This document shows, piece by piece, positions 1-64,000 of a DNA stretch of 64,000 bases (its first letter is position 1; each line of letters starts with the position of its first letter). Position numbers and translations under genes: made by a program. Source of the stretch: Streptomyces sp. NBC_00091 (GTDB lineage Bacteria > Actinomycetota > Actinomycetes > Streptomycetales > Streptomycetaceae); contig NZ_JAPEMA010000003.1 in assembly GCF_026343185.1 (NCBI RefSeq), positions 124,001 through 188,000 on the forward strand. Reading direction: 5' to 3'. Under the pieces are notes generated by a model. That model saw only the letters and a list, made by a program, of their open reading frames with translations, did not search any database and had not been told where the DNA came from.

Positions 1-1135
1 GGCCCTGGGCGTGGGCGTCCGGGCCGCTGAGCAGGGAGCGGGCGCCGAGCAGTTCACCGAGGGCCGCCACGGAGGCCTCGGCGCGGACCGGCAGCAGGTA
101 CTTGACGGCGGCGCTCAGCGCGGCGAGTTCGCCGGGCGCGGTGTGCAGCGTACGGGTGGCGACCACGGCGAGGGCCTCGGCGGCCAGCTGGTCGGCGTAG
201 GCGTCGGCGAGGACCCGGCGGGCGCGCGGCAGCTGGTCCAGGCGGCGTCCGTAGAGCTCGCGCCGGGCGGCCCAGCGGACGGCGATGCGCAGGGCGTGGT
301 CGCCCGCGCCGAGCGCGAGGGAGGCGCACAGGGTGCGGGTGAGCTGGAGGCCCTTGAGGACGGTGGCCAGGCCCGTGCCGGGCGCGCCCATGCGGGCCGA
401 GGCGGGGAGCGGGGCCGCGTCGAAGGCGATGCCGCTGATGTCCGCGCCGCGGATGCCGAGGGTGCGGACCTTGGGCAGGGTGCGGTACGTGCCGGGCGGC
501 AGGGCGTCCTTGTCGGCGAGCAGCACGTCGAAGGCGCGGCCGCCGGCGTCCGGGTCGGGGTCGGTGCGGGCGAGCACGGCCACGAGCCGGCCCCGGGTGG
601 CGTTGTTGATCAGCCACTTCTCCCCGCTGAGCCGGTAGCCGCCGTCGCCACCGTCGCCACCGCCGTCGCCGCCGTCGCTGTCGCCGTCGCTGTCGCCGGG
701 CCGGAACGCGGCCGTGACCTCGCCCGCCATCAGGTCGCTGCCGTGGTCGCGTTCGGTGAGCCCCCAGGCGACGGCGTCCCCGGCGAGGATGCGCGCGCCG
801 AGGGCCCGGGCCTGCGCGTCGTCGGCGCCGACCCAGGCGCAGACCGCGCCGAGGAAGGTCTTGCCGTGGGCGACGGCCACGGTCAGGTCGCGGCGGGCCA
901 CCATCCGGACCAGCTGGAGCACGTCCTCGTACGAGGTGAGCCGTCCGCCGTGGCGCTCGGGCACGTAGTGGTGGTGCAGCCGGAGCGAGTCCAGGAGGGC
1001 GCAGGCGGCCTCGGGGAACTCCTCCGCCGCGTCGAGGGCGCTGCCGCGGGCGAAGGAGAACGGCCGTGCGGGATCGTGGGGGTCGCCGAGGGACCGCTCG
1101 AAGGCCTCGGCGGCGGCCAGGGGTGCGTAGTGCAC
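1..1135 (-). CDS. Acyl-CoA dehydrogenase family protein (partial, 3' end outside window)
   Basis: This is an acyl-CoA dehydrogenase-like flavoprotein, expected to use FAD to introduce an alpha,beta double bond into an acyl thioester. The reading frame is open from a GTG at 1135 to the left edge (about 378 codons). Family-like segments include a WGLTERDHGSDL stretch, the SGEKWLINNATRG flavin/substrate-binding region and a C-terminal helical region with RRELYGRRLDQLPRARRVLADA. The GTG is preceded by GGGGAAGGGCAG at acceptable distance. A low-complexity Gly/Asp/Ser insert sits between the segments ending AAFRP and starting YRLSGEKW. The fatty acyl-AMP ligase lies just upstream on the same strand, so the pair may prepare or desaturate an activated acyl chain. 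A hairpin terminator between them leaves co-transcription uncertain. The catalytic Glu may lie beyond the edge. The link to the polyether pathway is inference only. Confidence 0.8.
   Translation of the reverse strand, partial: MHYAPLAAAEAFERSLGDPHDPARPFSFARGSALDAAEEFPEAACALLDSLRLHHHYVPERHGGRLTSYEDVLQLVRMVARRDLTVAVAHGKTFLGAVCAWVGADDAQARALGARILAGDAVAWGLTERDHGSDLMAGEVTAAFRPGDSDGDSDGGDGGGDGGDGGYRLSGEKWLINNATRGRLVAVLARTDPDPDAGGRAFDVLLADKDALPPGTYRTLPKVRTLGIRGADISGIAFDAAPLPASARMGAPGTGLATVLKGLQLTRTLCASLALGAGDHALRIAVRWAARRELYGRRLDQLPRARRVLADAYADQLAAEALAVVATRTLHTAPGELAALSAAVKYLLPVRAEASVAALGELLGARSLLSGPDAHAQG
638..698 (-). repeat. Trinucleotide-type repeat coding a Gly/Asp/Ser insert
   Basis: A run of GTCGCC/GCCGTC/GCTGTC units codes for about 20 residues of only Gly, Asp and Ser inside the acyl-CoA dehydrogenase. 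It lies just before the YRLSGEKW segment, probably in a surface loop. The in-frame 3- and 6-base units suggest growth by slippage. Confidence 0.75.
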
Positions 1136-1191
1136 GGTCGTGTCTGCCCTTCCCCGGGCGCTGCCCGGGTCAGCCGGTGGCCACGCCAAGT

Positions 1192-1249
1192 GCTGTGGCC
1201 GGAAAGGTTTGCCGGGGGGCGCTGCCCGGCGAACCTTTCCGGTCACAGC
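1192..1249 (-). terminator. Hairpin terminator overlapping the acyl-AMP ligase stop
   Basis: Arms of 25 bases (1192-1216 and 1225-1249) pair along their whole length with only two G-U type positions, around an 8-base loop. The right arm covers the ligase stop codon (1243-1245). There is no T-run, as is usual in Streptomyces. It lies between the ligase and the downstream dehydrogenase, so it may end the ligase transcript or attenuate readthrough. Confidence 0.7.
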
Positions 1250-2988
1250 GCTAGGGCGGCCATGAGGTCGTGGAGCTCGGGTTCGAGGTCGGCGTGCAGG
1301 GGGGTGAGGCGGCCGGCGAGGAACAGCTCGCGCATCCGGCGGCGCCGGATCTTCCCGCTGGTGGTGCGCTCGACGCCGCCGCGCGGTACGAGGACCACGT
1401 TGGCGCCGCGGATGCCGAAGTCGCCCGCGAGGGCGGCGAGCAGCCGCCGGGTGTGTTCGGCGCCGTCCAGGCTGCCCCGGGCCTCCTGGACCACCACGAC
1501 GTGTTCGCGGTGGATGTCGACGCTGAAGGCGGCGGCGGTCCCGGCCGCGGGGTGCAGCCGCTGGGCGGCCGCCTCGATGTCCTGGGGGTAGAGGTTGCGG
1601 CCGTTGACGATGAGGACGTCCTTGAGGCGGCCGGTCACGTACAGCTCGCCGTCCCGCAGGAAGCCGAGGTCGCCGGTGCGCAGGTACGGTCCCGCGCCGG
1701 TGGCGGTGTGGCCCTGGAAGGGGTCCTCGTCGCCTTCGGCGGGCGGCCGGAAGGAGGAGGCGACGCTGCCGCCGGCCGCCCAGATCTCGCCGACGTGCCC
1801 GTCCGGGAGCGGGGTGCGGGTGGCGGGGTCGACGATGCGCAGGTCCGTGCGGAGCGGGGGCCCGCAGGAGACCAGTTCGCGTCCGGTGCCGGGGGCGGCG
1901 GGCACGGCCCGGTGCCGTTCCAGCTCGCCGGCGTCGAAGTGCGCGGTGTGCGCGCCGCTGCCCGCCGGGGGCCCGGAGATCAGCAGGGTGGCCTCGGCCA
2001 TGCCGTAGACGGGGGCCCAGGCCTTGGGGTCGAAGCCGCAGGGCGCGAGCCGTTCGGCGAAGGCGGCCAGGGTGGCGGGACGGACCGGTTCGGCGCCGTT
2101 GAGGGCGACGCGGACGCAGGACAGGTCGAGCCCGTCGAGGTCGGCGTCCCGGATCCGGCGCAGGCACCAGTCGTAGCCGAAGTCGGGGGCGACGATGACG
2201 TCGGCGCGGTGCCGGCTGATGGCCCGCAGCCATTTCGCGGGCCGCAGCACGAAGGTGGCCGGCGCGGTGAAGGCGAGGTCGAAGCCGGCGTACAGCGGCT
2301 CCAGGAGCATGCCGACCAGGCCCATGTCGTGGTGGTGCGGCAGCCATCCGGCGATCGTCGCGGTCCGCGGGCTGCCGAGGAAGCGGCGGATGGACTCCAG
2401 GTTGTGCAGGAGGTTGCCGTGCGTGATGGCGATGCCCTTGGGGGCGCTGGTGGAACCGGAGGTGTACTGGACGTACGCGAGGGTGTCCCGGTCGAGGCGG
2501 GGCGCCGTCCAGGCCTCGGGCGCGGGCAGTTCGGCGGCGTCGGTGGCCAGGCAGGTGACCCGGTCGTCGAGCCCGCTCTCGCGCAGCCAGCCGGTGAGCA
2601 GGTCCAGGTGTCCGGCGTCGGTGAGCAGCAGGGTGATCCCGGCGTCGGCGACGATGCGGGCGGCCCGCTCCAGGGCGCGCGGATCGGTGAGGGGCAGCGG
2701 CGCGGGCACCGCGACCGTGCGGGAGTACAGGCAGCCCAGGAAGGCGGCGAGGAACTCCAGGCCCGCCGGGTACATCAGCAGGGCCCGGCTCCCCTCGGCG
2801 CCGAGGCCCTGGAGCCAGGCGGCGCGGGCGGCGGCCCGGGCGTCGAGTTCGGTGTGGCTCAGGCGCTGTTCGCCCTCGGGCGTGCCGTCGCCGAAGGTGC
2901 ACCAGCGGTCGGCGCCGCCGTCCGCGGCGCGCCGCCTGATGCGGTGGGTCAGCGAGGCGTCGCCGCCGCCCGTGTCCTGGTCCGCCAT
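1243..2988 (-). CDS. Fatty acyl-AMP ligase (FAAL)
   Basis: A 581-residue adenylate-forming enzyme that should activate a fatty or carboxylic acid as acyl-AMP and pass it to a carrier protein. The P-loop motif YTSGSTSAPKG is near residue 178. The GWLPHHHDMGLVG segment near 219 is typical of FAALs rather than acetyl-CoA-type ligases. The hinge/A8 region GRLKDVLIVNGRNLYPQD is near 460, and the catalytic Lys lies in TTSGKIRRR near 547. Start ATG 2988 is chosen because GGGGGAGCAGCGG lies directly before it; an ATG at 3003 is in frame but lacks this. No carrier protein follows in the same polypeptide or elsewhere between positions 1 and 15,900, so its partner must be a PKS ACP or an ACP outside the window. 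It sits 98 bases downstream of the potassium importer on the same strand. Salinomycin-type backbones need no fatty starter, so it may serve a neighbouring pathway. Confidence 0.88.
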   Translation of the reverse strand: MADQDTGGGDASLTHRIRRRAADGGADRWCTFGDGTPEGEQRLSHTELDARAAARAAWLQGLGAEGSRALLMYPAGLEFLAAFLGCLYSRTVAVPAPLPLTDPRALERAARIVADAGITLLLTDAGHLDLLTGWLRESGLDDRVTCLATDAAELPAPEAWTAPRLDRDTLAYVQYTSGSTSAPKGIAITHGNLLHNLESIRRFLGSPRTATIAGWLPHHHDMGLVGMLLEPLYAGFDLAFTAPATFVLRPAKWLRAISRHRADVIVAPDFGYDWCLRRIRDADLDGLDLSCVRVALNGAEPVRPATLAAFAERLAPCGFDPKAWAPVYGMAEATLLISGPPAGSGAHTAHFDAGELERHRAVPAAPGTGRELVSCGPPLRTDLRIVDPATRTPLPDGHVGEIWAAGGSVASSFRPPAEGDEDPFQGHTATGAGPYLRTGDLGFLRDGELYVTGRLKDVLIVNGRNLYPQDIEAAAQRLHPAAGTAAAFSVDIHREHVVVVQEARGSLDGAEHTRRLLAALAGDFGIRGANVVLVPRGGVERTTSGKIRRRRMRELFLAGRLTPLHADLEPELHDLMAALAL

Positions 2989-3086
2989 CCGCTGCTCCCC
3001 CATGTGCTGGCTGCTCCCCTGTCGTACGGCCGGCCGGCGCTGCGGCCGCTCGGCGGCGGTGTCGGTGCCGGTGCCGCGGCCCGGTG

Positions 3087-5132
3087 TCAGTCCTGCGGCC
3101 CCGCGGGGCCGGTGCCCGGGCCGGGGGCCGGGTGGCGGGGTGAGGACTTGCGGACGGATCCCGGCGCGGCGCGCTCCGGGCGTCCTCCGGCCCGTTCGGA
3201 GGAGGCGAGCTGCCAGGGGACGCTGGTGACCATGACGCCGGGCTGGAACAGCAGCCGGGCCTTGAGGCGCAGGGCGCTCTGGTTGTGCAGCAGGTTCTCC
3301 CACCAGCGGCCCACCACGTACTCGGGGATGAACACCGCGACCACGTCGCGCGGGTGGTCGGTGCGGAAGCGGTGGACGTACTCCAGGACCGGGCGGGTGA
3401 TCTCCCGGTACGGGGAGTCGAGCAGCTCCAGCGGTACGGGCATGCCCGAGCGGTCCCATTCCCCGCGCAGCTGGGCGGCCGCGTCCGGGTCGACCGAGAC
3501 CGAGACGGCCTGGAGGGTGTCGGGGCGCAGGGCGTGGGCGTACTCCACGGCCCGGATGGTGGGCTTGTGCAGCTGTGAGACGAGGACGATGACGTGCATC
3601 CGGCCGGGGAGGGTGGCCACCGGCTTGTCGTCGTCGGGTTCCAGTTCCTCCGCGACCCGGTCGTAGTGGCGTCGGATGACCCGCATCAGCGCGTAGAGGC
3701 CGGCCATGGCCAGGCAGACCAGCCAGGCGCCGCTGACGAACTTGGTCGCGAGGACGACGGCCAGCACCAGGCCGGTGATGCAGGCGCCGACGGCGTTGAT
3801 GGCGCGGGCCCGGCGCATCGCGGTGCGGCCGCGGGCGTCGACGGCGCCGGGCAGCAGCCGGTTCCAGTGCCGGACCATGCCGATCTGGCTGATGGTGAAG
3901 GAGACGAACACGCCGACCGTGTAGAGCGGGATGAGCTGGGTGACGGCCGCGTCGTAGGCGTAGATGAGCAGCGCGGCCGCGGCGGCGAGGATGACGATGC
4001 CGTTGCTGAAGGCGAGGCGGTCGCCGCGGGTGTGCAGCTGGCGCGGCATGAAGCGGCTGCGGGCGAGGATCGAGCCGAGCACCGGGAAGCCGTTGAAGGC
4101 GGTGTTCGCGGCGAGGACGAGGATGATGCCGGTCATCACCGTGACGAAGTAGAACGCCGGTGAGAAGCCCTCGAAGACGGTCTTGGCAACCTGGGCGATC
4201 ACCGGGTGGGGGACGCCTGCGTCCGCGCCCGTGACCGGATCGACGAGGCGGCTGCCGTGCGCCGGGTCGGCGAACTTGGCGCCCGTCTTGTAGGCGAGGG
4301 CGGTCACCCCGACGAACATGGTGACGCCGAGGACGCCGAGGAGGACCAGGGTGGTCGCGGCGTTCTCGCCCTTGGGCCGGCGGAAGGCCGGGACGCCGTT
4401 GCTGATGGCCTCCACGCCGGTGAGCGCGGTGCAGCCGGAGGAGAAGGCCCGCAGGACGAGGAAGGCGAGGGCGAATCCGGCGAGGCCGGCGCTCTCTCCC
4501 TGGATGGTCAGGTCGGCGGTCTCCGCCCGGAGCTCGTCGCCGCCGAGCATCCGTATCGCACCCCAGACGATCATGCCGAGGACGGCGAGCATGAAGGCGT
4601 AGGTGGGGATCGCGAACGCGGCGCCCGACTCGCGGACGCCGCGCAGGTTCATCAGGGCGATCAGGACGACCACCGCGATCGCGGCCTCGACGCGGTGGTC
4701 CCCCAGGAAGGGGATGCTCGCGCCGAGGTTCTCCATGGCCGCCGACACCGATACGGCGACGGTCAGCACGTAGTCGCACAGCAGCGCGGCGGCCACCATC
4801 AGGCCGGAGCGTTCGCCGAGGTTGGTGTTGGCCACCTCGAAGTCGCCGCCGCCGCTGGTGTAGGCGCGGACGTTCTGCCGGTAGGAGGCGACGACGGTCA
4901 GCAGCACCACCACCACGACTCCGGCGATCCACGGGGTGTAGTGGTACGCCGCGATTCCAGCCACGCCCAGGGTGAGCATGATCTCCTGCGGCGCGTAGGC
5001 CACGGAGGAGAGGGCGTCGCTGGCGAAGATCGGCAAGGCGATCCTCTTGGGCAGCAGTTGGCCGTGCTGCTGCTCGCTGCGCAGCGCGCGTCCCAGCAGA
5101 ACCCGCTTGGTCAGGTCAGTAATGGTGGACAC
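3087..5132 (-). CDS. KimA-type potassium importer (APC superfamily)
   Basis: A 681-residue membrane protein with about 12 hydrophobic helices in residues 30-470 and a soluble C-terminal domain of about 200 residues. Segments such as SSDALSSVAY-like FASDALSSVAYAPQE, DYVLTVAVSVSA, AFSSGCTALTGVEAISN, LAANTAFNGFP and GDRLAFSNGI closely follow Bacillus KimA (YdaO) as I remember it. KimA is a high-affinity proton-coupled K+ importer, often annotated simply as an amino-acid permease. The C-terminal tail is Pro/Gly/Arg-rich. The start is GTG 5132, with no clear ribosome site but a TAGCAT box 9-14 bases upstream, so a leaderless mRNA is possible. It lies directly downstream of the LAL regulator, whose 3' end carries tandem CCCCTAC repeats. 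Beside a K+ ionophore cluster it could help restore cell potassium. It could also be a conserved chromosomal gene at the cluster edge. Confidence 0.85.
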   Translation of the reverse strand: MSTITDLTKRVLLGRALRSEQQHGQLLPKRIALPIFASDALSSVAYAPQEIMLTLGVAGIAAYHYTPWIAGVVVVVLLTVVASYRQNVRAYTSGGGDFEVANTNLGERSGLMVAAALLCDYVLTVAVSVSAAMENLGASIPFLGDHRVEAAIAVVVLIALMNLRGVRESGAAFAIPTYAFMLAVLGMIVWGAIRMLGGDELRAETADLTIQGESAGLAGFALAFLVLRAFSSGCTALTGVEAISNGVPAFRRPKGENAATTLVLLGVLGVTMFVGVTALAYKTGAKFADPAHGSRLVDPVTGADAGVPHPVIAQVAKTVFEGFSPAFYFVTVMTGIILVLAANTAFNGFPVLGSILARSRFMPRQLHTRGDRLAFSNGIVILAAAAALLIYAYDAAVTQLIPLYTVGVFVSFTISQIGMVRHWNRLLPGAVDARGRTAMRRARAINAVGACITGLVLAVVLATKFVSGAWLVCLAMAGLYALMRVIRRHYDRVAEELEPDDDKPVATLPGRMHVIVLVSQLHKPTIRAVEYAHALRPDTLQAVSVSVDPDAAAQLRGEWDRSGMPVPLELLDSPYREITRPVLEYVHRFRTDHPRDVVAVFIPEYVVGRWWENLLHNQSALRLKARLLFQPGVMVTSVPWQLASSERAGGRPERAAPGSVRKSSPRHPAPGPGTGPAGPQD

Positions 5133-5146
5133 GTCGACCGATGCTA
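5132..5146 (-). promoter_or_regulatory. Candidate leaderless promoter of the potassium importer
   Basis: On the minus strand TAGCAT (5141-5146) matches the Streptomyces -10 pattern and ends 8 bases before the GTG at 5132. Transcription would start at or within a few bases of the GTG. No Shine-Dalgarno-like sequence lies between. No good -35 is visible, which would fit an activated promoter. Confidence 0.35.
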
Positions 5147-5180
5147 GGCAGTGGCCGCGTCCCGCCCCCTCCCCTTCCGG

Positions 5181-5198
5181 CCCCTACGCGACCCCTAC
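5181..5198. promoter_or_regulatory. Tandem CCCCTAC repeat (candidate LAL operator)
   Basis: CCCCTAC occurs at 5181-5187 and 5192-5198, an 11-bp period. The repeat overlaps the last codons of the LAL gene and lies about 47-64 bases upstream of the predicted start of the importer transcript. The same core recurs at 9695-9714 and 13512-13540. Confidence 0.5.
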
Positions 5199-7976
5199 GC
5201 CGGGGAAGGCGCTCTCGAGGCTGTCGAACTGCAGGCTCATGGGCAGGTCCTGACGGCGTGAGATGCCGAGCTTGCGGTAGGCGCGGGTGAGGTGCTGCTC
5301 GACGGTGCTCACGGTGACGTAGAGCTTCGCGGAGATCTCCCGGTTGGTGTAGCCGTACGCGGCGAGCGCGGCGACCCGCCGCTCGGACTCGCTGAGCTGC
5401 TCGGTCTCCGGGGTCTCCTCGGTGCGCTGAACGGGCTCGGTGCGCTGTTCGGTGCCGGTCTGGCCCGGCATGATCTGCCCGCACAGCGGCACGGCCCCGC
5501 AGTCGGCGGCCAGGTGCCAGGCCCGGCGGGTGACCATGCCGGCCCGGGTGCCCTCGCCGAGCAGCAGCAGGGCGCGGCCGAGGTCGGCGAGGGCCTTGGC
5601 CAGTTCCAGCCGGTCGCCGGAGCGGCTGAGTTCGTCGACGGCCCGGGTGAGCAGTTTGGGGCGCTGGCGCAGTTCGGAGGTGGCCGCGCGCAGCCGCAGG
5701 GAGACTCCGCGGACGCGGGGGCTGCGCACGCCCGAGGTGGCGAGCTGTTCCACGACGAAGCGTTCGGCCTGGCGGTGTTCGCCGAGCCGCAGCAGGGCCT
5801 CGGCGGCGTCGGTGCGCCAGGGGAGCTGGCGCGGCCGGTCCAGGCCCCAGCGCTGGGCGAGCCGGCCGGCGTCGAGGAACTCGCCGAGCGCCGCGCGGTG
5901 GCGGTGGGTGGCCAGGTAGTAGTAGCCGCGCGCCCTGAGGTAGTTGAGGGCGTAGACGCTCGAGAAGAGCTCCTCGGGCACGGGCATCTGGAGGCGGCGG
6001 GCCACGGCGTCGTAGCGGCCCATCGCGGTGAGGGCGGTGACGAGGGTGGCGACGGGGCCGAAGAGGAAGAGTCCGCCCCGGTCGGCGACGGCGTCCACGG
6101 CGGCGGAGGCCTCGCGTTCGGCGCCGGCGAGGTCGCCCAGGCGCAGCAGCGCCTCGGAGTGCACGAGCCCGAACACGGACTGCCAGCCGGGGGAGCCGGC
6201 GGGCTGGGTCTCGGCCTGCAGGCGCCGGCACCAGACGACGGCCCGGTCGGGGCGGTCGGCGTGCACCAGGGTGCGGACGGCCTGGACGATGGGGTCGAAG
6301 GTGGCGTGGGCCAGCGGGGTGCCCGTGAGAAGGCGCTCGGCGGCCTGTTCGTCGCCGGCGCCGTCGGGGTGGGTCCACAGGGCGGCCGAGGAGCGCAGTT
6401 CGGCGGTGCCGGTCCGGGCGGGGCCGCCCGGGTGGTCGCCGGGCGCGCCGGGGCCGGCGGCCGGGGCGGAGGGGGCCGCGGAGGCCGCGGCGGGGGGCAG
6501 TGCGAACAGTTCGCGCAGCGGGTCCTCGCGGGTGGTACGGGCGGCCGCGCGCGGGTCCGCCATGCGTTCGAGGGCCTCGGCCGCGTCCTCGATGCGGCCC
6601 TGGGCGACGAGCAGCCGGGCGAGCCGGCCCGCCGCGGCGGGGCCGAGGGCGCCGCGGCGCAGTGCGGCGAGCGGGCCGTCCAGGTGGCGTTCGGCGGCGG
6701 CGGGGTGCTTGCGCCAGGTCACCGCGGCCAGCTGGAGGCCGATCTCCCAGCCGGTCTGCTCGTCGGCGCACAGGGTGCGGGCGAGTTCCAGGCAGGCGGC
6801 GGCGTGGTCGCACTCCTCGTCGTCGACCAGGACCTGGAGGGCGGCCTCGCGCAGGACCTGGACGGGCCAGTCGCCGCGCGGTGCCTCCTCCGGGCCGGCG
6901 CCGGCCTCGGCGGCGGCGAGCAGGTGCGGGGCGACGGCGGCGGCGCGGGCGCCCGACTCGTGGAGCACGTGGGCGGCGCGGGTGCGCAGCAGGGCCAGCT
7001 CGTGCCGGGAGACTCCGTCGAGGACGGCGGCGGCGACGGCGGGATGGCGCAGGCGGCCGTCCTCGGTGAGCCCGGAGGCCTCCAGGGCGGCGGCCGCGCG
7101 GGCGGCGGCGGTGGGGCCGGTGCCGGCGAGCCGGGCCGTCAGTTCGGGGGTGGCGTCGTCGCCGAGGACGGCGAGGGCCACGGCGAGCGTGCGGGAGTCC
7201 GCGCCGTCGCGGTGCAGGCAGGTCAGCGCGGCCTGGGTGAAGGGGCCGCCCGGTGCGGGTTCCGGCCACCGGTCGGCGGGGCCGCGTACGGAGCGGGGCC
7301 GTTCGCTGAGCAGGGCCCGCAGCAGCAGCGGGTTGCCGCCGGTGGCGCCGTGCAGCCAGGCGGTGTCGGCGGCGGTCGCGGGACGGCCGGTGTGGTCTTC
7401 CAGCAGGGCCGCCGTCCCCGGCTCGTCGAGCCGCCCGAGCAGGATCCGGGTGAAGCCGGGGTGGCGCAGGAACTCGGTGCGTGCGAGCGGGCTCTCGGCG
7501 TGCTCGTGGGGCGCGTCGGCCAGCACCAGCAGGAGCCGCTCGCCGCGTACGGCGCGGGCGACGTCCAGCAGCCGGTCGAGGGAGGCGGGGTCGGTGTGGT
7601 GGAGGTCGTCCACGCACACGACGACCGGAGTCCGGTCCGCGGCGGTGCGCAGCGCCTGGATGAGCTCGCGTCCGCCGAGCGGCTCCCGGCCGGCGGCTTC
7701 GGCCGGGAGGGTGCCGGTGGGCAGGGTGTCGGCGGGCAGTCCCGCGGTCAGCTGGCGCAGGACTCCGTAGGGGACGTCGCGCTCCTGGGCGGAGCCGGCG
7801 GCCCGGAGCACCAGGGCTCCGAGCCGCTCGGCCCTTTCGGCCACGTGCAGGAGCATTTCCGTCTTCCCGCAGCCCACCGCCCCTTCCAGGAGCACGACGC
7901 CCGCCGTTGCGGACGTACATGCCGTCAGCGCGCCTTCGAGCTGCGCGCACACGTCTTCCCTGCACCTGAGCCTCAT
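5184..7976 (-). CDS. LAL-family LuxR transcriptional regulator
   Basis: A 930-residue large ATP-binding LuxR regulator, likely the pathway activator. Walker A is GAVGCGKT at residues 32-39. A Walker B-like VVVCVDDLHHTDP lies near 120. The middle holds helical TPR-like repeats, and the C-terminus has a LuxR helix-turn-helix (LSESERRVAALAAYGYTNRE, then VSTVEQHLTRAYRKL). Start ATG 7976 is chosen because GGAGGGGGCGGACC precedes it directly; an in-frame ATG at 7994 would contain that site. The 166 bases upstream separate it from the epoxidase gene and should hold its promoter; no clear -10 box is seen there. SlnR of the salinomycin cluster is a regulator of this type and the probable orthologue. 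Its last codons use GTA and GGG, uncommon here, because they overlap the tandem CCCCTAC element. Confidence 0.93.
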   Translation of the reverse strand: MRLRCREDVCAQLEGALTACTSATAGVVLLEGAVGCGKTEMLLHVAERAERLGALVLRAAGSAQERDVPYGVLRQLTAGLPADTLPTGTLPAEAAGREPLGGRELIQALRTAADRTPVVVCVDDLHHTDPASLDRLLDVARAVRGERLLLVLADAPHEHAESPLARTEFLRHPGFTRILLGRLDEPGTAALLEDHTGRPATAADTAWLHGATGGNPLLLRALLSERPRSVRGPADRWPEPAPGGPFTQAALTCLHRDGADSRTLAVALAVLGDDATPELTARLAGTGPTAAARAAAALEASGLTEDGRLRHPAVAAAVLDGVSRHELALLRTRAAHVLHESGARAAAVAPHLLAAAEAGAGPEEAPRGDWPVQVLREAALQVLVDDEECDHAAACLELARTLCADEQTGWEIGLQLAAVTWRKHPAAAERHLDGPLAALRRGALGPAAAGRLARLLVAQGRIEDAAEALERMADPRAAARTTREDPLRELFALPPAAASAAPSAPAAGPGAPGDHPGGPARTGTAELRSSAALWTHPDGAGDEQAAERLLTGTPLAHATFDPIVQAVRTLVHADRPDRAVVWCRRLQAETQPAGSPGWQSVFGLVHSEALLRLGDLAGAEREASAAVDAVADRGGLFLFGPVATLVTALTAMGRYDAVARRLQMPVPEELFSSVYALNYLRARGYYYLATHRHRAALGEFLDAGRLAQRWGLDRPRQLPWRTDAAEALLRLGEHRQAERFVVEQLATSGVRSPRVRGVSLRLRAATSELRQRPKLLTRAVDELSRSGDRLELAKALADLGRALLLLGEGTRAGMVTRRAWHLAADCGAVPLCGQIMPGQTGTEQRTEPVQRTEETPETEQLSESERRVAALAAYGYTNREISAKLYVTVSTVEQHLTRAYRKLGISRRQDLPMSLQFDSLESAFPGVGVA

Positions 7977-8142
7977 GGTCCGCCCCCTCCGCATTGCTTT
8001 GCCTCGAACCGCAGCAAACGATGCCTTGAGAACCGCTGGGGCCGACCGGCTTCGCGCTGGCCACTAGTTGCCCGGCAGGAAATGCGGCAGGAATGATCAC
8101 GCCCTTTTCGGGGGTGGACGGGGTGCGGGCAGGTGCGGCGTG

Positions 8143-9579
8143 CTACGCGCCGGTCAGGGCGGGTGCTCCGGTGTCCTCGGCGGCGGCGATGACGGCCCGC
8201 TCGGCCGGGCTGAAGGGAGGGCCGTCCAGTTCGGTGAACGCGCCGGCCGCTCCCGCCTTGCGCAGGGCGGCGACCAGGTGCGGGGACTCCAGGCTGGCCA
8301 CGGGCGCGGCGAGCGAGGTGACCTGCATGGCCGCCGCGTTGACGACCGGGTCGTACAGGGCGGCGGTGCCGAGCAGGTCGGCGAACTGCTGGGCGTCCTG
8401 GGGGCGCGGGGCGATCCGCGGGTCCTTGGCGTGGTTGCGGGTGCCGGGGTAGCAGATGTCCTGGGTGGTGGCGAGCAGCCACGGGTCGTCGACGACCTTG
8501 GCGACCGCGTGCCGGGCGGCGTCGGCCGTGCCGTCGCCCAGGCCGCCGCGGGTCAGGGCGGTGTCCAGCGCGCGGGCGCTGAGGGCCGCGCAGCTCATGC
8601 CGTGCCCGTAGACGGGGTTGAAGGCGGCGAGGGCGTCGCCGAGCACCAGCAGGCCCTCGGGCCAGGTGGCGAGGCGCTCGTAGTAGCGGCGGCGGTTGAC
8701 GGTGGAGCGGGATCCCTGGACGGGGCCGAGCGGTTCGGCGCGCTCCAGCAGGTCGGCGATGACCGGGTGGCGCAGGCTGCGCGCGAAGGGGATGAACTCC
8801 TCGTCCCCGGTGGGGGGTTCGGCGCCGCGGGTGCCGGCGAGGGTGACCAGCCAGCGGCCGCCCTCGATGGGGACGAGGGCGCCGTTGCGGCCGGGCTCGC
8901 CGGTGGCGGGGTCGGCGGCGACGTTCACCATCGGGAAGGTCTCGGCGCCGGCGGGGGCCTGGTAGACGCGGGTGGCGTAGGCGATGCCCGTGTCGACGAC
9001 GTCCTCCTCGACCTCCGGCAGGCCCAGCTCGGGCAGCCACTTGAGGGTCTGGGAGGGGCGCCCGCCGGTGTCGACGACGAAGTCGGCGGCGAGCTCGCTC
9101 TCGTGGCCCTCGGCGTCGCGCAGGCGCACGCCGGTGACGCGGGCGGCGGAGCCGGTGAGGCCGGTGACGCCGGTCTGCTGGCGCACCTCGATCCTGGGGT
9201 TCTTCAGCGCCTGCTCGCGGACCACCCAGTCGAGCAGGGCCCGGCTGGCGGTGATCATGAACTGGCTGCCGGGGAAGCGGGTCTGCCAGCCGTACGGGGT
9301 GAACCAGACGATGTCGCGCGGCAGGTAGAGGCGGTGGGCGCCCTGGTCGGCCAGCTCCTTGAGGGTGCCGGGCAGCAGGGACTCGATGGCGCGGGCGCCG
9401 CCGGACCACAGGAGGTGGGCGTGGCGCGCCTGGGGGACGCCCTTGCGCAGTTCCGGCCCCTCGGGGAACACGTCCCGTTCCACCACGGTGACGCGGTCCA
9501 CGTGCCGCGCGAGCACCGCGGATGCCAGCATTCCGGCCAGGCCGCCGCCGATTACTACGGCGCGTGTTTCTGCGGTCAT
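8143..9579 (-). CDS. FAD-dependent epoxidase of the MonCI/Lsd18/SalC type
   Basis: A 478-residue flavin monooxygenase predicted to epoxidise the alkenes of the linear polyether precursor. The N-terminal dinucleotide fold has VVIGGGLAGMLASAVLARH at residues 8-26 followed by VTVVERD. The KGVPQARHAHLLWSGG segment is characteristic of MonCI-like enzymes. The second FAD motif GDALAAFNPVYGHGM is near residue 310. Length equals that of Lsd18/MonCI. Start ATG 9579 has GGAAGGG about 11 bases upstream. It is divergent from the two cyclase genes that process its epoxides, across a 209-base control region with a good -10/-35 pair and tandem ACCCCTA repeats. One epoxidase acting on several alkenes is usual for this pathway. 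Confidence 0.93.
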   Translation of the reverse strand: MTAETRAVVIGGGLAGMLASAVLARHVDRVTVVERDVFPEGPELRKGVPQARHAHLLWSGGARAIESLLPGTLKELADQGAHRLYLPRDIVWFTPYGWQTRFPGSQFMITASRALLDWVVREQALKNPRIEVRQQTGVTGLTGSAARVTGVRLRDAEGHESELAADFVVDTGGRPSQTLKWLPELGLPEVEEDVVDTGIAYATRVYQAPAGAETFPMVNVAADPATGEPGRNGALVPIEGGRWLVTLAGTRGAEPPTGDEEFIPFARSLRHPVIADLLERAEPLGPVQGSRSTVNRRRYYERLATWPEGLLVLGDALAAFNPVYGHGMSCAALSARALDTALTRGGLGDGTADAARHAVAKVVDDPWLLATTQDICYPGTRNHAKDPRIAPRPQDAQQFADLLGTAALYDPVVNAAAMQVTSLAAPVASLESPHLVAALRKAGAAGAFTELDGPPFSPAERAVIAAAEDTGAPALTGA

Positions 9580-9661
9580 GAGTGCGTGACCCTTCCATCC
9601 GTCAGACGCCTTGCGCACCGTCGAATTCGAATTCCCGGGAGCCGGTGCAGGCATTCCCGAT

Positions 9662-9697
9662 CCCCGCGACGCTAGCACTCGCCCACAATGCCCTGAA
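9662..9697 (-). promoter_or_regulatory. Promoter of the epoxidase gene
   Basis: On the minus strand TTCAGG (9692-9697) and TAGCGT (9669-9674) are separated by 17 bases, a good Streptomyces -35/-10 arrangement. Predicted transcription start is near 9662, leaving a leader of about 80 bases. AGGGGT repeats abut the -35, the usual place for an activator. Confidence 0.55.
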
Positions 9698-9714
9698 CCC
9701 CTACGAACCCCTAT
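9695..9714. promoter_or_regulatory. Tandem GAACCCCTAY repeat (candidate LAL operator)
   Basis: GAACCCCTAC (9695-9704) is followed directly by GAACCCCTAT (9705-9714), a perfect 10-bp tandem except for the last base. It sits in the divergent region between the epoxidase and cyclase genes, just upstream of the epoxidase -35, and could serve both directions. Confidence 0.6.
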
Positions 9715-9788
9715 CAAACAAGGCGCCTATGGCGGGATCGGCGCGGCCGCCGCCACGATGGTCTGGCCTGCCGAAAGGAGAAGAATTC

Positions 9789-10232
9789 ATGCTGGACGAG
9801 GCGGCGCTGAAAGACCTGATCCTGGAACACACGCGCCGGGTCAACGCGGGGGACGTCGAGGGGCTGCTGAAGCTGTACTCGCCGGACGTCCGCTTCGAGG
9901 ACCCCGTGGGCGCCGGGGTGCAGCAGGGCCACGCGGCGCTGCGCGCGCACGCGACCGGTGCGGTGGCCAGCAACGCGGTGGAGGTGCCGGGACCGCCGGT
10001 GGCGGCCCAGGACGGGCGCCACGCCGCCGTTCCGGTCGCCGCCACGATGGACTACCTGCCGCTCGGGCCGATCCTGACGCAGCACGGCGTACTGCCGGTT
10101 CCGGCCGATCCCTCGCGGCAGCGGATGCTGTTCCGCTTCCTGATGGTGATCCGGGCCGGGGACGACGGGCTGATCGAGGACATGAAGGCCTACTGGGGGG
10201 CGAGCGACGTCTCCCTCGCCGACGCGGCTTAG
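9789..10232 (+). CDS. Polyether epoxide hydrolase/cyclase (MonB/SalB type), cyclase 1
   Basis: A 147-residue SnoaL-like fold protein of the MonBI/MonBII/SalB family, which opens epoxides and closes cyclic ethers. The acid pair typical of epoxide-opening members is present: D38 in the FEDPVG motif and E65 (as D38/E65 in the first half of Lsd19). The start is ATG 9789 after AAAGGAGAAGAATTC. It is the first gene of a two-gene plus-strand operon. The next start is 11 bases beyond its stop, with GGGGAGGAAGAA between. It is probably co-regulated with the divergent epoxidase. Which ring it closes cannot be told from sequence alone. A type II aromatic polyketide cyclase role is unlikely, since no minimal type II PKS is present. 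Confidence 0.92.
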   Translation: MLDEAALKDLILEHTRRVNAGDVEGLLKLYSPDVRFEDPVGAGVQQGHAALRAHATGAVASNAVEVPGPPVAAQDGRHAAVPVAATMDYLPLGPILTQHGVLPVPADPSRQRMLFRFLMVIRAGDDGLIEDMKAYWGASDVSLADAA

Positions 10233-10243
10233 GGGAGGAAGAA

Positions 10244-10693
10244 ATGCTGGACGAGGCGGCTCGCAAGGAACTGGCACTGGAGCACTGCCGTCGCATGAGC
10301 AGCGGCAACGTGGACCACATGCTGGAGCTGTACACGAAGGACGTGCGCTTCGAGGATCCGGTCGGTTCGGTTCCGATGATCGGGCACGACGAATTGCGCG
10401 TGCATTTCCAGCGGGCCGCGGAAGCGAAAACGGTGGATGTCGCCGGCGTTCCGGTGGCCGCACAGGACGGCCTGCACGTGGCCATTCCGGTCTCGGTGTA
10501 CATGAATTATCTGCCACTGGGCCCCACGCTGACGAAGCACGGATATCTGGACAAGCCCGCGGACCCGTTCCGCAAGCGCATCAAATTCGCGCTCACCAGC
10601 ATCTTCCGGACCGGCTCGCACGGTCTCATCGAAGCGGTGTGGGTGTACTGGGGGAAGTCGGACCTGTCGCTGCTCGACCCCGGCGAGGAGTGA
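10244..10693 (+). CDS. Polyether epoxide hydrolase/cyclase (MonB/SalB type), cyclase 2
   Basis: A 149-residue paralogue of cyclase 1; both start MLDEAA and share VRFEDPVG. D38 is kept and position 65 is Asp instead of Glu, so the acid pair is D38/D65. The NYLPLGPTLTKHGYL segment parallels DYLPLGPILTQHGVL in cyclase 1, showing close relationship. Start ATG 10244 follows GGGGAGGAAGAA. It is translated from the same transcript as cyclase 1 and ended by the perfect palindrome at 10706-10761. The two proteins may work as a pair on different epoxides, as MonBI and MonBII do. The codon and base use match its neighbours. Confidence 0.92.
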   Translation: MLDEAARKELALEHCRRMSSGNVDHMLELYTKDVRFEDPVGSVPMIGHDELRVHFQRAAEAKTVDVAGVPVAAQDGLHVAIPVSVYMNYLPLGPTLTKHGYLDKPADPFRKRIKFALTSIFRTGSHGLIEAVWVYWGKSDLSLLDPGEE

Positions 10694-10705
10694 GACAGAG
10701 CGGTC

Positions 10706-10761
10706 CGTACGAAGAGGCCGTCCGCACCGGAGATCTCCGGTGCGGACGGCCTCTTCGTACG
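10706..10761. terminator. Perfect 56-bp palindrome, bidirectional terminator
   Basis: Arms 10706-10733 and 10734-10761 are perfectly complementary, 28 bases each with no designed loop. It starts 12 bases after the cyclase 2 stop and ends 18 bases before the converging permease stop, so it can end both transcripts. Confidence 0.9.
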
Positions 10762-10779
10762 CCGGGTCGCGGCCCGGGC

Positions 10780-12408
10780 TCAGGCGGCCAGGTCGCGCCG
10801 CCCGAACAGGGCGGTGCCCGCCCACAGCAGCAGCACCGCCACGGCGGTCAGCAGCACCAGCGGCAGCGCCTCGGCATCCACCGCGGGCAGTGCCGGCAGG
10901 TGGCTGAAGGGCGAGATGTCGCGCACCGCCTGGGGCAGCTTCAGCAGGGCGCCGAGCTGTCCGACGACCAGGCAGAGGGCGAGCGCCCCCCACGCGGCGC
11001 CGGAGGAGGCCGCCGGCGCGAGGCCGAACACCAGCACCACGACGCCGGCGAGCACCAGCACCGCGGGGGCCTGGACCAGCGCCGCCCCGGTCAGGTCGGC
11101 CACGCCCGCGCCGACGTCGCCCGCGGCGGCCCCGTAGGTGAGGCCCGCGGCCAGTCCGGCGACGAGCAGCAGGATCAGCGAGCCCACGACCGCGACGGCC
11201 ACGTGGCTGGCCACCCAGCGGCCCCGCCCGATGGCGGTGGCCAGCAGGGACTCCAGCCGCCCGGAGGTCTCCTCGGCCCGCAGCCGCAGCAGCGCCTGCA
11301 CGACGAAGCCCGCCGTGATCGCGCCGACCATGACCATCATCGAGGCGAAGAAGGTGTCCACGGGGGCGCCGCCCCCGCCGCCGATCTTGCCGAGGGTCTC
11401 GGTGAGGTCGGCGTTGTCCTTCAGCGCGTCCCCGGCCGACTTGCCCATGCCGCCGATCACCGCGCCGAGCACGGCGATGCCCACGGCCCAGCCGATCAGC
11501 GAGCCGCGGTGCAGGCGCCTGGCCAGCCCGTACGGGCTGGTCAGGCCGGGTGCGGCGGCGGCCGGCCCCGGACGGTCCTCGAACACGCCGGCGCCGAGGT
11601 CGCGGCGCGCGGAGAGGCGCAGCGCGACGACCGCCGTGGCGGCCGCGAACAGCAGCGGGACCACGAGGACCCACCAGTTGTCCTCGCCGAACGGGCTGGT
11701 CTGCTGGGCCCAGCCGATGGGCGACAGCCAGGACAGCCAGGAGCTCTCCACGACCGTGCCCGACGCCTGCACCTCTCCGCCGGCGTCGGCGATGCCGCGG
11801 ATCAGGAAGGCGGCGGCGATCACCACGCCGGCCAGCGAGTTGGCGCCCCGTGAGGTGCCGGACAGCTGGGCCGTGATGGCGGCCACGCCCGCGAAGGCGA
11901 GCCCGGTCGCGGCGACGGCCGCGGCGGCCACGAGCGAGCCGCCGATGGGCAGCCCGGCCAGCGGCAGCACGATGCCGAGGAAGATGAACAGGCCCACGTT
12001 GGCCTGGAGGGCCAGCAGCAGGGCCGAGGCGAGGCCCGCCTGACGGCCCACGGGGGCCGCCCCGACGAGTTCGGCGCGGCCGCTCTCCTCGTTCTGGCGC
12101 GTGTGCCGCACGACGGCGAAGGTGCTCATCAGACCGGCCAGGACGCACAGGAACGTCAGGACCTGCACCATGGCGAGCGCGCCCTCGCTGGTGCCGACGG
12201 GCGCGCCGCGGGTGAGCAGCAGGGCCGGGTTGTCGGTGAGCAGCTTGACCGCGTCGGTCCGGGCGGCCTCGTCGGCGTAGGTCTTGCCGACGCTGCCCGC
12301 CGCGCTGTAGGCGAGCGCCGCGGTCCCGTAGAGCCACACGGACAGCTGGATGCGGTCCCTGCGCAGCGCGAGCTTGAGCAGTGGCTGGGTGTTCGCGTAC
12401 TCGCTCAT
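10780..12408 (-). CDS. ABC transporter permease, polyketide-antibiotic exporter (TnrB3 class)
   Basis: A 542-residue integral membrane protein with about 12 hydrophobic helices, of the family called putative exporter of polyketide antibiotics, to which tetronasin-resistance TnrB3 belongs. It begins [19 protein letters not shown], then a first helix near residue 25. The two halves resemble each other, as in fused two-repeat permeases. The start ATG (12408) overlaps the ATPase stop by four bases, so the two are translationally coupled. It should export the ionophore and provide self-resistance. Substrate assignment rests on family and cluster context. Confidence 0.92.
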
Positions 12409-13358
12409 CGCGCGCCCGCTCCCGCCTTGGCGCGCCGCCCGCTCTGCTGCTCGCCGCCCTCTTCCACGTGGTCGCCGTAGTGGCGCAGGAAGAGCTCTTC
12501 GAGGGTGGGCGGGGTGCTGGTGAGCGCGCGCACGCCGAAGGAGGCCACGTGCGAGAGCACGGTGTCGAGGTTGCCGTTGTCCACGTCGAAGCGGACGTGG
12601 TTGCCTTCGGCCTGCACGTTGTGGACGCCCGCGAGCGCCTCGACACCGGTGACGGCGCGCTCCGACTCGACGGAGAGGGCGGTACGGGTGAGGTGGCGCA
12701 GCTCGGTGAGGGTGCCCGTCTCGACCGTGTGGCCCTTGCGGATGATGCTGACGCGGTCGCACAGGGCCTCGACCTCGCCGAGGATGTGGCTGGAGAGCAG
12801 GACGGTGCGGCCCTGCCGCTTGACCTCCTTGACGCTGTCCTGGAAGACGGCCTCCATCAGCGGGTCGAGACCGCTGGTGGGCTCGTCGAGGATGAGGAGT
12901 TCGGCGTCGGAGGCGAAGGCGGCCACGAGGGCGACCTTCTGCCGGTTGCCCTTGGAGTAGGTGCGGCACTTCTTGGTCGGGTCGAGCTGGAAGCGTTCGA
13001 TCAGCTCGGTCCGGCGGTCCTTGTCGATGCCTCCGCGCAGGGCGCCGAGGGTGTCGATGGCCTCCCCGCCGGACAGGTTGCGCCACAGGCTCACGTCGCC
13101 GGGGACGTAGGCGAGCCGGCGGTGGATCTCCACCGCGTCGGCCCAGGGGTCCTTCCCGAGCAGGGAGGCCTGTCCGCCGTCCAGCCTCAGCAGGCCCAGC
13201 AGGGCCCGGATGGTGGTGGACTTGCCGGCCCCGTTGGGGCCGAGGAAGCCGTGCACCTCGCCCGTGCGGACGTTCAGGTCGAGTCCGTCGAGTGCCCGGA
13301 ACTTCCCGAAGTTCTTGGTCAGTCCTGTTGCGGCGATTGCATTCTCGCTCAGCGCCAC
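12405..13358 (-). CDS. ABC transporter ATP-binding protein (DrrA/TnrB2 class)
   Basis: A 317-residue ATPase that powers the adjacent permease. Walker A is GPNGAGKST at residues 40-48; the signature is the DrrA-like YSKGNRQK near 135; Walker B is [12 protein letters not shown] near 157; the switch His is in [11 protein letters not shown]-terminal domain of about 100 residues follows, as in drug-export ATPases. The start is GTG 13358, preceded by AAAGGTGGTGTGCG. It is the first gene of a two-gene operon. The 269-base gap upstream carries ACCCCT-type repeats on the same strand and the terminator of the next operon. Confidence 0.95.
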
Positions 13359-13511
13359 CGCACACCACCTTTCACGATGTCGTGTTCATCGGAGTCGTCG
13401 TCCGTACGACTCCCGAAGACGACGGCACCGCGGCCAGGTTGCGGCCCGGAAATCAGCATTCCGCCGATCACCTTTCCGGAGCAATGTGAGGGCCTGCCCT
13501 TGGCCGGATTC

Positions 13512-13540
13512 AGGGGTGCGTACGGGTGTCGGGTAGGGGT
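13512..13540 (-). promoter_or_regulatory. ACCCCT repeat cluster upstream of the exporter (candidate LAL operator)
   Basis: Read on the minus strand, ACCCCT (13535-13540), ACCCGT (13522-13527) and ACCCCT (13512-13517) follow one another at 13- and 10-base steps. They lie 154-182 bases upstream of the ATPase GTG in a gap with no gene. The core equals the tandem elements at 5181 and 9695. No convincing -10 box was found. Confidence 0.45.
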
Positions 13541-13577
13541 TGCCCCGCCCCTCGCCCGTCCGCCGGGAACGACGAAG

Positions 13578-13611
13578 AGGGGCCCGGGAGCCGATCGGCT
13601 CCCGGGCCCCT
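13578..13611 (-). terminator. Perfect 34-bp palindrome after the methyltransferase-like gene
   Basis: Arms of 17 bases centred between 13594 and 13595 pair perfectly. It begins 16 bases beyond the stop of the methyltransferase-like gene and should end the cyclase 3-thioesterase-methyltransferase transcript before the exporter promoter. Confidence 0.85.
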
Positions 13612-13627
13612 TGCGCCCGACGGGGCG

Positions 13628-14461
13628 TCAGAAGGTGTAGCGCATCACGCGGTTGTACTTGCGCAGCACCGGTATCACGTTCATGACCTTGCACATGACC
13701 CGCGAGATCCACGGCATGTGCGAGATGTACGGCGAGTCGGTGAAGGTCCACTCCATCTTGTGCTCGATCCGCGGGTCCCACTGCTCCAGCGTCTTCGGGT
13801 CCTCCAGGCCCCAGATGAAGCGCTGGCCGGTCGCCTTGACCGTCCAGTGCTTGTTCATCGCCTTCACCGAGAACGGCGTGTAGGCGTCGAACAGCAGCTC
13901 GCCCTTGGGGAACCGGCCGACGATCCGGGTGATGAGGTCGCGGACCTGCTCCTCGGTGAAGTACACGAGGACGCCCTCGGCGACGACGAGCACCGGCCGG
14001 TCGGAGGGGATCGTGTCCAGCCAGTCCGGGTCGAGGGCCGAGGCGCCGATGACGTGGTGGTGGTCCCGCTCCGGGAACAGGTCGCGGTAGATCTGCGCGA
14101 TCTCCGGCAGGTCCAGGTCGTACCACTCGACGTCTTCGGAGGGCTCGATGCGGAAGACGCGGCCGTCGAGGCCGGCGCCGAGGTGGAGCACGACGGAGCG
14201 CGGGTTGCGGCTCAGGAAGTCCTGAACCCAGCGGTCCACCTCCTTGCCGCGGATGGCGAGGGAGATAGCGTCGTCGTCGCGCATCTTGAGCTGGACCTTC
14301 AGCTCGTCGTAGTCCTCGATGGACTCGACCGCCTGGACCGCGAGGCGGTCGCCCAGGATCGGGCGCCCCGACTTGGCGTCATGGGCCCGTGAGTAGAGGG
14401 CGACGAGGAGGTTTCTCGTCGCCGCGCTGAACTGCACCTTGGTCTGCATGGGGACACCCAT
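13628..14461 (-). CDS. SAM methyltransferase-like protein (leucine carboxyl methyltransferase family; SlnM-like)
   Basis: A 277-residue member of the LCM/PPM1 methyltransferase family. The SAM-binding loop VVLHLGAGLDGRVFRI is near residue 100, followed by WYDLDLPEI and VLVVAEGVLVYF. The N-terminus KVQFSAATRNLLVALYSRAHD is family-typical. Narasin and salinomycin carry no O-methyl group. In salinomycin biosynthesis the methyltransferase-like SlnM was reported instead to form the C18-C19 double bond with spiroketalisation, so a dehydratase-like role is likely. Two starts are possible, ATG 14461 and ATG 14449; neither has a strong ribosome site. It is the last gene of a three-gene operon, 47 bases after the thioesterase. 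If the product differs from narasin, a true O-methyltransferase remains possible. Confidence 0.8.
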   Translation of the reverse strand: MGVPMQTKVQFSAATRNLLVALYSRAHDAKSGRPILGDRLAVQAVESIEDYDELKVQLKMRDDDAISLAIRGKEVDRWVQDFLSRNPRSVVLHLGAGLDGRVFRIEPSEDVEWYDLDLPEIAQIYRDLFPERDHHHVIGASALDPDWLDTIPSDRPVLVVAEGVLVYFTEEQVRDLITRIVGRFPKGELLFDAYTPFSVKAMNKHWTVKATGQRFIWGLEDPKTLEQWDPRIEHKMEWTFTDSPYISHMPWISRVMCKVMNVIPVLRKYNRVMRYTF

Positions 14462-14508
14462 CTCGGTTCGTTCGGTCGATCGGTACGGCCGCGGCCGCCG
14501 CGCGGGCG

Positions 14509-15291
14509 TCAGCGCCCCGCCGGCACCGCGGTGAAGGCCGCCAGGTCCTCGATGACCGCCCGGGTCACGCCCGCCTGCTGCGGGGTCAGGTAGAAGTGCC
14601 CGCCGGGAAAGCTGCGCAGGCTGAACTCTCCGCTGGTCAGCTCCCGCCACTCCATCGCCTCGGGGACGCTCACGCGCGGGTCCGACTCGCCCGTCAGGAC
14701 GCTGACCGGGCACTTCAGGGCCGGTCCGGGCCCGTCGGGGCGGTAGCGGTAGGTCTCGATGGCCTTGTAGTCACTGCGGATGGCCGGCAGGACCATGCGC
14801 AGCAGCTCCTCGTCGGCCAGCAGGCCCGCGTCGGTGCCGCTGAGGGCCCGGATCTCGGCGATCAGCGCGTCGTCGCCGCGCGTGTGGACGTTCTCCTCGC
14901 GCCGGACGGTCGGCGAGCGCCGGCCGGAAGCGATCAGGCCGGCCAGCGGGACGCCCTCGCGCTCGAACCTGCGGGCGAGCTCGAAGGAGAGCACCGCGCC
15001 CATGCTGTGCCCGAACAGCACCAGTGGCTTGTCGGTCCAGGGCAGCAGCGCCCGGTGGATCTGCTCCACCAGCTCGGCCACGTCGTCCAGGGGCGGTTCG
15101 GCGCGGCGGTCCTGGCGGCCGGGGTACTGCACGGCCAGTACCTCGGCGTGCCCGGCCAGCTCCTTGGAGAAGGGGAAGAAGAAGGACGCGCTGCCACCGG
15201 CGTGCGGCAGCAGCACCAGGCGGTGGTGCGCTTCCGGCGCGGGGTGGAAACGCCGGATCCACAGGTCGCTGTGCTCGTCGGGGGTGCTCAT
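14509..15291 (-). CDS. Type II thioesterase
   Basis: A 260-residue alpha/beta hydrolase of the type II thioesterase family, which removes wrong or stalled acyl groups from PKS carrier domains. In polyether systems such enzymes may also release the finished chain. The nucleophile is S96 in GHSMG, the acid is probably in GESDPRVS near 203, and the His is in GGHFYL near 230. An oxyanion segment LPHAGGSAS is near residue 30. The ATG at 15291 follows GGAGAGGTACGGAG. The PKS genes have no integrated thioesterase domain, which raises the weight of this protein as a release candidate. Confidence 0.93.
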   Translation of the reverse strand: MSTPDEHSDLWIRRFHPAPEAHHRLVLLPHAGGSASFFFPFSKELAGHAEVLAVQYPGRQDRRAEPPLDDVAELVEQIHRALLPWTDKPLVLFGHSMGAVLSFELARRFEREGVPLAGLIASGRRSPTVRREENVHTRGDDALIAEIRALSGTDAGLLADEELLRMVLPAIRSDYKAIETYRYRPDGPGPALKCPVSVLTGESDPRVSVPEAMEWRELTSGEFSLRSFPGGHFYLTPQQAGVTRAVIEDLAAFTAVPAGR

Positions 15292-15360
15292 CTCCGTACC
15301 TCTCCTCGGTCGTGATCGCCTGTCGGGTGCGCCGGGGCTCCGGCGCCGCGGTGGGGTGGC

Positions 15361-15747
15361 TCAGACGCCGATGTCGCTCATGCCCCAGAAGACGCGCATG
15401 TCCTCGATCAGGCCGTCGGCGTTGATGGTGAAGACGTCCACCGCGTTGATGTTGGTGCGGGTGCGGTTCGGGTCGAGGATGTTGGTCATCGTCGCGGCGA
15501 CCGGGACGGCGACCTGCTTGCCGTCCTGGCCGACGGAGGCGTGGCCGGGGGCGACGGTGACCTCGGCGGCGATGTTGCTGTGGAAGTACTCGCGGTGGGC
15601 GGCGCGGCCGACACGGGGCTCACGGCCGACCGGGTCCTCGATCCGGGCGTCCTCGGTGAAGTGGGTGAGGATGGCGTCGATGTCGCCCTCGTTCACCTTG
15701 CGGAAGTACTCCGCGATGATCTCCTTGCGCTTCTGCTCGTCCAGCAT
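15361..15747 (-). CDS. SalBIII-like pyran-forming cyclase, cyclase 3
   Basis: A 128-residue SnoaL-like protein, shorter than cyclases 1 and 2. It has D38 in the IEDPVG motif, but position 65 is Val, so the second acid of epoxide-opening cyclases is missing. It has Asp at position 104 (NAVDVF) instead. D38/D104 is the pair I recall for SalBIII, the dehydratase and pyran cyclase that forms ring A of salinomycin. This fits the last PKS module, which has a KR but no DH and would leave a 3-hydroxyl for SalBIII to eliminate. The start ATG 15747 follows GGAGGACCCCTC. It is the first gene of a three-gene operon with its own upstream region (15748-15862). Confidence 0.88.
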   Translation of the reverse strand: MLDEQKRKEIIAEYFRKVNEGDIDAILTHFTEDARIEDPVGREPRVGRAAHREYFHSNIAAEVTVAPGHASVGQDGKQVAVPVAATMTNILDPNRTRTNINAVDVFTINADGLIEDMRVFWGMSDIGV

Positions 15748-15802
15748 GAGGGGTCCTCCACAGTCGTGATCGATGTACGTACGCGGGCGTGACCGTAGGC
15801 GC

Positions 15803-15828
15803 GTGGCTTAAAGCCGCGCTTAAGACAC
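15803..15828. promoter_or_regulatory. Imperfect inverted repeat upstream of cyclase 3
   Basis: GTGGCTTAA (15803-15811) and TTAAGACAC (15820-15828) form 9-base arms with one mismatch around an 8-base spacer. The site is AT-rich for this window and lies 56-81 bases upstream of the cyclase 3 start. It may be an operator or part of the promoter; no clear -10 box was found. Confidence 0.3.
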
Positions 15829-15862
15829 CGGGCGGGACGCCGTGCGGGCGGGGCCGGACACG

Positions 15863-15896
15863 CGTCCACCCCCGGTGTCAGGGCCGGGGGTGGACG
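15863..15896 (-). terminator. Hairpin terminator of the PKS operon
   Basis: CGTCCACCCCCGG (15863-15875) and its exact complement (15884-15896) flank an 8-base loop. It lies 33 bases beyond the stop of the last PKS gene. Confidence 0.85.
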
Positions 15897-15929
15897 GGTA
15901 TCAGGGGGTGTGCGCGGGCGCCGGGCGCC

Positions 15930-18130
15930 TCAGCCGAAGATCCAGAACCGTTCGCGCTGGAAGGGGTAGGTCGGCAGGTCCACGCCGTGGGCTCCGCTGC
16001 CCTCGAACACCGCAGCCCAGCCGACCGGCTCGCCGGCGCTGTGGAAGGCCGCGGCCAGGGCCAGCGGCGCACCGGCCACCGGGTCCGGCGACGGGGCGGG
16101 GGCCGGGGCGGCGGCCAGGGCCTCGGCAAGGCCCTCCGTCCAGTCCTCGCCGAGCGGTTCGCCGGAGTCGGCGTCCAGGAGGGCGATTTCCGGCCGTGCG
16201 GCACCCGTCACCCGGGGCTGTCCTCCGTCCGCGAGAACGGCCAGCGCCTCGACGGCCTGCTCCAGGGTGAGCGCGCCCGCCACGTGCGCGGCGGCGAGCC
16301 GGCCGGGGCCGGACACCAGCAGCGCCTGCGGGGCCAGGCCCCAGCTCTCGTACAGCCGGAACAGGGCCACCTCCTCGGCGAAGGCCTCGGCCACGGCCGG
16401 GAAGGGCGCCGCCAGCCGGACGTCGAGGTGCGCGCGTACGGCGTCCCAGGCGTCGGCGAAGACGGGCCGGGCCGCGTACAGGGCGTCCGCGAGGCCGCGT
16501 ACGGCCCCGGTGAACGCGATCCGCGCGGTGCCTTCCGTGACGACCCGGGGGTGCTCCTCGCCCCGCTCCACGGCGGCCAGCGCCTCGAGGAGCTCCTCGC
16601 GGCCGGCGGCGAGCAGCACCGCGCGGTGTTCGAAGGCGGCCCGGCCGGTGGCCAGGGTGAAGCCGACGTCGGCGGGGTCGAGGGCGGGGTCCTCGGCGAG
16701 TGCGGCGCCGATGCGCGCCGCCTGGGCCCGCAGCGCCTGCGGGGTGCGGCCGGACAGCGGGACCGCGACGGTGCCCGGAGCGGTACGGGCCGGGCCGGCG
16801 GGGGCCGGCTCCGGGGCGGGCGGCGCTTCGAGGATCAGGTGGACCTGGGTGCCGCTGGCGCCGAGCGAGGAGACGCCGGCCCGGCGCGGGCGGCCGGTCT
16901 CCGGCCACGGGGTGGGCTCGGTGACCAGGCGGACGGCGCCCGCCGACCAGTCCACGCGGCTGGTGGGCTCCTTGACGTTCAGCGTCTGCGGGAGCAGCGC
17001 GTGGCGCAGGGCCAGCACCGTCTTGATGACGCCGGTGACGCCGGAGGCGGACTGCGGGTGGCCGATGTTGGACTTGACGGTCGACAGCAGCAGCGGCCGG
17101 TCGGCCGGGCGGTCCTGGCCGTACGTCGCCAGCAGGGCCTCCGCCTCGATGGCGTCGCCGAGCGGGGTTCCGGTGCCGTGGCCCTCGACCGCGTCCACGT
17201 CCCGGGCGCTGAGGCCGGCGTCGGCCAGGGCCTGGCGGATGAGGCGCTGCTGGGAGATGCCGCTGGGGGCGGTGAGGCCGTTGCCGGCGCCGTGGTGGTT
17301 GACGGCGGAGCCCCGTACGACGGCCAGGACCGGGTGGCCCAGGCGCCGCGCCCGGGAGAGGCGTTCGACGAGCACCATGCCGGCGCCCTCGCCCCAGCCG
17401 GTTCCGTCGGCGTCCTCGGAGAACGGCTTGCAGCGGCCGTCGGCGGCGGCGCCGCCCATGTGGTGCCAGGCGACCGGGGCGGACAGGACGGTGACGCCGC
17501 CCGCGAGGGACATCGCGCACTCGCCGCGCCGGACCGACTGCACGGCCAGGTGCAGGGCGACGCCGGACGAGGAGCAGCCGGTGTCGACGGTGAGGGTCGG
17601 GCCGTGGATGTCGAGGGCGTAGGCGACCCGCCCGGAGGCGATGGCCGGGGCGATGCCGCTGCCGAAGTGCGGTTCGCTCTCCTCGGGGATCCGCTCCGTG
17701 GGCAGGAAGCCCTGGTAGCCGACGCCGATGTAGAGGCCGATCTGCTCGTCGGTGAGGCCGCGGGGGTCGACCCCGGCACGCTCGAACGCCTCCCAGGCGG
17801 TTTCGAGCAGGATCCGCTGCTGGGGGTCCATGACGAGGGCCTCGGCCTCGGAGATGCCGAAGAAGGAGGCGTCGAACTCGCCGATGCCGCGCAGCAGTCC
17901 GGCCTGGCTGAGGGTCTTGACGGCCTGGAAGTCCTCCTCGCCCCCGCCGTCGGCCGCGCCTTCGCCTTCGCCTTCACCGGGGAGGTCGGCGATCCGCCAG
18001 CCGCGGTCGCGCGGCAGGTCCCCGACGAGGTCCTCGCCCTCGGAGACCGCCTGCCACAGCTGTTCGGGGGTCTCTATGCCGCCGGGGAGGCGGCAGCTCA
18101 TGCCGACGATGACGACCGGGTCCTCGTCCT
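15930..18130 (-). other. Terminal KS with degenerate AT (KSX-like chain-transfer unit)
   Basis: The last about 730 residues of the final PKS are a KS without a following KR or ACP. Cys is kept but in DTGCSSSG rather than DTACSSS. One His motif reads EGHGTGT rather than EAHGTGT; the second, KSNIGHPQ, is kept. The following AT-like region lacks GHSxG (LLVSGPGRLAAAHVAG stands in its place) and has no YASH/HAFH equivalent, so it cannot load an extender. Polyether clusters such as monensin and nanchangmycin have KSX proteins, thought to move the full chain to a discrete ACP for oxidative cyclisation. Here that unit appears fused to the last module. Confidence 0.8.
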
Positions 18131-21100
18131 CGGCGGCGCCCTGGCCGGTGGCGGGCGCGGCCGTCTCCTGCTCGCCGGCGCCCAGGAGTTCGGCGCCGAG
18201 GAAACGGGCGAGGGCGACCGGGCTCGGGTGGTCGTAGACCAGGGTGGCCGGCAGGGTCAGTCCGGTCGCGGCGGTGATCCGGTTGCGCAGTTCGACGACG
18301 GTGAGCGAGTCGAAGCCGAGTTCCTTGAAGGCCCGGCCCGCCTCGACGGCCTCGCCCGAGGCGTGGCCGAGCACGGCGGCCGCCTGGGCCCGTACGAGGT
18401 CGGTCAGCAGGGTGGTGCGCTCGCCCGGGGAGGCCGCGCGCAGGCTGCGGACCAGGTCGGAGGAGGACTCGTCCACGGGCTGGGGCGCGGTGGGCGCGGC
18501 CTGCGGCACGAGGTCGGTGAGCAGGGCGCTGGGGCGCTCGGAGGTGAAGCCGGGCGCGAAGCGGGACCAGTCGACGTCGGCGACGGCGACGAAGGCCTCG
18601 TCGTGTTCGACGGCCTGGACCATGGCGTTCAGGGCGGCCTGCGGATCCATTTCGAGGACGCCGCGGCGGCGCATGTACTCCTGCGCCCCCTCGAGTTCCA
18701 TCATGCCGCCGCCGCCCCAGGCGCCCCAGGCGAGGGAGGTGGCGGTCAGGCCGCGGGCCCTGCGCCGTTCGGCGAGGGCGTCGAGGTAGGCGTTGGCGGA
18801 GGCGTAGGCGGTGTGCCGGGCGGCGCCCCACACTCCGGAGTTGGAGGAGAACAGGACGAAGGCGTCCAGGGCGGTGCCGTCGAGGAGGGCTTCGAGGTGG
18901 TCGGCTCCGGCCACCTTGGCGGCCGACAGCTGTTCGAACTCCGCGGCCGTGGTCTCGGCGCCGAGGGTGTACTGCGGTACGCCGACGGCGTGGACGACGG
19001 CGGTCAGGGGCTGCCCGGCCGGGATCGCGCCGAGGACCGCCTCGAGCTGGCCGCGGTCGGACACGTCGCAGGCGGCGAGCGTCACGTCGGCGCCCAGGGC
19101 GCGGAGCTCGGCGGCGAGTTCGGCGGCTCCCGGGGCGTCGGCGCCGCGCCGGCTGGTGAGGACGAGGTGGGCGGCGCCGGTGGCGGCGAGGCGGCGGGCG
19201 ACCTGCGCGCCGACGCCTCCGGTGCCGCCGGTGACCAGGACGGTCCCGGACGGCTCCCAGCGGCGGACCGGCTCGCGGTCGCCGAGCGGGGAGCGCACGA
19301 GGCGGCGGCCGAGGACGCCGCTGGTGCGGACGGCGACCTGGTCCTCGTCGCCGTAGCCGCCGGCCAGGACCTTGGCGAGCCGGTCGAGCGCGCGCTGGTC
19401 CAGGGTCGGTGGCAGGTCGACGAGGCCGCCCCAGCAGCCGGGCTGTTCGAGGGCGATGACCCGGCCGAGGCCCCAGACGCGGGCCTGTGCCGGTACGGCG
19501 GGGGCGTCGGCGCGGCCGGCGGCGACGGCTCCCTGGGTGGCGGCCCAGTGCCGGGCGGTGATCCCGGCGTCGGCCAGGGCCTGGACGAGGACGTGGGTGC
19601 CGGTGGCGCCGGCCGCCTCGTCGAGGCCGAGGAGGGAGAGGACGCCGCCGAGGCCGGGCAGGGCGGCGGTGGCCTCGCCGAGCCGGCCCGCGAGGGCCGC
19701 GCGGTCGGCGGTGGCGGGGTCGCTCTCGAGGACGACGGTCTCGACGCCGTGGGCCGCGAGGCCGGCGGCGACCGTGCCGGCCACGCCGGTGGCGGCGGGC
19801 GGGGTGACGATCAGCCAGGTGCCGGCCGGGGCGGAGGTGGCGGGGGCTGCGGTCAGCGGGGTCCAGGCGGCCTTGTAGCGCCAGGAGTCGAGGGTGGAGC
19901 GGGCCTGCTGTCCGCGCCGCCAGGTGGCGAGGGCGGGCAGCAGCTCGCCGAGGGCCCGGCGCTCCTCGAGGGCGAGGGTGCCGGCCAGGGCCTCCAGGTC
20001 CTCGGCCTCGACGGCCGCCCAGAACCGGGTCTCGGTCTCGTCGGCGGTGGCGGGGCCGGTGGTGGGGGCTTCGGGCCGGACGGGGGCGGGCTTGAGCCAG
20101 TAGCTCTGGCGCTGGAAGGCGTACGTGGGCAGGGCGACGGCGGCGGCGTCCCGGCCGGTGAGGACGGAGCTCCAGTCGACGTCGACGCCGCGGGTCCAGG
20201 CGGTGGCGAGCGAGGTGGTGAACCGGGCCAGGCCGCCCTCACCACGCCGCAGCGTGCCCGTCGCCAGGATCTCGGCGCCCGCGGCTTCGGCCGTCTCCAC
20301 CAGCCCGTACGTGAGCACCGGGTGCGCACTGGACTCCACGAACGCCCGGAAGCCCTCCGCCAGGAGGGAGCGGACGACGGGCTCGAACGACACCGGCCGC
20401 CGGCAGTTCTCGTACCAGTAGGCGGCGGTCAGCTCCGGCCCTTCCAGCACCTCACCCGTCACGGTGGAGTACAGCGGAACGGAGCCGGTCCGCGGCTCCA
20501 CGAAGCCCAGCAGGTCCAGGATCCGCTCCTTGAGGCGGTCGACCTGGGCGCAGTGGGAGGCCACCGTGGACGGCACGATCTTCGCCCGCACCCCCTCGGC
20601 CTCCAGGGCCGCGACCAGTTCCTCCAGCGGGGCCACCTCGCCGGCCACCGTCACCGCGCGCGGACCGTTGATGCCCGCGATGGACAGCGCGTCCCCGTAC
20701 GGGGCGATCCGCGACTCGGCCTCGGCGCGCGCCAGGGAGACCGAGGCGACGGCGCCCCGGCCGACGAGTTCGTCCGCGAACAGCTGCGAACGGAGCACGA
20801 CCACCTTGGCGCCGTCCTCCAGCGACAGCGCGCCCGACACGACGGCGGCGGCGATCTCGCCCTGCGAGTGACCCACGACCGCGTCCGGCACCACACCGGC
20901 CGCACGCCACAGCTCCGCCAGGGACACCATCACGGCGAACAGCACCGGCTGGAGCACCTCGATGCGCGTCAGCTCTCCGGCCCCGCGCAGCACCTCCTCG
21001 ACCGACCAGTCGACGTGGGCCTCGACGGCCGCCGCGACCTCGGCGAACCGGTCCGCGAACACCGGTGAGGTGTCGAGGAGTTCGACCCCCATACCGGCCC

Positions 21101-22787
21101 ACTGGGAGCCCTGGCCGGGGAAGACGAACACCGTCTTGCCGCCCGCGTCCGCCACACCCGCCGCGATGGGCGAGTCGAGGGCGGCGAGCAGCTCCTCGCG
21201 GGAGGAGCCGAACGCCACGGCCCGGTGGTCGAACGCCGACCGGGTCGCGGCCAGGGAGAGCGCCACGTCCTGCGGCCGCAGTGCGGGATCGGTCCGGACG
21301 AACTGCCGCAGGCGGGCGGTCTGCGCGGTCAGCGCCGCCGCTCCCTTGCCGGACAGCACCCACGGGAGCGGGCCGCCCGTGCCCACGGCCGGGGTGGCGG
21401 CGGGCGCCTCGACCGGGGGTTCCGGGGCTTCGGGGGCGGCTTCCAGGATGGCGTGCGCGTTGGTGCCGCTGAGGCCGAAGGAGGACACGGCGGCCCGGCG
21501 CGGGTGGTCGGTCTCGGGCCAGGACCGGGACTCCAGCAGGAGTTCGACGTCGCCGGCGGCCCAGTCGATGTGCGGGGAGGGCGCGTCCACGTGCAGGGTC
21601 TTGGGGAGCACCCCGTGGCGCAGCGACATGACGGTCTTGATGATGCCGCCGACGCCGGCCGCCGCCTGGGTGTGCCCGATGTTGGACTTGATCGAGCCGA
21701 GCAGCAGCGGCCGGCCCTCGGGCCGGCCGCGCCCGTAGGTGGCGAGCAGGGCGTTGGCCTCGATGGGGTCGCCGAGGGTGGTGCCCGTGCCGTGCGCCTC
21801 GACCGCGTCGACCTGGTCGGGGGTGAGCCGGGCGTTGGCGAGTGCGGCGCGGATGACGCGCTGCTGGGCCTTGCCGCTGGGGGCGGTGAGGCCGTTGCTG
21901 GCGCCGTCCTGGTTGATGGCGGAGCCCCGGATGACGGCGAGCACCTCGTGGCCGTTTCGGCGCGCGTCGGAGAGCTTCTCCAGCAGGACCAGGCCGACGC
22001 CCTCGGAGAAGGAGGTCCCGTCGGCGCCGGCCGCGAACGCCTTGCAGCGGCCGCTGAACGCCATGACCCCCTGGGCGCTGAAGCCCACGAACAGGCCGGG
22101 GGACGCCATCACGGTGACCCCGCCGGCCAGGGCGAGCGAGCACTCGCCCTGGCGCAGCGCCTGGGCCGCGAGGTGCACGGCGACCAGGGAGGAGGAGCAC
22201 GCGGTGTCGATGGTGACCGCGGGGCCCTCGAAGCCGTACGTGTAGGAGAGCCGGCCGGAGATCACACTGGCCACGGAGCCGGTGACGAGGTGCCCCTCGG
22301 CGCCCTCGGCCTCGTCACCGAGGCTCTGGGCGTACGAGGGCTGGGAGGCGCCGATGTAGACGCCGGTCTGGGTGCCCTTGAGCCGGACCGGGTCGATGCC
22401 GGCCCGCTCCAGCGCCTCCCAGGAGGCCTCCAGCAGCAGCCGCTGCTGGGGGTCCATCGCGAGGGCCTCGCGCGGCGAGATCCCGAAGAACGCGGCGTCG
22501 AACTCGTCGACGTCGGGGACGAACGCGGCTTCGCGCACCGTTCCCGTGTCGCCGAGGTCCCAGCCGCGGTTGTCGGGGAAGCCGGAGACGGCGTCCCCCT
22601 CCTTGGCGACGAACTCCCAGAGGTCTTCGGGGGATTCGATGCCGCCGGGGAAGCGGCAGCTCATGGCGACGACGGCGATGGGCTCGTGCGCGGCGTCCAC
22701 CAGGTGCTGGTTCTGCCGGCGCAGCCGGTCCGTCTCCGTCAGCGACGCCCGCAGCGCTTCGACGACCTTTTCCGAGGGGGTGCTCAT
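15930..22787 (-). CDS. Type I PKS, final extension module (ethylmalonyl, KR) plus terminal KS-degenerate AT
   Basis: A 2285-residue PKS. Order: N-terminal docking helix (1-30), KS (Cys196 in DTACSSS), AT (Ser near 639 in GHSQGE; VASH near 743), KR (VTGGTGGVG near 1184, Tyr near 1326, Trp in NSGVWG, A type), ACP (GFDSL near 1491), second KS (Cys near 1738), degenerate AT, stop. No DH, second ACP or thioesterase. VASH instead of YASH points to ethylmalonyl-CoA. On the narasin backbone this module adds C1-C2 with the 2-ethyl group and leaves a 3-hydroxyl. Start ATG 22787 is the one that opens the docking helix STPSEKVVEALRASLTETD. The docking helix differs from those of the other PKS proteins and should pair with the unusual tail of the preceding one, 31 bases upstream. 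The terminal KS unit is described separately. Confidence 0.93.
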   Translation of the reverse strand: MSTPSEKVVEALRASLTETDRLRRQNQHLVDAAHEPIAVVAMSCRFPGGIESPEDLWEFVAKEGDAVSGFPDNRGWDLGDTGTVREAAFVPDVDEFDAAFFGISPREALAMDPQQRLLLEASWEALERAGIDPVRLKGTQTGVYIGASQPSYAQSLGDEAEGAEGHLVTGSVASVISGRLSYTYGFEGPAVTIDTACSSSLVAVHLAAQALRQGECSLALAGGVTVMASPGLFVGFSAQGVMAFSGRCKAFAAGADGTSFSEGVGLVLLEKLSDARRNGHEVLAVIRGSAINQDGASNGLTAPSGKAQQRVIRAALANARLTPDQVDAVEAHGTGTTLGDPIEANALLATYGRGRPEGRPLLLGSIKSNIGHTQAAAGVGGIIKTVMSLRHGVLPKTLHVDAPSPHIDWAAGDVELLLESRSWPETDHPRRAAVSSFGLSGTNAHAILEAAPEAPEPPVEAPAATPAVGTGGPLPWVLSGKGAAALTAQTARLRQFVRTDPALRPQDVALSLAATRSAFDHRAVAFGSSREELLAALDSPIAAGVADAGGKTVFVFPGQGSQWAGMGVELLDTSPVFADRFAEVAAAVEAHVDWSVEEVLRGAGELTRIEVLQPVLFAVMVSLAELWRAAGVVPDAVVGHSQGEIAAAVVSGALSLEDGAKVVVLRSQLFADELVGRGAVASVSLARAEAESRIAPYGDALSIAGINGPRAVTVAGEVAPLEELVAALEAEGVRAKIVPSTVASHCAQVDRLKERILDLLGFVEPRTGSVPLYSTVTGEVLEGPELTAAYWYENCRRPVSFEPVVRSLLAEGFRAFVESSAHPVLTYGLVETAEAAGAEILATGTLRRGEGGLARFTTSLATAWTRGVDVDWSSVLTGRDAAAVALPTYAFQRQSYWLKPAPVRPEAPTTGPATADETETRFWAAVEAEDLEALAGTLALEERRALGELLPALATWRRGQQARSTLDSWRYKAAWTPLTAAPATSAPAGTWLIVTPPAATGVAGTVAAGLAAHGVETVVLESDPATADRAALAGRLGEATAALPGLGGVLSLLGLDEAAGATGTHVLVQALADAGITARHWAATQGAVAAGRADAPAVPAQARVWGLGRVIALEQPGCWGGLVDLPPTLDQRALDRLAKVLAGGYGDEDQVAVRTSGVLGRRLVRSPLGDREPVRRWEPSGTVLVTGGTGGVGAQVARRLAATGAAHLVLTSRRGADAPGAAELAAELRALGADVTLAACDVSDRGQLEAVLGAIPAGQPLTAVVHAVGVPQYTLGAETTAAEFEQLSAAKVAGADHLEALLDGTALDAFVLFSSNSGVWGAARHTAYASANAYLDALAERRRARGLTATSLAWGAWGGGGMMELEGAQEYMRRRGVLEMDPQAALNAMVQAVEHDEAFVAVADVDWSRFAPGFTSERPSALLTDLVPQAAPTAPQPVDESSSDLVRSLRAASPGERTTLLTDLVRAQAAAVLGHASGEAVEAGRAFKELGFDSLTVVELRNRITAATGLTLPATLVYDHPSPVALARFLGAELLGAGEQETAAPATGQGAAEDEDPVVIVGMSCRLPGGIETPEQLWQAVSEGEDLVGDLPRDRGWRIADLPGEGEGEGAADGGGEEDFQAVKTLSQAGLLRGIGEFDASFFGISEAEALVMDPQQRILLETAWEAFERAGVDPRGLTDEQIGLYIGVGYQGFLPTERIPEESEPHFGSGIAPAIASGRVAYALDIHGPTLTVDTGCSSSGVALHLAVQSVRRGECAMSLAGGVTVLSAPVAWHHMGGAAADGRCKPFSEDADGTGWGEGAGMVLVERLSRARRLGHPVLAVVRGSAVNHHGAGNGLTAPSGISQQRLIRQALADAGLSARDVDAVEGHGTGTPLGDAIEAEALLATYGQDRPADRPLLLSTVKSNIGHPQSASGVTGVIKTVLALRHALLPQTLNVKEPTSRVDWSAGAVRLVTEPTPWPETGRPRRAGVSSLGASGTQVHLILEAPPAPEPAPAGPARTAPGTVAVPLSGRTPQALRAQAARIGAALAEDPALDPADVGFTLATGRAAFEHRAVLLAAGREELLEALAAVERGEEHPRVVTEGTARIAFTGAVRGLADALYAARPVFADAWDAVRAHLDVRLAAPFPAVAEAFAEEVALFRLYESWGLAPQALLVSGPGRLAAAHVAGALTLEQAVEALAVLADGGQPRVTGAARPEIALLDADSGEPLGEDWTEGLAEALAAAPAPAPSPDPVAGAPLALAAAFHSAGEPVGWAAVFEGSGAHGVDLPTYPFQRERFWIFG

Positions 22788-22818
22788 GGATGTGATCTCC
22801 GGATCTCGTCTTCGCGGA

Positions 22819-25800
22819 TCAGTGGTTGTCGCCGTCCAGGGCCAGGGACACGAGATCGTCGAGGTCCATCGTGGCGATCGAGTCCTCCCGTGCCCCGGTG
22901 TGGTCGGACGTGGGCGGTTCGGCCGCCGGGCTGCCCGCCAGCCGCAGCAGCGTGTCGAGGACACCCGCTTCGCTCAGCCGGGCCAGCGGGAGGGTGGCCA
23001 GGGCCCGCCGCAGGTGTGCCTCGTCGACCGGTGCGCCCGTCGCCGTCGGGTCCGCCCCGGTGTCCGTCGCTCCGGTCTCCGGGGCGAGTTCGTCCCGCAG
23101 GTGGTCCGCGAGTTCGACCGGGGTGGGGTGGTCGAAGACGATGGTCGCGGGCAGCCGCAGTCCGGTGGCCGCGCCGAGCCGGTTGCGCAGTTCGACGGCG
23201 GTCAGCGAGTCGAAGCCGAGCTCCTTGAAGGCCCGGTCGGCCTCGATGGATCCGGGGTTGGCGTGGCCCAGGACGGCCGCCACGTTGGTCCGTACGAGGT
23301 CCAGCAGCACGGTGCGGCGGCGCTCGGCGGAGAGCCCGGCGAGCTTGCGGGTGAGCGCGGAGCCGTCCGGTTCCGCCGTGGCGGCGGTTCCCGCGGCCCG
23401 GCGCACCGGGGTGCGGACGAGGGAGCGGTACAGCGCGGGCAGGCCGGCCCCGCCGGCGGAGTCGCGCAGCGCGGCCGGGTCGAGCCGGACGGGGACGCTC
23501 AGTGCCTCGTCCTGGTCCACGGCCGCGTCGAACAGGGCGAGGCCCTGTTCCGCGGTGAGCGGGGTGACGCCGCCGCGGCTGAACCGGGCCAGGTCGGTGT
23601 CGTCGAGTCCGGCCGTGAGCTCGCTGGTCTGGTGCCACATGCCCCAGGCGAGGGAGGTGGCGGGCAGGCCCTGGGCCCGGCGGTGGTGGGCGAGCGCGTC
23701 CAGGTAGGTGTTGGCGGCGGCGTAGTTGGCCTGGCCGGAGTTGCCGGTCACGCCCGCGGCCGAGGAGTAGAGCACGAACCGGCTCAGGTCCAGGTCGCGG
23801 GTGAGCTCGTGGAGGTTCCACGCGGCGTCCACCTTGGGCCGCATGGCGCGCTCCATGCGTGCCGGGGTGAGCGAGGCGAAGACTCCGTCGTCGACGACCC
23901 CGGCCGCGTGCACCACCCCGGTCAGCGGCCGGTCGGCGGGGATGGCGGCGAGCAGGGCGGCCAGCGCGTCGCGGTCGGCGGCGTCGCAGGCCACGACCTC
24001 GGCCGTAGCGCCCAACTCGGCTATCTCGGCGACGAGTTCGGCCGCCCCGGGGGCGTCCGGGCCGCGCCGGCCGGCCAGCAGCAGGTTCCGTACGCCGTGC
24101 TCGGTGACCAGGTGCTTGGCGACCAGCGCGCCCAGGGTGCCCGTACCGCCGGTGACCAGGACGGTGCCGGCCGGGTCCCAGCCCTGCGGGACCGTCAGGA
24201 CGATCTTGCCGGTGTGCTTGGCCTGGCTCATGAACCGGAAGGCCTCCGGGGCCCGCCGGATGTCCCAGGTGCGGGTGGGCAGCGGCCGCAGCTCATCCGT
24301 CTCGAACAGGCCCGCCAGTTCGGTGAGCATCGCGGCGGTGCGCTGCGGACCGGCCTCGGCCAGGTCGAAGCGGCGGTAGTGGACGCCCGGGTGGTCCAGG
24401 GCGACCTGTGCGGCGTCGCGGACGTCGGTGGCGCCGAGCTCGACGAAGCGGCCGCCGCGCGGCAGCAGCCGCAGCGAGGCGTCGACCAGGTCCCCGGCCA
24501 GGCAGTCCAGGACGACGTCTACGCCCTCGCCGCCGGTGGCGGTGGAGAAACGCTCCTCGAAGGAGGCGTCACGGGAGGAGGCGATGTGGGCGTCGTCGAG
24601 ACCGGCCGCGCGCAGCGCGTCCCACTTGCCCTCGCTGGCCGTGCCGAACACCTCGGCACCCAGGTGCCGGGCGATCTGCACCGCCGCCGAACCCACACCA
24701 CCGGCCGCGGCGTGCACCAGCACCCGCTCGCCGGCCTTCAGCCCCGCCAGGTCCACCAGCGCGTAGTACGCGGTGAGGAACGCGGCGGGCACCGAGGCGG
24801 CCTTCTCGAAGGACCAGCCCTCGGGGACGCGCGCCACCATCTGGGCGTCGGCGACCGCGAGGGGGCCGAAGGCGTGCGGCACCATGCCCATCACCCGGTC
24901 GCCCGGGGCGAGGTGGGTGACGCCCGGGCCGGTTTCGACGACCACACCGGCCGCCTCGCAGCCCATGAACCCGCCGCCCGGGTACATCCCGAGGGAGACC
25001 AGGACGTCGCGGAAGTTGAGCCCGGCGGCGTGTACGGCGATGCGCACCGCACCCTCGGGCAGCGGCTGCGCCGCCTCCGGCCGGGGCCGCAGGGCCAGGT
25101 GGTCGAGGGTTCCGGCGGCGGTGGTGTCCAGGGCCCAGGCAGCGGCGCCGCCCGGTACCGGCAGGGCCGTGCCCGAGCCGGCCCGGACCAGGCGCGGCGC
25201 CAGGGCGGTGCCGGCGCGCAGCGCGGTCTGCGGCTCGTCGTGGACGAGGGCCGCGGCGACCGCGCCCCGCAGGGCGGCGGCGGACTCCTCGGTGGTGTCG
25301 AGGTCGGCGATCAGGAGCCGGCCGGGGTTCTCGGCCTGGGCCGAGCGGATCAGCCCCCAGGCGGGTGAGTGCGCGAGGCCGGTGGCGTCCTCGCCGGTAC
25401 GGGTGGCGACCGCGCCGTGGGTGAGGACGACCAGCCGGGATCCGGCGAAGCGTTCCGCGGCCACCCACTCCTGCACGGTGGCGAGCAGGGCGGCCGCCTC
25501 GGCGTGGACCTCGGCGAGTGCGCCGTCCGGGCTCGGGCTCGCGTCCGGGGCTCCGTAGGGCAGGACCACGGTCTGCGGCAGGGCCGCGCCGTCGGCGGCG
25601 GCGAGGGCCGCGAGGTCCTCGTACCGGTCGACGGCAGCGCCCGCGCCCTCCAGGGCGGCCGCGATGCCGGGTGCGGCGGAGCCGATGACGGCCCAGTTCC
25701 CGGCGGCGGAGGCATCGGCGTGGGCGGGCAGTTCCGTCCATTCGAGGCGGAACAGCCCGTCGGTGCCGCCGTCGCCGCCCTGGCGCAGGGTGGCCGTGTC

Positions 25801-28800
25801 GACGGGACGCAGTACGAGCGCGTCGACGGTGGCGACCGGTGCGCCGGCCGCGTCGCAGACGTCCACCGCGATGGTGTCGGTGCCCGCCGCGCTGACGCGG
25901 ACCCGCAGGGTGCCGGCGCCGGCCGCGTGGAGGGCGACGCCGCTCCAGGCGAAGGGCAGCCGGGCCTGGCCGGTCAGCTCGATGAACTCGCCGAGCCGCA
26001 TGGCGTGCAGCGCGGCGTCGAGCAGTGCGGGGTGCAGGAGGTACCGGGCCGCTTCGCCCTGGTGGCTGTCGGGCAGCGCGACCTCGGCGAAGACGTCCCC
26101 GGTGGACTCCTGGCGCCACGCGGCGCGCAGGCCCTGGAAGGCGGGGCCGAACTGGTAGCCGGTCTCGGCCGCGGCGGCGTAGAAGCCGTCGAGGTCGACG
26201 GGCTCGGCGCCGACGGGCGGCCAGGCGGTCAGGTCGTGGCCGGGGGCGCCGGCGTCCCGGGTGAGGACACCGCTGGCGTGGCGGGTCCAGGGCAGGTCGG
26301 CGGGGGCGTCCTCGGCGCGGGAGTGGATGGTGACCGGACGGGTGCCGGAGCCGCCTTCGGGGCCGACCAGCACCTGGAGGTGGACACCGCCGCGGGCCGG
26401 GAGGACCAGCGGTGCTTCGAGGGTGAGCTCGTCCAGCAATGTGAACCCGGCTTCGTCGCCGGCGCGGACGGCCAGTTCGACGAAGGCGGTGCCGGGGAGG
26501 ATGGGCGTGCCGGACACCGCGTGGTCGGCGAGCCAGGACTGGGTGTCGGGGGCGATCCGGCCGGTGAACAGGAGGCCTTCGCCGCCCGCGAGGCTCACGG
26601 CCGCACCGAGCAGCGGGTGCCCGGCGTCCGAGAGCCCGAAGCCGGTGGCGTCGCCGGAGAAGGGCGGCAGCGGGTCCGGCCAGAAGGGCTCGTTCTGGAA
26701 GGCGTACGTCGGCAGGTCGATGCGCGCGGCGTCCTGGCCGGCGTAAACGGCCTGCCAGTCGACGGGGGCGCCGTGGGTCCAGGCCTCGGCGAGGGAGGCC
26801 AGGAAGCGCTGGGCCCCGCCTTCGTCGCGGCGCAGTGTGCCCTGGGTGACGGCGGAGGTGCCGGCGGCCTCGATGGTCTCCTGGACGCCGATGGTCAGCA
26901 CCGGGTGGGCACTGGACTCCACGAAGACCTTGTGGCCGCGCTCCAGGAGAGCGGCGATGGCGTCCTGGAAACGGACGGTGCGGCGGAGGTTGGTGTACCA
27001 GTACTCGGCATCCAGCTCGGAGCCGTCGGCCCACTCCCCCGTGACGGTGGAGAAGAACGGGGTCTCGGCGGTGCGCGGCTCGATCCCGGCCAGCAGGCCG
27101 ATGACCTCGTCGCGGATGGACTCGACCTGGGGACCGTGCGAGGCGTAGTCGACGTTGATGCGGCGGGCGCGGACGCCGTCGGCCTCGCAGGCGGCCATCA
27201 GCTCGTCCAGGGCCTCGGGGTCACCGGAAACCACCGTGGACTGCGGACCGTTGACCGAGGCCAGCGCGAGCCGCTCACCCCAAGCGGAGATACGTTCCGC
27301 CACCGCATCGGCGGTGTCGGCCACCGACACCATGCCGCCCTTGCCCGCCAGCGCCAGCAGCGCCTTGGCACGCAGCGCCGACACCTTCGCCGCGTCCTCC
27401 AACGACAACGCGCCGGAGACGGCGGCAGCGGCGATCTCGCCCTGGGAGTGGCCGACGACGGCCGCCGGAACGACTCCGGCCGCACGCCACAGCTCGGCCA
27501 GGGAGACCATCACGGCCCACAGGGCCGGCTGGACCACGTCCACCCGGTCGAAACCGGGCGCACCGTCCTTCTGGCGCAGGACGTCGAGGAGCGACCAGTC
27601 CGTGTACGGGGCCAGAGCGCGCTCGCAGTCGTCGAGGCGGGCGGCGAACTCCGGCGAGGAGTCGTAGAGCTCCACCGCCATCCCCGCCCACTGGGAGCCC
27701 TGCCCCGGGAAGACGAACACCGGACGGCCGGTGCCCTTGACGACGGCGCCCTCGGTGACGCCGACGCCGGGCGTGCCCTCGGCCAGGGCGGTGAGCCCGG
27801 CGAGGAGTCCGTCGCGGTCGTCGGCCTGGACCGCGCCGCGGCGTTCCAGGGCGGCCCGGCTGGTGGCCAGCGACCAGGCGACGTCCACCGGGCGCAGCGC
27901 CTCGGCGCCGTCGGCCGCGGCGAACTCCCGCAGCCGCCCGGCCTGGCCGCGCAGGCCGGCCGTACCGCGCCCGGAGACGATCCAGGGCAGTGCGGCAGCC
28001 GGGAAGGCCGGGACGGCGGGTACGCGGGCGGGCTCCTCGGTCTGCGGCGCCTGCTCCAGCACGACGTGGACGTTGGTGCCGCTGCCGCCGAAGGAGGACA
28101 CGCCGGCGCGGCGCGGGCGGCCCGTCTCGGGCCACGGCCGGGCCTCGGTCAGCAGTTCCACGGCGCCCGAGGACCAGTCGATCTCGCGGGCCGGCTCGGC
28201 GACGTGGAGGGTCTTGGGCAGCATGCCGTGGCGCAGCGCCATGACGGTCTTGATGATGCCCGCGACGCCGGAGGCGGCCTGGGAGTGGCCCAGGTTGGAC
28301 TTCAGGGAGCCCAGCCACAGGGGCTGCTCGGCGGTGTGGGCCTGGCCGTAGGTGGCGAGCAGGGCCTGGGCTTCGATGGGGTCGCCGAGGGTGGTGCCGG
28401 TGCCGTGCGCCTCGACGGCGTCGACGTCGGCGGGTTCGAGTCCGGCGTCGGCGAGGGCCGCGCGGATGACGCGCTGCTGGGCGGGGCCGCTGGGGGCGGA
28501 GAGGCCGTTGCTGGCGCCGTCCTGGTTGGCGGCCGTACCGCGGATGACGGCGAGGACCTGGTGGCCGTTGGCCTGTGCGTCGGAGAGGCGCTCCAGCATG
28601 ATCACGCCGACGCCCTCGGACCAGCCGGTGCCGTCGGCGTCCTCGGAGAAGGACTTGCAGCGGCCGGACGGGGAGAGTCCGCCCTGCTGGCTGAAGCCGA
28701 TGAAGACGCCGGGCGAGCACATGACCATCGCGCCGCCCGCGAGCGCCATGCGGCAGTCCCCGGTGCGCAGGGCCTGCACGGCGAGGTGCAGGGCGGTCAG

Positions 28801-31800
28801 GGAGGAGGAGCACATGGTGTCGACGGTGACCGCCGGGCCCTCCAGCCCGAAGGTGTAGGCGAGGCGGCCGGAGGCGACGGCGGCGGAGGCGCCGAACAGC
28901 ATCTGGCCGTCGGAGCCTTCGGGCATCTGCACGTCGTGGCCGTAGCCGGGGTATCCGGCTCCGATGAACACGCCGGTGCTGCTGCCCTTGAGGGTGTCCG
29001 GGTCGAGGCCGGCTCGTTCGAAGACCTCCCAGGCGGTCTCCAGGAGGAGGCGCTGCTGCGGGTCCATGGTGAGGGCCTCGCGGGGCGAGATGCCGAAGAA
29101 GCCGGGGTCGAAGTGGGTGGCGGTGTCGACGAAGCCGCCCTCGCGGACGTAGCTCGTACCGACCTTGGCGCGGTCGGGGTCGTAGAAGCCGTCGAGGTTC
29201 CAGCCGCGGTCGGTGGGGAAGCCGCCGATGGCGTCGCGGCCTTCGGCGACGAGCTGCCACATGTCCTCGGGCGAGGTGATCCCGCCGGGGTAGCGGCAGC
29301 TCATGGAGACGATGGCGATGGGCTCGTCGGAGGCGGTGGCCCGCGTGGTGGCGGCGCCGGCCGTGGTGGCGGTGTCCCCGTCGCCGAGGAGTCCGGTGCG
29401 CAGCAGTTCGGCGACGGCCTGTGGGGTCGGGTGGTCGAAGACCATCGTCGCGGGCAGGGTGAGGCCGGTGGCGGCGGTGAGCCGGTTGCGCAGGTCGACG
29501 GAGGTCAGCGAGTCGAAGCCGGTCGCCTTGAAGGCGCGTCCGGGCTCGATCGCGTCGAGGGAGGGGTGGCCCAGGACGGCGGCCGCTTCCCGGCGGACCA
29601 GGTCGAGCAGGATGGTGTCCCGCTCGCCTTCGGGGGCTTGGCGCAGGCGCCGGGCGAACTCTCCCGAGGGGCCCTCCCCGTCGGTGTCCTCGTCGGGGCG
29701 GGCGGCCCGGGTGGCCTCGCGGGCCTCGGGGATGCCGGTGAGCAGCGGGCTGGGGCGGGTGGCGGTGAAGCCGGGCGCGAAGCGGGACCAGTCGACGTCG
29801 GCGACGGCGACGAACGCCTCGTCGTGTTCGACGGCCTGGAGCAGCGCGGACAGGGCGGTCACCGGGTCCATCTCCAGGACACCGCGGCGGCTCATGTACT
29901 CCTGGGCGCCGGCGGTCTCCATGATCCCGCCGCCGCCCCAGGCGCCCCAGGCGACGGAGGTGGCGGTGAGGCCGCGGGCCCGGCGGCGTTCGGCGAGCGC
30001 GTCGAGGTGGGCGTTGGCGGCGGCGTAGGCGGTGTGCCCGGCGGCGCCCCATACCCCGGAGTTGGAGGAGAACAGGACGAAGGCGTCCAGGGCGGTTTCG
30101 CCGAGGAGTTCGTCGAGGTGGGTGGCGCCGGCGGCCTTGCCGGCGAGGACCCGCTCGAACTCCTCGGGCGTGACGTCCTCCAGGACGGTGGACTGGGGGA
30201 CGCCCGCGGCGTGCACGACGGCGGTGAGGGGGGTGGTGGCGGGTACGGCGGCCAGCAGCGCGGCGACCGCGTCGCGGTCGGCGACGTCGCAGGCCACGGC
30301 TTCGGCCTCGGCGCCCAGGGCGCGCAGCTCCGTGAGGAGTTCGGCGGCGCCGGGGGCGTCGGGCCCGCGGCGGCCGGCCAGCACGAGGCGTTCGGCGCCG
30401 GCGGCGGCGAGCCAGCGGGCCACGTGCGCGCCGACTCCGCCGGTGCCGCCGGTGACGAGGACGGTGCCGTGCGGGCGCCAGTCGCGGGCCGGTTCGCGGT
30501 CCTCGAGGGCGGCGCGGACGAGGCGGCGGCCGAAGGTGCCGGAGCCGCGGACGGCGATCTGGTCCTCCTCGCCGGCGCCTCCGGCGAGGATCTGGACGAG
30601 CCGGGTCAGGGCGCGTTCGTCGGCGGCCGGCGGCAGGTCGACGAGTCCGCCCCAGCTGCGGGGCTGTTCCAGTGCGACGACCCGGCCCAGGCCCCAGACC
30701 TGTGCCTGGGCGGGGTCGGCGGCGTCGTCGGAGCGGCCGGTGGAGACGGCGCCGCGGGTCACGGTCCACAGCTTGGCGCCGGTGACGCCGGCGTCGGTGA
30801 GGGCCTGGACCAGGACGAGGCTGTGCAGGGCGCCGTCGGCGCCGAGGCCGGCGAGGGAGAGGACGCCCGTGATCCCGGCGGCGGCGACGGCGGTGCGGAT
30901 CAGTTCGGCGAGCGCGGTCCGGTCGGTGCCGGTGACGCGTACGGTCACCGTCGAGGCACCGTGCCGGGCGAGCGCGGCGGCGCAGTCGGCGGCCAGGGAC
31001 TCGTGGGCGGGGTCGGCGGGCAGCACGACCAGCCAGGTGCCGGTCAGCGGCGCCGGGGCGGGCTCCGGGAGCCGGTCCCAGGAGACGCGGTAGCGCCAGG
31101 CGTCGACGGTGGAGCGTTCGCGGCGGCGGCGCCGCCAGGAGGACAGTGCGGGCAGCAGCTCGCCCAGGGAGCGGCGCTCCTCCAGGTCGAGGGTGCCGGC
31201 GAGGCTTTCGAGGTCCTCGCGTTCGACGGCGTCCCAGAAGCGTGCCTCGGCTTCGTCGGCGGGCAGTGTCCCGCCCGTGGCCTCGGTGGTCCCGGTGGCC
31301 TCCAGCCAGTAGCGCTGCTGCTGGAAGGCGTAGGTGGGCAGTTCCACGGTGCGGGGGCCGTGCGGGGCGACGAGCGTGGCCCAGTCGACGCCGGCGCCGT
31401 GGACCCAGGCTTCGGCGAGGGAGGTGAGGAAGCGGCGTGAGCCGCCCTCGTCGCGGCGCAGGGAGCCGAGGGTGACGGCGGCGGCGGACGTGGTGTCGAT
31501 GGTCTCCTGGACGCCGACGGTCAGCACGGGGTGGGCGCTGGACTCGACGAAGATGCCGTGGCCCTCGGCGAGGAGGGCGCGGACGGCCTCCTCGAAGCGG
31601 ACGGTGGTGCGCAGGTTGGTGTACCAGTACTCGGCGTCGAGCTCCGTGCCGTCGAGGAATCCGGCGGTGACGGTGGAGAAGAAGGGGGTCTCGGCGGTGC
31701 GCGGCTGGATCCCGGCCAGCAGGCCGATGACCTCGTCGCGGATCGATTCGACCTGCGCGGAGTGCGAGGCGTAGTCGACGTTGATGCGGCGGGCGCGGAC

Positions 31801-34089
31801 GCCGTCGGCCTCGCAGGCGGCCATCAGCTCGTCGAGAGCCTCGGGGTCGCCGGAGACGACGGTGGAGCGGGGGCCGTTGACGGAGGCGAGGGAGAGCCGC
31901 TCGCCCCAGGCGGAGATACGTTCCGCCACCGCGCCGGCGACGTCCGCCACCGACACCATGCCGCCCTTGCCCGCCAGCGCCACGATCGCCTTGGCACGCA
32001 GCGCGGACACCTTCGCCGCGTCCTCGAGCGACAACGCGCCCGAGACGGCCGCGGCCGCGATCTCACCCTGCGAGTGGCCTATGACGGCCGCCGGAACCAC
32101 CCCGGCGGCCCGCCACAGCTCGGCGAGGGAGACCATCACGGCCCACAGCGCCGGCTGGACCACGTCCACCCGGTCGAAACCGGGCGCACCGTCCTCCTGA
32201 CGCAGGACGTCGAGGAGCGACCAGTCGGTGTACCGGGCCAGCGCCTCGGCACAGGCGTCCAGGCGGGCCGCGAACACCGGCGACGCCTCGTACAGTTCCT
32301 CGGCCATGCCCGCCCACTGGGAGCCCTGGCCGGGGAAGACGAGGACGGTCCCGGAGCCGGGCAGGGTGGCGCCGCGGACGACGGTGGTGGAGCCGGGTGC
32401 GGCGTCGGCGAGGGCGGCGAGGCCTTCCTGGAAGCCGTTGTCGCCGACGGCGACGACCACGGCGCGCTGCTCCAGGGCGGCGCGGGTGGTGGCCAGGGAG
32501 TGGGCGACGTCGGCGGGGCCCGGCGCGCTCTCGCGGGCGGCGAAGGCGCGCAGCCGGTCCGCCTGGGCGCGCAGGGCGCCCGGGGTGTGGCCGGAGAGGG
32601 CCCACGGGATCAGCGGGGTGGACAGGACGGTGGCCGGGGCGGCGGCGCTCCCGTCGCCGGCGCGGCTGGTGTCCGCGTCGGCGTCGGGGCCGTCGTGGGC
32701 GTCCTGTTCGAGGATGACGTGGGCGTTGGTGCCGCCGACACCGAAGGCGGAGACGCCGGCGCGGCGCGGGCCGCCGTCGCGGGAGGTCCACTCGACGGGT
32801 TCGCGCAGCAGCCGTACGGAGCCGGCGGACCAGTCGACCTGGCTGGTGGGCGCGTCGACGTGGAGGGTGCGGGGCAGCAGGCCGTGGCGCATGGCCATGA
32901 CCATCTTCATCACGCCGGCCATGCCGGCGGCGGCCTGGGTGTGGCCGATGTTGGACTTGACGGAGCCGAGCCAAAGCGGCCGGTCCTCGGGGCGGTTCTT
33001 GCCGTAGGCGGCCAGCAGGGCCTGCGCCTCGATGGGGTCGCCGAGGGTGGTGCCGGTGCCGTGGGCCTCGACGGCGTCGATCTGCTGGGCGCCGAGGCGG
33101 GCGTTGGCGAGGGCCTGCTTGATGACGCGGATCTGGGAGGGGCCGTTGGGGGCGGTCAGGCCGTTGCTGGCGCCGTCCTGGTTGACGGCCGAACCACGGA
33201 TGACGGCGAGGACCTCGTGGCCGTTGCGGCGCGCGTCCGAGAGCCGCTCCAGCAGCAGGACGCCGATGCCCTCGGCGAATCCGGTGCCGTCGGCGGAGTC
33301 GGCGAAGGCCTTGCAGCGGCCGTCGGCGGCCAGACCGCGCTGGCGGCTGAACTCGACGAACAGACCGGGGGTGGACATGACGGTGACGCCGGCGGCCAGG
33401 GCGAGGGAGCACTCGTCCTGGCGCAGGGCCTGTACGGCCAGGTGCAGGGCGACGAGCGAGGAGGAGCAGGCGGTGTCGACGGTGACCGCCGGACCCTCCA
33501 GCCCGAAGGTGTAGGCGAGGCGCCCGGAGACCACGGCGGCCGCGCTGCCCGTGCCGAGGTAGCCCTCGACGTCGTCGGGGACGGAGTCGAGGTCGGTGGC
33601 GTAGCTGGAGGAGGAGGCGCCGACGAACACGCCGGTGCGGCTGCCCTTGAGCGACGTCGGGTCGTATCCGGCGCGCTCCATGACCTCCCAGGAGGCCTCC
33701 AGCAGCAGCCGCTGCTGCGGGTCCATGGCGAGGGCCTCGCGCGGCGAGATGCCGAACAGCTGCGCGTCGAAGCGCGGGACGTCCTGGAGGAAACCGCCCT
33801 GCTTGGTGTACGAGGTGCCGATCCGGTCGGGGTCGGGGTCGTAGAGGGCGTCCAGGTCCCAGCCGCGGTCCTCGGGGAATCCGCCGATGCCGTCACGGCC
33901 GTCGGCGACGAGGTCCCACAGCTGTTCGGGCGTGGCGACCTGTCCGGGGAAGCGGCAGGCCATGCGGACGATGGCCACGGGCTCGGGCTCTTCGAGCTCC
34001 TTGACGCGCCGGCGCGCGTTGCGCAGGTCGGCGGTGGCCCGCTTCAGATACTCGCGGAGCTTGTCTTCATTGTTCGTGCTCAACGTCAC
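22819..34089 (-). CDS. Type I PKS, two modules: KS-AT-KR-ACP and KS-AT-DH-ER-KR-ACP
   Basis: 3756 residues. Module 1: KS (Cys207), AT (GHSQGE near 672, YASH near 775, methylmalonyl), A-type KR (near 1211; Trp in NSGVWG), ACP (near 1525). Module 2: KS (Cys near 1759, in DTMCSSS), AT (near 2213, YASH near 2316, methylmalonyl), DH ([10 protein letters not shown] near 2522, LLDAALH near 2692), ER (NFRDVLV near 3026, [12 protein letters not shown] near 3128), KR (near 3313, Tyr near 3455), ACP (near 3627), C-terminal docking tail. On the narasin backbone the modules add C5-C6 (7-hydroxyl) and C3-C4 (C5 methylene). The methylmalonyl AT of module 2 gives the 4-methyl that separates narasin from salinomycin. 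The called start is GTG 34089, but TTG 34083 aligns with the other PKS starts and is better spaced from AGGTGA. The tail ([17 protein letters not shown]) differs from the other PKS tails here. Confidence 0.94.
23925..24785 (-). repeat. ER-KR tract nearly identical to 49257-50117
   Basis: The ER nucleotide-binding half and the KR N-terminal half match those of the upstream fully reducing module at a constant offset of 25,332 bases. The ER tract (24521-24785) shows only a few differences from 49853-50117 and its protein is almost identical. The stretch between the tracts, around the end of the ER, is more diverged. This suggests recent gene conversion between the two modules. Confidence 0.8.
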
Positions 34090-34141
34090 TCACCTACCGG
34101 GAACGGGAAGCCAACACGGCGCGGTCGTTGCGGGCGCGGGG

Positions 34142-37100
34142 TCACTGCGTCTCCAACTCGTCGTCGAGCAGGTCGAAGAGCTCGCTGTCCGAGGCCGAGT
34201 CGAGGTCGGCGTCGGAGGCGGGCGCCGCGTCCGCTGCGGTGGCGTTCCAGGCGGCGAGCAGCTCGTGGAGCCTGCTGCTGATCCGGCCGCGGTCTTCGGG
34301 GGTGGCCTGTGCGGCCCCGGCCAGGGCGCCGCCGAGCCGGTCGATCTCGTCGAGCAGCGGGTCCAGGCCCTCGGTGTCGCCGAGGAGTTCGGTGCGCAGC
34401 AGGGCGGCGAGCTCGACGGGCGTCGGGTGGTCGAAGACCAGGGTGGAGGGCAGGCTCAGGCCGGTGGCGGCGCCGAGCCGGTTGCGCAGTTCGACCGCGC
34501 TGAGGGAGTCGAAGCCCAGCTCGCGGAAGGCCCGCTGGGGGCCGACGGCGGCCAGGGCCTCCGGGCCGGCGGTGCCGTGGCCCAGGACGGAGGCGGCCTG
34601 CTTGCGGACCAGGTCGAGCAGGACGCGGTCCTGCTCGGCCGCCGGGAGGCCGGTGAGGCGGCGCAGCAGGGCGTCGGCGGCGCCGTCGGCCTCCTCGGCC
34701 TCGGCGGCGGCGGTGGCCTCGGCCTGGGCGAGGAGCTTCGCCGCCTCGGGGACCATCTCGAACAGGGGGCTGTTGCGCTCCGTGTTGGTGCCCAGCGAGA
34801 AGCTGTCCCAGCGGATGTCGATGATGACCGGGCCGGTCTCCTCGTGGTCGAGGGACTGCTGGAGCGCGGCGGTGGCGAGCTCCGGGGGGAGCTCCCAGAC
34901 GCCCTGGAGGCGGGCGCGTTCGCCGACGCCGTTGTCGGCCATGCCGCTGCCCTCCCAGGTGCCCCACACGACGGCGGTGGCGGGCAGGCCGAGGGCGCGG
35001 CGCTGCTCGGCGAGGGCGTCGAGGAAGGTGTTGCCGGGGGTGTAGTTGCCCAGGCCCGCGGAGCCGTAGGCGGCGCCGAAGGAGGAGAACAGGACGAAGG
35101 CCGTGAGCTCCTTGTCGCGGGTCAGTTCCTGGAGGTTGAGGGCGCCGCGCGCCTTGACGGCGAGGACGCGCTCCATGCGGTCGGGGGTGAGCGAGTCGAC
35201 CATGCCGTCGTCGAGGACGGCGGCGGTGTGGAACACCGAGGTCAGCGGGGCGTCGGCGGGGAGCGCGTCGATGACGGCGGCGAGGGCGGCGGCGTCGCAG
35301 ACGTCGGCCGCGGCGATGGTGACCTTGGCGCCGAGCTCGGTGAGTTCGGCTTCCAGGGCGCCGGCGCCGGGGGCGTCGGGGCCGCTGCGGCTGATCAGCA
35401 GCAGGTGTTCGGCGCCCGCGCGGGCGAGCCAGCGGGCGGTCTGCGCGCCGAGGCCGCCGGTGCCGCCGGTGATGAGGGCGGTGCCGGACGGCTGCCAGGT
35501 GCGGGCCGGTTCGGCGTCGCCGAGCGGCGCCCGGACCAGCCTGCGGACCAGGACGTTCCAGGACCGTACGGCGAGCTGGTCCTCGTCGCCGGGCTCGGTG
35601 AGGATTCCGGCGAGCCGCTTCCAGGCCTCCTCGTCGGGCTGCTGCGGCAGGTCGACGATGCCGCCCCACAGCCGCGGGTGCTCCTGGACCAGGACGCGGG
35701 CCAGGCCCCACACGGCGGCCTGGACGGGGCTGGTGAGCGGGTCGGAGTCGCCGACGGAGACGGCACCCTGGGTGAGGGACCACACCGGGGCGTCGAACTC
35801 GGCGAGTTCGCGTACCTGGAGGACCGCCTGGACGAGGGTGACCGTGCCGGCCAGGCCGAGCGGGAGCTCGGGGTGGTCGGGGTGGGGCCGCTCGTCGAGG
35901 GACAGCAGGGACAGGATCCCGGTGACGCGGTCCTCGCCCTCGGCGGTGAGCTCCTGGTGGAGCTGCTGGGCGAGGGTGTAGCGGTCGCTGGCCCAGACGT
36001 CGACGGGGATGCGGACGGTGCGGGCGCCCTGGGCGGCGAGGCGGTCGGCGGCGGCCGCGGCGAGCGAGTCGTCGCCGCCCTCGGACTCCACGATCAGCCA
36101 GGTGCCGGTGAGCTGCGGTGCGGCGGTCTCGGCGACCGTCCACACGGTGCGGTAGCGCCAGGAGTCGATCGCGGACTTCTCGCGGCGGGTGCGGCGCCAG
36201 GCGGCCAGGGCGGGCAGCGCCTCGCCGAGGGGCTGGTCCGCGCCGACGCCGAGGGGGGCCAGGTCGCCGCTGTCCACGGCCGCCCAGAAGGCGGCGTCGA
36301 CCTCGTCGCCGCCGTGCGCGGCGAGGTCGGGGGCCGCCGCGTCGGAGGGCTCGGCGTCGAGCCAGTACGGGCGGTGCTGGAAGGCGTACGTGGGCAGCTC
36401 GACGCGCTGTGCGCCCTCGGGGAAGGCGGTGGGCCAGGCGACGGTGGCGCCGCGGGTCCAGGCCTCGGCGAGGGAGGTGAGGAAGCGCTGCGGGCCGCCC
36501 TCGTCGCGGCGCAGGGTGGCGAGGGTGACGGCGGCGGAGGCGGCCGGGGCCTCGGCGGCGTCGATGGTCTCCTGGACGCCGATGGTGAGGACGGGGTGGG
36601 CGCTGGCCTCGACGAACAGGCCGTGGCCGGCGGCCAGGAGGCTGCGGACGCCGTCCTCGAAGCGGACGGTGGTGCGCAGGTTGGTGTACCAGTACTCGGC
36701 GTCCAGCTCGGAGCCGTCGGCCCAGTCACCGGTGACGGTGGAGAAGAAGGGGGTCTCGGCGGTGCGCGGCTGGATCCCGGCCAGCAGGCCGATGACCTCG
36801 TCGCGGATCGATTCGACCTGCGCGGAGTGCGAGGCGTAGTCGACGTTGATGCGGCGGGCGCGGACCCCGTCGGCCTCGCAGGCGGCCATCAGCTCGTCCA
36901 GGGCCTCCGGGTCACCGGAGACGACGGTGGACCGCGGGCCGTTGACCGAGGCCAGCGCGAGCCGCTCGCCCCAGGCGGAGATACGTTCCGCCACCGCGCC
37001 GGCGACGTCCGCCACCGACACCATGCCGCCCTTGCCCGCCAGCGCCACGATCGCCTTGGCACGCAGCGCGGACACCTTCGCCGCGTCCTCGAGCGACAAC

Positions 37101-39097
37101 GCGCCCGAGACGGCCGCTGCCGCGATCTCACCCTGCGAGTGGCCCAGCACGGCGGCCGGGCGCACCCCGTGGAAGCGCCACAGCTCGGCGAGGGACACCA
37201 TCACGGCCCACAGGGCGGGCTGCACGACGTCGACCCGGTCGAAGCCGGGGACGCCGTCCTTCTGCCGCAGGACGTCCAGCAGCGACCAGTCGGTGTACGG
37301 GGCCAGTGCCTGGGCGCACTCCTCGAGGCGGGCGGCGAACACCGGGGAGGACCCGTAGAGTTCCACGGCCATGCCGGCCCACTGGGAGCCCTGGCCGGGG
37401 AAGACGAAGACGGGGCGGTCAGCGCCCGCGGCGGCGGTGACTCCGGTGGTGTCGCCCTCGGCGAGCTCGGCGAGCCCGGCGAGGAACTCCTCGTGCTTGG
37501 CGGCGACGACCGCGCCGCGCACCGGGTGGGCGCTGCGGGTGGTGGCCAGCGAGAAGCCGGTGGAGGCGGGCGCGGCGCCGTCGCGGACGTGGGCCAGGAG
37601 GCGGGCGGCCTGCTCGCGCAGGGCGGCCTGGGTGCGGCCGGAGAGGATCCACGGCACGGGCGCGCCGCCGCCGTCCTCGGGGGACGGCGCCGCCGGCTGG
37701 TCGGCCGGGGCGGCCTCTTCGAGGATGACGTGGGCGTTCGTACCGCTCACGCCGAAGGAGGACACGCCGGCCCGGCGGGGCTCCTCGCCGCGGCGCGTCC
37801 AGTCGCGGGACTCGTTCAGCAGCCGGACGCCGCCGGAGGACCAGTCGATGTGCGGCGACGGCTCGTCGGCGTGCAGGGTCTTGGGGAGCACGCCGTGGCG
37901 CAGCGCCTGCACCATCTTGATGACGCCGGCGAGGCCGGCGACGGGACCGCCGTGCCCGATGTTGGACTTCGACGAGCCGAGCCACAGCGGCTGCTCGGCG
38001 GAGTGCTCCTGCCCGTAGGTGGCGAGCAGGGCCTGGGCCTCGATCGGGTCGCCGAGGGAGGTGCCGGTGCCGTGCGCCTCGACCGCGTCCACGTCCTGCG
38101 GGCTGAGCCGGGCGTTGGCGAGGGCGCGGCGGATGACCTCCTGCTGCGCGGGCTCGCTGGGGGCGGTGAGGCCGTTGCTGGCACCGTCCTGGTTGAGGGC
38201 GGAGCCGCGGATGACGGCGAGGACCTGGTGGCCGTTGCGGCGCGCGTCGGAGAGGCGCTCCACGAGCAGCACTCCGGCGCCCTCGGACCAGGTGGTGCCG
38301 TCGGCGTCGGCGCCGAAGGCCTTGCAGCGGCCGTCGGCGGCCAGCGCGCGCTGGCGGCTGAACTCCACGAACGCGGCGGGGCTGGACATGACGGCCACGC
38401 CCGCGGCCAGGGCGAGCGAGCACTCGCCCTGGCGCAGGGCCTGCACGGCCAGGTGCAGGGCGACCAGGCCGGAGGAGCAGGCCGTGTCGACGGTGACGGC
38501 GGGGCCGGCCAGCCCGAAGGTGTAGGCGACCCGGCCGGACAGGACGCTCGACATGGTGCCGGTGCCGATGTAGCCCTCCACGCCGTCCGGCAGGGCGTCC
38601 AGCCGGGAGGCGTAGTCGGAGGCGACGGCGCCGACGAAGACGCCCGTCCCGGTGCCCTTCAGCGACAGCGGGTCGTAGCCCGCGCGCTCCAGGGTCTCCC
38701 AGGCGGTCTCCAGGAACAGCCGCTGCTGCGGGTCCATGGCGGCCGCCTCGCGCGGCGAGATGCCGAAGAGCTCCGGGTCGAAGAGGGTGGCTCCCTGGAG
38801 GAAGCCGCCCTCGCGGACGTACGTCTTGCCGGGGGCGTCGGGGTCGGGGTCGTACAGGTCGGTGTCCCAGCCGCGGTCGGCCGGGAAGGGGCCGATCGCG
38901 TCGGTACCGGACGCCACGAGGTTCCAGAAGCCCTCGGGGTCGGTGACCCCGCCCGGGAAGCGGCAGGCCATCGAAACGATGGCGATCGGCTCGTGCCCGG
39001 CGTCCTCCGCGTCGCGCAGCTGCTGCTTGGTACGGCTCAGATCGGCTGTGACGCGCTTGAGGTAATCACGGAGCTTCTCTTCGTTGCTCGTCGACAT
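34142..39097 (-). CDS. Type I PKS, single module KS-AT-KR-ACP (methylmalonyl)
   Basis: 1651 residues. Docking helix ([20 protein letters not shown]), KS (Cys206, [10 protein letters not shown]), AT (GHSQGE near 652, YASH near 755), KR (TGGTGGLG near 1211, Tyr in GNYTPGN near 1350), ACP (GFDSLSA near 1529), C-terminal docking helices to 1651. The KR carries LDD (AAVLDDGMV), a B-type mark, unlike the A-type KRs of several neighbours; the Ser and Tyr of the active site are kept. Methylmalonyl extender with an active KR predicts C7-C8 with 8-methyl and a 9-hydroxyl on the narasin backbone. ATG 39097 follows AGGAGTACCGAGC. Its stop is 52 bases before the next PKS start. Confidence 0.94.
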
Positions 39098-39136
39098 GCT
39101 CGGTACTCCTAAGTGGATATGGGACAGAGGAGCAGG

Positions 39137-42100
39137 TCAGGAAGCTCCCAGTTCCTTGTCGATCAGTGCGAAGATCTCGTCGTCCGTCACCGACGCGAGG
39201 GCGTCGTCGTCGAGGACGTCCGCCTCCGTTTCGGTGCCGCGCCACTTCCACAGCAGCGCTTCGAGCCGCTTGGCGACGCTGTCGCGGACGGCGCTGTCCG
39301 GGTCGGCGTCCGCCAGTACGGCTTCCAGGGCGGCGAGTTCACGCAGCCCGGGCGCTTGCGCGCCGCGGGCGGTGCCCAGCTGGTCGAGGAGGTGGCGGGC
39401 GAGGGCAAGCGGGGTCGGGTGGCTGAAGACGAGGGTCGCGGGCAGGGACAGGCCGGTCGCGGCGGTGAGCCGGTTGCGCAGCTCGACCGCGGTCAGCGAG
39501 TCGAACCCGAGCTCCCGGAAGGCCCTTTCCGCCTCGACCGATTCCGTCTCCGGGTGGCCGAGGACCGCGGCCACCCGGGTACGGACGAGGTCGGTGACCG
39601 TGCGCTCCTGCTCCTGCGGGGAGAGCGCGGCCAGCCGCTGTGCGAACGATTCGGCCTCCGCCGCGTCCTGCGAGGCGGCCGTCCGGCGTACGGGCGTACG
39701 CGTCACGGCGCTCGCCCCACCGGTGGCTCCGGCGGCGGCCGCGGCGGCGGACAGTTCCCCGGCGGACACCAGCCGCGACGCGAACGACGCGATGGAGGCC
39801 ACGGGGCGGCCGGTGGCGTCGGCGACCGTGAGGGCCACCTCGTCCGGGCCGGCCGGGGTCAGGTGCACGCGCACGCGCGAGGCTCCCGCGGCGTGCAGGC
39901 GCACTCCGCTCCACGCGAACGGCAGCCAGGCCGTTCCGTCCTCCGTTTCCGGCCCGCTCACCGCCAGCGCGTGGAGCGCGGCGTCGAGCAGGGCCGGATG
40001 GAGGCCGAACCGGCCGGCGTCCTCCTGCTGATCCTCGGGCAGCACCACCTCGGCGTACACCCCGACACCGTCGCCCGGGAGCCAGACCTCGGCCAACCCC
40101 TGAAAGGCCGGGCCGTACCCGTACCCCGACCCCGACAGCCCCTCATAGAAGCCCTCGAGGTCCACGCGCTCGGCGCCGGCCGGGGGCCAGACGGTGAGCT
40201 CGCGGCCCGGCTGCGGGGTCTCGGCGCGGCTGAGCACGCCCTGGGCGTGGCGGGTCCAGGGGCCGTCTGCGGCGTCCTGGCGGCCGTACACCGCGACGGT
40301 GCGCCTGGAGGCCGTGTCAGGGGGGCCGACGACGATCTGGAGCAGTACGGGGCCCTCGTCGGGCAGGACGAGCGGGGCTTCCAGGGTCAGTTCGTCGAGG
40401 GTGTCGCAGCCGGCCTCGTCGCCGGCGCGGACGGCCAGCTCCACGAACGCGGCGCCGGGCAGCACCCGGGCTCCGGCCACGACGTGGTCGGCGAGCCAGG
40501 GGTGGGTACGCAGCGACAGGCGCCCGGTGAGGACGGTCTGGCCGCCTTCGGCGAGGCGGACGGCCGCGCCGAGCAGGGGGTGGTCGGCGGCGCCGAGACC
40601 GGCGGCGGCCACGTCGGCGGCGCCGGAGCCCGCGCCGGTGGCGGTCAGCCAGTAGCGCTCGCGCTGGAAGGCGTAGGTGGGCAGGTCGGCGCCGGAGGCG
40701 TCCTGGCCGGCGTAGACGGCCGGCCAGTCGACGGGGGCGCCGTGGGTCCAGGCCTCGGCGAGGGAGGCCAGGAAGCGCTGCGGGCCGCCTTCTTCACGGC
40801 GCAGGGAGCCGAGGGTGACGGCGGCGGAGTCCGTGGTGTCGATGGTCTCCTGGACGCCGATGGTCAGCACCGGGTGGGCACTGGACTCCACGAAGACCTT
40901 GTGGCCGCGCTCCAGGAGAGCGGCGATGGCGTCCTGGAAACGGACGGTACGGCGGAGGTTGGTGTACCAGTACTCGGCATCCAGCTCCGAACCCTCGGCC
41001 CACTCCCCCGTGACGGTGGAGAAGAACGGGGTCTCGGCGGTGCGCGGCTCGATCCCGGCCAGCAGGCCGATGACCTCGTCGCGGATGGACTCGACCTGCG
41101 GACCGTGCGAGGCGTAGTCCACATTGATGCGACGGGCGCGGACCCCGTCGGCCTCGCAGGCGGCCATCAGCTCGTCCAGGGCCTCCGGGTCACCGGAGAC
41201 GACCGTGGACTGCGGACCGTTCACCGAAGCCAGCGCGAGCCGCTCGCCCCAAGCGGAGATACGTTCCGCCACGGCCTCGGCGGTGTCGGCGACGGACACC
41301 ATGCCGCCCTTGCCGGCGAGTGCCAGCAGCGCCTTGGCACGCAGCGCCGACACCTTCGCCGCGTCCTCCAGCGACAACGCGCCCGAGACGGCCGCGGCGG
41401 CGATCTCACCCTGGGAGTGGCCCACGACGGCCGCCGGAACGACCCCCGCCGCACGCCACAGCTCCGCCAGGGACACCATCACCGCCCACAGGGCCGGCTG
41501 GACCACGTCCACCCGGTCGAAACCGGGCGCACCGTCCTCCTGCCGCAGCACATCCAGCAGCGACCAGTCCGTGTGCGGGGCCAAAGCCTCGGCGCACGCG
41601 TCCAGGCGGGCCGCGAACACCGGCGAGGAGTCGTACAACTCCACCGCCATCCCCAGCCACTGCGAACCCTGCCCCGGGAAGACGAACACCGTCTTCCCGG
41701 TGCCCGCCTGGCCCTGGTGCACGCCCGTCGCGGTGTCGCCCGCGGCGAGGGCGGCGAGGGCGCGCACGGTGTCCTGCGGGGAGGCCTGGGCGGTGACCGC
41801 CGCGCGGTGGTCGAAGGCGGCCCGGGCGGTGGCCAGGGCGACGCCGGTGGCGGTGTGCCCGTCGGCGTACCGCTCGGCGTGCGCGCCGAGCCGTCCGGCC
41901 TGGCCGCGCAGGGCGGCGGCGGTGCGGCCGGAGAGGAGCCAGGGGGTGCCGGCGACGGGCGCGGACAGGACGGCGGGGCGGCCGGGTCCGGTCTCGGCCG
42001 GCTCGCCGTCCGCGTCGGCTTCGACCTCCTGCGGGGTCTGTTCCAGGATGACGTGGGCGTTGGTGCCGCTGATGCCGAACGCCGAGACGCCGGCCCGGCG

Positions 42101-43417
42101 CGGACGGCCGGTCTCCGGCCAGGCACGGGCCTCGGTCAGCAGCTCCACGGCGCCCGAGGCCCAGTCGATCTTCGGGGAGGGCGCGTCGACGTGCAGGGTC
42201 TGCGGGAGCAGGCCGTTGCGCATCGCCATGACCATCTTCATCACGCCGGCCGCGCCCGAAGCGGCCGAGGTGTGGCCGATGTTGGACTTCACGGAGCCGA
42301 GCCACAGCGGCCGGTCGGCGGGCCGGTTCTGCCCGTACGTGGCGAGCAGGGCCTGGGCCTCGATCGGGTCGCCGAGGGTGGTGCCGGTGCCGTGCGCCTC
42401 GACGGCGTCGACGTCGGCGGCGGCGATGCGGGCGCTGGCGAGGGCCTGCTTGATGACCCGCATCTGGGCGGGCCCGTTGGGGGCGGTGAGCCCGTTGCTG
42501 GCGCCGTCCTGGTTGACGGCCGTGCCGCGGACCACGGCCAGGATCCGGCGGCCGGCCCGGCGGGCGTCGGAGAGCCGTTCGACGAGGAGCATGCCGACGC
42601 CCTCGGCGGGCCCGAAGCCGTCGGCGGCGGCGGCGAAGGCCTTGCAGCGGCCGTCGGCGGCGAGCGCCCGCTGGCGGCTGAACTCCACGAACCCGGCGGG
42701 GTTCGACATGACGGTGACACCGCCGACGAGGGCCATGGAGCATTCGCCGGTGCGCAGGGCCTGGGCGGCCATGTGCAGGGCGACGAGGGAGGAGGAGCAG
42801 GCGGTGTCGATGGTGACGGCCGGGCCCTCGAGGCCGAGGGAGTAGGCGAGCCGGCCGGACATGACGCTGGCGAGGTTGCCGGTGCCGAGGTAGCCCTCCA
42901 GCTCGTCCGGGGCCTCGAGGATGCCGGTCGTGTAGTCGATGGCGCTGAAGCCGACGAAGGTGCCGGTGAGGCTGCCGGTGAGGGTGGCGGGGTCGATCCC
43001 GGCGCGTTCGACGGCCTCCCAGCCGGTCTCCAGGAGCAGGCGCTGCTGGGGGTCCATGGCGAGGGCCTCGCGCGGGGAGATCCCGAAGAAGCCGGCGTCG
43101 AACTCGTCGACGTCGTGCAGGAAGCCGCCTTCCTGCACGTAGTTGGTGCCCGGCTTGTCGGGGTCGGGGTCGTAGAGGGATTCGATGTCCCACCCGCGGT
43201 TGACGGGGAAGCCGCCGACGGCGTCGCCGCCGGCCGCGACCAGCTCCCACAGGTCTTCGGGGGAGCTCACCCCGCCCGGATAGCGGCAGGCCATGCCGGT
43301 GATCGCGATCGGTTCGTGGCCGGCCGACTCGGCGGCCTGCAGCCGCTTGCGGGTCTGCTGCAGGTCGGCCGTCGCCCGCTTGAGGTATTCGAGGAGCTTT
43401 TCTTCGTTGTTCGCCAT
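39137..43417 (-). CDS. Type I PKS, single module KS-AT-DH-ACP lacking KR
   Basis: 1426 residues. Docking helix ([19 protein letters not shown]), KS (Cys206), AT (GHSQGE near 666, YASH near 768, methylmalonyl), DH ([11 protein letters not shown] near 978, LLDAALH near 1145), ACP (GFDSLTA near 1304), docking tail. There is no KR or ER. The DH keeps its His and Asp but should have no beta-hydroxyl to act on, so the beta-keto group stays. On the narasin backbone this is C9-C10 with the C11 ketone. The DH is nearly the same as that of the preceding fully reducing module, and the sequence after it resumes at a TPVRR linker like that behind a KR, so ER-KR seem deleted in frame. ATG 43417 follows GGAGATACCGACC. 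Confidence 0.95.
39670..39785 (-). other. Likely ER-KR deletion scar between DH and ACP
   Basis: The DH end ([10 protein letters not shown]) joins an Ala/Gly-rich linker and then RTPVRR, about 40 residues before the [14 protein letters not shown] stands at the same place after the KR of the fully reducing module at 22819-34089. The junction therefore reads as DH fused to a post-KR linker. Confidence 0.65.
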
Positions 43418-43476
43418 GGTCGGTATCTCCGTGGGCCCCGTGGGGCGGATCGCTGGCCGGCGGGTGGGATGGGGGA

Positions 43477-43524
43477 AGGGGTGCCTCCCCGGCCGGGCCG
43501 GGGCCCGGTCGGGAAGGCACCCCT
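43477..43524 (-). promoter_or_regulatory. Intercistronic stem-loop inside the PKS operon
   Basis: AGGGGTGCCT (43477-43486) and AGGCACCCCT (43515-43524) are exactly complementary, and the GC-rich loop can pair further. It lies in the 119-base gap between two PKS genes, the longest gap in the PKS array. It could be a partial terminator, an attenuator or an RNA-processing site. Confidence 0.55.
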
Positions 43525-43536
43525 CCCGGAGGTGCG

Positions 43537-46500
43537 TCAGGAGGTGCCCAGCTCTTTGTCGAGCAGGGCGAACATGTCGTCGGCGGTGGCCGTGGTGAGG
43601 CCCTCGCCGGTGCTCTCGTCGGGGGTGGCGTCCGCGCCGCCCCAGGTCCACAGCAGTGCCTCGAGGCGCTGCTTGAGCTTGGTGCGGGTGTCGGTGTCGG
43701 GGTCGGTGGCGGCGAGCGCGCCTTCGAGGCGGTCGAGTTCGTCGAGGACCGATCCGACGGGTGCCGTCGACTCCGGCAGCAGGGCGCCGCGCAGGTGTCC
43801 GGCGAGGGCCGCCGGGTTGGGGTAGTCGAAGACGATCGTGGCGGGGAGCTTGAGGCCGGTGGCGGCGCCGAGCCGGTCGCGCAGTTCGACGGCGGTCAGC
43901 GAGTCGAAGCCGAGGCCCTTGAAGGCGCGGCCGGGTTCGATGGCGTCGCCCGAGTCGTGGCCCAGGACCCCGGCCACCTTCTCGCGCACCAGGTCGAGGA
44001 GGATCGTCTCGCGCTCGGCGGGGTTCGCCGCGGTGAGCTCTTCGACGAGCCGGGCCGCGGCCCCGGTGGCGGCCGCCGCCGTCTGCGTGGGCTCTTCGGC
44101 GGCCTTCAGGGCGGCGCGGGCCTCGGGGACGCCCTGGATGAGCGGGCTGGGGCGGCCGGAGGTGAAGCCGCGGGCGAAGCGCTCCCATTCGACGTCGGCG
44201 ACGGCACGGAACACCTCGTCGTGCTCCACGGCCTGGACCATCGCGTTCAGGGCGAGTTCGGGGTCCATCTCGATGACGCCGCGACGGCGCATGTACTCCT
44301 CGACGCCCTCGCCCTCCATCATGCCGCCGCCGCCCCAGGCGCCCCAGGCGAGGGAGGTGGCGGTCAGGCCGCGGGCCCGGCGCTGCTGTGCGAACGCGTC
44401 GAGGTAGGCGTTGCCGGGGGCGTAGCCGCCGTGCCGGCCGCTGCCCCAGACACCGGAGTTCGAGGAGAACAGGACGAACGCGTCGAGTGCGGTGTCGCCG
44501 AGCAGCTCGTCGAGGTGGCGGGCGCCGTCGATCTTGCCTTCGTTGATCTTCCGGTACTCGTCGGTGGTCATCTCGTCGACGAGGGTCGACTGGACGATGC
44601 CGACGGCGTGGACGACGGCGGTCAGGGGCTGCCCGGCCGGGATCGCGTCGAGGACCGCCTTGAGCTGTTCGCGGTCGGACACGTCGCAGGCCGGGATGGT
44701 GACGTCGGCGCCCAGGGCGCGGAGCTCGGCGGCGAGTTCGGCGGCTCCCGGGGCGTCGGCGCCGCGCCGGCTGGTGAGGACGAGGTGGGCGGCGCCGGTG
44801 GCGGCGAGCCGGCGGGCGACGCGGGCGCCGACGCCTCCGGTGCCGCCGGTGACCAGGACGGTCCCGGACGGCTCCCAGCGGCGGACCGGCTCGCGGTCGC
44901 CGAGCGGGGAGCGCACCAGGCGGCGGCCGAAGGCACCGCCGGCCCGGACCGCGACCTGGTCCTCGTCGCCGAGGCCGGTGAGGACCCGGGCGAGCCGGGC
45001 CGCGGCCCGCTCGTCCGGCTCCGCCGGCAGGTCGACGAGGCCGCCCCAGGTACGGGGCTGTTCGAGGCCGACGACCCGGCCGAGGCCCCACAGCTGGGCC
45101 TGGACGGGGTCGGCGGGCGCGTCCGCCGGCCCGGTGGCGACGGCGCCGTGCGTGAGCACCCACAGGGGTGCGGTGACGCCGGCGTCGCCGAGGGCCTGGA
45201 CGAGGACGAGGGTGCCGGTGGCGACGGCGTCCCGGTCGGCGGCGTCGCCGAGCAGGCTCACCACGCCGGTGAGGGGGCCGTCGGGCAGCTGGGAGGCCCA
45301 GGCGGTGCGGTCGGCCTCGGCCGGGTCGAGGACGATCCGGTGGACCTCGGCGCCCTGCGCGGCGAGCGCGGCGACGGTGGCCCCGGTGCGGCCGGGGTCG
45401 GCGGCGTGCAGCGGTTCCACGACGAGCCAGCCGCCGGTGAGCCGGTCGGTGGCGTCCTCGGGCAGCAGGGTCCAGTCGACGTCGTAGCGCCAGGAGTCGA
45501 CGGTGGAGCGCTCGCGGCGGCCGCGCCGCCAGGTGGCGAGCTCGGGCAGCAGGTCGCGCAGCGGACGGTCGCCGTCGAGGCCGACGGTCTCGGCGAGGGA
45601 GTCCAGGTCTCCGGCCTCCACGGCCGACCAGAACGCGCCCTCGGTCTCCTCGGCCGCGCCTTGCGGGGCGGTGGCCTCGGCGGGGCCGGACTCCAGCCAG
45701 TAGCGCTGCTGCTGGAAGGCGTACGTGGGGAGCTCGACGGGGCGCGCGCCGCGTCCGGCGAGGACGGAGCGCCAGTCGACGTCGATGCCCCGGGTCCAGG
45801 CGGCGGCGAGCGAGGTGTAGAAGCGGGCGAGGCCGCCCTCCTCGCGGCGCAGGGTGCCCAGGGCCAGGGCCTCGGATCCGGCGGCCTCGGCGGTCTCCAG
45901 GACTCCGTACACGAGGACGGGGTGGGCGCTGGACTCCACGAACGCCCGGAAGCCCTCCGCCAGGAGGGAGCGGACGACGGGCTCGAAGGAGACGGGCTGC
46001 CGGCAGTTCTCGTACCAGTAGGCGGCGGTCAGCTCGGAGCCGTCCAGGACCTCGCCGGTGACGGTGGAGTACAGCGGGACGGAGCCGGCGCGCGGCCGGA
46101 CGAACGAGAGGAGTTCGATCACCTGGTCCTTGAGGCGGTCGACCTGGGCGCAGTGGGAGGCCACCGTCGAGGGGATGACCTTGGCCCGGATGCCGTCGGC
46201 CTCCAGGGCCGCGACCAGTTCCTCCAGCGGGGCCACCTCACCGGCGACGGTGACCGTACCCGGGCCGTTGATGCCCGCGATGGACAGCGCGTCCCCGTAC
46301 GGGGCGATCCGGGCCCGGACCGCGTCCGCACCCAGCGACACCGAAGCCACCGCGCCACAGCCCACCAACTCGTCCGCGAACAGCTGCGAGCGGAGCACGA
46401 CCACCTTGGCCGCGTCCTCCAGCGACAGCGCACCCGACACGGCCGCGGCCGCGATCTCGCCCTGCGAGTGACCCACGACCGCGTCCGGCACCACACCGGC

Positions 46501-49500
46501 CGCACGCCACAGCTCGGCAAGGGACACCATCACGGTGAACAGGACCGGCTGGAGCACCTCGATACGGGTCAGCTCCGGAGTACCCTCGGCCCCCCGCAGC
46601 ACACCCTCCACGGACCAGTCGACGTGAGCCTCAACAGCCGCCGCGACCTCCGCGAACCGAGCCGCGAACACCGGCGAGGCGTCGAGGAGTTCGGCCCCCA
46701 TGCCGGCCCACTGGGAGCCCTGGCCGGGGAAGACGAACACCGTCTTGCCCTCGATGTCGGCGGCGCCGGTGACGGTCTGTCCGGCGGGCGCTCCGGCGGC
46801 CAGCGCGGCCAGTCCGGCGAGGGCTTCCTCGCGGCTGCCGAGGACGACGGCGGCCCGGTGGTCCAGGCGGGCCCGGGTGGTGGCCAGGGACAGCGCGACG
46901 TCGGACAGGGACAGGTCGACGTCGGCGGCGAGGTGGTCGTGCAGCCGCTGGGCCTGCGCCTGGAGGGCGGCGGGGTTCTTGCCGGTCAGGGTCCAGGGCA
47001 CGGTGGCGGCCAGCACTCCGGCCACGGCGGGGCGCCCGGTGTCCTCGGGCGCCCGGTCGTGGTCCGTGGCGGCCAGGGGGGACTGCTCCAGGATGACGTG
47101 GGCGTTCGTGCCGCTGAGGCCGAAGGAGGAGACGCCGACGCGGCGCGGGTGGCCGGTCTCGGGCCAGGCGCGCTGCTCGGTGAGCAGCTCGACGGAGCCG
47201 GTGGACCATTCCACGTGCGGGGAGGGCTCGTCGACGTGCAGGGTCTTGGCGAGGACGCCGTGGCGCAGGGCCATCACGGACTTGATGACGCCGGCGATGC
47301 CGGAGACGGCCTGGGTGTGGCCGATGTTGGACTTGAGGGAGCCGAGCCACAGCGGCCGGTCCTCGTCGCGGCCCTGGCCGTAGGTGGCGAGCAGGGCGTG
47401 CGCCTCGATGGGGTCGCCCAGCTTGGTGCCGGTGCCGTGGGCCTCGACGGCGTCGACGTCCTGTGCGGCGAGCTTGGCGGAGGCCAGGGCCTGGCGGATG
47501 ACGCGCTGCTGGGAGGGGCCGCTGGGGGCGGTCAGTCCGTTGCTGGCGCCGTCCTGGTTGGTGGCGGAGCCGCGGACGACGGCCAGGACGCGGTGTCCGT
47601 TGCGGCGGGCGTCGGAGAGCTTCTCCAGGAGGAGGACGCCGAGGCCCTCGGAGAAGGCGGTGCCGTCGGCGGCTCCGGCGAAGGCCTTGGCGCGGCCGTC
47701 GGCGGCCAGCGCCCGCTGGCGTCCGAACTCCAGGAACTCGGCGGGGGTCGACATGACGGCGACGCCGCCCGCGAGGGCCATCGAGCACTCGCCCTGGCGC
47801 AGGGACTGCGCGGCCAGGTGCAGGGCGACCAGCGAGGAGGAGCAGGCGGTGTCGACGGTGACGGCGGGGCCCTCGAGGCCGAAGCTGTAGGCGACGCGGC
47901 CGGAGATGACGCTGTTGGAGAGGCCGGTGCCGAAGTAGCCCTCGACGCCTTCGGGGATCTCGCACAGTTCGGTGGCGTACCCGGACGGCACGGCGCCGAC
48001 GAAGACGCCGGTGCGGGTGCCCTTGAGGGTGGCGGGGTCGATGCCGGCCCGTTCGAAGACCTGCCAGGCGCCTTCCAGGACGAGCCGCTGCTGCGGGTCC
48101 ATGGCGAGGGCCTCGCGCGGGGAGATCCCGAACAGCTCGGCGTCGAAGCGGCCCGCGTCGTGCAGGAATCCCCCTTCCTTCACGTAGGTGCGGCCGGGCG
48201 TGCCGGGCTCGGGGTCGTAGATGGCGTCCAGGTCCCAGCCGCGGTTGGCGGGGAAGGCGCCGATGGCGTCGCCGCCTTCGGCGACGAGCCGCCACAGCGC
48301 TTCGGGCGAGTCCACGCCGTCGGGGAAGCGGCAGGCCATGCCGACGATCACGACCGGGTCGCCGTCGGCGGCCGGGGCGGTGAGGGGGGCGTTGTCCTGC
48401 TGCTCCCGCTCGGCGTCGCCGAGGAGTGCGGTACGCAGCTGGCGGGCGAGGGAGGCCGGGGTGGGGTGGTCGAAGACGATGGTGGCGGGCAGCCGCAGTC
48501 CGGTGGCCGCGCCGAGCCGGTTGCGCAGTTCGACCGCGGTCAGCGAGTCGAAGCCGAGCTCCTTGAAGGCCTTCTCGGCGCCGACGGCCTCGGCGGCGGA
48601 GTGTCCGAGGACGGCGGCCGCGTGGGTGCGGACCAGGTCGAGCAGGGTCCGCAGCTGGTCGTCGGGGGTCAGTGCGGTCAGTCGGCGGGCGAGCGCGGAG
48701 CCGCCCGCGCCGTCGGCGTTCTCGACGGTGCGGCGGCCCGGTACGCGGACCAGGCCGCGGGCGAGCGCGGGCAGGGTGCCGCCGGTGGCCATGGTGCGCA
48801 GGGCGGCCGCGTCCAGGCGTACGGGCACCAGCAGGGGTGCGCCGCCGGTGACGCCCGCGTCGAGGAGCGCGAGGCCCTCGGCCGGGGAGAAGGCGACCAT
48901 GCCGGAGCGGGCCATGCGGGCCACGTCCTCCTCGGAGAGGTGGCCGGTCATGCCGCTGGCCTTGTCCCACAGGCCCCAGGCGAGTGAGGTGGCGGGCAGG
49001 CCCTGGGCGCAGCGGTGCTGGGCGAGGGCGTCCAGGAAGGCGTTGGCGGCGGCGTAGTTGCCCTGGGCGGGGCCGCCGATGACCCCTGCCGCGGAGGAGA
49101 ACAGGACGAAGGCGGTGAGGTCCAGGTCGCGGGTGAGCTCGTGGAGGAGCGCGGCCGCGTCCGCCTTGGGGCGCAGGACGGCGCCGAGCCGGTCGGCGTC
49201 GAGGGAGGCGATCACCCCGTCGTCGAGGACTCCGGCGGTGTGGACGACTCCGCGCAGCGGCCGGTCGGCGGGGATGGCGGCGAGGAGGGCGGCCAGTGCG
49301 TCGCGGTCGGCGGCGTCGCAGGCCACGACCTCGGCCGTAGCGCCCAACTCGGCTATCTCGGCGACCAGTTCGGCGGCCCCGGGGGCGTCCGGGCCGCGTC
49401 GGCCGGCCAGCAGCAGGTTCCGTACGCCGTGCTCGGTGACCAGGTGCTTGGCGACCAGCGCGCCCAGGGTGCCCGTACCGCCCGTGATCAGGACGGTGCC

Positions 49501-52500
49501 GGCCGGGTCCCAGCCCTGCGGGACCGTCAGGACGATCTTGCCCACGTGCTTGGCCTGGCTCATGAACCGGAAGGCCTCCGGCGCCCGCCGGATGTCCCAC
49601 GTACGGACCGGCAGCGGCTGGAGCACGCCCGCCTCGAACAGCCGGCCCAGCTCGGCGAGCATCTCGGCGATGCGCTCCGGTCCGGCTTCGGCGAGGTCGA
49701 AGGCCCGGTAGGCGACGCCGGTGTGGTCCCGTTCGATGTCCTGCGGGTCGCGGACATCGGTCTTGCCCATCTCGACGAAGCGGCCGCCGCGCGGCAGCAG
49801 CCGCAGCGAGGCGTCGGTGAGTTCGCCGGCGAGGGAGTTCAGGACGACGTCGACGCCCTCGCCGCCGGTGGCGGTGGAGAAGCGCTCCTCGAAGGAGGCG
49901 TCACGGGAGGAGGCGATGTGGGCGTCGTCGAGACCGGCCGCGCGCAGCGCGTCCCACTTGCCCTCGCTGGCCGTACCGAACACCTCGGCACCCAGGTGCC
50001 GGGCGATCTGCACCGCCGCCGAACCCACACCACCGGCCGCGGCGTGCACCAGCACCCGCTCGCCGGCCTTCAGCCCCGCCAGCTCCACCAGCGCGTAGTA
50101 CGCGGTGAGGAACGCGGTCGGCGCGGACGCGGCCTGTTCGAAGGTCCAGCCGTCGGGGATACGGGTGACGACGCGCCGGTCGGCCACCGTGTCCGGGCCG
50201 AAAGCGCCCGGGACCGGGCCCATCACCCGGTCGCCGACGGCGAGTCCGCTGACGCCGGAGCCCACCTCGGTGACGACGCCGGCGCCCTCGTTGCCCATCG
50301 TCGCGTCGCCCGGGTACATGCCGAGCGCGATCATCACGTCGCGGAAGTTCAGGCCCGCGGCGCGGACCGCGACACGGATCTCGCCCTCGGCGAGCGGCCG
50401 GGTCCCGGCGGGCACGAGGGCCAGGTGGTCCAGGGTCCCGCCGGAGGCGGCGAGCTGCCAGTGCGCGGCGGACCGCGGGGGCGTCAGGGTGCCGCCGGGG
50501 GCGGTCCCCCGGACCAGGCGCGGCGCGAGCACGGCCGCGTCCCGCACGGCGGCCTGCGGTTCGCCGGCCCGGTGCGCGGCGGCCACGGCCGCCGGGAGCG
50601 CGGCGGCGGCGTCCTCGGCCGCGTCGAGGTCGACGAGCAGCAGCCGGCCGGGGTTCTCGGCCTGCGCGGAGCGGACCAGGCCCCACAGCGGGGCGTGCAC
50701 CAGGTCGGTGACGTCCTCGCCGGGTCGTACGGAGACGGCGCCGCGGGTGACGACCGCCAGGCGGGCGCCCTCCAGCCGCTCGTCCGCGAGCCAGTCCTGG
50801 AGGACCGTGAGGATCCGGGCGGTCTCCTCGCGGACCGCGTCGGCGAGCGCGGCGGCGGAGCCGGCCGACGTGGCCGGGGCGCTGCCGACGGGCAGTACGA
50901 CGACCTCGGGGGCGGGCAGTCCGGCGGCGACGGCGTCGCCGAGGGTGGCCACGTCGTCGAAGATCTGCGGGAACGCGCCGAGCCGCTGGAAGGCGGCCTC
51001 GACGCCGAGGCGGTCCTCGCCGAGCACGAACCAGTCGTGCGGCGCGGCGTCCTGCGGGAGGCCGTCCGTGTCCACGGCCGTCCAGTCCAGCCGGAACAGG
51101 GAGTCGTCGGTGGCCGGCCCGGAGTCGAGGGACGCGGCGGTGACGGCCCGGGACACCAGGGCGCCGACGGTGGCGACGGGTCGGCCCGTGGCGTCGGCGA
51201 TCTCCAGGCCGACGCCGTCCTCCCCGGCCGGGGAGATCCGCACGCGCAGCGCGGTCGCGCCGACCGCGTGGAGGGTGACCCCGTTCCAGGAGAACGGCAG
51301 GCGTACGCCTTCGGCCTCGCCGCGGGCGGCCGGCACCAGGCCGGCGTGCAGGGCGGCGTCGAGGAGGGCGGGGTGGAGGCCGAACCGGGCGGCGTCGTCG
51401 TGCTGCTCGTGGGCGAGGGCGACCTCGGCGTAGATCTCGTCGCCGTCGCTCTGCTTCCACACCGCGCTCAGGCCCTGGAAGGCGGGCCCGTACTGGTAGC
51501 CGGCCCCGGAGAGGGCCTCGTAGAAGCCGTCGAGGGAGACGGGTTCGGCGCCGGGCGGCGGCCAGGCGGAGAGGTCGAAGGCCGGTTCGCGGCGGGCGCC
51601 GAGCAGCAGACCGGTGGCGTGGCGGGTCCACGGGGTGCCCTCGGGGGCGTCCTCGGGGAGGGAGTAGAGGGCCACGGGCCTGCGGCCGTCGGATTCGGGG
51701 CCGCCGACGACGAGCTGGAGGCGGGCCGCGCTCTCGGGGGGCAGGACGAGCGGGGCTTCCAGGGTCAGTTCGTCGAGGGTGTCGCAGCCGGCCTCGTCGC
51801 CGGCGCGGACGGCCAGCTCGACGAACGCGGTGCCGGGGAGGATGACCGTGCCGTTCACGGCGTGGTCGGCGAGCCAGGGGTGGGTGCGCAGCGACAGGCG
51901 CCCGGTGAGGACGGCCTGGTCTCCGTCGGCGAGGCGGACGGTCGCACCGAGGAGGGGGTGGTCGGCGGCGCCGAGACCGGCGGCGGTCACGTCGCCGGAA
52001 CCGGAGTCGGCCACCTCGAGCCAGTAGTGCTCGCGCTGGAAGGCGTAGGTCGGCAGGTCGACGCGCGCGGCCTCCTGGGAGGCGTAGACGGTCTGCCAGT
52101 CGACGGGGGCGCCGTGGGTCCAGGCCTGGGCGAGGGAGGCGAGGAAGCGCTGCGGGCCGCCCTCTTCACGGCGCAGGGTGCCCTGGGTGACGGCCGGGGA
52201 GCCGGCGGCCTCGATGGTCTCCTGGACGCCGATGGTCAGCACCGGGTGGGCGCTGGACTCGACGAACAGCCCGTGGCCGCGCTCCAGGAGGGCGGCGATG
52301 GCGTCCTGGAAGCGGACGGTGCGGCGGAGGTTGGTGTACCAGTACTCGGCGTCCAGCTCGGAGCCGTCGGCCCACTCCCCCGTGACGGTGGAGAAGAAGG
52401 GGATCTCGGCGGTGCGCGGCTGAATCCCGGCCAGGAGACCGATGACCTCGTCGCGGATCGACTCCACCTGCGGACCGTGCGAGGCGTAGTCGACGTTGAT

Positions 52501-54789
52501 GCGACGGGCGCGGACGCCGTCGGCCTCGCAGGCGGCCATCAGCTCGTCCAAGGCCTCCGGATCACCGGAAACCACCGTGGACTGCGGGCCGTTCACCGAA
52601 GCCAGCGCGAGCCGCTCACCCCAAGCGGAGATACGTTCCGCCACCGCATCGGCGGTGTCGGCCACCGACACCATGCCGCCCTTGCCCGCCAGCGCCAGCA
52701 GCGCCTTGGCACGCAGCGCCGACACCTTCGCCGCGTCCTCCAGCGACAACGCGCCCGAGACGGCCGCGGCCGCGATCTCGCCCTGGGAGTGACCCACGAC
52801 AGCCGCCGGAACGACCCCCGCCGCACGCCACAGCTCCGCCAGCGACACCATCACCGCCCACAACGCCGGCTGGACCACATCCACCCGGTCGAAACCGGGC
52901 GCACCGTCCTCCTGCCGCAGGACATCCAGCAGCGACCAGTCCGTGTACGGGGCCAAAGCCTCGGCGCACGCGTCCAGGCGGGCCGCGAACACCGGCGAGG
53001 AGTCGTACAACTCCACCGCCATCCCCAGCCACTGCGAACCCTGCCCCGGGAAGACGAACACCGGACGGTCCGCGCCCTTGACTACGGCGCCGTCCACGAC
53101 CCCCGCCGCCGGAAGCCCGGCGGCCAGGGCGTCCAGGCCGGTCAGGAAGCCGTCCCGCTCCCCCGCCAGTACGACGCCGCGCCGCTCCAGAGCGGCCCGC
53201 GTCGTGGTCAGCGCCCCGGCCACCACGGCCGGTTCGACGGCGGTGTCGGACTCCGCGTAGGCGCGCAGCCGGGCCGCCTGCCCGTGCAGGGCCTCGGTGG
53301 TCTTGCCGGACACGGTCCACGGGACCAGGCCGCCGGTGACGACGGTCTCGGCGGGCGCCCCGGGCTCGGCGCTCTCGGCGTCGCCCTCGGCCCCGTCCTG
53401 TGCGAGGTGCTGCTCCAGGATGATGTGGGCGTTGGTGCCGCTGATGCCGAACGAGGAGACTGCGGCCCGGCGCGGGCGGCCGTCGACGGTCCAGTCCGCG
53501 GGCTCGGTGAGGAGTTCCACCGCGCCGGAGGACCAGTCGATGTGCGGGGACGGCTCGTTGACGTGGAGGGTCTTGGGAAGGACGCCGTTGCGCATCGCCA
53601 TGACCATCTTGATGACGCCGGCGATGCCCGAAGCGGCCTGCGTGTGGCCGATGTTGGACTTCACGGAGCCCAGCCGCAGCGGTGTGGCGTCCGCGGGCCG
53701 CTGGCCGTAGGTCGCCAGCAGCGCCCCGGCCTCGATCGGGTCGCCGAGGGCCGTTCCGGTGCCGTGCGCCTCAACGACGTCGACGTCGTGGGTGGACAGC
53801 CGGGCGTTGGCGAGGGCCTGCTTGATGACGCGCTGCTGGGAGGGGCCGTTGGGGGCGGTCATGCCGTTGCTGGCGCCGTCCTGGTTGGTCGCCGAACCCC
53901 GTACGACGGCCAGTACCTCGTGGCCGTTGCGCACGGCGTCGGAGAGCCGCTCGACGAGCAGGATGCCGGCGCCCTCGGCGAGCGCCATGCCGTCGGCACC
54001 CTCGGAGAAGGCCTTGCAGCGGCCGTCGGCGGCCATGCCGCGCTGCTCGCTGTAGCCGATGAACTCCAGCGGGGTGGACATGACGGTGACGCCGCCGACG
54101 AGGGCCATGGAGCACTCGTCGGCGCGCAGCGCCTGCGCGGCCATGTGCAGGGCGACGAGTCCCGAGGAGCAGGCGGTGTCGACGGAGACGGCCGGGCCCT
54201 CCAGGCCGAAGGTGTAGGCGACGCGGCCGGAGACGACGCTCGCCGCGCTGCCGGTGGTCAGGTGGCCCTCGTACCCCTCGGGGATGGAGGGCAGGGACCA
54301 GCAGTAGTCGAGGTTGTAGCAGCCGACGAAGGTGCCGGTGCGGCTGCCCTTCACGGACTGCGGGTCGATTCCGGCCCGCTCGAACGCCTCCCAGGCGGCT
54401 TCCATGACGAGGCGCTGCTGCGGGTCCATCGCGAGGGCCTCGCGCGGCGAGATGCCGAACACGCCCGGGTCGAACGCGCCGGCCTCGTAGAGGAATCCGC
54501 CTTCCTTCACGTAGGTGCGGCCGGAGCGCTCGGGGTCCGGGTCGTAGATCGCGTCGAGGTCCCAGCCGCGGTCCTCGGGGAAGGGGCCGATGGCGTCCCC
54601 GCCGTCCGACACCAGGCGCCACAGGTCCTCCGGCGACGCGACGCCACCGGGGAAGCGGCAGGCCATGCCGACGATCGCGATCGGCTCGTGCCCGGCATCC
54701 TCGACCTCGCGCAGCCGCTGCTTCGTCTCGTGCAGATCGGTGGTGACCCACTTGAGGTAATCGCGGAGCGTCTCTTCGTTCGTCGCCAT
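43537..54789 (-). CDS. Type I PKS, two modules: KS-AT-DH-ER-KR-ACP and KS-AT(ethylmalonyl)-KR-ACP
   Basis: 3750 residues. Module 1: KS (Cys206), AT (GHSQGE near 666, YASH near 769), DH ([10 protein letters not shown] near 976, LLDAALH near 1142), ER (NFRDVMI near 1483, [12 protein letters not shown] near 1581), B-type KR (LDD; near 1766, Tyr near 1911), ACP (near 2080). Module 2: KS (Cys near 2316), AT (near 2774, VASH near 2878), A-type KR (near 3313, Tyr in GGYAPGN near 3455), ACP (near 3628), docking tail. On the narasin backbone: C13-C14 with 14-methyl and C15 methylene; then C11-C12 with 12-ethyl and a 13-hydroxyl. The ethylmalonyl AT and its KR are nearly the same as those of the last PKS module. 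ATG 54789 follows GAGGTCCCC; upstream in-frame sequence is not needed because the docking helix [15 protein letters not shown] starts here. Confidence 0.94.
49257..50117 (-). repeat. ER-KR tract nearly identical to 23925-24785
   Basis: Partner of the tract at 23925-24785, at a constant offset of 25,332 bases. The ER cofactor-binding half and the KR N-terminal half are almost identical. The sequence between them has diverged, including the ER end and its linker. Confidence 0.8.
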
Positions 54790-54854
54790 GGGGACCTCTT
54801 TGGACCTCTCGGATAGAGCTGGAATTCGTGTGACCGACTGGCCGGAGGACGCCC

Positions 54855-59792
<4,938 letters not shown>

Positions 59793-59828
59793 CTGGCGGG
59801 AGCTCCTTGGATGACGTTCCGGCACGGG

Positions 59829-62800
59829 CTACGACTTGCCGAGCTCTTCGTGGATGAACGCGAAGATCTCTTCGGCCGAGGCGGACGCCAGCTCGTCGTG
59901 GGCGTCGGCTTCTTCGGCCTTCTCCGGGTTCGCGCCGCCCCACTTGGTGAGCAGCACCTGGAGCCGGCCGGCAATGCGGTGGCGGGCCCCGTCGTCCGGG
60001 GTGAGCCGGGTGAGGGCCGCGTCGATGCGGTCGAGGCCGGCGAGGACGGACTGGTCCGTCTCGATCTCGCCGTCGAGCAGGTGTTCGCGCAGGTGCTGGG
60101 CGAGTGCGGCGGGGGTGGGGTGGTCGAAGAGGAGGGTCGCGGACAGCTTCAGGCCGGTGTCGGCCGCGACCCGGTTGCGCAGTTCGACCGCGCTGAGCGA
60201 GTCGAAGCCCAGGTCCTTGAAGGGCCGTGCCTCCTGGACCCCGTCGGCGGTGCGGTGTCCGAGCACCGCGGCCGCGTGTCCGCGGACCAGTTCGACGAGG
60301 AGGTGCTGCTGTTCGGCGGGCGCGGCGGCGGCGAGCCGCTGCTTGAGGGCGGACGCCGAAGCGGCGGCGCCCTGCGCGTTCTCCGGGCCGTCCTGCGTCA
60401 GCGCTTCCCTCACGTCGGGGAGTTCGCTGATCAGGGCGCTGTGGCGCATGGCCGTGTACGTGGGGGCGAACAGCGCCCAGTCGACGTCGGCGACCCCCAC
60501 ACAGGTCTCGTCGAGGTCGAGGGCCTGCTGGAGGGCGGCGATGGCGGTGTCCGGCGCGATGCCGATCACGCCGCGGCGGCGCAGGTGCTCGTCGATGTCC
60601 TCGGAGGCCGCCATGCCGGCTTCCGCCCAGGGGCCCCAGGCCACGGCGGTGGCGGGCAGGCCGTGGGCCCGGCGGCGTTCGGCGAGCGCGTCGAGGTGGG
60701 CGTTGGCGGCCGCGTACGCGGCCTGGCCGCCGCTGCCCCACATGCCGGCGCTGGACGCGAAGACGACGAACGCGGACAGGTCCAGGTCGCGGGTGAGTTC
60801 GTCGAGCAGGTCGGCGGCGACCGCCTTGGGCCGCAGGACGTGCGCCAGGTGGCCGGCGGTGACCTCGTCCATGAACCCGTTGTCGGAGACGCCCGCGGCG
60901 TGGACGACGGCGGTCAGCGGGCGGTCCGCCGGTACGGAGGCCAGCAGGGCGGCCAGCTGGTCGCGGTCGGCGACGTCGCAGGCGGCGAGGGTCACCTCGG
61001 TGCCCGACGCGCGCAGTGCGGCGGCGAGTTCGGCGGCGCCGGGGGCGTCCGCGCCGCGCCGGCTGGCCAGCAGCAGGTGCTCGGCGCCGCCTTCGGCGAG
61101 CCAGCCGGCGAGGCGGCTGCCCAGGGCGCCGGTGCCGCCGGTGACCAGGACGGTTCCGGTGGGCCGCCACGGTGCGGCGGCCGGCCGGGCGGCCGGTGCG
61201 GGGGCGCGGCGCAGGCGGCGTACCTGGACGCCGGCGCCGCGGACGGCGAGCTGGTCCTCACCGTCGGGCGCGGCCAGGACGCCGGCGAGGCGGGCGGCGG
61301 CCCGCTCGTCGAGGTCGTGCGGCACGTCGACGAGGCCGCCCCAGCGGTCGGGGTACTCGAGGGCGGCGACCCGGCCGAGCGCCCACACCTGGGCCTGGGC
61401 CCCGGTGGGGTCGGCCGTCGGGTCGGAGGGTCCGGTGGAGACGGCGCCGCTGGTCAGGTTCCACAGCGGGGCGCCGATGCCGGCGTCGCCGAGGGCCTGT
61501 GCCAGGGCGGCGGTCGCGGCGAGCGCGGCGCTGACCCCGGGCTGGGCGGTGTGCGGGCGGACGTCGAGCGGGAGCAGGGATAGCACGCCGGCGAGGTCCT
61601 CGCCGGTGCCCGCCCCGTCGCGCAGCCGGGCGGCCCATGCGGTGCGGTCGGCGGCGGTGGCGTCGAGGCGCAGGGCCGTGGTGGTGGCGCCGGCCGCGGT
61701 GAGCGCGGCGGCGGCCCGGTCGGCGAGCGGCCCGGCGGCGGGGCCCGCGCCGTCGGGTACGACGAGCAGCCAGTGTCCGCTCGCGCGGGTGGCGGCCGGG
61801 TCGGCGGCGGGCTTCCAGGTGATGCGGTAGCGCCAGGAATCGATGGTGTGCTGCTCGCGGCGGCCGCGCCGCCAGTGGGACAGGGCGGGCAGGACGGTGC
61901 GCAGCTGCTCCTCGTCGGGCAGCCGGAGGGTCCCGGCGAGCTCCTGGAGGTCCTCGCGTTCGACGGCCGCCCAGAACTCGGTGTCGACCTCGTCCTGTGC
62001 GCCGGGGCCGCTGCCCCCGCCGGCGGGGGCGGCGTCGAGCCAGTAGCGGCTGCGCTGGAAGGCGTACGTGGGGAGGTCCACCCGGCAGGCGGGCCGGTCG
62101 GCGAGCGGCGGGGTCCAGTCGACGGGCAGGCCGCGGGTCCAGGCCTCGGCGAGGGCGCCGAGGAAAGCCTCCGGCTCGGGACGGTCCTTGCGCAGCACGG
62201 GGGTCAGCAGCCCGGAGAAGGTCTCAGGAAGCGACTCCCCCGCCATGGCGGCGAGGACGCCCTGGGGGCCCAGCTCCAGGAAGTGGGTGACGCCCTGTCC
62301 GGCGAGGTGGGCGACACCGTCCCCGAAGCGGACCGCGCCCCGGACGTGCCGGACCCAGTAGTCGGCCGTGAACTCCGTGATCTGCCCGCCGGTCACGTTC
62401 GAGACGACCGGGATCGCGGGAGCGGTGTAGGTGAGGGATTCCGCGACCTCGCGGAAGGCCTCCAGCATCGGCTCCATCAACGGCGAGTGGAAGGCGTGCG
62501 AGACGGTCAGCCGCTTGGTCTTGCGACCCTGCTCGGCCAGCTTGGCGGCCACCTCCAGGACAGCCTGCTCGGCGCCCGAAATCACCAGCGAGGAAGGCCC
62601 GTTGACCGCCGCGATGTCGACATCGGCCGACAGCAGCGGGCGCACCTCGTCCTCGGTGGCCCGTACGGAGACCATCGCCCCGCCCTCGGGCAGGGCGCCC
62701 ATCAGGGCACCACGGGCCGCCACCAGACGAGCCGCGTCAGCGAGGGAGAGGACCCCGGCGACGTGCGCGGCCGCGATCTCACCGATGGAGTGACCGGCGA

Positions 62801-64000
62801 CGAAGTCCGGACGGAGTCCGTAGGACTCCAGCACCCGGAAGAGCGCGACCTCGATGGCGAACAGCGCGGGCTGGGTGACCTCCGTGCGGTGGACCTCCTC
62901 CCCGCCACCGAAGACGAGCTCCTTCAGCGGCAGGTCGAAGTGGGCGCACACCTCGTCGAAGGCGTCCGCGAACAGCGGCTGCTCCTCGTACAGTTCACGC
63001 CCCATGCCCGGCCGCTGCGCGCCCTGACCCGAGAACAGGAAGGCGGTACGGGCGCCCGGGACGGACTCGCCCCGGAAGGTGCCGGGCGCCGAGGCGCCGG
63101 CCGCGAGGGCGTCGAGGCCCTCCAGGTAGCCCTCCCGGCTGTCGGCCAGCACCACCGCGCGGCTCTCCAGCTGGGCGCGCCAGGCCAGCAGCGCGGAGGC
63201 GGTGCTCGCCGTGTCCAGCCCGGGGCACGCCTCGGTGAGGTCGCGCAGGCGGCGCGCCTGCTCGGTCAGGGCGTCCGGGGTGCGGGCGGAGACCAGCCAG
63301 GGCAGCAGCTCGCCGGGCGCGGGCTCCGGGGCGGGCACGGGCTCCTGCTCCTGCTCCTGCGGGCCCTCTTCGATGATCACGTGGGCGTTGGTGCCGCTGA
63401 CGCCGAACGAGGAGACGCCGGCCCGGCGCGGGCGGCCGGTCCGCGGCCACTCCGCGGCCTCGGTGAGCAGCTCCACCGCGCCCGCGGACCAGTCCACGTG
63501 CGGGGACGCCTCGTCGACGTGCAGGGTCTTGGGCAGCACCCCGTGCCGCATGGCCATGACCATCTTCATGATGCCGGCGACACCGGCGGCGGCCGAGGTG
63601 TGGCCGATGTTGGACTTGATCGAGCCGAGCAGCAGCGGCCGGTCCTCCGGCCGGTCCTGGCCGTACGTGGCCAGCAGGGCCTGGGCCTCGATCGGGTCGC
63701 CCAGCGCGGTGCCCGTACCGTGCGCCTCGACGGCGTCCACGTCCTGCGCCGTCAGCCGCGCGTTGGCCAGCGCCTGGCGGATCACCCGCTGCTGGGAGGG
63801 CCCGTTGGGGGCCATGAGGCCGTTGCTGGCGCCGTCCTGGTTGGTCGCCGTCCCCCGGACGACGGCCAGGACCCGGTGGCCGTTGGCCTGGGCGTCGGAG
63901 AGCTTCTCCAGGAGGAGCACGCCGGCACCCTCCGACCAGGCGGTGCCGTCGGCGGAGGAGGAGAACGCCTTGCAGCGGCCGTCGGCGGCCAGGCCGCGCT
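59829..64000 (-). CDS. Type I PKS (partial): KS-AT(malonyl)-KR-ACP
   Basis: The 3' part of a PKS gene whose 5' end is beyond the right edge; at least 1390 codons. Visible parts: KS from [10 protein letters not shown] onward with [11 protein letters not shown] and [14 protein letters not shown] ([14 protein letters not shown] near 62,790 and HAFH near 62,490), the malonyl pattern and the only malonyl AT in the window; active KR (TGGTGALG near 61,150, Tyr in QAAYAAAN near 60,715, Trp in AGMWGSGG, A type); ACP near 60,195; docking tail ending HEELGKS. The KS active-site Cys lies outside. On the narasin backbone it adds C17-C18 and leaves a 19-hydroxyl, the group that must be lost to make the C18-C19 double bond. 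The next PKS starts 36 bases after its stop. Confidence 0.94.

Follow-up and report, generated by a model that had tools for sequence, protein, structure and literature searches.

The 64,000-nucleotide stretch of DNA from Streptomyces sp. NBC_00091 analysed here (the window) probably carries the distal part of a polyether cluster of the salinomycin/narasin type, the main product of which we predict to be 20-deoxynarasin (C43H72O10), possibly together with its C17 epimer; we put the probability of this reading at about 0.7. An [M+Na]+ ion of 771.50 would be expected rather than the 787.50 of narasin, unless another P450 acts. Narasin is a veterinary coccidiostat, and our literature search returned no title on its cluster among the matches listed. 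The locus could serve as a reference narasin-type cluster and as a naturally occurring knock-out of what is presumably the C20 hydroxylase, and it records, with visible borders, an exchange of AT domains which could guide AT swaps.

Polyketide synthase genes and module reading

The minus strand of the window holds six complete polyketide synthase (PKS) genes and one more which is open at the right edge. Read on this strand, they encode nine modules, M6 to M14, with which the assembly line ends. From right to left, the AT motifs are HAFH, YASH, YASH, VASH, YASH, YASH, YASH, YASH and VASH. Pfam analysis of nine pieces, each running from AT to ACP, gave a KR for M6, M7, M9, M11 and M12, the set DH-ER-KR for M8 and M13, a DH only, without KR, for M10, and a KR without DH for M14. 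The KR of M7 is still scored as such by Pfam, but judged by its motifs it is dead: GAAGPLG occupies the NADPH site, and FAAAN replaces the YAAAN or similar sequence of the other KRs.

The salAIII-like gene at the right edge (59829..64000) ends with M6, a KS (only part of which lies within the window)-AT-KR-ACP module predicted to add malonyl as the C17-C18 unit and to leave C19-OH. It is followed by a salAIV-like gene (54855..59792, start inferred from ATG), whose M7 has a methylmalonyl-type AT, the degenerate KR and an ACP and would provide the C15-C16 unit with the C17 ketone, and by a salAV-like gene (43537..54789, start inferred from ATG) with M8 (methylmalonyl AT-DH-ER-KR, C15 CH2) and M9 (VASH-type AT, ethylmalonyl by position, and KR, C13-OH). 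The salAVI-like gene (39137..43414, start inferred from ATG) encodes M10, in which a methylmalonyl AT is followed by DH and ACP without KR (C11 ketone), and the salAVII-like gene (34142..39097) encodes M11 with a methylmalonyl AT and a KR (C9-OH). Two modules are found in the salAVIII-like gene (22819..34083; P0037, 3754 aa), namely M12 (methylmalonyl AT-KR, C7-OH) and M13 (methylmalonyl AT of the narasin type, DH-ER-KR, C5 CH2). The last gene, salAIX-like (15930..22790, start approximate), encodes M14 (VASH-type AT-KR-ACP, no DH), after which come a C-terminal KS (KSX) and an AT-like remnant that lacks GHSxG. Domains and AT motifs together would thus give ketones at C17 and C11, methylenes at C15 and C5, and ethyls at C12 and C2. 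The split of modules between genes (1/2/1/1/2/1; AIII(end)/AIV/AV/AVI/AVII/AVIII/AIX) matches that of salinomycin modules 6-14, the salAIII(end)-salAIX arrangement of which is described in the excerpted text of PMC4602208.

Is this agreement significant? For the last nine modules of salinomycin and narasin we take the extenders to be A-P-P-B-P-P-P-(A or P)-B and the oxidation states to be OH-keto-CH2-OH-keto-OH-OH-CH2-OH, and the window fits this reference pattern at all nine modules. The initial annotation had read the nine modules from motifs with the same alkyl and oxidation pattern, which the AT motifs and Pfam confirmed; its assignment of the segment to C1-C19 is supported module by module. 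It had also considered nine agreements unlikely to arise by chance. With the module composition fixed, we permuted the orders of the nine modules against the target pattern of the salinomycin/narasin structures: 16 of 362,880 orders reached narasin's 9/9, with a mean match of 1.9, and since those 16 differ only in the exchange of modules of one and the same type, they amount to one order, which bears out that expectation. A random match to the narasin pattern was rejected on the strength of this order test and of the collinear tailoring genes.

Tailoring, export and regulatory genes

Beyond the PKS genes lies, on the minus strand, a gene for a SalBIII-like pyran synthase predicted to act on ring A (15361..15747), in which Asp38 and Asp104 are conserved. 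The protein matches PDB 5cxo at 94/128 positions; the active-site residues named in PMC4648038 are all found in PDB 5cxo (8/8), and 7/8 are present in the window, which has Val for Ile65. Still on the minus strand come a type II thioesterase (14509..15291) and a putative SlnM/SalE-like methyltransferase-fold dehydratase/spirocyclase for C18=C19 (13628..14449), assigned from its family, place and the literature, since a protein of the LCM family sits at the position expected for SlnM/SalE. An ABC exporter is represented by its ATPase (12405..13358, minus) and a putative permease (10780..12408, minus), for which Pfam returned no family and which is proposed through collinearity with Streptomyces sp. 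W1SF4 and NBC_01276 only. Two MonB-type epoxide hydrolases/cyclases (SalBI/BII-like) are encoded on the plus strand (10244..10693 and 9789..10232), and a SalC-like flavin epoxidase, with Lsd18/LasC and MonCI as best PDB matches, on the minus strand (8143..9579), so that the epoxidase and the two hydrolases expected of a salinomycin/narasin cluster are present. The minus strand also carries a LuxR/LAL-type regulator (5184..7994) and an APC-family permease (3087..5132) which W1SF4 shares, whereas corresponding DNA is missing from NBC_01276 at this place. As predicted from their sequences, the tailoring genes fit a pathway of the salinomycin/narasin type.

In the pathway that we propose, the PKS would deliver the 4-methyl chain, SalBIII would close ring A, SalC would epoxidise C24=C25 and C28=C29, the BI/BII proteins would close other rings, and SlnM would remove the C19-OH and form the spiroacetal. 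Without SalD/SalF, carbon 20 would escape hydroxylation.

The missing P450-ferredoxin pair and the relatives

Two relatives carry the complete 14-module line, also narasin-compatible, and both copies reside on linear plasmids, an indication that the pathway may be mobile as a whole. Plasmid p2 of Streptomyces sp. W1SF4 (NZ_CP034352.1, 313 kb) resembles the window in its module motifs and aligns with it in a single block of 61,064 bp at 93.3% identity (window 3104-64000); the left flanks, outside window position ~3100, differ. Plasmid unnamed2 of Streptomyces sp. NBC_01276 (NZ_CP108444.1, 475 kb) has the same module programming, with a YASH-type AT13, but lacks the APC permease at this place and has a P450-ferredoxin pair which the window lacks. 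The modules beyond the right edge had been named as a point on which the initial reading could fall; in both relatives the loader and modules 1-5, read by motifs and Pfam in NBC_01276 and by motifs only in W1SF4, continue the salinomycin pattern.

The alignment with NBC_01276 is broken at window position 13556..13613 (a junction without strand), where this relative has 1.6 kb with the P450 and the ferredoxin, candidates for salD-salF. The pair adjoins slnM, inside the post-PKS block, in both NBC_01276 and S. bambusae; in the latter the gene order is unchanged, the P450 is 92.7% identical over residues 52-406, where the contig ends, and the ferredoxin 82.9% identical over 76 residues. At the same collinear junction the pair is absent from W1SF4 and from the window, an absence which for our strain refers to the 64 kb of the window. 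A tblastn search of the window with the candidate P450 gave nothing better than E=1.5, and the entire W1SF4 plasmid p2 gave one P450 match only, at 43%, next to another PKS. An artefact of sequencing or assembly at this site is unlikely, since W1SF4 shows this collinear junction too.

The available passages of PMC9228677 propose SlnE and/or SlnF for C20 hydroxylation and those of PMC8601195 describe salD/salF as a P450 and its ferredoxin; we infer that both names designate the same pair, whose part in this hydroxylation is, in these passages, a published proposal and not the result of a deletion. From the absence of the pair it would follow that C20 stays CH2. For W1SF4, as for the strain of the window, the main sodium adduct is accordingly predicted at 771.502, and for NBC_01276 at 787.497; the calculated values for salinomycin and 20-deoxysalinomycin are 773.481 and 757.486. 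The product first suggested, narasin, is thus upheld in its 4-methyl backbone and weakened at C20. The possible C17 epimer is proposed by analogy with salinomycin, for which the part of PMC3613094 available describes SY-1 as 20-deoxysalinomycin and SY-2 as its C17 epimer.

One comparison counts against our reading. Of five tailoring proteins, four resemble those of NBC_01276, a carrier of the pair, more than those of W1SF4, where it is missing (SlnM, 95.6 vs 90.8%; ABC ATPase, 96.5 vs 94.0%; SalC, 95.2 vs 94.5%; LAL, 94.0 vs 93.3%), SalBIII showing the opposite (97.7 vs 98.4%). The absence shared with W1SF4 therefore needs recombination or two losses.

AT13 and gene conversion

The methylmalonyl-type AT that the initial annotation had assigned to C3-C4 is borne by M13: AT13 is of the YASH type, and its protein sequence is 92.6-94.8% identical to AT7, AT8 and AT10 vs 35.9% to the malonyl AT6, which makes methylmalonyl at C3-C4 a strong prediction. 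The same type was found in 7/7 AT13s examined in salinomycin-type clusters or AVIII-like proteins (the window, NBC_01276, W1SF4, WAC07149, SPB4, NPDC020490 and S. bambusae), P0049 and P0056 being left out of this count because their length and module layout differ.

Most ATs of modules 7, 8, 10 and 13 cluster by strain; AT11 and AT12 cluster by module. Along AT13, identity shifts from orthologue to paralogue: in the core of the tract (26907..27507, minus strand), DNA identity is 91-97% to the paralogues M8/M10 vs 85-91% to the orthologues of W1SF4/NBC_01276, and the flanks show the reverse, orthologues being closer than paralogues. Strain-wise grouping and this switch together indicate that gene conversion has run across the specificity motif of AT13. 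In a blastn self-comparison no repeats of 300 bp or longer appeared, and the repeats are defined here by AT protein identity, AT grouping and the identity scan along AT13.

Tentatively, these data would describe a plasmid-borne narasin lineage which diversifies in two natural ways: through conversion that overwrites AT13 with methylmalonyl ATs of the same cluster (4-methyl, as in narasin, vs hydrogen, as in salinomycin), and through precise removal of the operon for the C20 hydroxylase, which would leave producers of 20-deoxynarasin. The AT conversion and the missing operon are what the sequences provide for this scenario; a change of AT13 specificity by conversion is its hypothetical part.

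Alternative products

That the strain makes narasin itself, through a P450 encoded elsewhere in the genome which hydroxylates C20, is in our view unlikely. The backbone is that of narasin, Streptomyces genomes are rich in P450s, and in the NBC_01276 genome alone the SalD candidate finds 38 hits at E<=0.001, counting its own; yet the best second copy there reaches 47%, identity stays below 60% in each of the 138 plasmid records outside NBC_01276 that match at E<=1e-60, and the pair is missing at its place in the window. A silent or broken cluster giving no product is less probable still: one PKS end lies outside the window, but the reading frames within it are open, and the uninterrupted 61-kb alignment with W1SF4, at 93.3% identity, may reflect purifying selection.

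Least probable, and very much so, is salinomycin or its 20-deoxy form, which would require that AT13 use malonyl despite its methylmalonyl-type motif or that the C4 methyl be otherwise absent. The YASH type of all seven AT13s, a set which does not include that of S. albus, can be cited in its favour; against it stands the near identity of AT13 to the ATs which, by position, place the methyls at C16, C14 and C10. In the excerpted text of PMC9228677, moreover, the malonyl/methylmalonyl/ethylmalonyl count of salinomycin is 5/6/3, vs 4/7/3 in W1SF4 and NBC_01276.

Comparison with known systems

The AT repeats of the window recall GRINS (Nivina et al. 2021), for which the passages available from PMC10394414 and PMC9899208 give more than 90% identity to another PKS region over about 1 kb, with GC and TA skew above 0.25 or a mean absolute skew above 0.15. 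They share identity above 90% within one PKS, over ~0.6-0.75 kb, and a signature of gene conversion, but the AT7/8/10/13 tracts lie below the published skew thresholds, AT8 being nearest (0.149 and 0.149). GRINS was therefore rejected as their exact class, identity agreeing and nucleotide skew not.

With the sal/sln cluster of Streptomyces albus, compared by sequence through SalBIII only, the window shares the PKS gene split, the oxidation pattern of the modules, the final module without DH, the SalBIII-, SalC- and BI/BII-like genes and, putatively, the SlnM/SalE-like gene. It differs through its methylmalonyl-type AT13, where malonyl is implied for salinomycin by the published unit count, and through the absence of the salD-salF candidates from the window. 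From the well-known narasin/salinomycin type, the locus appears to differ by the absence of a presumed two-gene hydroxylase which close relatives have in the same block.

Module organization and the polyketide backbone

Seven type I PKS genes occupy the minus strand between the right edge of the window, where the first gene is open, and 15930, and together hold nine extension modules, numbered M6 to M14 after salinomycin. Their AT motifs, from right to left, are HAFH, YASH, YASH, VASH, YASH, YASH, YASH, YASH and VASH (HAFH being malonyl-type, YASH methylmalonyl-type and VASH probably ethylmalonyl-type), and the Pfam domains between AT and ACP are KR; KR; DH-ER-KR; KR; DH; KR; KR; DH-ER-KR; and KR, which bears out the nine-module reading of the initial annotation. 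The KR of M7 is degenerate by motif (GAAGPLG; FAAAN), though the Pfam KR model still matches it, and GAAGPLG is also present in Streptomyces sp. W1SF4 and NBC_01276. M10 (39137-43414) carries a DH with an HxxxGxxxxP motif although the module lacks a KR, and for want of that KR the DH has no substrate step to act on. The last PKS gene closes with a further, C-terminal KS and a remnant that resembles an AT but lacks GHSxG.

Set against the structure of salinomycin as the reference pattern, the window agrees in every one of its nine oxidation states and in eight extenders out of nine; for narasin (4-methylsalinomycin) the agreement is nine of nine. When the module order was permuted, only 16 of 362,880 orders matched equally well, each differing only by an exchange of identical modules, so that chance is an unlikely explanation of the nine agreements, as had been supposed.

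AT13, the AT of M13 (C3-C4 unit), shows 92.6-94.8% identity with AT7, AT8 and AT10, against 35.9% with AT6. It is YASH-type in seven of seven clusters, namely those of the window, NBC_01276, W1SF4, WAC07149, SPB4, NPDC020490 (the last three taken from AVIII-like proteins alone) and Streptomyces bambusae; no salinomycin-type AT13 was found among these seven. The contrast between narasin and salinomycin is drawn from the counts of malonyl, methylmalonyl and ethylmalonyl units, published as 5/6/3 for salinomycin (PMC9228677, section 7) versus 4/7/3 in both the W1SF4 and NBC_01276 clusters.

Related clusters and flanking regions

The nearest relative, NBC_01276, carries its cluster on a plasmid of 474,642 bases (NZ_CP108444.1) and W1SF4 has a second copy on plasmid p2 (NZ_CP034352.1), both of these plasmids being linear; the size of the window's own contig (probably 507,348 bases) would fit a large plasmid as well. 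By motif, each of the two clusters comprises a KSQ loader and 14 modules. In NBC_01276, M1 is ethylmalonyl-type with DH-KR, M2 and M4 are malonyl with DH-ER-KR, M3 is methylmalonyl with DH-KR, and M5 is malonyl with no reduction. The upstream reading of W1SF4 comes from motifs alone and, at M4, does not extend to the ER. Upstream modules departing from the salinomycin pattern between C19 and C30 would have spoken against the initial annotation; in both relatives modules 1-5 extend the salinomycin chain to C30, and there the reading held. Both plasmids encode, on the right side of the cluster, a 3-hydroxyacyl-CoA dehydrogenase and a crotonyl-CoA carboxylase/reductase, which fits ethylmalonyl supply.

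On the left flank of the window, the frame at 1246-3087 is that of a fatty acyl-AMP ligase, and an acyl-CoA dehydrogenase is encoded at about 28-763. The flank is rearranged, since both plasmids have a similar pair (ligase about 66% in DNA) on the right side of the cluster. These plasmids also bear, to the left of the polyether cluster, a second PKS set (positions 2882-22184 of plasmid stretch L082 and 7922-27545 of L085) that includes a macrolide-type glycosyltransferase and a P450 of its own. SalBIII of S. bambusae SK60 and its NBC_01276 counterpart share 99% identity, while for the last PKS gene the figure is about 82%; the frame of that gene ends at 9861, and the salBIII-like gene is about 6.3 kb away, at 16172.

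Gene conversion among AT domains

Eighteen AT sequences of the window, W1SF4 and NBC_01276 were placed in one tree, in which AT11 and AT12 cluster by module (support 99/98 and 100/98), whereas ten of the 12 AT7, AT8, AT10 and AT13 sequences fall into strain-specific forks. All four of W1SF4 form one fork (95/92), with AT7 and AT8 joined within it at 100/100; NBC_01276 groups AT7, AT8 and AT13 (99/99), and the window groups AT8, AT10 and AT13 more weakly (90/93). The window AT7 and the NBC_01276 AT10 were left unplaced, and support at the deepest forks is low (78/87). Identity profiles of M13 DNA in 150-column steps locate the exchange: orthologues exceed paralogues in the KS (94-99% vs 65-85%), in the KS-AT linker (90-97% vs 56-79%) and again downstream of the AT (91-96% vs 59-74%), but between about -18 and +180 residues relative to GHSxG, a tract covering the specificity motif, orthologues reach 85-91% while the paralogues M8/M10 reach 91-97% and M7 84-94%. 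The same gene-conversion pattern is known from the published description of GRINS, a class of PKS repeats, as far as its available text goes, but the nucleotide skew of the window's AT repeats falls short of the level that defines that class.

Tailoring genes and the predicted product

A SalBIII-like protein of 128 residues (15361-15747) is identical at 94 of 128 positions to PDB 5cxo, deposited under the title "epoxide hydrolase". All eight active-site residues named for SalBIII in the available portion of PMC4648038 occur in 5cxo at the same numbers, and seven of the eight, including Asp38 and Asp104, in the window protein. An LCM-family protein (13628-14449) is the candidate for SlnM/SalE, the methyltransferase-like dehydratase; a flavin enzyme (8143-9579) matches the structures of Lsd18/LasC and MonCI, and two plus-strand proteins match those of LasB and MonB. 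A type II thioesterase, an ABC ATPase, a LuxR-type regulator and an ABC permease, the latter assigned from collinearity alone, make up the rest of the block. SlnM-like proteins (E<=1e-60) were present in 1/199, 2/392 and 1/394 sampled genomes (the samples overlap), the second of the two in 392 appearing to be S. bambusae, and the SalD candidate (E<=1e-150) in 1/150. SlnM matches at E<=1e-40 occur in 63 plasmid records, of which two, W1SF4 and NBC_01276, reached 90% identity.

In NBC_01276, Pfam identifies a P450 and a ferredoxin, candidates for salD-salF, with the exporter on one side and the methyltransferase-like gene on the other. The same pair adjoins the slnM-like gene of S. bambusae (P450 92.7%, ferredoxin 82.9%), where the contig ends within the P450. 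Aligned with NBC_01276, the window falls into four collinear blocks (5177-8117, 8147-13556, 13613-14482 and 14499-64000), and the jump at 13556-13613 corresponds to 1603 bases of NBC_01276 containing the pair, the other two jumps being of 33 and 65 bases; with W1SF4 it forms a single aligned block of 61,064 bp. No P450 was found within the 64-kb window, and the sole P450 match on W1SF4 plasmid p2 (43%) adjoins a different PKS.

The initial annotation had assigned the window to the C1-C19 segment of narasin; the backbone reading is correct, and the product needs correction. Because the P450-ferredoxin pair is absent from the window, the product predicted from the genes is likelier to be 20-deoxynarasin, a known compound, than narasin; the term "deoxynarasin" did not occur in the literature searched. 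In the accessible sections of the respective papers, salD/salF are a P450 and a ferredoxin (PMC8601195), SlnE and/or SlnF are proposed for C20 hydroxylation (PMC9228677), and SY-1 is natural 20-deoxysalinomycin, SY-2 being its C17 epimer (PMC3613094). As to the direction of change, loss is favoured by the presence of the pair in S. bambusae and of the salD-F unit in S. albus. A simple history of that loss is countered by the tailoring proteins, four of five of which are nearer to NBC_01276 than to W1SF4, so that recombination or a second loss is likely behind the absence shared with W1SF4.

Comparison with salinomycin biosynthesis

After its open gene, the window divides its modules among genes as one/two/one/one/two/one, the same split as in salinomycin, whose nine PKS genes, in the available text of PMC4602208, comprise AIV, AVI, AVII and AIX with one module and AI, AII, AIII, AV and AVIII with two. 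The final module lacks a DH, likewise the last module of salinomycin, where SalBIII forms ring A (PMC4648038, in the part available). The backbone is of the known narasin type, and it is in the predicted product, for want of the P450-ferredoxin pair, that this cluster would depart from it.
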